A model generated the notes under the pieces. The model was not told the DNA's origin and ran no database searches. It saw nothing but the letters and a program-made list of their open reading frames with translations. DNA of 39,934 nt. It comes from an uncultured Oscillospiraceae bacterium (lineage in GTDB: Bacteria > Bacillota > Clostridia > Oscillospirales > Oscillospiraceae). This document shows, piece after piece, positions 1 through 39,934 of this stretch. Made by a program: the position numbers and the translations under genes. Numbering within the stretch: the stretch's first letter is position 1; each line of letters opens with the position of its first letter. The stretch spans positions 1 through 39,934 of the forward strand of contig CANQFV010000024.1 of the NCBI GenBank assembly GCA_947599875.1, in the 5' to 3' direction.

Positions 1-164
1 AAAATCCCTCTTGCCGCGCAAACGTGCGCCCTTGGGCGTGCGCTGCAGCGCGGCAGCAGGAAAGGGCCACTCGAATTCCGCAGAATTCGAGCGGCCCTTT
101 CCGCACGTTCCCCTTGGCAGAAAAAGGATTGAGGGTTCTCGTGAGAGAACCCTCAATCCTTTTT
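1..164 (-). repeat. Family C multi-hairpin element, copy C1 (cut by window start)
   Basis: This is one of three copies of an ordered set of hairpins (others at 2869-3062 and 18973-19164). Reading away from the neighbouring gene end it has a terminator-like hairpin (121-164), a long hairpin (59-102, 20-bp arms with one A-C mismatch, loop CGCA) and a GC-rich hairpin (12-55) closed by TGCCGCGC/GCGCGGCA. A fourth hairpin seen in the other copies would lie before base 1. The element abuts the 3' end of the oxidoreductase gene. Nothing in it looks coding, although reading frames cross it. Confidence 0.8.
121..164 (-). terminator. Strong intrinsic terminator-like hairpin after the oxidoreductase gene
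   Basis: A perfect 20-bp stem (121-140 with 145-164, loop GTGA) begins with AAAAAGG and ends with CCTTTTT, so it offers a U-tract on either strand. It lies about 12 bases beyond the stop codon of the minus-strand oxidoreductase gene. The same AAAAAGG...CCTTTTT frame with a different inner stem recurs at 3019-3062 and 18973-19016. Confidence 0.8.
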
Positions 165-175
165 CGCCAGTTATT

Positions 176-976
176 TTACTCGTTCCCCGGCTGCTTGCCG
201 ATATAGGCCAGGATGCCGCCGTCCACATAGAGGATGTGTCCGTTCACGAAGTCCGAAGCCGGGGAGGCCAGGAACACCGCGGGGCCGGCCAGATCCTCCG
301 CCTCGCCCCAGCGGTTGGCCGGAGTCTTGGCGCGGATGAACTGATCAAAGGGGTGCATGGAGCCGTCAGCCTGCGGCTCACGGAGCGGCGCGGTCTGGGG
401 CGTGGCGATGTAGCCGGGCCCGATGCCGTTGCACTGGATGTTGTACTGTCCGTACTCGGAGGCGATGTTCTTCGTCAGCATCTTCAGGCCTCCCTTGGCC
501 GCAGCGTAGGCGCTGACGGTCTCACGGCCCAGCTCGCTCATCATGGAGCAGATGTTGATGATCTTGCCGCCGCCCTGGGCGATCATATCGGGGATCACGG
601 CCTTGGACATGATAAACGGCCCGTTCAGGTCGATGTCCACCACCTTGCGGAACTGGGCGGCAGTCATATCACACATGGGGATACGCATGATGATCCCGGC
701 GTTGTTCACCAGGATGTTGATGTGGCCAACCTCCTCCGTGACGCGCTTCACCAGCTCCGCCACGGCGGCTTCGTCGGTAACATCCGCCACATAGCCGTGG
801 GCCTTGATGCCCTCCGCCTCATAGGCGGCCAGGCCCTTGTCCACCAGCTCCTGCTTGATGTCGTTGAACACGATGGTGGCGCCGGCGGCGGCCATTCCCT
901 TGGCAATGGCAAACCCGATGCCGTAGGAAGCGCCGGTGATGAGAGCAACCTTGCCCTTCAAGCTGAAATCAACCAT
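176..976 (-). CDS. SDR-family oxidoreductase, gluconate 5-dehydrogenase-like
   Basis: A 266-residue classical short-chain dehydrogenase/reductase. The Rossmann cofactor motif TGASYGIG is at residues 14-21, NNAG at 91-94, and the catalytic residues are Ser144, Tyr157 and Lys161 (YAAAK). The overall sequence, including GPGYIATPQTAPLRE and the C-terminal DGGILAYIGKQP, resembles Firmicute gluconate 5-dehydrogenases, which interconvert D-gluconate and 5-keto-D-gluconate with NADP(H) in the cytosol. The start at 976 was chosen because GGGAGGG sits just upstream; an 80-residue in-frame extension crosses the promoter and a repeat fragment and is rejected. It appears monocistronic: consensus promoter at 1035-1062, terminator at 121-164. 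A related substrate such as 2-deoxy-gluconate or a keto-uronate cannot be excluded. Confidence 0.85.
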   Translation of the reverse strand: MVDFSLKGKVALITGASYGIGFAIAKGMAAAGATIVFNDIKQELVDKGLAAYEAEGIKAHGYVADVTDEAAVAELVKRVTEEVGHINILVNNAGIIMRIPMCDMTAAQFRKVVDIDLNGPFIMSKAVIPDMIAQGGGKIINICSMMSELGRETVSAYAAAKGGLKMLTKNIASEYGQYNIQCNGIGPGYIATPQTAPLREPQADGSMHPFDQFIRAKTPANRWGEAEDLAGPAVFLASPASDFVNGHILYVDGGILAYIGKQPGNE

Positions 977-1034
977 AAGAAACCCTCCCGTATTTTCGTT
1001 AGTTTGCAGGCATACACTCCCGCTAATTGTGTTA

Positions 1035-1062
1035 ATTATAGCATAATTGTACAAAAAGTCAA
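1035..1062 (-). promoter_or_regulatory. Sigma-A promoter of the oxidoreductase gene
   Basis: On the minus strand TTGACT (1062-1057) is followed after 16 bases by a perfect TATAAT (1040-1035), about 60 bases upstream of the start codon at 976. Confidence 0.8.
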
Positions 1063-1135
1063 ATAGAATATACGTCGTTTTGCCAACACAATTCGGATGT
1101 TTCCCGAACTTTTCTCCCCTTGCCGCAAGGAAAGC

Positions 1136-1204
1136 TGCTCGTCCCCTGTGGGGCACGGAGAAGGGTTCGTCGTGCGTCTGGGGGAAGCCGGTGTCACGTC
1201 CCTT
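1136..1204 (+). repeat. Family A repeat fragment
   Basis: The stretch with CGTCCCCTGTGGGGCACGG and ending GGAAGCCGGTGTCACGTCC matches the middle of the complete family A copies (compare 19438-19491). It is a partial copy between the promoter of the oxidoreductase and the end of the HTH-methyltransferase gene. Confidence 0.7.
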
Positions 1205-1224
1205 CTTTACCGACATTTTAAATG

Positions 1225-2253
1225 CTATTTTTCGCAGAATCGTACATATTCCGTAAATTGAAGCGTAACGCCAAGGCCACGGGCAAATTCAGCGATACCG
1301 CTGTCGTCCTCATCGGTCGTCCAGGTATCCGTTACCATGCTGTCAATCTTACGAAAGCCAGCCAAAACAGTGTCTTCGTAGAGATCGTTGAAAATATACG
1401 GATAGTCTTTCCATAGAGCCTGCTGCGCATACTCCGGCAGGGCGGCCAGGGCCTCTTTTGTAACAAAACCGTTCAAGCTGACGAGGACACCTCCGGGCTT
1501 CAATACCCGATAGCATTCTCGCAGAGCGGTGCTTTGATCGCCGATGCAGTTGATGATTCCGCCGTGGTCAGCGATCACGTCCACCGTACAGCTTTTAAAT
1601 GGTATATCGCAGAAATCCAATGCTGCGCAGTACAAAAAAGGAGAGTCCAGTTCCTGATTCAGAAGGTGCTTCCACTCCTCCACGACGGTGCGGGACAGGT
1701 CGCTGACGATGATTTGTGCAGACGGGTCGGCCTGGAGGATAAACGGCATATATCCGCCGCCCGGCCCTGAACCAATGTCAAGGATCACACCGCCATGCTC
1801 CGCAATTTTCCGGCCGATTCTTAAATCGCTCGGCCGGCCCCGTTCACCGATAACATTTCTGCCATACTTGCTGTCCGCCCAGCCGCCGGGTTGGCCCCAG
1901 GCGTCGTGCCAGTTTCGCGTGATCCAGCCCTCTGTCCGCATATCCCGCTCCCACTGTACGATATCCGGGGCTGTTGCGTCCGGCACAAAACAGGCAATGC
2001 CCTCCTTCTCCCGAAAGGGACGGCTTGCCATACGGGCCAAAAGGCCGTTGCCCTCCAAAAGCTCATTCACGGAAACGCCGTACAGCTTGGACAGTTCAAG
2101 CAGCAGTTCCACGTCCGGAAGCGCCGCCGCTGTCTCCCATTTGCTGACCGCTTGGGCGCTAACGCCCAGTTTCTCTGCCAGTTCTGCTTGAGAAAGTCCC
2201 AATCTGCGCCGGAGATCCGCAGTCCGCTTTCCAAAATGCCGTTTATTGATCAT
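1225..2253 (-). CDS. Xre-type HTH regulator fused to a SAM-dependent methyltransferase
   Basis: A 342-residue two-domain protein. Residues about 7-66 form a Cro/C1-type helix-turn-helix (SQAELAEKLGVSAQAVSKWE is the core). After a linker with an aromatic-rich segment (residues 100-130), a class I methyltransferase domain begins with the SAM-binding motif ILDIGSGPGGG at 157-167, an acidic SDLS around 184-187, and the late motif LRECYRVLKPGGVL at 245-258. The substrate is unknown. The start follows GGGG about ten bases upstream. The gene stands alone. Fusions of a DNA-binding domain with a methyltransferase occur in Firmicutes, but I cannot assign a regulon or modified target. Confidence 0.85.
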   Translation of the reverse strand: MINKRHFGKRTADLRRRLGLSQAELAEKLGVSAQAVSKWETAAALPDVELLLELSKLYGVSVNELLEGNGLLARMASRPFREKEGIACFVPDATAPDIVQWERDMRTEGWITRNWHDAWGQPGGWADSKYGRNVIGERGRPSDLRIGRKIAEHGGVILDIGSGPGGGYMPFILQADPSAQIIVSDLSRTVVEEWKHLLNQELDSPFLYCAALDFCDIPFKSCTVDVIADHGGIINCIGDQSTALRECYRVLKPGGVLVSLNGFVTKEALAALPEYAQQALWKDYPYIFNDLYEDTVLAGFRKIDSMVTDTWTTDEDDSGIAEFARGLGVTLQFTEYVRFCEK

Positions 2254-2436
2254 GCCGTTCGCCCCTTTCCTGTCGTGTGATCATCATATCATGTCCGTGC
2301 AGGAAAAGGAAGCGACATGTATTCAATCATGTAAAAAAGAAACTCAACTACAGGTTGTCACATATCCACAGAAGAACGGCTTGTGGAGGAAGGTCTCAAG
2401 TTACCTGCATATGCTTTCCAAGGTGCGCACTTGCTC

Positions 2437-2738
2437 ACCGCCGGCAGTGTCGGCGGTGGTACTGCCTGGCGGCATCTGTGCTACCGACCGGGGGGACGCT
2501 CCAGCGCGCCTTGACCCTCCTCAAGGAGTCGGCTTTGCCTTGCCTGCGGCGCACTTGACAGCTCTTCCCGATCCGGCGCCTGACAGCCGCCAAGAGGGGC
2601 TGACGCCCCTCCCTTTTCAGAATGTGAACTTTTGGGCGAAAGGCCCCTTGACAAATCGCTTAGTGCCAAGGTTTCAGGTTTGCCCCCGCAAAAGGCGGGA
2701 CAGAGGGACGGGTCAGAGCCTGCGACGTTTGCGAAAAA
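2437..2738. other. Intergenic stretch without a convincing gene
   Basis: Between the start of the HTH-methyltransferase and the next repeat there are open frames but no ribosome binding site, domain or codon pattern that supports one. Small inverted repeats are visible, for example ACCGCCG (2437-2443) with CGGCGGT (2451-2457) and GAGGGGCTGACGCCCCTC near 2594-2611. The look is that of degraded dispersed repeat sequence. Confidence 0.5.
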
Positions 2739-2824
2739 CCGGTGTGACACGGGGACGGTTCCTTAGTCACACCAGTATGCGCACTGGTGGTACAAAGAAA
2801 CCGTCCCCGCTGTCCCACCTCCTC
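2739..2824 (+). repeat. Family A repeat (GGGGACGGTT type)
   Basis: GGTGTGACACGGGGACGGTT is followed by GTCACACC and then the inverted half AACCGTCCCC and GTCCCACCTCCTC. The same arrangement with near-identical bases appears at 20034-20118 and, shortened, at 39392-39472. Confidence 0.8.
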
Positions 2825-2868
2825 AAAAGGCGGACAATCCCCCGCCCCGCGTCCCCCCAATCCAAATA

Positions 2869-3062
2869 TTTTTTCCAAGGACATGTGCCTTGGAAAAAAT
2901 CCCTCTTGCCGCGCAAGTGACCAGTCCGCAGACTGGTCGCACAGCGCGGCAGCAGGAAGAGGGGGCGTGAATTCCGAAGAATTCACGCCCCCTCTTCCGC
3001 ACGTCCCCCCCTTGGCAGAAAAAGGCCGTGGTTTCTCTTCAGAGAAACCCACGGGCCTTTTT
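2869..3062 (-). repeat. Family C multi-hairpin element, copy C2
   Basis: All four hairpins are present. From the gene end outward: the terminator-like hairpin 3019-3062; a 20-bp hairpin 2955-2998 with loop CGAA; the TGCCGCGC/GCGCGGCA hairpin 2907-2951, whose inside is a different stem (GACCAGTC cgca GACTGGTC); and TTTTTTCCAAGG/CCTTGGAAAAAA at 2869-2899. Relative to C1 and C3 the stem sequences differ but pairing is kept. It abuts the last gene of the phage-like operon. Confidence 0.85.
3019..3062 (-). terminator. Terminator-like hairpin ending the phage-like operon
   Basis: AAAAAGGCCGTGG with TTTCTC pairs with GAGAAA and CCCACGGGCCTTTTT, leaving two bulged bases. It lies directly after the stop codon of the adaptor gene and is the gene-proximal hairpin of repeat C2. 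Confidence 0.75.
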
Positions 3063-3073
3063 CGCCAGCTCCT

Positions 3074-3487
3074 TCACCATCTCCCGAACCGTCCGAACTC
3101 GATCCCGCCGTACATGTCCTGGATGGCCTCTCCGCCGTCGCTCTCCCGGCGGGCAAAGAAGATGTTCCGCAGCTCCTCATACCGGCTCTGGTAGAAGCTT
3201 GCCGCCGCCGGGTTCTCGTCCACCAGCAGGTTGGCCGCCAGCCCGTACTCCATGACCCCCAGGGCGTAGGTGTCCGGGATCCGCAGCACCGGGTCCTCCA
3301 GCGTCTCCACCTGGGGAAAATGGCACCTGCCCCCGGCGAGGATCCCGTACTCCGCCAGCATCAGATTCACGATCCCCGGCGTGCGCCGCTCATACGTCTG
3401 GGTGTCCCAGTTCTGGGCCTCACCCTCTGACCCCAGCTCATCCATCAGCCCCATCGCCGCGGTGAAAATGTCCTTCACCGTCTTCAT
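3074..3487 (-). CDS. Phage neck/adaptor-like structural protein
   Basis: A 137-residue protein, the last gene of the phage-like operon. The N-terminal KDIFTAAMGLMDELG helix, the aromatic TYERRTPGIVNLMLAEYG segment and the C-terminal helix (DENPAAASFYQSRYEELRN) resemble small head-tail connector or adaptor proteins that dock on the portal. This is a weak family resemblance rather than a motif match. The start codon overlaps the stop of the endolysin by four bases (ATGA), so translation is probably coupled. Its place after the lysis genes is odd, since connector genes usually sit near portal and capsid. It could instead be an unrelated particle protein. Confidence 0.6.
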   Translation of the reverse strand: MKTVKDIFTAAMGLMDELGSEGEAQNWDTQTYERRTPGIVNLMLAEYGILAGGRCHFPQVETLEDPVLRIPDTYALGVMEYGLAANLLVDENPAAASFYQSRYEELRNIFFARRESDGGEAIQDMYGGIEFGRFGRW

Positions 3488-4254
3488 ACCGGCTCTCCCT
3501 CCCCGCTTTTGGCCGCGTCTGCTTTGTCCAGAGCGCGCTTGACCATAATGGCCGCCTCATACCGGGTGGTGAACCGCGCCGGGTCCGACCCGTCGGTGAT
3601 ACCCAGCTCCACCGCCTTTTTGTACTCCCCCTGATCCTCAACCCACTGGGGCAGGTTTTTCCCCCGCAGGTACTCCGTCAGCCGTTTGTAGATCTCCTCA
3701 CCGGTCATTTCCTCGTCCTCCTTTTCCGATAGCGCCCCGGCGATCTCCCCATACTTGGGGCAGATGAATCCCCGGATGTACCGGCCGTTGACGGCCATGC
3801 TCCGGGTCCCGATCCTCCCGCCGGCCGTGTTCCCCTCGGCCACCGTAAAGCCGCCCTGGGACACGGCGGACACGATGCCGATGTGTTCGGCTCTCCCCAC
3901 ATTGTCGCCCCTGCCGTCGTCGTCCCAGTCGTAGACGCAGGCGTCCCCGATCCCGGGCTCATACCCGTCGTCCTCCACCCAGATGCCCCTGGCCTTGGCG
4001 ATCTCGATGAGCCTGTTGCAGGAACACTCCGTTCCGGTGTATCCGGCGATCCCCACGCGTATCCACGCCGCCGAAACCGTGGTTGCGCAGTAGGCGTCCC
4101 CCACCTGCACCCGGTATCCCCGGGCCAGAGGCTCGTGGGCGTTGTAGATGCTCAGGATCTCCTGATGCTCCGCCCCGCCCCGGAGGCCCCCCACCCAGCC
4201 GGACACCGTGTCCGCCACGGCCCGGCGCAGCTCACTCTCCGTCATCGTCCGCAT
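3484..4254 (-). CDS. Endolysin: CHAP-type peptidoglycan hydrolase with SLH-like tail
   Basis: A 256-residue cell-wall hydrolase. The N-terminal half is a CHAP/NlpC-like amidase-endopeptidase: Cys56 in GDAYCATTVSAAW, His124 in AEHIGIV, and Glu140/Asn142 in VAEGNTAGG make up the expected catalytic set. After an acidic linker (about 176-186), residues about 200-250 (YKKAVELGITDGSDPARFTTRYEAAIMVKRAL) resemble half of an SLH-type wall-binding module. It should release particles by cutting host peptidoglycan once the holin opens the membrane. The gene overlaps the holin end by about 23 bases and the adaptor start by four, as expected in a lysis cassette. An alternative start lies three codons downstream. 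Confidence 0.85.
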   Translation of the reverse strand: MRTMTESELRRAVADTVSGWVGGLRGGAEHQEILSIYNAHEPLARGYRVQVGDAYCATTVSAAWIRVGIAGYTGTECSCNRLIEIAKARGIWVEDDGYEPGIGDACVYDWDDDGRGDNVGRAEHIGIVSAVSQGGFTVAEGNTAGGRIGTRSMAVNGRYIRGFICPKYGEIAGALSEKEDEEMTGEEIYKRLTEYLRGKNLPQWVEDQGEYKKAVELGITDGSDPARFTTRYEAAIMVKRALDKADAAKSGEGEPV

Positions 4255-4720
4255 CCTCCGTCATGGCCTGGCCCGTCCGGTCCACGGCGCTCTTTCCGGC
4301 GGCCAGGAGCCTGGGCAGCCACTTGGGCACCGGCGCACCCAGCTTCACGGCGTTTTCCGCCACGCTCCCCAGCTCCGTGATGATGTACCACACCAGCACC
4401 ACCGGCGTCACCAGCCCCCGGAAGTCAAAGGGCAGCCGGATCACCGGCAGATAGGTGAGTACCGCCCACAGCACCAGATCCGTCCCCGCCGACACCAGCA
4501 CCACCCAGACCATGCCCAGCTTGTGCCTGGCCCCGGCCCTGGCCGTCTCGGAGGACCACGTCCCCGTGAGCCACGCCCCCACGCAGCCGGTGATGTAGTC
4601 CAGCGCCATGCACAGGATCCACCCCGCCGCCAGCCATCCCAGCCAGCCCCACAGCCCCGTGAGTACACCGGCCAGCGCCGCCGCCCACAGCTTAAACTTG
4701 TTTACCGTCTCCATCTTCAT
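4232..4720 (-). CDS. Phage holin (Holin_4/TcdE-like family)
   Basis: A 162-residue membrane protein with hydrophobic segments near residues 10-40 (WAAALAGVLTGLWGWLGWLA and the following stretch with DYITGCVGAWLTG), 70-92 and 100-120. DYITG followed by a basic loop (ARHKLGM) is the pattern of Holin_4 phage and toxin-secretion holins. It would form the membrane lesion that lets the neighbouring endolysin reach the wall. The start at 4720 follows GGAGAGAGGA; a longer frame overlapping the tip-protein gene is rejected. Confidence 0.85.
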   Translation of the reverse strand: MKMETVNKFKLWAAALAGVLTGLWGWLGWLAAGWILCMALDYITGCVGAWLTGTWSSETARAGARHKLGMVWVVLVSAGTDLVLWAVLTYLPVIRLPFDFRGLVTPVVLVWYIITELGSVAENAVKLGAPVPKWLPRLLAAGKSAVDRTGQAMTEDADDDGE

Positions 4721-4749
4721 TCCTCTCTCCTGCGCGCACTTCTGCCGCG

Positions 4750-5964
4750 TCAGGGCGTGTACTGGAGCCTGGACCCCATATACCTGTCGAAGTCCGGATC
4801 TCCATCGACATATTCCATGTAATCCACGGAGAAGTTGAACATGCCGCACATGTCCTTTTCTCTCCACATGCCCCCCACATTCAGGGTCCACCACTCACCC
4901 CCCGTGGATACGACCTTCAGATTGTCCGGGATATTCCCGCTCCCCTCCGTGGTGGGGCAGAAGGCCCAGTTCGCCGTCCGGCTCTCCGCAAGTCCCCGGA
5001 TCGTCCCGGAGGCATTCGGCATCTGGACGTCAAGCTTCGTATACCCCTCCTGGGTGTCGTCCGCGAATTTCTCCGGATCCAGGCAGAAGTACACCTCCCC
5101 GTCCTTGACATTGCAGCCGTCCACCAGCTGCCTGATGCCGCCCCAGAGGCCCTCGATCCACCGGTACATCGTCGCCGTCCTGCCGTTTGTGCCCTGCGGC
5201 GTACCGGTGTGATAGGTCATCTCGTCGGTTCCGCCGGACACGGGGGCCGACCCGCCGAAGGCGCCGTAGTCAACGCAGCCCCGCCCGATCTTCCCCTGGG
5301 TGTCCCAGTCCGCCCACTCCAAAAGGATCAGGGCTCCTATGGCACACCAGGTGTCGTAGCTCCAAGCCGACCAGCCCTTCCCCTTGCTCCGCGCCCCGTT
5401 CCGGAACGTGGTGCGGGAGACGATGGCCTTGGGCTTCAGTCCGGACTTGGATACATGCCCCTCCCCGGTGGGATATTTCCCTACATAGCGGCCGGAGCCG
5501 GGGTGTTTGGGGCAGTCCTTGGTGGGGACGCTGGAGATGTAAAAATACACCTTCTCCTCCCCGTCAAAAATCGCCCTGTATCCGAACTCCGGGATGTAGA
5601 CCACCGTGTCGTTGTCCTTCCGGGAGAACCGGGGATCCCCGGACTTCACCGCCGTCCCGTCCGCCAGGATGTTGTACTCCTCCATCCCCGCCCAGGGCAT
5701 CATCGTGTCAAAGGGGCTGGAGCCCTCCAGCGTCCCCGCAGCCGCCACGGGGCCGGCGCCGATGGCCACGGTAACGAGCCTGTTGGGATCGCTCTCCGCC
5801 GTGAGACGTGTCAGCGCCGTGGAGCCGTCGGCCCTGTTCCAGCAGACGCCCACAACGCCCGCCTCCGGCGTCTCCTGCCCCTGGCCGCCGCCTCTGCCGG
5901 CCCTTCCCGCCAGCCACCGTCCCACGGCCATCCCCGCCAAAAAGCTGTTCTTGTCGTAATTCAT
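4750..5964 (-). CDS. Phage tail tip or receptor-binding protein, possible C-type-lectin-like fold
   Basis: A 404-residue protein between fiber and holin. Residues 1-35 include a glycine/arginine-rich stretch; the middle holds a segment rich in aromatic and polar residues (about 85-200). The C-terminal half contains AWSYDTWCAIGALILLEWAD, MYRWIEGLWGGIRQLVDG and GGEWWTLNVGG...CGMFNFSVDY, an order of motifs that recalls formylglycine-enzyme/C-type-lectin-like tip domains used by phages and diversity-generating retroelement targets. No reverse transcriptase or template repeat is in the window, so no retroelement is claimed. The gene lies six bases after the fiber gene. Receptor binding is inference from position and fold impression. 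Confidence 0.65.
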   Translation of the reverse strand: MNYDKNSFLAGMAVGRWLAGRAGRGGGQGQETPEAGVVGVCWNRADGSTALTRLTAESDPNRLVTVAIGAGPVAAAGTLEGSSPFDTMMPWAGMEEYNILADGTAVKSGDPRFSRKDNDTVVYIPEFGYRAIFDGEEKVYFYISSVPTKDCPKHPGSGRYVGKYPTGEGHVSKSGLKPKAIVSRTTFRNGARSKGKGWSAWSYDTWCAIGALILLEWADWDTQGKIGRGCVDYGAFGGSAPVSGGTDEMTYHTGTPQGTNGRTATMYRWIEGLWGGIRQLVDGCNVKDGEVYFCLDPEKFADDTQEGYTKLDVQMPNASGTIRGLAESRTANWAFCPTTEGSGNIPDNLKVVSTGGEWWTLNVGGMWREKDMCGMFNFSVDYMEYVDGDPDFDRYMGSRLQYTP

Positions 5965-5970
5965 ACCGCG

Positions 5971-7986
5971 TCACCACTTGATATCCATAGATTCCCCGTC
6001 GGCATCCGTGATCTTCACCGGCCGCCCCTGGCCGTCGAACTCCACCTGATAGCTGCCCGGCTCCTGGATGCCGTCCATCGTCTGGGTAAACGTCCCGGCG
6101 TCCCAGCCGGAGAAGTCCAGTCCCGTGGGCCTCCGGAGTCCCAGGAGGTCAAGATGCCCCTGATCGTCCGCCACAAGCCCGATATCCCCCTTATCCGAGA
6201 GATGTAAAAGCTCCAGCCCGTCCTTCCTCTTCACGAGCCTGGACTTGTGCCTCCCCTGGGGATTTCCGGCCCCGAAGGTGTCCACCGGCGTGTACGTCCC
6301 GTCGATATTCTCAAAGCCGATGGAGCGCTTCACCTGCTGCGTGTACACATACACCTTCACCGGCCAATCGGATCTGGCGGTGGTGGTGAAGATCCTCTGC
6401 CCGTCCCGGTAGGGGTATCCGTCCTCCCCCAGCTCCGCCCCCGCCGGGTCGTCCTCCCAGTAGATGGGCAGGCCGGAGGGGTTCACCGCCTGTTCCTCGC
6501 TGCCGTCGGTGGAGCCGGTGACAAATTCGATGTACTGCTCGTGGATGCGCACAAAGTTGTCGTCCGTGGTATCCCCCGCCAGGTACTTGACGATCCGCCG
6601 GGAGGTGGACAGCCGGTCAACGGTGAGGTCGGCGATGTCGCCCAGGGCCGCGTACAGCGCGTCGGCGCTGAGCTGCCCGGACACATCCAGATTTCCCTCC
6701 GTCCTGATGTACCCGGAGTAGCTGTTTGGCCCCACCGTCAGGGTGATTTTGGCGCTGACCTGTCCGTCCGCCCCGGCCCCCTGGGTCACCTCCAGCTTGA
6801 TGCCGTCCACCGTGGTCTCGATCTGCGCCGCCCGGCTGTCCAGCCCCTGGGATGTCTCCTCCAGGCTCTCCACCCGCTGGCTGATCTGTCCGGCCTGCAT
6901 CTCCAGCTCCGCCTTGGCCTCACTCACCGCCCCCGTGACTTTATCCGTGACGGTACTCTCCACCTTGGCATCGATGCCGTCAACCGCCGTCTCCAGGGCG
7001 GCCGTCCGCTCCTGCAAGCCCTGGGCGTCCTCCTTCACGGAGGACACCTCCTGGGAGATGGCGTCGGTTGTGACCTTCAGCTCCGCCTTGGCCGCGTCCA
7101 CCGCCCCCGTGACTTTATCCGTGACGGCGCTCTCCACACGGGCGTCGATGCCGTCAACCGCCGTCTCCAGCTCCCCCACGCGGGCCTGGAGGCTCCCGGC
7201 GCTCTCCTCAACGGACTGCACCTGCTGGCGGACCCCGTCCACCGCAACGTCCAGCTCCGCTTTGGCCTCGCTCACCGCCTGCGTCACCTTGTCCGTCACG
7301 GTCTTTTCCACAGTGACGGACAGCCCGTTGACCGTCTCCTCCAGGCTGGCGGTTCTGCTCTCCAGGCCGTCGGCGTCGGAGCGGAGCTGCCGGACATCCG
7401 CAGTGATCTTCTCCGTCGTGATCTCCAGCTCGGCTTTCGCCGCGTCCACTGCCCCCGTCACCTTATCCGTGACGGTACTCTCCACCTTGGCGTCGATGCC
7501 GTCAACCGCCGTCTCCAGCGCCGCCGTCCGCGTCTCCAGGGTCTCGCCGTCCTCCCGGAGCCTGCTCACCTCCTGGGAGATGGCGTCGGTTGTGACCTTC
7601 AGCTCCGCCTTGGCCTCTTCCACCGCCCCCGTCACCTTATCCGTGACGGCGCTCTCCACCTTGGCGTCGATGCCGTCAACCGCCGTCTCCAGCGCCGTCG
7701 TGCGCCGCGTCAGACCGTCTGTCGTCTCCAGCACCGTCTCAACGCCGCTCTCCAGGCCGTCGATCCGGCCCCGCAGCTCCTCCACACCGCCGTCGGGGAC
7801 GAACATGTCCCCCTCCGGGTCAATGTGGACCTGGACTGTCTCCGCCTCCGTCTTCTCCGGCCCCATGACGCCGCCCAGGACTCCCCGGGCGGCCACCGGC
7901 AGCACATATTTCGGCGCCGGCAGGGCGCCCAGCGGCCCGATCTCCACCGTCAGCTCGCCCTGGGGGCTAAGCTCTGATTCCACCAT
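5971..7986 (-). CDS. Phage tail fiber / host-specificity protein with five coiled-coil repeats
   Basis: A 671-residue fibrous protein. After an N-terminal segment (1-70) come five tandem 58-residue repeats at about 98-387, each with LETAVDGIDAKVES, TDKVTGAV..AKAEL and a variable half ending LxxRTA. The pattern of hydrophobic positions suggests a trimeric coiled-coil shaft. After residue 400 a globular C-terminal part (SAKITLTVGPNSYSGYIRTE, then LSADALYAALGDIADLTV) looks like siphovirus/Gram-positive phage fiber or appendage tips. It would extend from the particle to the cell surface. The start was chosen at the first Met, 30 bases after the previous gene's end. The repeat count could vary between strains. 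Confidence 0.8.
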   Translation of the reverse strand: MVESELSPQGELTVEIGPLGALPAPKYVLPVAARGVLGGVMGPEKTEAETVQVHIDPEGDMFVPDGGVEELRGRIDGLESGVETVLETTDGLTRRTTALETAVDGIDAKVESAVTDKVTGAVEEAKAELKVTTDAISQEVSRLREDGETLETRTAALETAVDGIDAKVESTVTDKVTGAVDAAKAELEITTEKITADVRQLRSDADGLESRTASLEETVNGLSVTVEKTVTDKVTQAVSEAKAELDVAVDGVRQQVQSVEESAGSLQARVGELETAVDGIDARVESAVTDKVTGAVDAAKAELKVTTDAISQEVSSVKEDAQGLQERTAALETAVDGIDAKVESTVTDKVTGAVSEAKAELEMQAGQISQRVESLEETSQGLDSRAAQIETTVDGIKLEVTQGAGADGQVSAKITLTVGPNSYSGYIRTEGNLDVSGQLSADALYAALGDIADLTVDRLSTSRRIVKYLAGDTTDDNFVRIHEQYIEFVTGSTDGSEEQAVNPSGLPIYWEDDPAGAELGEDGYPYRDGQRIFTTTARSDWPVKVYVYTQQVKRSIGFENIDGTYTPVDTFGAGNPQGRHKSRLVKRKDGLELLHLSDKGDIGLVADDQGHLDLLGLRRPTGLDFSGWDAGTFTQTMDGIQEPGSYQVEFDGQGRPVKITDADGESMDIKW
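6826..7695 (-). repeat. Five 174-bp tandem repeats inside the fiber gene
   Basis: The 58-codon unit recurs five times without a gap. DNA such as GTCACCTTATCCGTGACGG is repeated almost unchanged between units, while the second half of each unit varies. High DNA identity makes the array open to copy-number change by recombination or slippage. Confidence 0.9.
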
Positions 7987-8016
7987 GATTTTCCTCCTCT
8001 CCGGCCGAAATTTTCG

Positions 8017-8343
8017 TTAGATCACCGTCTGACTCAGGGCATCCGCCGCCGCGAAGACCGGCATCCTCCTGGTCCCCAGCACCGTGCCCCCGTTGAACTT
8101 CACCCGCACGTCAAAGGGCACGCCGTCGTCCGGCGGCAGGGAGAAGGTGTCCTTCTGGGAGAGGGGTACCTGAAAGCACCCCTCCCCCTGGTCATACGTC
8201 ACCTCTCCCGGATACGTCTTCCGCACCCTGCCCAGGGTGAACTCGGCGGCCTCCACGCTGTGGATATCCACGCCCTCGCCGTTGAGAAGCACCGTCACGG
8301 GCAGGAGGAAGGCGTCACCCTGCTTTACATTATATGCCGGCAT
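8017..8343 (-). CDS. Small phage structural protein, beta-rich (baseplate/fiber-base-like)
   Basis: A 108-residue protein (MPAYNVKQGDAF start) between capsid and fiber. Predicted beta strands dominate (DAFLLPVTVLLNGEGVDIHS, VEAAEFTLGRVRKTYP, FDVRVKFNGG), recalling Ig-like or BppU N-terminal modules of phage appendages. No catalytic motif is visible. The start at 8343 is supported by GGGGAA about five bases upstream and overlaps the capsid gene end by 14 bases; a Met five codons earlier is less well placed. Confidence 0.65.
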   Translation of the reverse strand: MPAYNVKQGDAFLLPVTVLLNGEGVDIHSVEAAEFTLGRVRKTYPGEVTYDQGEGCFQVPLSQKDTFSLPPDDGVPFDVRVKFNGGTVLGTRRMPVFAAADALSQTVI

Positions 8344-9166
8344 CTGACTTCCCCGCATAGATGCCGTTTTTCACGGCGTCCAGCACAAAGCAGTCGTGGA
8401 GGAGCCGTCCCTGTACCACCGCGCCGTCGATATCCGGATGCTCCTCCAGGATGCGGTACGTCTCGATCTTCTTGGGCGCCACAGCGCAGCCCCGGCGGAC
8501 GATGAGGAAGACCACGTTCTCCGGCATGTAGTCGTCGGGCACCACCCGCACCTGCATCCCGTCAATGGTTCCGCACACCCCGTTGACCAGGGTCTCCTCC
8601 GCCAGCTTGTCCACGCCGACGACCTGGTCGGCCAGCTTCACCTTGATGGCCTCGCTCTCCCCGATGTACAGCACCCGGCCCTCCCGGGGCACCATCTGGT
8701 TGCTCATCTCCACGCCCGCCTTCATGATGGTCTCGATGGCGTTCTCCCGGGTCAGGGTGATGTTGGTGCCCGTGAGGCCCGCCCCCTGGGCCAGCTTCTT
8801 CAGGCGGTACTTGTCCACATAGGGGATGATCACCTCGTCGGTCTGGCGTCTCAGCACCGTGGAGGCCGCCTTGACCATCATCTGGCTGGTGTTGTTCCCC
8901 TTGTCGATGGAGCCGTTAAAGGCCTTGTCGTCGCCTACGGTCATCTCCTGGACGGTGTCCCCCAGCTCCGTGAGCTTCCCGAAGCGGCTGCCGTCCTCCT
9001 TCTCCCTCTCGTAGTCCTGCAGGGGCAGCTTGTCCACGCTGTACACCTGCACCGTGGCCACCCCCGTCCACTTGTACCGGTTGGAGAAGATCCCCTCGGT
9101 GCAGGAACCCAGCCTGAACCGCTCCACCACCTTGTCGGAAGCTCTCTTTGCCAAATTGATCGCCAT
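8330..9166 (-). CDS. Major capsid protein
   Basis: A 278-residue protein that follows the scaffold gene. The N-terminal INLAKRASDKVVERFRLGS..., YKWTGVATVQVYSVD, the FNGSIDKGNNTSQMMVKAAS segment and the RRQTDEVIIPYVDKYRLKKL helix match a family of clostridial phage coat proteins with an HK97-like fold. The C-terminal part (AVAPKKIETYRILEEHPDIDGAVVQGRLLHD) is also typical of that family. It would form the icosahedral shell around the packaged DNA. No prohead protease is encoded nearby, consistent with a scaffold-dependent, non-cleaved assembly. AAAGGAGAGACG precedes the start. Distinction between capsid subfamilies needs a structure or profile search. Confidence 0.8.
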   Translation of the reverse strand: MAINLAKRASDKVVERFRLGSCTEGIFSNRYKWTGVATVQVYSVDKLPLQDYEREKEDGSRFGKLTELGDTVQEMTVGDDKAFNGSIDKGNNTSQMMVKAASTVLRRQTDEVIIPYVDKYRLKKLAQGAGLTGTNITLTRENAIETIMKAGVEMSNQMVPREGRVLYIGESEAIKVKLADQVVGVDKLAEETLVNGVCGTIDGMQVRVVPDDYMPENVVFLIVRRGCAVAPKKIETYRILEEHPDIDGAVVQGRLLHDCFVLDAVKNGIYAGKSDAGI

Positions 9167-9209
9167 AGTCTCGTCTCTCCTTTCAAAATTATCTCACTGT
9201 ATTTTTGCT

Positions 9210-9284
9210 CCCGTCCTCCCCCACGGGGGACGGGTGTCAAAAACCGATGTCAGGCCCTTTCCCGGCGTCATGAACGCCGGGAAA
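9210..9284 (-). promoter_or_regulatory. Two hairpins in the scaffold-capsid gap
   Basis: The 174-base gap between scaffold and capsid is the longest inside the operon. It holds an 11-bp stem (9258-9268 with 9274-9284, loop CATGA) and a GC stem (CCCGTCC 9210-9216 with GGACGGG 9228-9234). Neither is followed by a U-tract on the minus strand, so simple termination is unlikely. RNA processing or stability control that raises capsid yield is inference. Confidence 0.45.
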
Positions 9285-9340
9285 AGTCCCTCTCGCTCCC
9301 CCTGCCGGAAAAAGACCCGCGGCCCTCTCCCGGCAGCCTC

Positions 9341-9763
9341 TCACAGGAGCGTGTCCCAGCCCTCGTCAAAGGCATCTCTCACCGGCCCCCCGGAGCCGGA
9401 CATGCTCCCGGCGGAGCGCTCCCGGTTCACTCTCTCCCGCTGGCGGATGTCGTTCTCGGCCCGGAGCCGGGCGTTCTCCTGCCGCAGGATATCCGCCTCG
9501 TAGCGGGTGTAGGCCTCCGTCAGCTTCTCCCCGTCCCGGACCCGGTTCCACACCTCATCCGGCACATCCGACGCCCGCACCTCCGGGTAGGTCTGGGTAA
9601 AGCGCAGGATCTCCCTGCTCCTGTCCGCGTCCGCCTCCTCCGGGGCCTGCTGCGGGATCTCCTCCCCGGGCAGAGGCTCCGCCTCCCGCTGGTCGCAGAT
9701 CACGCCCCCCGCCTCGTCCTCGAAGCCCTGGGTGAACACGTCCGTCCTCTCCTCACTTTCCAT
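9341..9763 (-). CDS. Capsid scaffolding protein
   Basis: A 140-residue acidic, highly helical protein between portal and capsid, the standard place for scaffolds. The N-terminal 50 residues are Glu/Asp/Gln-rich; residues about 80-118 form a charged helix (YTRYEADILRQENARLRAEN) typical of a coiled-coil scaffold, followed by a glycine-serine turn and a short C-terminal end. It would guide coat assembly and then leave the prohead. It overlaps the portal gene end by 11 bases. Confidence 0.8.
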   Translation of the reverse strand: MESEERTDVFTQGFEDEAGGVICDQREAEPLPGEEIPQQAPEEADADRSREILRFTQTYPEVRASDVPDEVWNRVRDGEKLTEAYTRYEADILRQENARLRAENDIRQRERVNRERSAGSMSGSGGPVRDAFDEGWDTLL

Positions 9764-11306
9764 TCCGGCTCTCCTCTCTCTCCCGGCGCAGCTGACGGAT
9801 CAGCCCGCGCCTGTCGTTTACATACCCGTCGGGTATCCGCTCCAGATACTGGACGATGTCGATCCGCCCCTGGCTCAAAAGATTGTCCAGCGTCTGGATG
9901 GACGCGATCTCGGAGTAATAGGCGCTGGCCCCCACGTCGATCTTCAGCGCCATCGGCATCCTCCGAAAGACGCCGAAGTCAAAATCCACCGGCTCGCCGC
10001 CCTCCGTGTCCACCGGCCGCGTCCCGTAGAAGCCGCCGATGAACTCCAGATAGATCCTGGCCAGCTCCTCCACGCACAGGCGCAGGTTCTGCCTGGTGAT
10101 CTCGCTGGGCGTGGCCGCCGCCCTCTGCAGGGCGATAATGGCTGAGGTGTTGTCCGGCCTTGCATCCCCCAGGGCCACGCTGGTGGCCCCCAGATTGGCG
10201 TTTGTCTGCTCGATAGCCGCCTTCAGAAACTGGTTCACCTGGGGGGAGATCACCGCCGGTTCCATCGTCCTGGCGGCGCTGGCCAGATCTCCGCTGTTGA
10301 TGCCGATGGCCTGCCCCACCTGGTTGGACCACCGTGGGATCCTGGTCTTGTCGTAGATCACCTTGGGGTACGCCGTGGTCATCAGCGAGAGCATCACCAT
10401 CGACCACATCTTGTTGATAAAGATCTGGTTGGGGATCAGCCCCGTGATCATCGCCTGCCCGTGGTAGCAGTCCTGGACGTAGTCCCAGTTGAGCCACACC
10501 AGGGGATACAGCCGGATCCCCAAGGGGAAGGGCGGCCTCAGGGCGTGGCCCCGGACGCACTCATACCCCCAGATCTCCCCGGAGGCCCCGTCCCGCCACA
10601 AAAACAGCAGCTTGGTGGTCTTCCCGTCCACCTGTCTCTCCGGCCCGGCGGGGTGGGGATCCTCCTGCGCCTCGATGCTCTCCCAGTCCTCGTCCCCCCG
10701 GCTCCTGGCCCTGTTTTGCAGCTTCCTGACGCTCTCGCGGCTCTCCAGGATGATGTAGGGCTGCGTCTGCACCCGCCTGTCGTTGGGATCGCCGAAATAC
10801 ACCCTGGTGTTCAGCAGCACCTCGGACTTCACCGTCCCGCCGCCCTCCTCCGGATCCCAGTAGGTGTAGATGCACCCGTCCCCCCGGACGGCGGCGTCCC
10901 TGGCAAACTGCCGGATCAGCCCCGTGACCCGGTTGTGTTCAAAGAGACTCTCAAACTCCTCGCTCAGCACCCTGGCCGGGCCGTCCAGCCTCCCGGTGCC
11001 CGGCGTGGCCCGGAGGGGCGTGGCCTGCACCGCCAGGTTGTCGGAGGTGATGGAACTCACCACGAAGCACACATCCCGCTTCAGGATGTTGAACACCGGC
11101 GTGGGCAGGCCCTGATCCCGGACCCCCTCCCACTGCTTGCCGATGAAGAAATTCTCGTTCAGGTTCACGTTCTCGTAGAGCCCTATGGCATCCTTGAAGC
11201 TGCGCCCCCTCTCGTAGAGCCTCCACACCGCCTCCGGCGTCACCTCCCGGCTCCGGAAGGCCTCTCCGGCCTGCCCGGAGGGGCCTCTCTCCCGTTCACT
11301 CCTCAT
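9753..11306 (-). CDS. Portal protein, podovirus (P22-like) type
   Basis: A 517-residue portal. NENFFIGKQWEGVRDQGLPTPVFNILKR at about 48-76 is a classic portal entry motif; VFNILKRDVCFVVSSITSDN, GDGCIYTYWD and the ARIYLEFIGGFYG helix follow in family order. The central PNQIFINKMWSMVMLSLMTTAYPKVIYDK segment and the later SAIIALQRAAATPSEITRQNLR fit the P22/Bcep-type short-tailed phage portals. Twelve copies would form the ring through which DNA is packaged by the terminase and to which the tail tube docks. It overlaps its neighbours by 11 bases on both sides. Confidence 0.85.
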   Translation of the reverse strand: MRSERERGPSGQAGEAFRSREVTPEAVWRLYERGRSFKDAIGLYENVNLNENFFIGKQWEGVRDQGLPTPVFNILKRDVCFVVSSITSDNLAVQATPLRATPGTGRLDGPARVLSEEFESLFEHNRVTGLIRQFARDAAVRGDGCIYTYWDPEEGGGTVKSEVLLNTRVYFGDPNDRRVQTQPYIILESRESVRKLQNRARSRGDEDWESIEAQEDPHPAGPERQVDGKTTKLLFLWRDGASGEIWGYECVRGHALRPPFPLGIRLYPLVWLNWDYVQDCYHGQAMITGLIPNQIFINKMWSMVMLSLMTTAYPKVIYDKTRIPRWSNQVGQAIGINSGDLASAARTMEPAVISPQVNQFLKAAIEQTNANLGATSVALGDARPDNTSAIIALQRAAATPSEITRQNLRLCVEELARIYLEFIGGFYGTRPVDTEGGEPVDFDFGVFRRMPMALKIDVGASAYYSEIASIQTLDNLLSQGRIDIVQYLERIPDGYVNDRRGLIRQLRREREESRNGK

Positions 11307-11544
11307 GCTCCAGCTCCCTTCTCGCCGCCCGCCTGGCCTCCGTCAGGTCGTAGCGCATCATCTGGTCAAAGCCCCTCTGCCACTCCGGCTCCCCGCCGGC
11401 GTCCCCGGGGCTTTTCCGCCTCTCCGGCCCTCTCAACGCAAGGGCCCCCCTGGCGGCCGCGATGCCCGCCAGGATCGCCGCCTCCGCCAGGAGTACCGCC
11501 GCCTCCGCGGCAAATATCCGCTTCATCTCCGTCCCCCCGCTCAC
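11296..11544 (-). CDS. Small membrane-anchored protein of the phage-like operon
   Basis: An 82-residue protein (GTG start) with one hydrophobic segment (FAAEAAVLLAEAAILAGIAA, near residues 10-30) and a charged C-terminal part. The GTG start at 11544 overlaps the stop of the preceding gene (GTGA), pointing to coupled translation; an ATG at 11526 is an alternative. No family was recognised. A role in particle assembly or DNA entry is guesswork from position only. Confidence 0.6.
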   Translation of the reverse strand: MSGGTEMKRIFAAEAAVLLAEAAILAGIAAARGALALRGPERRKSPGDAGGEPEWQRGFDQMMRYDLTEARRAARRELEHEE

Positions 11545-12497
11545 AGGCCCATCCTGGCCGCCAGGTCGTCGTTCTTGGCCCGCCAGGCGTCGTACATGGT
11601 GCGGATCTCACTGTCCGTGTACCCCAGCGCCCTGTACCCGGAGAAATCCCCGAACTCCGCCAGGGTCTCCGCCCGTCTTCTGGCCCTCTCGTAGCTTTCG
11701 CTCTGGGCCTTGACCTGGGATTCGTAGCTGCGGTAGTCCTCATCCGCCTGCTCCCTGGCGGTACTCACCCGGGATTCCTCCTCTTTCCTGTACTCCGCCA
11801 GCAGCGCCTCGGCCCGCTCAAACTCCCCCTGGGCCACGGCCTGGGCCAGATCGTTCCGGTAGCGGACTTTCAGCTGCGTCAGGCTGTCCATAAGCTTTGT
11901 GGCGGCCTCCGCCTCCTGCCGGCCCAGGCTGTTGAGGTCGGCCTGGAGCTGATTTGCCCTGGCAAGCTCCGCCTGACCGCCGGCGCCGGAGGCAAGCCCC
12001 GCGGCCGACGCGTACTCCCGGAAATTCCGCCCGCTCTGCTCCGACAGGGCCGCCGCGGCGTTTTTCTGCTCCTGGTAGACCCCCGGCACGCTGCGCATCT
12101 CCTGCCGGATAGCGGCGTCGCTCTCCTCAAAGGCCCCGCGAAGCTCCGCCTCCCTGGCCTTCTGCGCCGCGTCGTACACCCGGTTCACCTGATCCGTCCC
12201 GGCCCTGTACCCGGGCAGCTGCGCCGGGGTATAGCCGTCTTTGACGGACACCTGGCCGTTCGCCTCCTGCCCGGATGTCCCGCTCCCGGCCCGGCTCCCC
12301 AGCTCCACGAACCCGCTGCCGTCCCGGGTCCCGGAGTAGTCGGCCTCCGCCCGGACTCTCTCCGCCGCGGCGTGGGCCGCCTCCATCCCGGCCTTGTCGC
12401 CCCTGGCCCGCGCCTGGTTCCAGGCCTGGGTGAAGGCCTGGATCTTCTTTTTCTGCTCCTCGTTGAGAAACTGCTGGTCATATGTGGACAGCGCCAT
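11541..12497 (-). CDS. Helical Ala/Gln-rich virion protein, ejection- or internal-protein-like
   Basis: A 318-residue, mostly helical protein between tail tube and portal. Residues about 1-60 hold the motif FLNEEQKKKIQAFTQAWNQA followed by RGDKAGMEAAHAAAERVRAE and YSGTRDGSG, a short module I have seen repeated in other Firmicute proteins (GD.AGM..AH..AE.IR). Residues 100-300 are long amphipathic helices with LAQAVAQGEFERAEALLAEY. Podovirus genomes place internal ejection proteins here, and the composition fits, so DNA-ejection or internal core protein is the best guess. The C-terminal ALGYTDSEIRTMYDAWRAKN is distinct and may bind a partner. Confidence 0.55.
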   Translation of the reverse strand: MALSTYDQQFLNEEQKKKIQAFTQAWNQARARGDKAGMEAAHAAAERVRAEADYSGTRDGSGFVELGSRAGSGTSGQEANGQVSVKDGYTPAQLPGYRAGTDQVNRVYDAAQKAREAELRGAFEESDAAIRQEMRSVPGVYQEQKNAAAALSEQSGRNFREYASAAGLASGAGGQAELARANQLQADLNSLGRQEAEAATKLMDSLTQLKVRYRNDLAQAVAQGEFERAEALLAEYRKEEESRVSTAREQADEDYRSYESQVKAQSESYERARRRAETLAEFGDFSGYRALGYTDSEIRTMYDAWRAKNDDLAARMGL

Positions 12498-12518
12498 ATT
12501 TGCTCCTCTCCCCTCTTT

Positions 12519-15137
12519 TCATCGGACAAATCCCATGCCCCGCACCCGCATGTCCGCGGATACTACGGTACATGTCCTGTCCGCCGTGTTGTTGGCTAAA
12601 ATCAGCTTGTAGTAAGTAAATTTCCTGGCCCGGAGCCGGACCCTCTGCGTCTCCGGCACGTCGCCGGAGGCCCCGCCGCGCACATCGAACACGGCAAAGT
12701 CGCTGTCCCTGTCCGTCTTGGCCGTCACCTCCAGGTATCCCTGATCCTCCGGCTTGATGCCCACCCAGATCATAGCGGAGTATTTCCGCCGGAAGTCCTC
12801 CTTGAAGCTCATGGCCCCGGACTCCCACAGCGCGTCAATGGCCTCCCCGTTGTCGGAGAAGTACTCCTCCGAAAAATGCCGGAGGAACCCGTCCCGTGTG
12901 CCGTAGTACAGCCCGTCCTTGTAGTTGATCATGCAGGTGGCCCCCAGCCCCGTGTACACGCTCCAGGCGTCCACGTCCAGATTCTGCACCAGGGCCGTGC
13001 CGTCCTGCCCGATGACGTAGTACTCGTGCTTATACTTGTCATAAAACGTCCTGGCCCTCTCCAGATCAAAGGTTCGTATGGTGTTGTCTACCCGCTGGCT
13101 GACCCGCTGGGCGTTTCGCTGATCCCCGGTGATGCCGGAGGAGCCGGTGGACATCCACTCGATGACGCTCCTGCCGTCCAGGGTCCGGGGCCTGTTCTGC
13201 ACCAGCTGCGCCTGGCCCCAGGCGCAATTTCCGATGGCCCGGTTCACCGGCCTTATGTAGAACCCCGCCGTCACCGTCCCGTCCACCAGGGTGATGGTGT
13301 CGTAGGCGATGGCCCAGGCGGAGTCCGTCTTGAAGGCCATGAGCTTGTCATAGTGGCGGATCATCGCCGTGACGGGGGTGTTGGCGTCCCCCACCGCCAC
13401 CTGGTAGAGATCCGGGAAGTAGTCCGCCCTGGGCCTGCCCTCGTAGTCCAGCCCGGAGTAGAGGGCCACGTTGGAGCCGTCGCCGTAGAGGAACACCCTG
13501 GTGTCCTGCGCCCCGTTGAAAAGCTCCGCGAACCGCATCCCCTCCACCTGGCCCCGCTGGTGGTTTGGGGCCGTCCAGCCGATCTCCAGGCTGTTGATCC
13601 CCCGCTTGGGGGGCGTCTCAAAGGTCACCGTCCCGGCCTCCGGGTCGGCGGAGTACCCGGGCACGGCCCCGCCGGAGGGGTCCTTCACCCAGTCCACGCT
13701 CACCGCCCCCGTCTCCGGCAGCCGGAAGACCGTGGCCTCCCCGTCCGGGGAGAACCGGCACCGTCTGGCCCCCGTCAGGCGGTTGACGTTCTCCAAGAGC
13801 GTCCCGCCCCCGCCGGGTTCCACGGACACCGCCACCATCGGCCTGTATCCCTCCACCTCCCGGAGCCGCTCCCCGTCCCACACCAGGTACTTCTTCCCGT
13901 TGAGGATGTAGAGCTTCTTGTCAAAGCCGAACATATGCACGTCCTGCCCGGTGTCCATCTCCCCGGCGGAGACCTTTGTCCAGACGCCGTCCTCCTCCCT
14001 CAGCTCCCACAGGGCGCCGGAGCAGGCCGCGCACAGGACCTCCCGCTCCCCCACGAAGCCGGCCCAGATCCCCCGGACTTGGGCGTCCTCCGCCTCTCCG
14101 GGGGCCGTGGCGTACACTTCGTTAAAGCACCACTCGTTGAGGTCCGCGCTCACCGTCAGGGGGAACCCCCAGAAGCTGTAGGCCCTCTCGTAGCTCTCCC
14201 CGGCCTTCGTGTCCCGGACGTAGCAGTAGAGCGTCTTGACAAGGCGCATCACCGTGTATGTCACCCCCTCCCGGGAGAAGGTGCCCGCATAGGCGTACCC
14301 CCTGTCCGCGTCGGGGTACTCCCCCCGGGGCGCCGTCACCTCCCCCAGGGCCTCCCCCGGGAGGTATTCGCCGCCGCTCTCCTGGCAGCTGTACTTCTTC
14401 CACCGGCTGATGAGGGTGAAGCCGTCCACCTTGGCCCCGTAGTAGCGGTACAGCCGCCCCCGCTCCAGCACATAGCCCCCCTCATCCCGGGTGACGAAGC
14501 CCGTCTGCGTCCCCAGGGGCCGCTCTCGCCTGGTGACGCTCCCCCGGACGCCCACCTGGTCGTCCCGGACATAGGCCTCCCCGTACACCTCCAGGGCCTC
14601 CGCGCCCTGGGCAGACCCCGGTGCGCGGGGATCTGTCCCCGTCTCCACGCCGGAGGCCAGCTTCTCCATCATCATGGGCGTGGCCCTGCCGCCGGAGATG
14701 GCCTCCGTCCCCGCCCCGGGGTAGGAGTCGCACCGGATAAAGGCGTACACCCTCCCGTTTTTGGGGAAGTAGTACCCTGTGTACTCCCCGGCGTTCTCCC
14801 TTGTCACCGTCACGGCCTCCCCCTGGGCCGTCAGTGTCCCCATGCCGTCCGCCGTGACTCTGGGGTACATCCCGTACCCCTGGGAGAGGCCCCGGTCAAC
14901 CGCCAGAACGACCCCCTCCCCCTGTCTTGTCCGGGTCTCGTACCCGGTGAGAAGTCCCGCCACATTCCGGCTCCCCGGCCTCTTTTTCAACGCCCCGCCG
15001 GAGGTGACGCAGAAGTTGCGCATCTTCGCCGCCTCCCCCATCCGGAGTCTGGCCTCCCCCTCCGGCGCCTCGTTCACCCCGTGCCAGACGGAGATGTTAA
15101 AGATCTTCTCGCTGATCCTCGTGACTATCGATGCCAT
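12519..15137 (-). CDS. Large tail tube / nozzle protein (T7 gp12-like)
   Basis: An 872-residue structural protein, the largest of the operon. Near the N-terminus, RLRMGEAAKMRNFCVTSGGA followed by KKRPGSR is the signature of podovirus tail tubular B/stabilisation proteins (NF.V...GAL..RPG). Many beta-rich segments follow, and RYYDKLMAFKTD-like and WMSTGSSGITGDQR-type motifs in the second half fit beta-propeller nozzle proteins. It would extend the portal into the short tail. The start at 15137 is chosen because GGAG lies eight bases upstream; a Met 18 codons earlier overlaps the terminase. It begins 13 bases after the terminase stop. Confidence 0.75.
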   Translation of the reverse strand: MASIVTRISEKIFNISVWHGVNEAPEGEARLRMGEAAKMRNFCVTSGGALKKRPGSRNVAGLLTGYETRTRQGEGVVLAVDRGLSQGYGMYPRVTADGMGTLTAQGEAVTVTRENAGEYTGYYFPKNGRVYAFIRCDSYPGAGTEAISGGRATPMMMEKLASGVETGTDPRAPGSAQGAEALEVYGEAYVRDDQVGVRGSVTRRERPLGTQTGFVTRDEGGYVLERGRLYRYYGAKVDGFTLISRWKKYSCQESGGEYLPGEALGEVTAPRGEYPDADRGYAYAGTFSREGVTYTVMRLVKTLYCYVRDTKAGESYERAYSFWGFPLTVSADLNEWCFNEVYATAPGEAEDAQVRGIWAGFVGEREVLCAACSGALWELREEDGVWTKVSAGEMDTGQDVHMFGFDKKLYILNGKKYLVWDGERLREVEGYRPMVAVSVEPGGGGTLLENVNRLTGARRCRFSPDGEATVFRLPETGAVSVDWVKDPSGGAVPGYSADPEAGTVTFETPPKRGINSLEIGWTAPNHQRGQVEGMRFAELFNGAQDTRVFLYGDGSNVALYSGLDYEGRPRADYFPDLYQVAVGDANTPVTAMIRHYDKLMAFKTDSAWAIAYDTITLVDGTVTAGFYIRPVNRAIGNCAWGQAQLVQNRPRTLDGRSVIEWMSTGSSGITGDQRNAQRVSQRVDNTIRTFDLERARTFYDKYKHEYYVIGQDGTALVQNLDVDAWSVYTGLGATCMINYKDGLYYGTRDGFLRHFSEEYFSDNGEAIDALWESGAMSFKEDFRRKYSAMIWVGIKPEDQGYLEVTAKTDRDSDFAVFDVRGGASGDVPETQRVRLRARKFTYYKLILANNTADRTCTVVSADMRVRGMGFVR

Positions 15138-15150
15138 TCCCGGTCTCCTT

Positions 15151-16530
15151 TCATCCGTATTCGATATACCCCCTGGTGGGTTCCCCGCCAAAGAGGAAGG
15201 TGAGATCCGGCCCCTCCTCCCCGGTCTCCCCGGCGGGCAGGGACGGCGCCACCCGGCTGACGCAGTAGTAGCGCAGCGCGTCCACGGTGTGAGTCACCTC
15301 GTGCGGCTCCCTGGCGCAGTCGTTGGGATCCCTGTCGTCGGCCTGGATCACCGTCAGATCCCCGATGAGCCTCTGGCACGCCCGGGAAACCGTTAAAAAC
15401 GGCCTCCCGTCCCGCCCGGGGGCCAGCATATCCTTCACCATCATGTGGCCCTGCACCCGGTTGTTGTCCGCCCGGGTCAGGGCCACTCCGCATTCCCGAA
15501 AGATCTCCTCCATCGTCCGCCCGGAGTCCTTCTGCCGGCTCCACAGGTCAGGCGGCGCGAAGGTCGCCGTGATCTCCTCCCCCGGCAGAGTCCGCTCCAA
15601 GATCCCCCTGGCCGCGTCCCGGACGATCAGCCCCTCCCGGGTCCACTCCCGGTAGACGTGGCTTCGCCCCTCCTCGTCCACGGCCACCCACAGCACCGCC
15701 AGCATGTCCAGGCCGTAGTCCAGGGCCCTGTACCGCCTCCAATGCTCCGGCAGCCTCTCGGGCTCCCTGGTGTGTACGTCGTACCGGAACTCCCGGAAGT
15801 AGCAGCCCCCCAGGGCGTCCCAGTCCCCGTACCTGTACGCCCTGCGCACATTCTCCGGCATCTGCGCCAGCATATTCAGGTAGTTTGGCGAGCTTTTCAG
15901 CAGGAAGACATTGTCCTCCACCGTGGCGGGGATAAAGCTGTAGTCCTCCGGCCTCTCGTTCTCCTCCGGATCCGGGGAGTCCGTCCTGAAATCCCTGTCC
16001 ACAAACAGCCTCTTCACCCACCCGTGGCCCACGCCGCCCGGGTTGCAGGTGAGGTACATCCGCTTGTCGTAGGGGCTGACGCCCCTCAGGCACCCCTTTA
16101 AAAAGTGGAAGGCCCTCTCCGTAAACTGCGTGGCCTCGTCGATGAAGATCCAGTCAAACTCCTGTCCCTGATACTCCAGCTCCGAGGCGTCCCCGGCCCA
16201 GTGCCCGAATTTGATGGTGGAACCGTTGAAAAAAGTCATCCGTCTAACCGACGCGGTGTACGTCCCCATCTCCTTGGGCACCGACCGGACAAGGGGCCTG
16301 ATGTGGTTCTCCTCCAGCTCCGGATACGTCCTTCGCATGATCAGGATCCGTATGCCGGGGTTGCCGATGGCCCCGCCCACGGCTTTGGTGCGCACGGCCC
16401 AGGTCTTCCCCCCGCCCTTGGCGCCGCCGTAGGCCACAAACGGGGTCCTGGCCAAAAAGAAGAGCTTCTGCTTCTCGTTGGCCGTGCCCCCGTCCCAGAC
16501 CGCCCCTCCCCCCAAATTCCCTTTTCCCAT
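15151..16530 (-). CDS. terL: Terminase large subunit
   Basis: A 459-residue DNA-packaging motor. The ATPase has Walker A GGAKGGGKT at 35-43, Walker B WIFIDE at 127-132 and the coupling motif TCNPGG at 161-166. The RNase H-like nuclease starts with ALDYG (Asp271) and ends with HTVDALRYY (Asp417), so both domains look intact. It cuts concatemeric DNA and pumps it through the portal. The intact active sites matter here because the island lacks integration and replication genes: the packaging machine at least is not obviously decayed. Confidence 0.92.
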   Translation of the reverse strand: MGKGNLGGGAVWDGGTANEKQKLFFLARTPFVAYGGAKGGGKTWAVRTKAVGGAIGNPGIRILIMRRTYPELEENHIRPLVRSVPKEMGTYTASVRRMTFFNGSTIKFGHWAGDASELEYQGQEFDWIFIDEATQFTERAFHFLKGCLRGVSPYDKRMYLTCNPGGVGHGWVKRLFVDRDFRTDSPDPEENERPEDYSFIPATVEDNVFLLKSSPNYLNMLAQMPENVRRAYRYGDWDALGGCYFREFRYDVHTREPERLPEHWRRYRALDYGLDMLAVLWVAVDEEGRSHVYREWTREGLIVRDAARGILERTLPGEEITATFAPPDLWSRQKDSGRTMEEIFRECGVALTRADNNRVQGHMMVKDMLAPGRDGRPFLTVSRACQRLIGDLTVIQADDRDPNDCAREPHEVTHTVDALRYYCVSRVAPSLPAGETGEEGPDLTFLFGGEPTRGYIEYG

Positions 16531-16539
16531 CCTCAGCCC

Positions 16540-16962
16540 TTACTTCAAAGCCTCAACGCCCCCCAGCCCGTCCACCTTCACGGTGAACTGGGCCTTGTCC
16601 GGCTTTCCCGGCTTTTCCTCCTTCTCCTTGTAGCCGCCGTTCTCCGACTGCATCAGATTGAACCGGGCGAAGCTGGCCGTCTTTCCGTCCTTCCGCTCCC
16701 GCTCCAGCCAGAAGAAGGTGCGAAACTCCTCCCACCGCTTGGCCGCCCTGTAGCGGCCCATGATCTCCGATCCCCCGTGGGCCTCGCCCCGGTTCACGGC
16801 CTCGCCCCGCTCCACATACGCCTCCAGCTTCTCCTCCGGCACATCCGTGAATTTGTGGAGGACAAAGGCCACCGGCGCCTCCCCCGTCTCCATGCAGTGG
16901 GCGATGCACCTGTCAATGGCCTCCCCCAGCTCCCGGCTCCGGTACTCCCTGCTTTTTCCCAT
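16540..16962 (-). CDS. Terminase small subunit-like protein
   Basis: A 140-residue charged protein just upstream of terL. An N-terminal helical part (YRSRELGEAIDRCIAHCMET, VPEEKLEAYVERGE) could bind DNA; the middle YRAAKRWEEFRTFFWLERER and the acidic-basic C-terminus are unassigned. Position fits the small terminase subunit that selects DNA for packaging, but the sequence did not match a family I know well. GGAG lies nine bases before the start at 16962; a longer frame upstream lacks support. Confidence 0.6.
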   Translation of the reverse strand: MGKSREYRSRELGEAIDRCIAHCMETGEAPVAFVLHKFTDVPEEKLEAYVERGEAVNRGEAHGGSEIMGRYRAAKRWEEFRTFFWLERERKDGKTASFARFNLMQSENGGYKEKEEKPGKPDKAQFTVKVDGLGGVEALK

Positions 16963-16990
16963 CTTTCTTTCTCCTTTCGTTTTTTTGCCG

Positions 16991-17194
16991 TTACGCCCGC
17001 TCCACGTCAAAGCCCAAAAGCTCCAGCTTCTCCCGGCCGGAAAGCCCCGCCCACTCCGCGTCCGCGCAGTCGGCGCACACGATCCTGCCCCGGTCTCGCC
17101 CGTACAGCTCCCCCGGCAGGATCTCGTTGAGACAGACGTGACAGCAAAGCTCGCCTCTCTCCGGATCGGGCATCCCCCGATCCCCCGCCGCCAT
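16991..17194 (-). CDS. Small protein with a four-cysteine zinc site, first gene of the operon
   Basis: About 67 residues with CxxC (CHVC) and a second CxxC (CADC) some 20 residues later, the spacing of a zinc ribbon or knuckle. The C-terminal WAGLSGREKLELLGFDVERA is helical. The start is unsure: ATG at 17194 is listed, ATG at 17173 and GTG at 17233 are possible. As the first gene behind the late promoter it may be a DNA-binding packaging or late-gene factor, but this is inference. Confidence 0.6.
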   Translation of the reverse strand: MAAGDRGMPDPERGELCCHVCLNEILPGELYGRDRGRIVCADCADAEWAGLSGREKLELLGFDVERA

Positions 17195-17253
17195 AAAGCG
17201 GCCCGCCCAAAGATAATCTCCTAAAATGCCCACCCCTCTCCCGATCCGGGCTG

Positions 17254-17282
17254 TTGACTTTTTTCCGTCCCTCCGATATAAT
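17254..17282 (+). promoter_or_regulatory. Plus-strand promoter inside the late-operon leader
   Basis: TTGACT (17254-17259), a 17-base spacer and a perfect TATAAT (17277-17282). It points toward the repressor gene, about 220 bases away, and its transcript would run antisense to the leader of the minus-strand operon. Confidence 0.7.
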
Positions 17283-17400
17283 GAATCTGAGGAAAAGTCC
17301 CGTCGCAAGCTCCCGCTGCCGTCCTTTTTCCCAGGCTCCCCGGAGGAACTTTCCCGCCGCCCGGATCCTTTCCGTTCACGCTGAATCAAGTGATTTCTGC

Positions 17401-17429
17401 TTGACCTCCCTTGACTCTGGCTGTATTAT
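17401..17429 (+). promoter_or_regulatory. Promoter of the repressor-protease pair
   Basis: TTGACC (17401-17406), 17-base spacer, TATTAT (17424-17429), reading into the Xre-type gene that starts at 17499. Its -10 element shares bases with the -10 of the minus-strand late promoter. Confidence 0.7.
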
Positions 17430-17453
17430 ACTTGATTTCAGCGCAAATGTCAA
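17425..17453 (-). promoter_or_regulatory. Late promoter of the phage-like operon
   Basis: On the minus strand a perfect TTGACA (17453-17448), 17 bases, and a perfect TATAAT (17430-17425). An AATCAAGT operator lies in its spacer (17437-17430), so repressor binding would block it. It is the only strong minus-strand promoter seen ahead of the structural genes; transcription would begin near 17418. Confidence 0.85.
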
Positions 17454-17498
17454 GTAGGAAATCAACTAAAATCAAGTATTTGTAGAGGTGCCCAAATC

Positions 17499-17849
17499 AT
17501 GTATGAGATTTTTGTGCAGCTTTGCCAGGAGCGCGGCGTCACCGCCTACCAGGTGGCCAAGGAGGCCGGGGTAGATCAGGCCACGCTCACCCGCTGGAAG
17601 GCGGGGACAGTGAAGCCCCGGGACAGCACGCTCCGAAAGATCGCGGATTTCTTTGGCGTCTCTCTCGCCCGTCTGAAGGGGGAGTCCCCCGCCCCGGAGG
17701 AGCCGGAGCTTACGGAGCTTTTGGAGATGCTGCGCACCAGGAGCGAGTGCCGTATGCTCTTCTCCCTGGCCAAGGACGCCAGCCCCGAGGATGTCCGCCG
17801 CGCCGTGAAGATCATCGAGGCGCTGCGCAGTGCGGAGGGGAAGGAATAA
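17499..17849 (+). CDS. Xre/Cro-CI-type phage repressor
   Basis: A 116-residue protein. Residues about 3-60 are a Cro/C1 helix-turn-helix (VTAYQVAKEAGVDQATLTRW, then KIADFFGVSLARL); the C-terminal part is helical (LTELLEMLRTRSECRMLFSL, ASPEDVRRAVKIIEALR) and may dimerise. It likely represses the divergent late promoter and its own promoter through AATCAAGT sites. The next gene is an ImmA-like protease that could inactivate it, an arrangement known from ICEBs1 (ImmR/ImmA) and PBSX (Xre/XkdA). Confidence 0.85.
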   Translation: MYEIFVQLCQERGVTAYQVAKEAGVDQATLTRWKAGTVKPRDSTLRKIADFFGVSLARLKGESPAPEEPELTELLEMLRTRSECRMLFSLAKDASPEDVRRAVKIIEALRSAEGKE

Positions 17850-18251
17850 GTGTGGACGCCTGACTATTTCCTCCGCTATGTGGACTTCCCTCCCGGGGTG
17901 GAGGGGGTTACGGTCCCCAACTCCGACGGCACCTTTGACATCTATATCAACGCCCGCCTGGGGGAGACGCGGCGTCAGGAGTGCCTGGAGCATGAGCTTC
18001 GCCATATCCGCCGGGACCACTTCTATTCCGGCGGCGATGTGGAGACGCTGGAGGCGGAGGCCGGCGGCCGGCGCCCCCGCTTCTCACGCCTGACGCTCTT
18101 CGATCACCCCTCCCCCACCCATATCCCCCTCTTCCCCTCTCTGGACGCCCTGGGGGACTATCTGGCCTTGATCGAGTCGGCTTTGAGCGCCCCCGCATCC
18201 CCGCCCGGGGCCGATTTTCCGGTGCCTTCGGGAGAAATTAAAAAAAAGTAA
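17850..18251 (+). CDS. ImmA/IrrE-like zinc metallopeptidase (anti-repressor)
   Basis: A 133-residue protein with GTG start placed directly after the repressor's stop. HELRH at residues 48-52 is the HExxH zinc site, and VETLEAEA (64-71) supplies the probable third ligand Glu. The rest matches the small ImmA-type fold, which cleaves Xre-family repressors on DNA damage or other signals. The C-terminal 40 residues are proline- and serine-rich and end in a lysine run. Derepression of the late promoter by this protein is inference from the known pair. Confidence 0.8.
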   Translation: MWTPDYFLRYVDFPPGVEGVTVPNSDGTFDIYINARLGETRRQECLEHELRHIRRDHFYSGGDVETLEAEAGGRRPRFSRLTLFDHPSPTHIPLFPSLDALGDYLALIESALSAPASPPGADFPVPSGEIKKK

Positions 18252-18280
18252 TTGACAACCCCGTTTTGATATGATAGAAT
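18252..18280 (+). promoter_or_regulatory. Promoter of the tRNA cluster
   Basis: Perfect TTGACA (18252-18257), 17-base spacer, TAGAAT (18275-18280); transcription would start about 20 bases before tRNA-Gly. It begins at the very end of the protease gene. Confidence 0.85.
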
Positions 18281-18306
18281 CGTAAAGCTTGTTGAGATGG
18301 TTAGAC

Positions 18307-18381
18307 GCGGGTGTAGCACAACGGCTAGTGCACCAGCCTTCCAAGCTGGGGACGTGGGTTCGATTCCCATCACCCGCTCCA
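18307..18381 (+). tRNA. tRNA-Gly (anticodon TCC)
   Basis: Acceptor arms GCGGGTG and CACCCGC pair fully; anticodon loop CTTCCAA gives TCC (codon GGA). T-loop TTCGATT is present, discriminator is T, and CCA is encoded. Confidence 0.95.
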
Positions 18382-18399
18382 GCTTGACGAAAGCACAAT

Positions 18400-18476
18400 G
18401 CGCCAATAGCTCAGCAGGATAGAGCAACTGCCTTCTAAGCAGTAGGCCGTGGGTTCGAGTCCCTCTTGGCGTGCCA
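18400..18476 (+). tRNA. tRNA-Arg (anticodon TCT)
   Basis: Acceptor arms GCGCCAA and TTGGCGT pair with one G-T wobble; anticodon loop CTTCTAA gives TCT (codon AGA). CCA is encoded. Confidence 0.95.
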
Positions 18477-18611
18477 AGCCGCCGGGGAACACATGGTGCC
18501 TCACCGTTTGGCAGTCGCCCGGGGCGTCTGCCTGGCGGTTCAGGCGCTGTGTACCCCAAGCGCCGGGTCTCATCCCCGGTGGAGGGCGTGAGACCCCTCC
18601 AAAATCCATAT

Positions 18612-18689
<78 letters not shown>

Positions 18690-18743
18690 TGCTCCACTGA
18701 CGCCATCAGCTTTTGGTGGCGTCAGCGTCACATAAGGGAAAAT

Positions 18744-18818
18744 AGGGATGTCGCCAAGTGGTAAGGCACAGGACTTTGACTCCTGCATTCGTGGGTTCGA
18801 GTCCCGCCATCCCTGCCA
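18744..18818 (+). tRNA. tRNA-Gln (anticodon TTG)
   Basis: Acceptor arms AGGGATG and CATCCCT pair fully; anticodon loop CTTTGAC gives TTG. CCA is encoded. Confidence 0.95.
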
Positions 18819-18885
18819 TCCCGCCGCGTCGGCCCGGGGCGCGGGGATCACGCTCCGCCTCTGGCGCCGCCCCGCCGCAAGGTAT

Positions 18886-18961
18886 GACCTGGTAGCTCAG
18901 TCGGCAGAGCACCTGCCTTTTAAGCAGGGTGTCCGGGGTTCGAATCCCCGCCAGGTCACCA
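18886..18961 (+). tRNA. tRNA-Lys (anticodon TTT)
   Basis: Acceptor arms GACCTGG and CCAGGTC pair fully; anticodon loop CTTTTAA gives TTT. CCA is encoded. It is the last tRNA, directly followed by a strong terminator hairpin. Confidence 0.96.
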
Positions 18962-18972
18962 AAGGTCTGGCG

Positions 18973-19016
18973 AAAAAGGCGTTCGGTTTCTCCAAGGAGA
19001 AACCGAACGCCTTTTT
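18973..19016 (+). terminator. Terminator of the tRNA cluster
   Basis: A perfect 21-bp stem (18973-18993 with 18996-19016) beginning AAAAAGG and ending CCTTTTT, 11 bases after tRNA-Lys. It is the gene-proximal hairpin of repeat C3. Confidence 0.85.
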
Positions 19017-19164
19017 CTGCCAATTAGATGCGTGCGGAAAGGGCCACTCGAATTGTGCGCAATTCGAGTGGCCCTTTCCTGCTGCCGCGCTGCAGCGCAC
19101 GCCCAAGGGCGCACGTTTGCGCGGCAAGAGGGATTTTTTCCAAGGCACATGTCCTTGGAAAAAA
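18973..19164 (+). repeat. Family C multi-hairpin element, copy C3 (inverted relative to C1 and C2)
   Basis: In order: terminator hairpin 18973-19016; perfect 20-bp hairpin 19036-19079 with loop TGCG; TGCCGCGC/GCGCGGCA hairpin 19083-19126; and TTTTTTCCAAGG/CCTTGGAAAAAA at 19134-19164. The element is inverted relative to C1 and C2, yet again the terminator-like end faces a gene's 3' end. Confidence 0.85.
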
Positions 19165-19209
19165 TATTGAAATTGAGGGGAGCGGGTCGGAAACCCTTCC
19201 GTTCATTGA

Positions 19210-19284
19210 GGAGGTGGGACAAAGGGGACGGTTTTTTTGTCACACCGCAGGTGGGGCTAAGGAACCGTCCCCGTGTCACACCGG
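19210..19284 (+). repeat. Family A repeat
   Basis: GAGGTGGGACAAAGGGGACG with GTTTTTTTGTCACACCGC and the inverted half GGAACCGTCCCCGTGTCACA. A shorter variant of the complete unit. Confidence 0.8.
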
Positions 19285-19328
19285 CTCCCCGTAACGTCGG
19301 AGGTCTTGACCCAGCGTTTAATCTGTAC

Positions 19329-19350
19329 GGGCCTCCGCCCACGGAGGCCC
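19329..19350. repeat. Family B short palindrome
   Basis: GGGCCTCCG pairs with CGGAGGCCC. The left flank ATCTGTAC is shared with the copy at 39511-39532, so this is the same unit with a changed stem (CCTCCG for CCGCCG). Confidence 0.7.
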
Positions 19351-19371
19351 GCGTCGCGAGAACTGAGAGCC

Positions 19372-19491
19372 TCCATTGCCTCACGGGGACGGTTTTTGTG
19401 GGACACCGCAGCGCAGCGGAGGTGGTTCACAAGAACCGTCCCCTGTGGGGCACGCAGAAGGGTGGCGGCGTGCGTCTACGGGAAGCCGGTG
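19372..19491 (+). repeat. Family A repeat, long form
   Basis: Starts with CCTCACGGGGACGGTTTTTG and continues through GAGGTGGTTCACAAGAACC and GTCCCCTGTGGGGCACG to GGAAGCCGGTG. Near-identical stretches lie at 19918-20034 and 39283-39392. Confidence 0.85.
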
Positions 19492-19505
19492 TTATATCGG
19501 CAGGC

Positions 19506-19657
19506 GGGCCGACGAGGTCGTCGGCCCCTACTGTCTTTAAGAGACCCCCTGTAGGGGCCGATGACCTCATCGGCCCGGGTGGGTTGGGTGACAGAGCGGC
19601 TGCATTAAGATGGAAAACTTTATAATTTGCCGTAGGGGCCGCCGCCCACGGCGGCCC
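19506..19657. repeat. Family B palindrome cluster (three units)
   Basis: Units at 19506-19531 (GGGCCGACGAGGTCGTCGGC type), 19551-19576 (GGGGCCGATGACCTCATCGG) and 19632-19657 (GTAGGGGCCGCCG...). The stretch from 19550 belongs to a direct repeat of about 210 bases found again at 39706-39906. Confidence 0.8.
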
Positions 19658-19702
19658 GCGTTGGTTGAGCGCCGCAAAATAAGCAGGGAAAGGCGGCGAT
19701 GT

Positions 19703-19899
19703 GCATCACCGGGAAGCCGGCGTCCCAAAGGGACGGTTCTTGTGAGTCATCGTCGTCGCGAAAGCCGCTTAACCTCGCCGCCACGCCAGCGTGACGGCTC
19801 AGGCGCGGGCTTTGCTCCGCCTCTCCCCACGCAATCACGATTGCGTGGGGACCCCTGTGCCCCACGAAGAACCGTCCCTGTTGAACCGCCTCCTCAAAG
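19703..19899 (+). repeat. Family A repeat with an expanded loop
   Basis: The ends (CAAAGGGACGGTTCTTGTGA and GAAGAACCGTCCCTGTTGAA) match the short copy at 39190-39250, but about 90 extra bases separate them here. The extra part contains a hairpin CCCCACGCAATC/GATTGCGTGGGG at 19825-19850. Confidence 0.75.
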
Positions 19900-19917
19900 A
19901 AACGAAAAAAGAGCGCC

Positions 19918-20118
19918 TCCATTGCCTCACGGGGACGGTTTTTGTGGGACACCGGAACGCAGCGGAGGTGGTTCACAAGAACCGTCCCCTGTGGGGCACG
20001 GGAAAGGGTGGCGTCGTGCGTCCCCAGAAAGCCGGTGTGACACGGGGACGGTTCCTTAGTCACACCAGTGTGCGCACTGGTGGTACAAAGGAACCGTCCC
20101 CGCTGTCCCACCTCCTCA
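19918..20118 (+). repeat. Family A repeat, two joined units
   Basis: A long-form unit (19918-20034) runs straight into a unit of the 2739-2824 type (20034-20118), ending GTCCCACCTCCTC. The join is the same as at 39283-39472. Confidence 0.8.
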
Positions 20119-20228
20119 AAAAAAGGAGAAAGGTATCGTCTCCAGGGAGCCGCCCCCGACTCCCGCCAACTCAGTCCCAAGGGCGCGCCACACAACCATG
20201 TGGCAGCAACAACCCATTCGTCCAGAAA

Positions 20229-20598
20229 ACCCCCGGGGGACTCCCCGGGGGTTTCTCCAGTAGGGGGGCCGCAGACCCCCTAACTGGTCGTTTTTAAAAG
20301 GTGGGGTCCAGGGGAGGGAAAATCGAAATCCCTCCCCTGGTTGTTTTTCTCCTCTTTGTACCTTTCTCCTCTTTTGTCAACACAAAAGAGGAGAAAGTAA
20401 AATCCCTCGTCCGCCCTTCGGGCGGACACCTCATTCCCCCGTTGGGGAATCTCCCCGTCCCCCCGGAGGACTTTGCCTCCCGCCCTCCGGGCGGACACCT
20501 TATCCCCCGTCGGGGGAACCATCCGACGCCAGAAGCGCCCCCGCCCTGCGGGCGGACACCCCCCTTTCGGGGGGAGCGCTCCGGGGTGCCCCCCGGAG
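20229..20598. repeat. Family D multi-hairpin element, copy D1
   Basis: Ordered hairpins: CCCCGGGGG-type at 20229-20255; CCAG...CTGG stem with loop CCGCAG at 20257-20287; CCAGGGGAGGG/CCCTCCCCTGG with loop AAAATCGAAAT at 20308-20340; and a perfect 16-bp stem CTTTCTCCTCTTTTGT at 20362-20397. Then follow about three degenerate units with GTCCGCCC..GGGCGGACAC and CCCCCG..GGGGAA (20408-20577) and a GCTCCGGGG hairpin next to the argF stop. Frames crossing it are not considered coding. Confidence 0.8.
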
Positions 20599-20599
20599 C

Positions 20600-21505
20600 T
20601 TAACCTTTCATGAGGCGTACTAATACCGCCTTTTGCGCGTGAAGACGGTTCTCCGCCTCCTCGAAGATGGAGTGGGCGTACTTCTCCAGCACCTCGTCGG
20701 TGATCTCCTCCCCCCGGTGTGCCGGGAGGCAGTGGAGGACGATGGCGTCGGGCTTGGCCGCCTCCATGAGCTTCATGGTCACGCAGTAGCCGGAGAAATC
20801 CCTTCTTCTCCGCTCCGCCTCCTGCTCCATGCCCATGCTGGCCCACACGTCGGTGTACACCGCGTCCGCGTCCCTGGCGGCCTCGTAGATGTCCTCGGTG
20901 ATGGTGAGATCCCCGTTCTCCTTGGCCCACTTCACGATGTCCGCGTCCGGCAGGTACCCCTTGGGGCACCCGATAGCCACGCTCATGCCGGTCTTGATGC
21001 CGCCCACGATCAGAGAGTTTGCCATGTTGTTCCCGTCCCCGATAAAGGCCAGCTTCCGGCCCTGGAGCGTCCCCTTGTACTCCCGGATGGTTTGGAGATC
21101 CGCCAGCACCTGGCAGGGGTGGGCGTAATCCGTAAGTCCGTTGATAATGGGGATGGAGCCGTACCTGGCCAGATCCTCCACCTCCGACTGCTCGTAGGTT
21201 CGGATCATAATGGCGTCCAGGTAGCGGCTGAGGACCCGGGCCGTGTCCTGTACCGGCTCGCCCCGGCCGATCTGCAGATCCCGGGAGCTTAAAAACAGGG
21301 CGTTGCCCCCCAGCTGATACATCCCCGCCTCAAAGGACACCCGCGTCCTGGTGGAGGACTTCTGGAAGATCATCCCCAGGGTCTTCCCCTCCAGGAGGGG
21401 ATGGGGGATCCCGTTCTTCCGCTCAAATTTCAGCTGATCCGCCAGCCCCAGAAGATCCAGGATCTCCTCCCTGGTCAGATTCCCAAGCTTCAGTAGATGC
21501 TTCAT
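20600..21505 (-). CDS. argF: Ornithine carbamoyltransferase
   Basis: A 301-residue OTCase. The carbamoyl-phosphate motif STRTR is near residue 51, HPCQ near 129-132, and the ornithine-side HCLPAHRG near 258-265, all intact. It makes citrulline from ornithine and carbamoyl phosphate in the cytosol. The start codon overlaps argD's stop by four bases (ATGA), so the two are coupled; it is the last gene of the arg block. An anabolic role is favoured by context over the catabolic ArcB; no arcA or arcC is nearby. Confidence 0.95.
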   Translation of the reverse strand: MKHLLKLGNLTREEILDLLGLADQLKFERKNGIPHPLLEGKTLGMIFQKSSTRTRVSFEAGMYQLGGNALFLSSRDLQIGRGEPVQDTARVLSRYLDAIMIRTYEQSEVEDLARYGSIPIINGLTDYAHPCQVLADLQTIREYKGTLQGRKLAFIGDGNNMANSLIVGGIKTGMSVAIGCPKGYLPDADIVKWAKENGDLTITEDIYEAARDADAVYTDVWASMGMEQEAERRRRDFSGYCVTMKLMEAAKPDAIVLHCLPAHRGEEITDEVLEKYAHSIFEEAENRLHAQKAVLVRLMKG

Positions 21506-22668
21506 TCTCCGATCACCTCTTTCAAAATTTTAACAGCTTCGCAAAGCTCTTCATCCCGAATATTCAGCGGCGGCGCCAGCCGCACCTTCTCGTGGGCAGT
21601 GAGGACAACGACTCCCCGCTCCAGCGCCTCCCGGGCCACCTGAGAAGCGGGCTTCTCCGTGAGGATCCCCACCAGCAGCCCCATGCCGGTGACGGACTTC
21701 ACTCCCGCCGCCCCGGTGAGGGCCTCCCGGATCATCTCCCCCTTCCGGCGCACATCTGCCAGAAGCTCCTGATCCAGCCGCTGCAAAATGCTGAGCGCCC
21801 CGGCGCAGGCGATGGGATTCCCGCCGAAGGTGGAGCCGTGATCTCCCCGGCCCAGCGTGTCCTTCACCCGCTCCCCAAGCAGGCAGGCCCCCAGGGGCAG
21901 TCCGCCCCCCAGGCCCTTGGCCGTGGACACGATGTCCGGCAAAAACCCGAACTGCTCAAAGGCGTACAGCGTCCCCGTGCGCCCGTTTCCCGTCTGCACC
22001 TCGTCCACGATCACCAGCATGTCCCGCTCTCTGGCGATCTCCACCACCTCGTCCACATACTCCCGGGTCAGGGGCACCACGCCCCCCTCCCCCTGGATCA
22101 GCTCCAGCATCACGGCGCAGCAGTCCCCCCGGTCGGCAAGAGCCCGCACCTCCCGGGCGTCCTGGGCGGAGGCGTGGTAGAAGCCGGGGGTGAAGGGGCC
22201 GAACTTGGTGTGAAAGGCGTCCTGCCCCGTGGCGGACAGCGTAGTCACCGTCCGGCCGTGGAAGCTGTTCTTCAGCGTGATGATGCCGGAGCGGCTGTAG
22301 TCCCCCACCCGGTCAAAGGCCCACTTCCTGGCGGCCTTGATGGCGCACTCGTTGGCCTCCGCCCCGGAATTGCCGAAAAATACCCGCTTCATCCCCGTGC
22401 GTTGGCACAGGGCCTGGGCCAGCTTCACACACGGCTCCGTGTAGTATAAGTTAGACATATGTTGAAGTTTTGACAGTTGTCCAACAACCGCCTCCCTCCA
22501 GACGGGGTCGGCCAGGCCGAAGCTGTTCACGGCGATCCCCGCGCCCAGGTCGATGTACCGGCGGCCCCGGTCGTCGTAGACGTTGGCCCCCTCCCCCCGG
22601 ACGAACACCACATCGGCCCTGCCGTAGGTGTTGGCAATGTACTCCCGGTCAAGCTCTTTGATATCCAT
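21502..22668 (-). CDS. argD: Acetylornithine aminotransferase
   Basis: A 388-residue class III PLP aminotransferase. GNSGAEANECAIKAARKW binds the cofactor phosphate, VDEVQTGNGRTGTLYAFEQF carries the PLP-contacting Asp, and STAKGLGGGLPLGA holds the Schiff-base Lys. It converts N-acetylglutamate semialdehyde to N-acetylornithine using glutamate. The start is 12 bases downstream of argB's stop region, consistent with one transcript argB-argD-argF. Confidence 0.94.
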   Translation of the reverse strand: MDIKELDREYIANTYGRADVVFVRGEGANVYDDRGRRYIDLGAGIAVNSFGLADPVWREAVVGQLSKLQHMSNLYYTEPCVKLAQALCQRTGMKRVFFGNSGAEANECAIKAARKWAFDRVGDYSRSGIITLKNSFHGRTVTTLSATGQDAFHTKFGPFTPGFYHASAQDAREVRALADRGDCCAVMLELIQGEGGVVPLTREYVDEVVEIARERDMLVIVDEVQTGNGRTGTLYAFEQFGFLPDIVSTAKGLGGGLPLGACLLGERVKDTLGRGDHGSTFGGNPIACAGALSILQRLDQELLADVRRKGEMIREALTGAAGVKSVTGMGLLVGILTEKPASQVAREALERGVVVLTAHEKVRLAPPLNIRDEELCEAVKILKEVIGE

Positions 22669-22680
22669 ATGACACGCTCC

Positions 22681-23538
22681 TCACGATGTGAACATGGTGC
22701 CGATCCCGGCGTTGGTCAGCAGCTCCATCAAAATGGAGTGGGGCAGCCGGCCGTCGATGATAAAGACCTTGTGGACGCCCCGGCGTATGGCCTCCACACA
22801 GCACTGGATCTTGGGGATCATCCCGCCGGAAATCACCCCCTGGGCCACCAGCTCCGGCACGTCGGAGACGGACAGCCGCCGGATCAGGGTGTCGGGATCG
22901 GACTTGTCCCGCAGCAGCCCCTCGATATCCGTCATGGTCAGCATGGACTCCGCCCCCAGGTTCCCGGCGATCCGGGCGGCGGCGGTGTCGGCGTTGATGT
23001 TGTACAGGTTCCCCTCCCTGTCGCACCCCACGGTGGAGATAATGGGGATATACCCCATATCCAATAGATCAGTGATGGGCTTCACGTCCACGTCCTGGAT
23101 CTCCCCCACGGCGCCCAGGGCGGGATCCAGCTGCGCGGCGCGGATCATATGCCCGTCCACGCCGGAGATCCCAATGGCCCGCCCGCCGCAAAGCTCCACC
23201 AGGTTCACCAGATCCTTGTTCACCTTCCCGGCCAGGACCATCTGAACAATGTCCATCGTCTCGGGATCGGTGACGCGCAGGCCGCCCACGAATTCCGACT
23301 TCTTCCCGGTCTTTTTCAGCATGTCGGAGATCTCCGGCCCGCCGCCGTGGACGACCACCACCTTGACGCCGATCATGCTGAGCAGCACAATGTCCCCCAT
23401 CACATATTTCTTCAGCGTCTCATCGGTCATGGCGTTCCCGCCGTACTTGATGAGAATGATCTTCCCGGAGTATTTTTGAATATAAGGCAGCGCCTCCGTA
23501 AGCGTCTGCGCCCGCAGGGCGTGATCATGCAGATCCAT
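22681..23538 (-). CDS. argB: Acetylglutamate kinase
   Basis: A 285-residue amino-acid kinase. IKYGGNAM (near 29-36) and VVVHGGGPEIS (near 61-71) are the nucleotide and acetylglutamate loops; VDGHMIRA and the later NINADTAAARIAG segment follow in order. It phosphorylates N-acetylglutamate, the usual feedback-controlled step; the N-terminal helix (LHDHALRAQTLTEALPYIQK) is the kind that in arginine-sensitive kinases helps build the hexamer. AAAGGAG precedes the start. Upstream lies a repeat island rather than argJ. Confidence 0.95.
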   Translation of the reverse strand: MDLHDHALRAQTLTEALPYIQKYSGKIILIKYGGNAMTDETLKKYVMGDIVLLSMIGVKVVVVHGGGPEISDMLKKTGKKSEFVGGLRVTDPETMDIVQMVLAGKVNKDLVNLVELCGGRAIGISGVDGHMIRAAQLDPALGAVGEIQDVDVKPITDLLDMGYIPIISTVGCDREGNLYNINADTAAARIAGNLGAESMLTMTDIEGLLRDKSDPDTLIRRLSVSDVPELVAQGVISGGMIPKIQCCVEAIRRGVHKVFIIDGRLPHSILMELLTNAGIGTMFTS

Positions 23539-23623
23539 AGAAATCTCCTTTCCAACCCTTGATAAGATAAATCAGACCCCCGAAAAAGGCGGGACAGTCA
23601 GCCGCCCCCAGGCACCCGAAAAA

Positions 23624-23702
23624 GGCGGGACTGAGGGACGGTTTTTTTGTCACACCGCAGCGAAGCGGAGGTGGTTCACAAGAACCGTCCCCTGTGGGGC
23701 AT
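23624..23702 (-). repeat. Family A repeat
   Basis: GAGGGACGGTTTTTTTGTCA with CACCGCAGCGAAGCGGAGGT and the inverted half AGAACCGTCCCCTGTGGGGC. It starts the 700-base repeat island upstream of argB. Confidence 0.75.
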
Positions 23703-23703
23703 T

Positions 23704-23838
23704 CTGCGGCCCTCAATCAACGCGGCACGGGCCGCCGTGGGCGGCGGCCCCTACGGCAAATTTTAAGGTTTTTCATTTTAACTTAACGCAACCGCTCTGT
23801 CACCCAACCCACCCGGGCCGATGAGGTCATCGGCCCCC
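23704..23838 (-). repeat. Inverted copy of the long family B segment
   Basis: Read on the minus strand this is GGGGCCGATGACCTCATCGG, the GGGTTGGGTGACAGAGCGG spacer, then GTAGGGGCCGCCGCCCACGG, the same order as 19551-19657 and 39707-39813. Palindromes lie at 23729-23754 and 23815-23837. Confidence 0.8.
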
Positions 23839-23867
23839 GTCCCCCACCAGCTCAGTCCAAAGGGCGC

Positions 23868-24235
23868 GCCACACAACCGTGTGGCTGCAAAAGCCGATTC
23901 GTCCCGCGTATCCCCGGGCAGCTCCCCGGGGGTTTCTCCAGTAGGGGGCCCGCAGGCCCCCTAACTGGTCGTTTTTAAAAGGGGAGTCCAGAGGGGGAAA
24001 ATCGAAATCCCCCTCTGGCCGCTTTCCCTCTTTGTACCTTTCTCCCTTTGGCGGAACCAAAGGGAGAAAGTAAATCGCCCCCGTCCGCCCTTCGGGCGGA
24101 CACCATATTCCCCCGCGGGGGAACCTCCCCGTCCCCCCTCTGGGGGTCTTCTCCTCTCCGCCTTTCAGGCGGACACCATATTCCCCCGTGGGGGAAACTC
24201 CGCCCTCCGGGCGAACCCCCTCCGCGGCCGCGGAG
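23868..24235. repeat. Family D multi-hairpin element, copy D2
   Basis: Hairpins in the same order as D1: CCAG...CTGG stem with loop CCGCAG family at 23938-23968; CCAGAGGGGG/CCCCCTCTGG with loop AAAATCGAAAT at 23988-24018; CTTTCTCCCTTTGG/CCAAAGGGAGAAAG at 24038-24070; then GTCCGCCC..GGGCGGACAC units to 24235. It separates argJ from argB. Confidence 0.8.
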
Positions 24236-24238
24236 ATC

Positions 24239-25456
24239 TCAAGTCCGGTAATCCCCGTTAATCTTAACGTAATCATATGTGAGGTCGCATCCCCACGCCT
24301 CCGCGGAGGCGTCCCCCGCGTTCAGCTCCACCAGGATGTCGATCTCGTCCTCCAGGAGGACTTTTTTCGCCTCGTCCTCAGAGAAGGGCACCCCGGCGCC
24401 GTCCCGGCAAACATCCACCTGCCCGGCCCTGGAGCGGAAGCTCACATCCACCCGGTCCACATCCACCGGCGCCCCGGAGTAGCCGATGGCGCACAGCACC
24501 CGGCCCCAGTTGGCGTCGGCGCCGAACATAGCGGCCTTGGTGAGGGAGGAGCAGATAACGGCCTTAGCCACCGTCTTGGCGGTCTCCTCGTCCCCCGCCC
24601 CGGTGAGGCGGCAGGTCACGAGCTTGGTGGCCCCCTCCCCGTCCTTGGCGATGCTGCGGCACAGCTTCACGGTGACGGCGTGGAGCGCCGCGCAAAAGAT
24701 GTCGAAATTCTCCCCCTCCCGGTCGATCAGGGGATTTCCCGCCAGGCCGTTGGCCATGACGGCAAAGGTGTCGTTGGTGGAGGTGTCCCCGTCCACGCTC
24801 ACCATGTTGAAGGAGGTCTTCACGTCCTCCGAAACGGCCCTCTGGAGCATCTGCGGGCTGATAGCGCAGTCCGAGGTGACAAAAACCAGCATGGTCGCCA
24901 TGTTGGGGTGGATCATCCCCGACCCCTTGGCGATGCCCCCCAGGCGGCACTTGACGCCGGCAATCTCAAACTCCACCGCCGCCTCCTTGGGCACGGTGTC
25001 GGTGGTCATAATGGCGTCCTCCGCCAGATCCGAGTGGTCCCCCAGACCGGCGGCAAGCTCCTCCATCCCCGCCTCGATGGGCGCAAGGCTCATGGGCTGA
25101 CCGATGACGCCGGTGGACCCCACGATCACGTCCTCCGCGTTGATCCCCAGATACCGCCGGGTCAGCTCGCACATCCCCTCCGCGATCTCCATGCCGTTGG
25201 CGTTGCAGGTGTTGGCGTTGCCGGAGTTGCAGATCACCGCCTGGGCGTACCCGTCGGCCAGATGGGCCTTTGTGACCCTGATGGGGGCGGATTTTACAAG
25301 ATTCGCGGTGTACACCGCCGCCGCGGCGCACCGCTTATCCGACACGATCAGCGCCAGATCCCGCTTTTTGGAGCTGGCCTTGATGCCGCACCGCACGCCG
25401 TTGGCCCGAAACCCCCCGGCGGCGCACACCCCGCCGGGGATGAATGTCATATCCAT
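24239..25456 (-). CDS. argJ: Bifunctional glutamate N-acetyltransferase / ornithine acetyltransferase
   Basis: A 405-residue ArgJ. KGSGMIHPNMATML (177-190) contains the Ala187-Thr188 self-cleavage site that frees the Thr nucleophile; NSGNANTCN (78-86) and GSTGVIGQP (113-121) are family signatures. It moves the acetyl group from N-acetylornithine to glutamate and may also use acetyl-CoA, so no separate argA or argE is needed. The start at 25456 follows GGGAGGAATTGCT; a frame 25 codons longer is rejected. It lies between argC and a repeat island that separates it from argB. Confidence 0.95.
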   Translation of the reverse strand: MDMTFIPGGVCAAGGFRANGVRCGIKASSKKRDLALIVSDKRCAAAAVYTANLVKSAPIRVTKAHLADGYAQAVICNSGNANTCNANGMEIAEGMCELTRRYLGINAEDVIVGSTGVIGQPMSLAPIEAGMEELAAGLGDHSDLAEDAIMTTDTVPKEAAVEFEIAGVKCRLGGIAKGSGMIHPNMATMLVFVTSDCAISPQMLQRAVSEDVKTSFNMVSVDGDTSTNDTFAVMANGLAGNPLIDREGENFDIFCAALHAVTVKLCRSIAKDGEGATKLVTCRLTGAGDEETAKTVAKAVICSSLTKAAMFGADANWGRVLCAIGYSGAPVDVDRVDVSFRSRAGQVDVCRDGAGVPFSEDEAKKVLLEDEIDILVELNAGDASAEAWGCDLTYDYVKINGDYRT

Positions 25457-25581
25457 AGCAATTCCTCCCGAATTCAACTGTAAGACCGCAAGCCCCGGCC
25501 CCGATGGGCCCCCGGAGAGGCAGTCTGTCAAAACCTCAACCCGAACATTTTTTCCGGCGGCATGTACGTCGGAAATAACCT

Positions 25582-25612
25582 TGTGGAAAAAGGCCGCCGG
25601 CCTTTTTCCACA
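25582..25612 (-). terminator. Hairpin between argC and argJ
   Basis: TGTGGAAAAAGGCC (25582-25595) pairs perfectly with GGCCTTTTTCCACA (25599-25612), directly after the argC stop. It has the AAAAAGG...CCTTTTT frame of the other terminators here. It could end or weaken transcription before argJ, although only 160 bases separate the two genes. Confidence 0.65.
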
Positions 25613-25618
25613 GATATT

Positions 25619-26551
25619 TTACACATTCAGCCCCGTCAGCTCGTCCACGCCCATGAGGATGTTCATATTCTCCACCGCGGCGCCGGACGCCCCCTTGCCC
25701 AGATTGTCAAAGAGGGCCGTCACCGTGACACGCTCCTCGTTCCCGGCGACAATGAGCATCAGATCGTCCCGCCCCGCCATGCGGTTGGCGTCGATCATGG
25801 GCGTACCCCAGTTTACGGGCGCCACGTTAATGAGCCTCTGCCACTGATACCAGTCGTCCAGGGCCTCCCGGACGGTCTTGGCCGTGGCGGCGCGGGGCAA
25901 AAGCTCCGTGTGCAGGGTGACGGTGGTGGCCATGCCCTTATAATAGTCGTCCACAATGGGGGAGAACACCGGCTCCCGGGTCAACCCGCAGACCCGGGTC
26001 ATCTCGGCCAGGTGCTTGTGCTGTTGTGTCAGGCCGTAGATCCGGGGCGAGTTGAACCCCTCCGGCTTTTCCGTCCCCTCATAGTCGGCTATCATCTTCT
26101 TCCCGCCCCCGGAGTAGCCCGTGAGGGAGAAGCAGCTGAGGGGATAGTCCGCCGGGACGATGCCCAGCTTCACCAGGGGGTACACCGACGCGATGAAGCC
26201 CGTGGCGTGGCAGCCGGGGTTGGCGATGCGTTTTCCCGTCTCGATCCGCTCCCGATGCTCTGCGGAAAGCTCCGGGAACCCGTAGGCCCAGCCCTCCTGC
26301 GTCCGGTGGGCGGTGGAGGCGTCGATCACCCGGACAGCGGGATTCTCGATCATCGCCACCGCCTCCCGGGCGGCATCGTCCGGTAGGCAGAGAAAGGCGA
26401 TGTCGCAGCCGTTCAGGGCGTCCCGCCGGGCGGCGGGGTCCTTCCGCCGCTCCTCCGGCAGGGTCACAAGCTGAAGATCCCGGCGAAGCTTCAGCCGGTC
26501 GTAAATTTGCAGTCCGGTGGTCCCGGCGCTGCCGTCGATGTAGATTTTCAT
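25619..26551 (-). CDS. argC: N-acetyl-gamma-glutamyl-phosphate reductase (short, type 2 form)
   Basis: A 310-residue AGPR. The Rossmann start IDGSAGTTGLQI, the ASTAHR segment (near 78-83) and the catalytic Cys114 in NPGCHATGF are present, then the HKH (LTQQHKHLAEM) region. Its length fits the type 2 enzymes of about 310 residues rather than the usual 345. It reduces acetylglutamyl phosphate with NADPH. Its start overlaps argH's stop by four bases. Confidence 0.94.
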   Translation of the reverse strand: MKIYIDGSAGTTGLQIYDRLKLRRDLQLVTLPEERRKDPAARRDALNGCDIAFLCLPDDAAREAVAMIENPAVRVIDASTAHRTQEGWAYGFPELSAEHRERIETGKRIANPGCHATGFIASVYPLVKLGIVPADYPLSCFSLTGYSGGGKKMIADYEGTEKPEGFNSPRIYGLTQQHKHLAEMTRVCGLTREPVFSPIVDDYYKGMATTVTLHTELLPRAATAKTVREALDDWYQWQRLINVAPVNWGTPMIDANRMAGRDDLMLIVAGNEERVTVTALFDNLGKGASGAAVENMNILMGVDELTGLNV

Positions 26552-27921
26552 TGGATCAGCTCCAAAACGTATTCGATCTGCCGCTCCACGCTCTCCGGCG
26601 CGGGGCCGCCGTAGGAGGTGCGGCGCATAAGGCAGTTGTCGATGTTGATGGCGTCGTAAAGCTCCCGGTCAAAAAGCTGACTCTTGGCCCTGTAGACCTC
26701 CAGGGGCAGCTCCTCCAGGGTGGTCCCCCTGGCCGTACACTCCGCCACCAGCTCCCCGGTGAGCTTGTACGCCGTGCGGAAGGGCATCCCCCGCCCCACG
26801 AGCCAGTCCGCCAAGTCCGTTGCGTTGATAAAGCCCTCCGCCGCGGCCCTGCGCATATTCTCCGGCAGAAAGACGGCTGTCCCCAGCATGGGGGCGGCCA
26901 CGGTGAGGCAGGCGTCCACCGTGTCAAAGGCGTCAAAGATCAGCTCCTTGTCCTCCTGCATGTCCTTGTTGTAGGCCAGGGGCAGGCCCTTCAGCACGGT
27001 GAGCAGCGCCATCAGATCCCCGTAGACCCTGCCCGTCTTGCCCCGGGTCAGCTCCGCCATATCCGGGTTCTTCTTCTGGGGCATAATGGACGACCCGGTG
27101 GAGTAGGCGTCGGACAGGCGGATAAACCGAAACTCCCAGCTGGACCACAGGACGATCTCCTCCGAAAACCGGGACAGATGCGTCATCGTAAGGGCCAGGC
27201 AGGCGGCCAGCTCCACGCAGAAATCCCGGTCGGACACCCCGTCCAGGGAATTCTCCGCCACGGCCTCAAAGCCCAGCAGCTCCGCCTCCATCGCCCTGTC
27301 CGTGGGGTAGGTGGTCCCCGCCAGGGCACAGCACCCGATGGGGGACACGTTCATCCGCTTCACGGCGTCCCGGAGCCGCCCCAGATCCCGCACGAACATC
27401 ATGGCGTAGGCCATCAGGTGGTGTCCCATCGTCACCGGCTGCGCCCGCTGCATGTGGGTGTACCCCGGCATCACCATGTCCCGGGTCTCTTCGGCCCTCC
27501 GGCACAGGGTGCGCACCAGCTCCTTTAAAAGTCCCGCCGTCGTCTCCGCCCGCTCCCGCAGGTAGAGGCGGGTGTCCAGCGCCACCTGATCGTTCCGGGA
27601 CCTGGCGGTGTGCAGGCGCTTTCCCGGCTCGCCGATGCGCTCCGTCAGCGTCTGCTCCACAAAGGTGTGGATGTCCTCGGCCTCCGTGTCGATTTTCAGC
27701 GTCCCCGCCTCAAGGTCTGATAAAATGGCATTGAGGCCATTCACAATGGCCTCCGCGTCCTCACCTGTTATGATGTTTTGCGCCGCCAGCATCCTGGCGT
27801 GGGCCACGGATCCCAGGATGTCCTGACGGTACATCCGGGAGTCCACACGGATGGAGCGGTTGAAGTCCTCCGCCGCGGCGTCAATAGCGCCGGAGGCCAG
27901 GCCTGACCAGAGCTTGGACAT
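26548..27921 (-). CDS. argH: Argininosuccinate lyase
   Basis: A 457-residue fumarase/aspartase-superfamily lyase. HTARSRNDQVALD (near 103-115), the TPGYTHMQRAQP-like GYTHMQRAQPV (near 151) with catalytic His, and the signature GSSIMPQKKNPD (near 274-285) are all intact. It splits argininosuccinate to arginine and fumarate. AGGAGG lies seven bases before the start. Its stop overlaps the argC start (ATGA), so argH-argC are coupled; a repeat island separates it from argG. Confidence 0.95.
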   Translation of the reverse strand: MSKLWSGLASGAIDAAAEDFNRSIRVDSRMYRQDILGSVAHARMLAAQNIITGEDAEAIVNGLNAILSDLEAGTLKIDTEAEDIHTFVEQTLTERIGEPGKRLHTARSRNDQVALDTRLYLRERAETTAGLLKELVRTLCRRAEETRDMVMPGYTHMQRAQPVTMGHHLMAYAMMFVRDLGRLRDAVKRMNVSPIGCCALAGTTYPTDRAMEAELLGFEAVAENSLDGVSDRDFCVELAACLALTMTHLSRFSEEIVLWSSWEFRFIRLSDAYSTGSSIMPQKKNPDMAELTRGKTGRVYGDLMALLTVLKGLPLAYNKDMQEDKELIFDAFDTVDACLTVAAPMLGTAVFLPENMRRAAAEGFINATDLADWLVGRGMPFRTAYKLTGELVAECTARGTTLEELPLEVYRAKSQLFDRELYDAINIDNCLMRRTSYGGPAPESVERQIEYVLELIQ

Positions 27922-28035
27922 AGAGTACCTCCTAATTCGGTGGGCAATTTGGGGTGATGGGAAAAATGAATGATTTGAGATAATTTTCCGTGGGGGTCGT
28001 ATGCGTTGATTGGGAGTTGGGCGATCATCCGACGC

Positions 28036-28061
28036 GGGCCGCCGAGGGCGGCGGCCCCTAC
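28036..28061. repeat. Family B palindrome upstream of argH
   Basis: GGGCCGCCGAGGGCGGCGGC followed by CCCTAC, with the characteristic CGGCCCCTAC end. Confidence 0.75.
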
Positions 28062-28149
28062 AAGAGGATTAAAGGTTTCAGCCACAAATCCCCAGGGGCA
28101 AGGGGCCGCAGCCCCCTGCGATAGGGGCACCAAGTGGACGCGCAAACCT

Positions 28150-28345
28150 CCCGACGGCGCACAGCCCACCATTAGGGCTCCCCGGGGTGTCCAGAGGGGG
28201 TCCGCAGACCCACTCTGGTCGTTTCAAGGGGGTCCAGGGGGGAAATCGAAATCCCCCCTGGTCGTTTTACCTCTTTTGCTTCTTTTCTCACTTTGGCGAA
28301 AGCAAAGGGAGAAAAGAAGACCCCGTTGACCGAGTGCCCGGTCAA
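28150..28345. repeat. Family D multi-hairpin element, copy D3
   Basis: Three hairpins of D1/D2 are present: CCAGAGGGGGTCCGCAGACC with CACTCTGG at 28191-28218; CCAGGGGGG/CCCCCCTGG with loop AAATCGAAAT at 28234-28261; and CTTCTTTTCTCACTTTG with CAAAGGGAGAAAAGAAG at 28279-28319. The tandem GTCCGCCC units are missing; instead TTGACCG/CGGTCAA (28326-28345) lies next to the argG stop. Confidence 0.75.
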
Positions 28346-28361
28346 AAACGGCCCGCTGCCG

Positions 28362-29582
28362 TCAAGCGTTCTTTTTATCCACAGCGGCCTGGACTGAGAT
28401 GGGCAGGCCGTAGAGGTTGATAAAGCCCTCGCTGTCCTTCTGGTCGTAATCCGACGCCCCGAAGGTCGCCAGCTCGTCGGAGTAGAGGCTCCAGTCGCTC
28501 CACACGCCGGCCTTGATGATGTTGCCCTTGTACAGCTTGAGCCGCACCTTTCCGGTGACCCGCTCCTGGGTCTTGTCCACGAAGGCGGACAGGGCCTCCC
28601 GCAGCGGCGTGTACCACTGTCCGTTGTACACCAGCTCCGCGAAGGTGATGGCCAGGCGCTGTTTCTCGTGCTGGGTCATCTTGTCCAGGCACACCGTCTC
28701 CAGATACTCGTGGGCCTTGTAGAGGATGGCGCCGCCCGGCGTCTCGTAGACGCCCCGGCACTTCATGCCCACAAGCCGGTTCTCCACGATATCCACAAGG
28801 CCGATGCCGTTGGCCCCGCCCAGCTCGTTGAGCTTCCAGATGATCTCCTTGGCGCTCATCTCCACCCCGTCGATGGCCGTTGGCACGCCCTTTTCAAAGG
28901 TCAGCTCCACATAGGTCGGCTCGTCCGGGGCGTCGATGGGGGATACGCCCATCTCCAAAAAGCCGGGCTTCTCGTACTGCGGCTCGTTCCCGGTGTCCTC
29001 CAGATCCAGCCCCTCGTGGCTCAGGTGCCACAGGTTCTTGTCCTTGGAGTAGTTGGTCTCCCGGCTGATCTTCAGGGGCACATGGTGGGCTTCGGCGTAG
29101 TCGATCTCCTCGTCCCTGGACTGGATGTCCCACACTCGCCAGGGGGCGATGATCTTGATCCCCGGGGCGAAGTGCTTCAGCGTCAGCTCAAAGCGCACCT
29201 GGTCGTTGCCCTTCCCCGTGCAGCCGTGGGCAATGGCGTCGCACCCCTCGGCCAGGGCGATCTCCGCCAGGCGCTTGGCGATGACGGGGCGGGCCATCGA
29301 GGTGCCCAGTAAATAGTCCTCATACACGGCCCCGGCCTTCATGGTGGGGATGATAAAGTCGTTGACGAACTCCTCCGACAGATCCTCCACATACAGCTTG
29401 GAGGCGCCGGTCTTCCGGGCCTTCTCCTCCAGCCCGTCCGTCTCGCTGCCCTGTCCCACGTCTCCGCAGACGGCAATGACCTCGCAGCCGGGGTAGTTCT
29501 CCTTCAGCCACGGGATAATGATGGATGTATCCAGCCCGCCCGAATAGGCCAGGGCAATTTTTTTCACCTTGTTGTCAGCCAT
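28362..29582 (-). CDS. argG: Argininosuccinate synthase
   Basis: A 406-residue enzyme. The ATP P-loop [12 protein letters not shown] (near residues 11-22), the [13 protein letters not shown] segment and the [19 protein letters not shown] region mark the family. It joins citrulline and aspartate at the cost of ATP. The start at 29582 follows TTGGAGGCGC; an in-frame Met 21 codons upstream is rejected. It is the first gene of the arg region, behind the promoter at 29651-29679. Confidence 0.96.
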
Positions 29583-29650
29583 GTAAAGCGCCTCCAAAAG
29601 TCGGTATTCCCCTCCCCGCCGCTGGCCGGCCGGTACAGGGATCACTCAAA

Positions 29651-29692
29651 ATTATGCCTCTTTTTCCGGGGAAAGTCAAGCTTTATTCACAT
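29651..29692 (-). promoter_or_regulatory. argG promoter with a possible ARG-box half-site
   Basis: On the minus strand TTGACT (29679-29674), a 17-base spacer and CATAAT (29656-29651) form a good promoter about 70 bases before the start codon. TGTGAATAAAGC just upstream resembles half of an ArgR/AhrC box (TGAATAAA). The second half is weak, and no argR gene is in the window, so ArgR control is inference. Confidence 0.7.
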
Positions 29693-29720
29693 ATCCATCG
29701 GTTTTTGGTAAACCGTCAAA

Positions 29721-29747
29721 GGGGCCGGAAGCCCGGCCCCTTTTTTT
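29721..29747 (+). terminator. Hairpin with T7 tract between the LTA-synthase gene and argG
   Basis: GGGGCCGG (29721-29728) pairs with CCGGCCCC (29733-29740), loop AAGC, followed by seven Ts on the plus strand. On the minus strand, where the flanking genes are read, the stem is followed only by TTT. It probably ends the minus-strand LTA-synthase transcript, but its better U-tract faces the other way. Confidence 0.7.
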
Positions 29748-29817
29748 GTGTGTTTTATCGGACGCCCCCGGGCGTACCCCGGGCGTGTCTGCATAACCAT
29801 CCACTTTGTCTGAATAG

Positions 29818-31842
29818 TTATTCAATCACGATGCCCACGCACTCCGACAGGGTCTCCCCGTTGGCGGACACCTGCCGCACCGTCAGCACCGGGTTTTCGC
29901 CCCCCGTCCTGTCCGGCCAGCGGGGGATGTACGCCGTCAGCGTCCCGTCCTCCAGCCTGGTTGTCTCGTACTCCCTGCCGTTCAGGGTGATCACGCTCCA
30001 GTCGGTAAAGCCCCGGCCCGTGACGTACACCGCCCCGTCCGCCGGGTCAAACTCCGCCCCCGTGACGACGATCGGCTCCACGCCCATCTGAAGATCCGTG
30101 GCCGTGTAGGGGTTCTCCCCGCCGAAGCAGTAGAAGTCCCCGTAGAGCATGTCGTACTCCAAAAGCTCCAGCCCGTCTAAGTAGTCCTCGGTGTCCTTCA
30201 TCTGCTGGTGGTACTTGGTCAGCAGACCCGGGGCCATATCCAGCTCCTGAAGCACCTTGGCCGACAGCTGATACGCCTCCAGATCCTCGTCATGCTCCTC
30301 CATCGGGAAGTTGGCCCAGATCACATACTCCGTCTGAAAAATATCCCCGTTTTTCAGCTCGTCGGAGCCGATGTCGAAGCTGGGCAGGTGGTCGCCGTAC
30401 ATCACCAGCACCACCGGTTCCGCCCGGCGGCTGAGGGCGTCCACCAGCTCCCCGATAAACTCGTCCGTCTCCGCAAGCTGGCTGACGTAGTAGGCAAAGG
30501 CCCCCTCCTCCTCGGGGTCGCTGGCCCAGGTCACGTCCAGATCCTCCGTCTCCAGGCTGTCCACGCCCCGCTGGTACTTGCCGTGGCCCTGGACGGTGAT
30601 GGTGAAGATCAGATCCCGCCCCTGGGTGGCGTCCAGCGCCTTCAGGATCTCCCCGGTCAGGCACCTGTCCCTGGCCCAGCCGATGGGGTTGAAGTCCACA
30701 TCCGTCATATATTCAATGGAGGTGAAGTTGTCAAAGCCCAACTGGGCAAACACCTGATCCCTGCCGTAAAAGGTCCCCGTGTTGTTGTGAATGGCCGTAC
30801 CCGTGTAGCCCAGGGTCTTCAGATCCCGGACAACGGACTCGCACGCCTCCTCCTTCAGGATGGTCTTGTAGGGGTACTCCCCCATGCCGAAGAAGTCCAG
30901 ATTCATGCCGCTGAGGACTTCAAACTCCGTGTTGGCCGTCCCCGCCCCCACGGAGGGCACCGACAGGAACCCGGAGGTACACGTCTCCCGGATCCGCCGG
31001 AAGTTGGGGATGGGCGTCTTCTCCACCTCCACGTCGTCTAAGTAGCCCACGTCAAAGAAGGACTCCAACTGCATCATAATGATGTTGGGCCGGGACGCCG
31101 GCTCCGGCACGTCCTTCAGATTCCCCACCAGCCAGTTGACGGCCGGCTTGGAGTAAAAGTCCGGCTCGTGGACGCCCCGGTCCACCGCCCCGGTGCAGAA
31201 GCAGTACACAAACCCGTAATTGCCGTAGGCGTCGGCGATGTTGGCAAAGACCTCCGCCCGCTTGTCCTCGTGCCCCACCACCGTCACGGAGTAGGCCCCC
31301 ACCGCCAGGAGAATGGAGGCGGCGGACAGCACGGCGGCCATGCGGATCTTCACCGGCTGCTTCCGGGATCTTATGTACAGCACCACCATCCCCGCTATGA
31401 ACAGGAGGATCAGCACCCCCGCCAGCACCATCTGCCAGATCTCCAGATACACCGAGAAGATCCCCATCGCCGTGGGGATCAGGGCAAAGTCGATGGTGCC
31501 GAAGGGCGTCACCCGGAAAAACAGCATCACCCCGTTCACCGTCCCGGCGATCAGCCACAGCAGGGACAGGAAGGTGATGAAGAAGTTTCGCTTTTTAAAG
31601 AAGTGCCCCAGCGACACCGTACTCAGGACAATAAAGTAATTGGCCAGAAAGTTGATGGGGTGGACAAAGACAAACACCAGCCCCTTCCAGGGCGAGTGAC
31701 GGGAGATCATCTCGATCAGGAGGGTCAGGAGAAAGGCGAGAATGGCGGTGAAGATCACCGGGTGCGTATCAAGAAGCCCGTTCAGCTTCTGCGTCAGAGC
31801 CTTGAACGGTTTTTTCTTCGCGGCCGCCGTGGGCATCGGCAA
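29818..31842 (-). CDS. LTA synthase family membrane sulfatase/phosphotransferase
   Basis: A 674-residue protein. Five or six membrane segments lie at about 28-47, 54-77, 88-109, 137-158 and 168-189, followed by an extracellular alkaline-phosphatase-fold domain. Glu260 in MMQLESFFD, Thr302 in GAGTANTEFEVLSG (the nucleophile position of LtaS) and MYGDHLPSFD near 485 are the metal and catalytic signatures. It may transfer glycerophosphate onto lipoteichoic acid or another surface polymer. The C-terminal 80 residues (about 590-674, TGAEFDPADGAVYVTGRGFT) look like an added beta-domain. Promoter TTGAAA-17-TATCAT at 31909-31881 precedes it. Substrate is not fixed by sequence. Confidence 0.88.
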   Translation of the reverse strand: MPMPTAAAKKKPFKALTQKLNGLLDTHPVIFTAILAFLLTLLIEMISRHSPWKGLVFVFVHPINFLANYFIVLSTVSLGHFFKKRNFFITFLSLLWLIAGTVNGVMLFFRVTPFGTIDFALIPTAMGIFSVYLEIWQMVLAGVLILLFIAGMVVLYIRSRKQPVKIRMAAVLSAASILLAVGAYSVTVVGHEDKRAEVFANIADAYGNYGFVYCFCTGAVDRGVHEPDFYSKPAVNWLVGNLKDVPEPASRPNIIMMQLESFFDVGYLDDVEVEKTPIPNFRRIRETCTSGFLSVPSVGAGTANTEFEVLSGMNLDFFGMGEYPYKTILKEEACESVVRDLKTLGYTGTAIHNNTGTFYGRDQVFAQLGFDNFTSIEYMTDVDFNPIGWARDRCLTGEILKALDATQGRDLIFTITVQGHGKYQRGVDSLETEDLDVTWASDPEEEGAFAYYVSQLAETDEFIGELVDALSRRAEPVVLVMYGDHLPSFDIGSDELKNGDIFQTEYVIWANFPMEEHDEDLEAYQLSAKVLQELDMAPGLLTKYHQQMKDTEDYLDGLELLEYDMLYGDFYCFGGENPYTATDLQMGVEPIVVTGAEFDPADGAVYVTGRGFTDWSVITLNGREYETTRLEDGTLTAYIPRWPDRTGGENPVLTVRQVSANGETLSECVGIVIE

Positions 31843-31880
31843 ACATCTCCAAACTGAAATAGCGTTTTAAAGCGCCCCCT

Positions 31881-31909
31881 ATGATAACAAAATCCCGCCG
31901 TCATTTCAA
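31881..31909 (-). promoter_or_regulatory. Promoter of the LTA-synthase-like gene
   Basis: On the minus strand TTGAAA (31909-31904), 17-base spacer, TATCAT (31886-31881), about 40 bases before the start. It is divergent from the greA promoter. Confidence 0.65.
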
Positions 31910-32044
31910 CCGTTGAATGTTTAAAATTTCGTTAATAAAGGGCTATATCTTCGCCAAATTGCCGGGAAAGATGTTGAAAAGAGCAAATTCCTTCCAAAAC
32001 GCCCCCTCCCCGCCCCCAAACCCCAAAAGAAATGCCCGCGTCAC

Positions 32045-32073
32045 TTGACAAAACCGGGAAAAATCCATATAAT
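32045..32073 (+). promoter_or_regulatory. greA-lysS promoter, perfect consensus
   Basis: TTGACA (32045-32050), exactly 17 bases, TATAAT (32068-32073). Transcription would start near 32080, which excludes the Met codon at 32082 as the normal greA start. Confidence 0.9.
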
Positions 32074-32111
32074 AGCTTGTTATGACCAACATCTTTGAAG
32101 GAGTGACCAGC

Positions 32112-32588
32112 ATGGCAGATTCCAACAGGTACAGAATGAGTTCCCAGCGTCTTGAGGAGCTGAAAAAGGAGCTTCTTTATATGCAGACCGTCCGGGAGAA
32201 GGAGGTAGCGGAGCAGATCAAGGAGGCACGTTCCTTCGGCGACCTGTCCGAGAACTCCGAGTACGACGAGGCCAAGACCGAACAGGGCAAGCTGTACTCC
32301 CGCATCGCGGAGTATCAGGACCTGATCGAACACGCCGTCGTGGTGGAGGAGAGCGAGGACAGCGACAAGGTGGGCATCGGCAGCATCGTCACGGTGCGGG
32401 AGCTGGAGACAAACGACGAGTACACCTTTAAGCTTGTGGGCTCCCAGGAGGCCAACCCGATGGACGGCCGCATCTCCGACGACTCCCCCTTCGGCCGCGC
32501 CCTTTATGGGCACGGGCTGGGCGAGGTGGTGGACGTGGACGCCCCCGCCGGCGTCATCCAGTACGAGATCCTGCGCATCGAGAAGTGA
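32112..32588 (+). CDS. greA: Transcription elongation factor GreA
   Basis: A 158-residue GreA of the usual length. The N-terminal coiled coil contains the acidic tip FGDLSENSEYDEAK (near 42-55), which enters the RNA polymerase secondary channel and stimulates cleavage of backtracked RNA; the C-terminal FKBP-like domain ends with GVIQYEILRI. The start at 32112 is set by AAGGAG upstream and by the promoter position. lysS follows after 38 bases, a pairing common in Clostridia. Confidence 0.95.
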   Translation: MADSNRYRMSSQRLEELKKELLYMQTVREKEVAEQIKEARSFGDLSENSEYDEAKTEQGKLYSRIAEYQDLIEHAVVVEESEDSDKVGIGSIVTVRELETNDEYTFKLVGSQEANPMDGRISDDSPFGRALYGHGLGEVVDVDAPAGVIQYEILRIEK

Positions 32589-32626
32589 CCGCGCCCCACT
32601 TTGCCAAGAGATAAGGAGACACACAA

Positions 32627-34126
32627 ATGCCGGAAGTCAACACCCCCTCCGCCCCGGAGGAGGATCTCTCCCAGATCCTCCAGGTTCGCCGGGACAAGCT
32701 CGCCGCCCTGCAAAGCGAGGGCCGCGACCCCTTTGTCATCACAAAATTCCAGCGCACCGCCTTCTCACAGGACGTGAAGGCGGATTTTGACCGGTATGAA
32801 AACAACCATGTGGCTATGGCCGGACGCGTCATGGCCAAGCGCGGTATGGGCAAGGCCATCTTCGCCGATATCCAGGACGCCCAGGGCCGCATCCAGATCT
32901 ATATCCGGGCCGACGCCGTCACGCCCCAGGAGTTCGCCGACTTCCGGAAGGTGGACGTGGGCGACATCGTGGGGGTGGAGGGCTACGTCTTCCGCACAAA
33001 GATGGGGGAGATCTCCGTCCACTGCGAGAAGGCCCAGCTTCTGGCCAAGTCCCTGCGTCCCCTGCCGGAGAAGTTCCACGGCCTGACGGATAAGGAGGTA
33101 CGCTACCGCCAGCGGTATGTGGATCTCATCGTCAACCCCGAGGTGAAGCGGGCCTTCCAGATCCGCAGCCGGTTCATCAAGTTCATCCGGGACTATATGG
33201 ACGACCGGGGCTATATGGAGGTGGAGACCCCCGTCCTCAATACCCTGGCCGGCGGCGCCGCCGCCAGACCCTTCGTCACCCACCACAACACCCTGGATAT
33301 CGACATGTACATGCGCATCGCCACGGAGCTGCCCTTAAAGCGCCTGATCGTGGGCGGCATGGAGCGGGTCTACGAAATCGGCCGCATCTTCCGCAATGAG
33401 GGCATGGACACCAAGCACAACCCGGAGTTCACCACCATCGAGCTTTACGAGGCGTATGCCAACCTCTTTGACATGATGGACATCGCCGAGGGGATCCTGT
33501 CCGGCGCGGCTATGAAGCTGCTGGGCAGCTACAAGGTCACCTGGCAGGGGGAGGAGATCGACCTGACCCCCGGCTGGCGCCGGCTCACAATGGTGGACGC
33601 CGTCCGGGAGTACACCGGCGTGGATTTCGCCGCCGTCAGCGACGACGCCCAGGCCGTGGCCGCCGCCAAAGCCATCGGGGTGGAGCTGGCCGATTCCGCG
33701 GATAAGACCTGGGGCAGCGCCCTGTACGCCTGCTTCGACCAGAAGGTGGAGGAGAAACTCATCCAGCCCACCTTCATCACCATGTACCCGGTGGAGGTCT
33801 CGCCCCTCACAAAGCGCAGCCCCCAGGACCCCCGGCTCACCGAGCGGTTCGAGCTTTTCATCTGCCGCAGCGAGATGGCCAACGCCTATTCGGAGCTGAA
33901 CGACCCCATCGACCAGCGGGCCAGATTTATGAAGCAGCTGGAGCTTCGCGACCGGGGCGACGACGAGACGGAGATGCTGGACGAGGACTTCCTCACCGCC
34001 CTGGAGTACGGTATGCCCCCCACAGGCGGCATGGGCATGGGCATCGACCGCTGCGCCATGCTCCTGACAGGCTCCGACTCCATCCGCGACGTCATCCTCT
34101 TCCCGACGATGAAACCCCTGGACTGA
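32627..34126 (+). CDS. lysS: Lysine-tRNA ligase, class II
   Basis: A 499-residue LysRS. The N-terminal OB-fold (residues about 60-150, MAGRVMAKRGMGKAIFADIQ) binds the anticodon; class II motif 2 is FRNEGMDTKHNPEFTTIELY (near 257-276) and motif 3 GMGMGIDRCAMLL (near 468-480). It charges tRNA-Lys. AAGGAGAC precedes the start. The next gene (antitoxin-like nucleotidyltransferase) starts only 24 bases after the stop, so that pair may ride on this transcript. Confidence 0.96.
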   Translation: MPEVNTPSAPEEDLSQILQVRRDKLAALQSEGRDPFVITKFQRTAFSQDVKADFDRYENNHVAMAGRVMAKRGMGKAIFADIQDAQGRIQIYIRADAVTPQEFADFRKVDVGDIVGVEGYVFRTKMGEISVHCEKAQLLAKSLRPLPEKFHGLTDKEVRYRQRYVDLIVNPEVKRAFQIRSRFIKFIRDYMDDRGYMEVETPVLNTLAGGAAARPFVTHHNTLDIDMYMRIATELPLKRLIVGGMERVYEIGRIFRNEGMDTKHNPEFTTIELYEAYANLFDMMDIAEGILSGAAMKLLGSYKVTWQGEEIDLTPGWRRLTMVDAVREYTGVDFAAVSDDAQAVAAAKAIGVELADSADKTWGSALYACFDQKVEEKLIQPTFITMYPVEVSPLTKRSPQDPRLTERFELFICRSEMANAYSELNDPIDQRARFMKQLELRDRGDDETEMLDEDFLTALEYGMPPTGGMGMGIDRCAMLLTGSDSIRDVILFPTMKPLD

Positions 34127-34149
34127 GGAGCTGAAAAGAAGGATCCACT

Positions 34150-34440
34150 ATGACAGATATTGCAAAGCTGCAAGCAGTACTGATTCCTGTATTTCAAAAT
34201 TTTGGTATTTCCCGTGCCGTTTTGTTTGGCTCGATTGCGAAAAAGACAGCTACCGAGAAAAGCGATCTGGATTTGCTGGTGACAAGCGATTTGCACGGCT
34301 TGCGCTTTGTCGGATTTATGGAAGCTGTTCGTAAGGCGGCGCAGATGCCGGTGGATATTTTAGACATCTCTCATATCGAGCGCGGATCCAAGATCCAACG
34401 GGAAATTGAGAAAACCGGGGTGATCCTCTATGAGAAATGA
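34150..34440 (+). CDS. mntA: MNT-type nucleotidyltransferase antitoxin
   Basis: A 96-residue minimal nucleotidyltransferase. GS at 27-28, ten residues, then D39-L-D41 gives the GSX10DXD motif exactly. Proteins of this family AMPylate the tyrosine of the HEPN partner and neutralise it (type VII toxin-antitoxin). The next gene overlaps by 11 bases and is the HEPN partner. AT-richer codons than lysS suggest acquisition by transfer. Confidence 0.88.
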   Translation: MTDIAKLQAVLIPVFQNFGISRAVLFGSIAKKTATEKSDLDLLVTSDLHGLRFVGFMEAVRKAAQMPVDILDISHIERGSKIQREIEKTGVILYEK

Positions 34441-34750
34441 AATCATCGTGAGGAAGATGCTCGGCTATTGTGAGAAATTGATTTGCTACTGCGAAGGGTA
34501 CTCCTATGAAACCTTCTCACAAGACACAAAACTGGTTGAAGCCTGCGTATTCAATCTTAGCCAGCTTGGCGAACTCTGCCACGCGGTGGACGAAGGCTTT
34601 ACAGCAGCACACCCGGATATTCCGTGGATGGAAATGTACGGACTGCGAAACCGCATCGTACACGACTATGATGGCGTCAATCTCGTGCTTGTTTGGGAAA
34701 TTATCAGCGGAGATATTCCTGAACTGAAAAAGCTGTTGCAAAACTTGTAA
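34430..34750 (+). CDS. hepT: HEPN-domain toxin (HepT-like, DUF86)
   Basis: A 106-residue helical protein. R73-NRIV-H78-D-Y80 is the catalytic RX4HXY motif of HEPN RNases, and VFNLSQLGELCHAVDEGF is the family's dimer helix. It likely cuts RNA unless modified by the upstream MntA at Tyr80. The 11-base overlap supports coupled synthesis of the pair. Which RNA it cuts cannot be told from sequence. Confidence 0.88.
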   Translation: MRNEIIVRKMLGYCEKLICYCEGYSYETFSQDTKLVEACVFNLSQLGELCHAVDEGFTAAHPDIPWMEMYGLRNRIVHDYDGVNLVLVWEIISGDIPELKKLLQNL

Positions 34751-34885
34751 ATCTGCATTTTCCCAGCACTGCGGTTCGTCATTTAGCTCTTGCGTTTTCC
34801 AACGGTGAAGCCCCTGGGCGAGTGAAAGAGCCGGAGCGGGATCTCACAGAGGAGACAGGAAAACAAATCGGAAGAAGATGAACAG

Positions 34886-35074
34886 ATGAGAAAATGCGTT
34901 CGCTGCGGAGGAGAAATGGAGGAGGACTTCACGTTCACCGGCGGTTACGGCAACGTGATCCGCAAGAAGGGCTTGAGCGGTAAGGCCGTTTACCCAAAGG
35001 CGGCCGTGTGTCCCAAGTGCGGCGAGGTCTCCATTTATGTGGACGATGAGCAGCTGAAAAAACTGATAAAGTAA
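34886..35074 (+). CDS. Small zinc-ribbon protein
   Basis: 62 residues with CVRCGGEMEEDF at the N-terminus and CPKCGEVSIYVDDEQLKKLI at the C-terminus, a two-CxxC zinc ribbon of a common Firmicute family of unknown role. A strong terminator follows 14 bases after the stop. The 135-base gap from hepT holds nothing recognisable. Confidence 0.75.
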   Translation: MRKCVRCGGEMEEDFTFTGGYGNVIRKKGLSGKAVYPKAAVCPKCGEVSIYVDDEQLKKLIK

Positions 35075-35088
35075 TTCCGGCGCAGCCC

Positions 35089-35128
35089 GGCCCTCTGAGA
35101 GAGAAACGCTTTTTCAGAGGGCCTTTTT
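35089..35128 (+). terminator. Intrinsic terminator after the zinc-ribbon gene
   Basis: GGCCCTCTGA (35089-35098) pairs with TCAGAGGGCC (35114-35123), followed by five Ts. Confidence 0.85.
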
Positions 35129-35248
35129 CGTTCCGGTGAACAAAGGTTTTTTCGCCGCGCACGTCGCCGGATCAAATGGAAATTGATTTTCTTGACAAAC
35201 GAAAATGGGCACCCCTCGGGGCAGCCCATATACCGAAGGCGGGATACT

Positions 35249-35575
35249 ATGAGAACCATTATCTACGCGCTGCTTGCCGCGGCCTTTTACGCCATCAATG
35301 TGCCCTTCTCCAAGCTCCTCCTGGATCATGTGGGCGCGGCGACGATGGCGGCGCTGCTCTACCTCGGGGCGGGGATGGGCATCGGCATCCTGTCCCTGCG
35401 CCAACCCGCCCCGCAAATGCTCCCCGATAGACACCCCCGTAGGCATAAGCACCGCAGGGCAAAGGGGAGCGCAGGCGTCACCACACAAAGGAAGGATCGA
35501 AACGCGGGGTCAAATCACACACGCAGTCTTAACAGAAGTGTTAAGCCGGTTGTCCCTTTGCGTTCTGGTCTATAA
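35249..35575 (+). pseudogene. Truncated EamA/DMT-type transporter remnant
   Basis: The first about 50 codons (MRTIIYALLAAAFYAINVPF, then SKLLLDHVGAATMAALLYLG and GMGIGILSL) are the first membrane hairpin of a ten-segment drug/metabolite transporter. The frame then changes character to a basic, non-membrane sequence (RHPRRHKHRRAKGS) and stops, so about 250 residues are missing. The break near 35405 looks like a deletion or an insertion footprint. Not expected to make a working transporter. Confidence 0.75.
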
Positions 35576-35621
35576 AATCCGTGGGTGCTATCATAGGGAT
35601 ACAAGGCTCAGGAGGTCATGA

Positions 35622-36023
35622 ATGAATATTGGCAAAACGATAAAAGAGCTTCGGCAAAAGCGGGGGATCACCCAGGAGGAGCTGTCAGACACACTGCGGG
35701 TGTCCGTCCAGACGGTCTCACGCTGGGAAAACGGCGTAAATGCGCCCGATTTGTCTATGCTCTCGGAGCTTAGCGTCTATTTCAATGTGACCGCAGACTA
35801 CTTGCTGGGCCTGGAAAGGAATAAGACTATGGCAAAGCTGATAAAGACCACGGAAACATTTGAGATGGCTTCCAGACGAGAGGCCGAGGAAATGGTACTA
35901 CGCTTCCAGGGCGAGAAATTCCCTGTCCTGAAGGACTACAAGATCACCCCCGACGGCGATAAAGTGATACTGGAGGTCACAAAGGAGTTTGGGGCCGAGC
36001 TTGACAGCATGAAATTCAACTGA
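35622..36023 (+). CDS. Xre-family transcriptional regulator with a short C-terminal domain
   Basis: 133 residues. The N-terminal HTH (residues about 3-66) reads TIKELRQKRGITQEELSDTL and VSVQTVSRWENGVNAPDLSM, then YLLGLE. After residue 68 a separate module of about 65 residues (MAKLIKTTETFEMASRREAE, FPVLKDYKITPDGDKVILEV) is mixed alpha/beta and could sense a ligand; I do not recognise it. AGGAGG precedes the start. A hairpin with ACAGCCCTG/CAGGGCTGT (36033-36064) follows the stop and may be a weak terminator. Confidence 0.85.
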   Translation: MNIGKTIKELRQKRGITQEELSDTLRVSVQTVSRWENGVNAPDLSMLSELSVYFNVTADYLLGLERNKTMAKLIKTTETFEMASRREAEEMVLRFQGEKFPVLKDYKITPDGDKVILEVTKEFGAELDSMKFN

Positions 36024-36032
36024 GACTATATA

Positions 36033-36067
36033 ACAGCCCTGCAATAAAGCTCTCACAGGGCTGTTTG
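36033..36067 (+). terminator. Possible weak terminator after the Xre gene
   Basis: ACAGCCCTG (36033-36041) pairs with CAGGGCTGT (36056-36064), loop 14 bases, then TTT. Confidence 0.5.
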
Positions 36068-36098
36068 CCGTTCCTGCGGCAAATGATGTGGAGGCGTT

Positions 36099-36320
36099 AT
36101 GGCAAACGGAAAAAGAGAGGAGCCGCGGCGAGCAGCTCCTTTTTTCCGCCCTTATCGACCGCCACAAAACGGCTCCGGCGGCTTTTGTCAATTTGGGGTG
36201 GAAATTTCGGCGATCCTGTGCTACCCTTATTATGCGGCACGTCGCGGCCTTGCCTATCGCTGCGCCAGGTGCCGGAAGATTATTGTGACAATGACGGGGG
36301 CGGGTACGGCATATGTATGA
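36099..36320 (+). CDS. Small hypothetical protein with a CxxC motif
   Basis: 73 residues, basic and proline-rich at the start, with YRCARCRKIIVT near the C-terminus. GGAGG lies five bases before the ATG, and the end overlaps the next start by eight bases, which supports a real gene. An overlapping frame is possible, so the call is cautious. No family recognised. Confidence 0.45.
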   Translation: MANGKREEPRRAAPFFRPYRPPQNGSGGFCQFGVEISAILCYPYYAARRGLAYRCARCRKIIVTMTGAGTAYV

Positions 36321-36801
36321 GATAAATCTCCGGATAAAAGACGAGAGCGAGCTTTACAACCCGCTGGACGAGAGCTGCCGGACGTTGAGCGGCGACGTGT
36401 CCGACTACCTCTCCGAGCAGTACGGCAAGAAGGAGTTGGACGATGAGATCGTTCTGAAGATCAAATGCGGCGGGCCGGTGGATTACGAGCGGGTGCGCGG
36501 GGCCTTTCAGGAGCTGATCCGGGAGCAGGAGGTCCACAACAAGAACCAGAAGCGCATCAACCGGATGAAGCAGCTGTGGCTTTTTTGCATCGGCGTCGTC
36601 TTTGTGGCGGCGGCGATCCTCCTGGACGGCATCCTCGGCTCTGTGCCCGTGGAGCTGATCTCCATCGTCGGCTCCTTCGCCGTCTGGGAGGCGGCGAACA
36701 TCTGGATCGTGGAGAACCCCCGCACGCGCCTGGCGAATCGGACGCTGAAAAAGCTAAACTCCACCAGGATCGTGATCGAGGAGGCCCGCGGCGGCCAGTG
36801 A
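36313..36801 (+). CDS. Two-pass membrane protein of unknown function
   Basis: 162 residues. A soluble N-terminal part (1-85, INLRIKDESELYNPLDESCR, then VSDYLSEQYGKKELDDEIVL) is followed by two membrane segments near 92-110 (LWLFCIGVVFVAAAILLDGI) and 116-135 (ELISIVGSFAVWEAANIWIV), and a basic C-terminus. No family recognised. A terminator follows, so it ends the transcription unit. Confidence 0.75.
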   Translation: MYEINLRIKDESELYNPLDESCRTLSGDVSDYLSEQYGKKELDDEIVLKIKCGGPVDYERVRGAFQELIREQEVHNKNQKRINRMKQLWLFCIGVVFVAAAILLDGILGSVPVELISIVGSFAVWEAANIWIVENPRTRLANRTLKKLNSTRIVIEEARGGQ

Positions 36802-36822
36802 GCGCGCCGGGCAAATCTTTTT

Positions 36823-36859
36823 GCCGGAAAAGCCCTGCGGGCTTTTCCGGCAGATTTTT
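36823..36859 (+). terminator. Intrinsic terminator
   Basis: GCCGGAAAAGCCC (36823-36835) pairs perfectly with GGGCTTTTCCGGC (36839-36851), then AGATTTTT. Confidence 0.85.
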
Positions 36860-36884
36860 CTCCCGGGAGAGCAGGGTTCGGGGG

Positions 36885-36913
36885 TTGAAATAGCGCGGAA
36901 AAAATGGTAAAAT
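36885..36913 (+). promoter_or_regulatory. Promoter of the surface protein gene
   Basis: TTGAAA (36885-36890), 17 bases, TAAAAT (36908-36913), about 50 bases before the start codon. Confidence 0.65.
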
Positions 36914-36965
36914 AAAATAGAATAGGCGGTTTATTTGTCTTTTTTTGGTATTCGGAGGCGTGGAG

Positions 36966-39155
36966 ATGAAAAAGAGACTGATTTTTATGGCGGTTATCCT
37001 GGCTCTGGCGGTGACAGCCGCCGGGGCGGCGCTGGCCGCCTCACCGGATATGGTGTCCTATGAGGTGGAGGGCGGGGCGATCCAGTTCAACAAGACCACG
37101 GGGACCGTGGTCTCCGCGGACATCGGCATCAAGTCCGCCCACATCCCGGAGACCATCGACGGCACGGAGGTGAAGGCCATCGGGCCTTCGGCCTTTTACG
37201 GGCTTGTCCTCTCCTCTGTGGATCTCCCCCAGACCCTCACCGGCATCGGGGACAAGGCCTTTATGTACTGCGCAAACCTCACATCCGTCACCATCCCCGA
37301 CAGCGTCACCCGCCTGGGGAACCAGGCGTTTGCGGAATGTACCTCCCTCACGTCGGTGACGGTGGGATCCGGCGTGAAGGCGCTGGGGGACTCCGTCTTC
37401 TACCGCTGCTCCGAGCTGCGGGAGGCCGTCCTTCTGGGCGTCACCTCCATCGGAACCAACGCCTTTAACGACTGCACCCACTTAGAGCAGGTGGATCTTC
37501 CCGCCTCCCTGCGCTCCGTGGGCAGCGGCGCCTTTGAAAAATGCACGGCCCTCAAGAGCGTGAAGCTGCCGGAGGGCGCCACGGGGGTGGGGGCCAGGGC
37601 CTTCGCCCAGTGTACGGCCCTGACGAGCGTGTCCCTCCCCTGGACAGTCACCTCCATCGGCGAGGGGGCCTTCCGGGACTCCGGGCTGACCTCCGTCACC
37701 GTCCCCGCCGGGGTGCGGACGATGGGCCGGGAGGCCTTCGCCCAGTGCGAATCCCTGAGTGCCGTCACCCTCAGCCCCGGCCTTACGCAGCTGGGCGTCC
37801 GGGCCTTTTACAAGTGTTCCGCCCTCGCCGCCGTCACTCTGCCTGACTCCCTCACCTCCATCGGGGGGGAGGCCTTCGCCTTCTCCGGCATCACGCAGCT
37901 GACGGTGCCCGCCTCCGTCACCTACATGGGGGAGGAGGCCTTCGCCCGGTGCGATAAGCTCCGCTCCGCCACTCTGCTCAGCTCCGTCACGGCGGTGGAG
38001 GACGGGCTTTTCGCCTACTGCGGCGCGCTGGAGAGCGTGCGCCTCCCCGCTGGTCTGAAGGATATCGGCGACCAGGCGTTTGTGGAGTGCGCCGCCCTGC
38101 GTTCCGTGGAGATCCCCGCCGGCGTCACCCGCATCGGCATCCAGTCCTTCAGCGGCTGCTCCTCCCTCTCCGGCGTGAAGCTGCCGGAGGGCGTCACCTA
38201 CATCGGGGACGAGGCGTTTCTCGCCTGCTCCTCCATCACGGAGCTTACGCTGCCCGACGGGCTGGAGACCGTGGGGCCCTTCGCCTTCCGCCAGTCCGGG
38301 CTTGTCTCCGTCGCTGTCCCCGCCTCCCTGGGCAGCGTGCCCAACGGGGCGTTTTACCAGTGTTTGAATCTTCGTTCCGCCACCCTGCTCACCGGCATCA
38401 CCGCCCTGGATCTGGGCGCCTTTTACCAGTGTTCCTCCCTCCAGACGGTGAAGCTCCCCGGGACTCTTGTGACGGTGGGGGCCAACGCCTTCTCCGGCTG
38501 CACGAAGCTCTCCGGTGTGAGCTACGGCGGCTCCCAGGCCCAGTGGGACGCGCTGAAGGCCGCCAATCCCTCCTCCTGGCCGGAGGTTCTGGACGCGGCG
38601 GAGAAGACCTTCAACGCGGTGATCCCCGCCACCCAGCAGACCGGCTGGACGAACCCCTTCACCGACGTGCCCGCGGGCAGCTGGATGGAGGAGCCTGTGG
38701 GCTACATGAACTCCCGGGGCCTGATGCTGGGCACCGGGGAGACCGTCTTTGACGTAAAGGGCTCCGCCACCCGGGGCCAGATCATGACCATCCTGGCCCG
38801 GATCAACGGCGTGGATACCACCGGCTCCAGCCCTTGGTACGACAGGGGGATGAGGTGGGCCGTGGAGGCCGGCGTATCCGACGGCACCAACCCCGACAAG
38901 GCCGTGACCCGGCAGGAGATCGCCACTATGCTGTGGCGTCTGGCTGGGGAGAGGCCCAGTACCCAGTCTCTGACCTCCTTCGCCGACAGCCGGGAGATCT
39001 CCTCCTGGGCCGCCCAGGCGATGGCCTGGGCCGTGGAGCGGGGCATCATCACCGGGACGAACACCAACCGCCTCCTCCCCACCGGCACCGCCACCCGGGC
39101 GGAGGCCGCCGCCATGCTCATGCGCTACTGTATCCAGTACCAGAACAACAGGTGA
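36966..39155 (+). CDS. Secreted LRR_5 (BspA-like) surface protein with three SLH domains
   Basis: 729 residues. A signal peptide (MKKRLIFMAVILALAVTAAG, cleavage near AALAAS) is followed by about twenty 22-24-residue BspA-type leucine-rich repeats from residue 45 to about 530 with the pattern LTSVTIPDSVTRLGNQAFAEC. From about 562 three S-layer homology domains follow (FTDVPAGSWMEEPVGYMNSR, RWAVEAGVSDGTNPDK, AVERGIITGTNTNRLLPTGT), which would fix it to the wall polymer. LRR_5/SLH proteins in gut Clostridia are thought to act in adhesion or surface display. The start at 36966 is set by GGAG upstream; an earlier TTG codon is rejected. Confidence 0.9.
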   Translation: MKKRLIFMAVILALAVTAAGAALAASPDMVSYEVEGGAIQFNKTTGTVVSADIGIKSAHIPETIDGTEVKAIGPSAFYGLVLSSVDLPQTLTGIGDKAFMYCANLTSVTIPDSVTRLGNQAFAECTSLTSVTVGSGVKALGDSVFYRCSELREAVLLGVTSIGTNAFNDCTHLEQVDLPASLRSVGSGAFEKCTALKSVKLPEGATGVGARAFAQCTALTSVSLPWTVTSIGEGAFRDSGLTSVTVPAGVRTMGREAFAQCESLSAVTLSPGLTQLGVRAFYKCSALAAVTLPDSLTSIGGEAFAFSGITQLTVPASVTYMGEEAFARCDKLRSATLLSSVTAVEDGLFAYCGALESVRLPAGLKDIGDQAFVECAALRSVEIPAGVTRIGIQSFSGCSSLSGVKLPEGVTYIGDEAFLACSSITELTLPDGLETVGPFAFRQSGLVSVAVPASLGSVPNGAFYQCLNLRSATLLTGITALDLGAFYQCSSLQTVKLPGTLVTVGANAFSGCTKLSGVSYGGSQAQWDALKAANPSSWPEVLDAAEKTFNAVIPATQQTGWTNPFTDVPAGSWMEEPVGYMNSRGLMLGTGETVFDVKGSATRGQIMTILARINGVDTTGSSPWYDRGMRWAVEAGVSDGTNPDKAVTRQEIATMLWRLAGERPSTQSLTSFADSREISSWAAQAMAWAVERGIITGTNTNRLLPTGTATRAEAAAMLMRYCIQYQNNR

Positions 39156-39169
39156 GGGAGGCGTCAAGT

Positions 39170-39260
39170 GTCACCGGGGGGCCGGCGTCCCAAAGGGACG
39201 GTTCTTGTGAGTCACATTCGTGCCCCACGAAGAACCGTCCCTGTTGAACCGCCTCCTCAG
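39170..39260 (+). repeat. Family A repeat, short form
   Basis: GGCGTCCCAAAGGGACGGTT and TGTGAGTCACATTCGTGCCC run to AAGAACCGTCCCTGTTGAAC and CGCCTCCTCAG. It is the short counterpart of the expanded copy at 19703-19899. Confidence 0.8.
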
Positions 39261-39282
39261 GTATCGAAGATAGAGCGTTATC

Positions 39283-39472
39283 ATTGCCTCACGGGGACGG
39301 TTTTTGTGGGACACCGGAGCGCAGCGGAGGTGGTTCACAAGAACCGTCCCCTGTGGGGCACGGCAGATGGTTCGTCGTGCATCACCGGAAAGCCGGTGTG
39401 ACACGGGGACGGTTCTTTAGTCCCACCTGCGGTGTGACAAAAGAACCGTCCCCGCTGTCCCACCTCCTCAGG
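39283..39472 (+). repeat. Family A repeat, two joined units
   Basis: The unit pair has the same order as at 19918-20118: TGCCTCACGGGGACGGTTTT through GGAAAGCCGGTGTGACACGG to GTCCCACCTCCTC. Confidence 0.8.
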
Positions 39473-39510
39473 GAGGCGAAAAAAAGCGTTACCATCGATT
39501 CAATCTGTAC

Positions 39511-39813
39511 GGGCCGCCGCCCACGGCGGCCCGCATTGTTTGAGTTGCGTTAAATCGATACCCGGTGGTAATCGGAACCCGGGCCGACGAGGTCGTCGGC
39601 CCCTACGGCAAGGACGAAGGTTTGTACGTTGACCGCGAGATGTTGGAGTATTTCGGCAGGCGGGCCGCCGTGGGCGGCGGCCCCTACAGTCTGTAGGAGT
39701 CCCCCTGTAGGGGCCGATGACCTCATCGGCCCGGGTAGATTGGGTGACAGAGCGGTTGCGTTAAGACGGAAAACTTTCAAATTTGCCGTAGGGGCCGCCG
39801 CCCACGGCGGCCC
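39511..39813. repeat. Family B palindrome cluster (five units)
   Basis: Units at 39511-39532, 39581-39606, 39662-39687, 39707-39732 and 39788-39813. Stems alternate between CCGCCG-type and ACGA/ATGA-type with matching changes on the other arm. From 39706 the sequence is the second copy of the direct repeat that begins at 19550. Confidence 0.8.
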
Positions 39814-39856
39814 GTGTCGGTTGAGCGCCGCAAAATAAGCAGGGAAAGGCGGCGAT

Positions 39857-39934
39857 GTGCATCACCGGGAAGCCGGCGTCCCAAAGGGACGGTTCTTGTG
39901 AGTCACATTCGTGCCCCACGAAGAACCGTCCCTG
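39857..39934 (+). repeat. Family A repeat (cut by window end)
   Basis: GGCGTCCCAAAGGGACGGTT to GAAGAACCGTCCCTG at the window end, matching 39170-39245 and the ends of 19703-19899. Confidence 0.8.

Follow-up and report, generated by a model that had tools for sequence, protein, structure and literature searches.

Positions 3074 to 18251 of the window (the whole 39,934-nt stretch of DNA analysed here) hold an island that we read, with a probability of about 0.6, as a domesticated short-tailed phage retained by its host genus as a particle factory packaging host DNA. Evidence for domestication comes from retention across the genus, from purifying selection, from the absence of recombinase matches in 21 genus islands and from the presence of a podovirus nozzle, and the sequence comparison favours it over decay. 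The same features uphold the domesticated particle proposed in the initial annotation, except that synteny at a single site is incomplete.

Table 1. Features of the island, from the switch genes to the end of the particle operon
Feature	Position	Strand	Basis
ImmA-like metalloprotease, HELRH motif	17850..18251	+	weak phrog_87 1.1e-3, phrog_20886 1.2e-8
Xre-type repressor	17499..17849	+	HTH_3 1.6e-12
Sigma-70 consensus promoter TTGACA-17-TATAAT, pointing into the particle operon	17425..17453	-	12/12 match
Small zinc-ribbon-like ORF, operon gene 1	16991..17194	-	codon usage; cysteine pairs by eye
Putative TerS, acidic helix where the recognition helix is expected	16540..16962	-	position before TerL; AlphaFold model
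TerL (large terminase)	15151..16530	-	Terminase_3 5e-12; phrog_979 3.6e-44
Tail nozzle, P22 gp10 / T7 gp12 type	12519..15137	-	fold
Putative internal/ejection protein, cluster g318	11541..12497	-	sequence character and position only
Small conserved ORF, cluster g82	11296..11544	-	g82 present at 15 loci
Portal protein, P22 type	9753..11306	-	P22_portal 2.7e-15; phrog_156 2.2e-26
Putative scaffolding protein	9341..9763	-	between portal and capsid; weak phrog_14606
Major capsid protein	8330..9166	-	phrog_422 (major head protein) 1.9e-41
Small ORF g113	8017..8343	-	gene maps
Tail fibre; 174-nt repeat in five copies (6901-7770)	5971..7986	-	repeat search; coiled-coil matches
Tail protein / fibre tip	4750..5964	-	phrog_5302 4.9e-37
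Holin	4232..4720	-	PF05105 7.8e-27
CHAP endolysin	3484..4254	-	PF05257 1.2e-5 (right at the cut-off); phrog_21357 3.1e-20
Putative head-tail adaptor g137, final operon gene	3074..3487	-	position of homologs in phages

The 17 ORFs of the island are all open frames and were scanned against Pfam and PHROG (Table 1). As described in the initial annotation, the particle genes form one minus-strand unit, adjoined by an Xre/ImmA pair on the opposite strand. No firm Pfam or PHROG family match was obtained for the scaffold, the adaptor, TerS or the ejection protein, whose names follow from their position. Codon usage prefers later starts in six genes; these are the starts tabulated for TerS, the zinc-ribbon-like ORF, the nozzle, the holin and g113, and for the ImmA-like gene the start was left at 17850 rather than 17898 because a good ribosome-binding site is present at 17850. 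Homologs of the zinc-ribbon-like ORF occur at 17 loci, including the window's own, and those of the ejection protein candidate at 16. In relatives, g113 lies either after the capsid gene or after TerL, the g137 homolog follows the capsid gene in phages such as L081 and L090, and the fibre region is strongly variable.

The 890-aa ORF initially taken for a tail tube is, by its fold, a P22 gp10-like tail nozzle, longer than the nozzles of most phage relatives. This P22/T7-type nozzle and the P22-type portal give the island podovirus-type particle features, and no tape-measure gene was found among the 17 ORFs, save for weak coiled-coil matches of the fibre. Searches of PDB sequences with the nozzle (as a profile) and the capsid gave no match. 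Among named phages, the best TerL match is a faecal record of 9.6 kb that lacks annotation (51.7%), and the best capsid match reaches 41.2%. Of the two terminase active sites that initially looked intact, the ATPase has Walker A and B matched in all 21 genus islands; the first motif of the nuclease fits the search pattern in 17 of 21 islands and its last motif does so in 20 of 21, the exception for the last being a gene cut by a contig end. The putative TerS yields a helical AlphaFold model (pLDDT 86.5), has no Pfam or PHROG match, and retrieved nothing at E 0.001 or better in a fold search with the model (best 0.71). All 19 island rows have a net charge between -2 and -5 in the helix at its recognition position; in 53 IMG/VR rows the same helix has a mean charge of -0.04, with 8 rows at -2, and the contrast between islands and phages is not clean. 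That phage recognition helices are basic, as 8 positive helices out of 11 had at first indicated, was rejected on the average of all 53 rows.

TerL matches were found in 30 of 33 other same-genus genomes but in none of three further genera from this family, and capsid matches in 28 of 34 genus genomes; these TerL and capsid counts include copies of the second lineage described below. The Xre/ImmA-TerS-TerL arrangement is present in 20 of the 34 genomes, and about 20 species share one reduced gene set. The genomes compared are MAG contigs, several of which break off inside the island. All genus matches to TerL and to the capsid are free of internal stop codons, and portal coverage is at least 93% in 20 of 21 islands, the remaining one being cut by a contig end. 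The HExxH motif of the ImmA-like protein is conserved in all 20 islands (of 21) from which the gene was recovered, and the operon promoter matches at least 11 of 12 consensus positions in 16 of 19 islands, versus 17 of 3800 shuffled regions.

The low dN/dS anticipated for a domesticated element was borne out by 14 pairs covering 18 of the 21 islands, which show purifying selection on TerL (0.04-0.21), portal (0.06-0.36) and capsid (0.02-0.26), with looser constraint on smaller genes, where dN/dS rises as high as 0.68 (scaffold), 0.64 (lysin) and 0.50 (Xre). In the most closely related pairs, the dS values of island and rpoB lie close together, at 0.11-0.14 and 0.13, respectively, in the closest of all (G020-G005). 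Island and host trees have 9 of 18 splits in common, compared with a mean of 0.18 and a maximum of 4 in 5000 permutations. The dN/dS, dS and common splits agree with the purifying selection along host descent expected of a gene transfer agent (GTA), although deep nodes conflict. In AU tests, three host groupings were rejected by the island data (p-AU 1.4e-234, 1.8e-5 and 1.6e-4) and two island groupings were weakly rejected by the host data (0.023 and 0.045), and therefore exchange between species took place. The synteny proposed as a check was recovered for 11 of 21 islands, which lie in a common neighbourhood, but 9 have other neighbours on their readable sides; a single conserved site is only partly valid as proof of vertical descent, and with the AU conflicts the islands depart from strict vertical descent, which would give a host-congruent tree at one locus.

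The tRNA cluster noted initially was confirmed as five tRNA genes at 18307-18961 beside the island, and Rfam at gathering thresholds returned nothing else. The nearest is a tRNA-Gly with its 5' end towards the island, and the same cluster adjoins 10 of 21 islands. The claim that att repeats are absent needs some qualification: no convincing pair was found, but a 103-nt repeat has two copies, 93% alike, that start at 2735 and 20028 and so have the island as well as the tRNA genes between them. Because its 42-nt core occurs seven times in the window, with copies also at about 19.4, 19.7, 23.6, 39.4 and 39.9 kb, we take the pair as a probable dispersed repeat rather than att, which is not proof. 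GC content is 0.61-0.69 within the island, compared with 0.60-0.65 between 18 and 31 kb. In agreement with the initial annotation, Pfam, PHROG and recombinase searches, the last including our own integrase HMM built from 12 IMG/VR integrases, recognised no integrase or replication gene in the island and detected neither tyrosine nor serine recombinases anywhere in the window. None of the 21 genus islands was matched either, the only match lying in a separate insert beside one island, and the same searches did detect integrases in the related prophage of genome G017 and in phage records. The island is therefore a particle cluster of the kind expected of a GTA, lacking the integrase and replication genes of an active temperate prophage, and at 15 kb should not spread alone as a virus.

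We propose that the Xre repressor binds the divergent promoter region and keeps the operon off until stress, such as DNA damage, leads the ImmA-like protease to clear it, whereupon the consensus promoter would drive the particle operon. The TerS/TerL motor would then pack host DNA into heads without a specific start site, a proposal based on the acidic TerS recognition helix. Holin and endolysin would lyse a few cells, and the particles would inject host DNA into kin, killing alone being the less likely function.

Several alternatives were weighed against this reading. Phages that combine this module with a recombinase occur elsewhere: the IMG/VR temperate podoviruses L081, L090 and L100 have TerL proteins 55-61% identical to that of the island and homologs of its portal, scaffold, capsid, adaptor and nozzle, but differ in their 38-39 kb contigs with a tyrosine integrase in each, and a recombinase is present in 13 of 20 long IMG/VR records chosen from 80 loci. 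A finding named in advance as one that would count against domestication was made in part: related prophages with replication genes exist in sister species and, alongside an island, in genome G017, one of them with an integrase. These constitute a second lineage standing beside the island, however, and do not undo the domestication reading; the TerL tree places them among the islands with weak support, and the portal tree alone puts them outside all islands except that of G004. Such records and the G017 prophage would suit a decayed prophage, that is, a temperate podovirus stripped of its early and integration half and in the process of disappearing. Against this stand the uninterrupted TerL and capsid genes, main-gene dN/dS far below 1, rpoB-like dS in close pairs and a reduced gene set common to about 20 species, whereas decay would leave differing remains in each; on these sequence data decay is strongly disfavoured and very improbable. 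Hardly more probable is an element that is still mobile, either a satellite or a phage mobilised in trans, with integrase and replication functions borrowed from co-resident prophages. Differing neighbours among subclades, the deep tree conflict, the integrase-bearing relative within G017, and serine recombinases that lie close to smaller elements (in G025, G026 and G028) or next to an island (in G022) are consistent with it, but the shared tRNA cluster, the orientation of the nearest tRNA and the failure to find a convincing att pair within the window argue otherwise, as does the island's own particle set, which most satellites lack.

The domesticated particle might alternatively deliver no useful DNA and act as a PBSX-like bacteriocin against relatives, its fibre setting the target, which we regard as unlikely, if less so than decay or movement in trans. 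PBSX of Bacillus subtilis is likewise a domesticated particle with an Xre repressor and an ImmA-like partner, resembling the switch beside the operon, and the variable fibre and lysin region would fit a killing role. It is not obvious why killing should require the packaging ATPase and nuclease that purifying selection maintains here, an argument softened by the fact that PBSX too packages DNA. In body plan the two differ, PBSX having a long tail with a tape measure and the island a P22-type portal and nozzle. RcGTA of Rhodobacter resembles the island in that the host retains the particle genes, but is long-tailed and alphaproteobacterial.

The idea of a podovirus-like GTA is not new, its precedent being FpGTA of Faecalibacterium, in print since January 2026 (PMC12946183). 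FpGTA is described from particles, DNA of about 9 kb and structural proteins identified by mass spectrometry, and a second operon carries its fibre, holin and endolysin (FpGTA I and II); the authors cite RcGTA for a TerS without an obvious DNA-binding domain, report GTA-like DNA packaging in Onthomonas (Oscillospiraceae), and, out of four MAGs searched, name a strong operon candidate only in Faecalibacterium (PMC12946183). They also leave open the choice between GTA and killing particle (PMC12946183), which lends the killing alternative some weight here. Set against this published description, the island, known from its genes alone, is alike in being podovirus-like, in having TerS, TerL, portal, scaffold and capsid (TerS and scaffold by position only, the others by family matches) and in lacking replication genes. 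It differs in genus and in joining both parts in one operon with an adjoining Xre/ImmA pair. What is new here is that a single operon, in a genus other than Faecalibacterium, comes with a fibre, lysis genes and a switch of its own. The Gemmiger-type family islands L305 and L311 look similar to FpGTA as described, with TerL 54-55% identical to that of the window; the L305 capsid belongs to another family (phrog_1357). Tentatively, and with less confidence than in domestication itself, Xre/ImmA-controlled integrase-less podoviral islands may represent an old GTA lineage across several families of the order, with FpGTA as one branch. The particles themselves would then spread the island among species and replace resident copies through homologous recombination, and this would account for a tree that agrees with that of the host at shallow nodes and conflicts with it at deep ones.

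Since its named relatives come from Oscillospiraceae MAGs, the island is a candidate operon type for this family, and having the fibre, lysis and switch genes together in one unit makes it easy to test. If host DNA is packaged, abundant gut Clostridia would commonly transfer genes through tamed short-tailed particles.

The island is best read as a domesticated short-tailed particle. Working phages also show purifying selection, and the argument therefore lies in selection, co-divergence with the host and the absence of mobility genes taken together. Pfam and PHROG scans recognised no integrase, excisionase or replication gene among the 17 island ORFs, and the window matched neither a tyrosine integrase HMM derived from 12 IMG/VR integrases nor a single serine recombinase query sequence, bearing out the absence of such genes claimed in the initial annotation. 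The HMM can detect integrases, since it matched IMG/VR sequences and the prophage contig of genome G017 (L317, 1.4e-64; L318, 1.9e-12). The recombinase search of same-genus loci, in which flanks of up to 20 kb per stretch were covered and several stretches stop at contig ends, found a tyrosine (1.1e-13) and a serine (6.4e-10) recombinase (L199) between the G022 island and an SDR gene; these are read as a separate insertion.

Within the genus, where every genome is a separate species, TerL was matched in 30 of 33 genomes and the capsid in 28 of 34, counts that take in some second-lineage or partial copies. TerL was matched in none of three other genera of the family and in 12 of 23 genomes from other families. 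The Xre/ImmA-TerS-TerL arrangement is present in 20 of 34 genus genomes; these and G011, whose contig stops at TerL, are the 21 islands considered here. G007 and G021 have Xre and ImmA too, but some kb away. Low dN/dS in terL, portal and capsid had been proposed as a mark of domestication and was indeed found: across 14 pairs drawn from 18 of the 21 islands and three smaller elements, Nei-Gojobori counts, which are rough under biased codon use, gave 0.04-0.21 for TerL, 0.06-0.36 for portal and 0.02-0.26 for capsid. Values were 0.12-0.34 for the nozzle (12 pairs), 0.10-0.68 for the scaffold, up to 0.50 for Xre, up to 0.64 for the lysin and 0.01-0.18 for rpoB (the 11 pairs having it).

Synonymous divergence (dS) of rpoB and of three particle genes in five genome pairs
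Pair	rpoB	TerL	Portal	Capsid
G020-G005	0.13	0.12	0.14	0.11
G012-G002	0.11	0.22	0.17	0.12
G015-G022	0.18	0.25	0.20	0.11
G025-G028	0.22	0.10	0.07	0.07
G019-G001	0.25	0.44	0.30	0.26

Host trees (rpoB and alaS) and trees of five island proteins, reconstructed for 21 genomes, of which 18 contribute islands and three the smaller elements, have 9 of 18 splits in common, compared with a mean of 0.18 and a maximum of 4 in 5000 label permutations. Host and island distances correlate at 0.985 overall and at 0.688 when only the 17 nearer genomes are taken; none of 5000 permutations reached the observed value in either set. Shallow groups are concordant and deep nodes discordant: among groupings picked after the trees were seen, three from the host tree were rejected by the island data and two from the island tree were weakly rejected by the host data. 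The island has thus also been exchanged between species.

Conserved synteny at one chromosomal site, likewise proposed earlier, holds for only part of the set. The Gly-Arg-His-Gln-Lys tRNA cluster lies, whole or in part and sometimes inverted, near the ImmA end of 10 of the 21 islands, including that of the window, and an SDR or polyphosphate kinase gene lies beyond the adaptor end in eight; combined, this evidence places 11 of the 21 in a common neighbourhood, but nine have other neighbours (G023 is in neither count). Of these nine, G015, G017 and G022 have prfA in common in their flanks, and G031 and G027 have enolase, which also occurs no more than 26 kb from the island of G022; dapF and rnf, identified by eye, adjoin the island in G012 and lie 5-26 kb off in G033, and G004 and G032 have no such gene in their flanks. 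Only the ImmA side was readable in G012, G017, G027, G032 and G033. The SDR gene lies 14 kb past the adaptor end in G022 and on a different contig in G031, G015 and G004.

A second TerL, 69-76% identical to that of the window, occurs in G002, G017, G023 and G033. In G017 it is accompanied by a PriCT_2/AAA_25 protein, a DEAD/ResIII helicase and RusA, and shares its contig with an integrase; homologs of all three proteins are present in G023 and G033, and the G002 contig stops short of this replication-gene region. We read these four loci as true prophages, an internal contrast to the islands. The portal tree places them outside every island except that of G004 (support 95), and in the TerL tree they fall within the island group, a placement that is weakly supported. 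The G002 match (L185) is split into two overlapping pieces, so that this TerL may be broken or misassembled. Smaller elements adjoining tRNA-Ala in G028 (L179), G025 (L180) and G026 (L181) carry homologs of TerS, TerL, portal, capsid, adaptor and nozzle without an adjacent Xre/ImmA pair; each has a serine recombinase upstream of TerS, at a distance of about 0.9 kb in G026 and G028 and of about 7 kb in G025 (L327).

The nozzle, whose N-terminal part is less conserved, is about 870-1040 aa long in most islands of the genus. Its IMG/VR counterparts mostly measure 600-770 aa, apart from those of L075, L086 and L140 with 975-1193 aa. The protein cluster g113 follows the capsid in some species and TerL in others, and the position of g318 also varies, indicating that modules shuffle within the island. 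Two of the dispersed repeats, a 103-nt pair (93%), lie on either side of the island, where they could give rise to rearrangement.

Features of the window
Feature	Position	Strand	Remark
Putative adaptor gene	3074-3487	minus	last gene of the operon
Fibre gene repeats	6901-7770		five 174-nt tandem repeats; other four 63-83% like the first
g113	8017-8343		
g318	11541-12497		
Nozzle gene	12519-15137		
Promoter	17425-17453	minus	perfect sigma-70 consensus
Dispersed intergenic repeats	2732-2837, 19366-20130, 23615-23656, 39386-39907		GGGACGGTT core

The promoter lies in the gap before Xre and faces the particle operon; matches at 11 or more of 12 positions occur in 16 of 19 islands vs 17 of 3800 shuffled regions. 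In all 20 islands where its gene was recovered, the ImmA-like protein has retained the HExxH motif. The model of the putative TerS shows a helical domain at the N terminus and long helices after it. The net charge of the helix at the HTH recognition-helix position lies between -2 and -5 in all 19 island rows and is -2 in G004, which was counted apart; it ranges from -1 to +1 in seven second-lineage rows (lineage assigned by sequence) and from -4 to +1 in 13 rows from other genomes, and averages -0.04 (-2 to +3) over 53 IMG/VR rows. These rows are mutually related and the test value is a guide only. From this charge we infer that specific DNA binding by the island TerS may be weaker, in agreement with the TerS of FpGTA, the podovirus-like gene transfer agent (GTA) of Faecalibacterium, which is described as without an obvious DNA-binding domain (PMC12946183).

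Across the family to which a Gemmiger-titled genome belongs, 67 of 247 sampled genomes gave a TerL match. In four of the 14 loci fetched there (L304, L305, L309 and L311) an ORF of ImmA type lies close to the genes for TerS, TerL, portal, capsid and nozzle; Xre was called in three of the four, and none gave a recombinase match. L305 and L311 have flanking genes in common and fit FpGTA I as it is described in print (PMC12946183), but the L305 capsid belongs to another PHROG family, so that they are candidate members at most. A further group of TerL loci (L312-L314, in G304, G235 and G141) has an open frame of 508 aa, a GC of 0.65-0.66 and common flanking genes, with adjacent Xre and ImmA-type ORFs in L313, and is possibly another domesticated island. 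Three IMG/VR records classed as viral (L075, L076 and L140) have a TerL 65-69% identical to that of the window; since L076 equals L067, a titled bacterial contig, in TerL length and TerS spacing, some of the three may represent chromosomal islands that were catalogued as viral.

FpGTA is reported as the first podovirus-like GTA, with particles of about 40 nm and about 9 kb of DNA in F. prausnitzii, and GTA-like packaging is also described for Onthomonas, where no strong operon candidate emerged (PMC12946183). Besides this paper, searches of one literature library for GTAs in Clostridia, gut, Oscillospiraceae, Faecalibacterium or Firmicutes/podovirus contexts found no further such GTA report. 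The domesticated particle is more likely a GTA, which would package and transfer DNA, than a killing particle.
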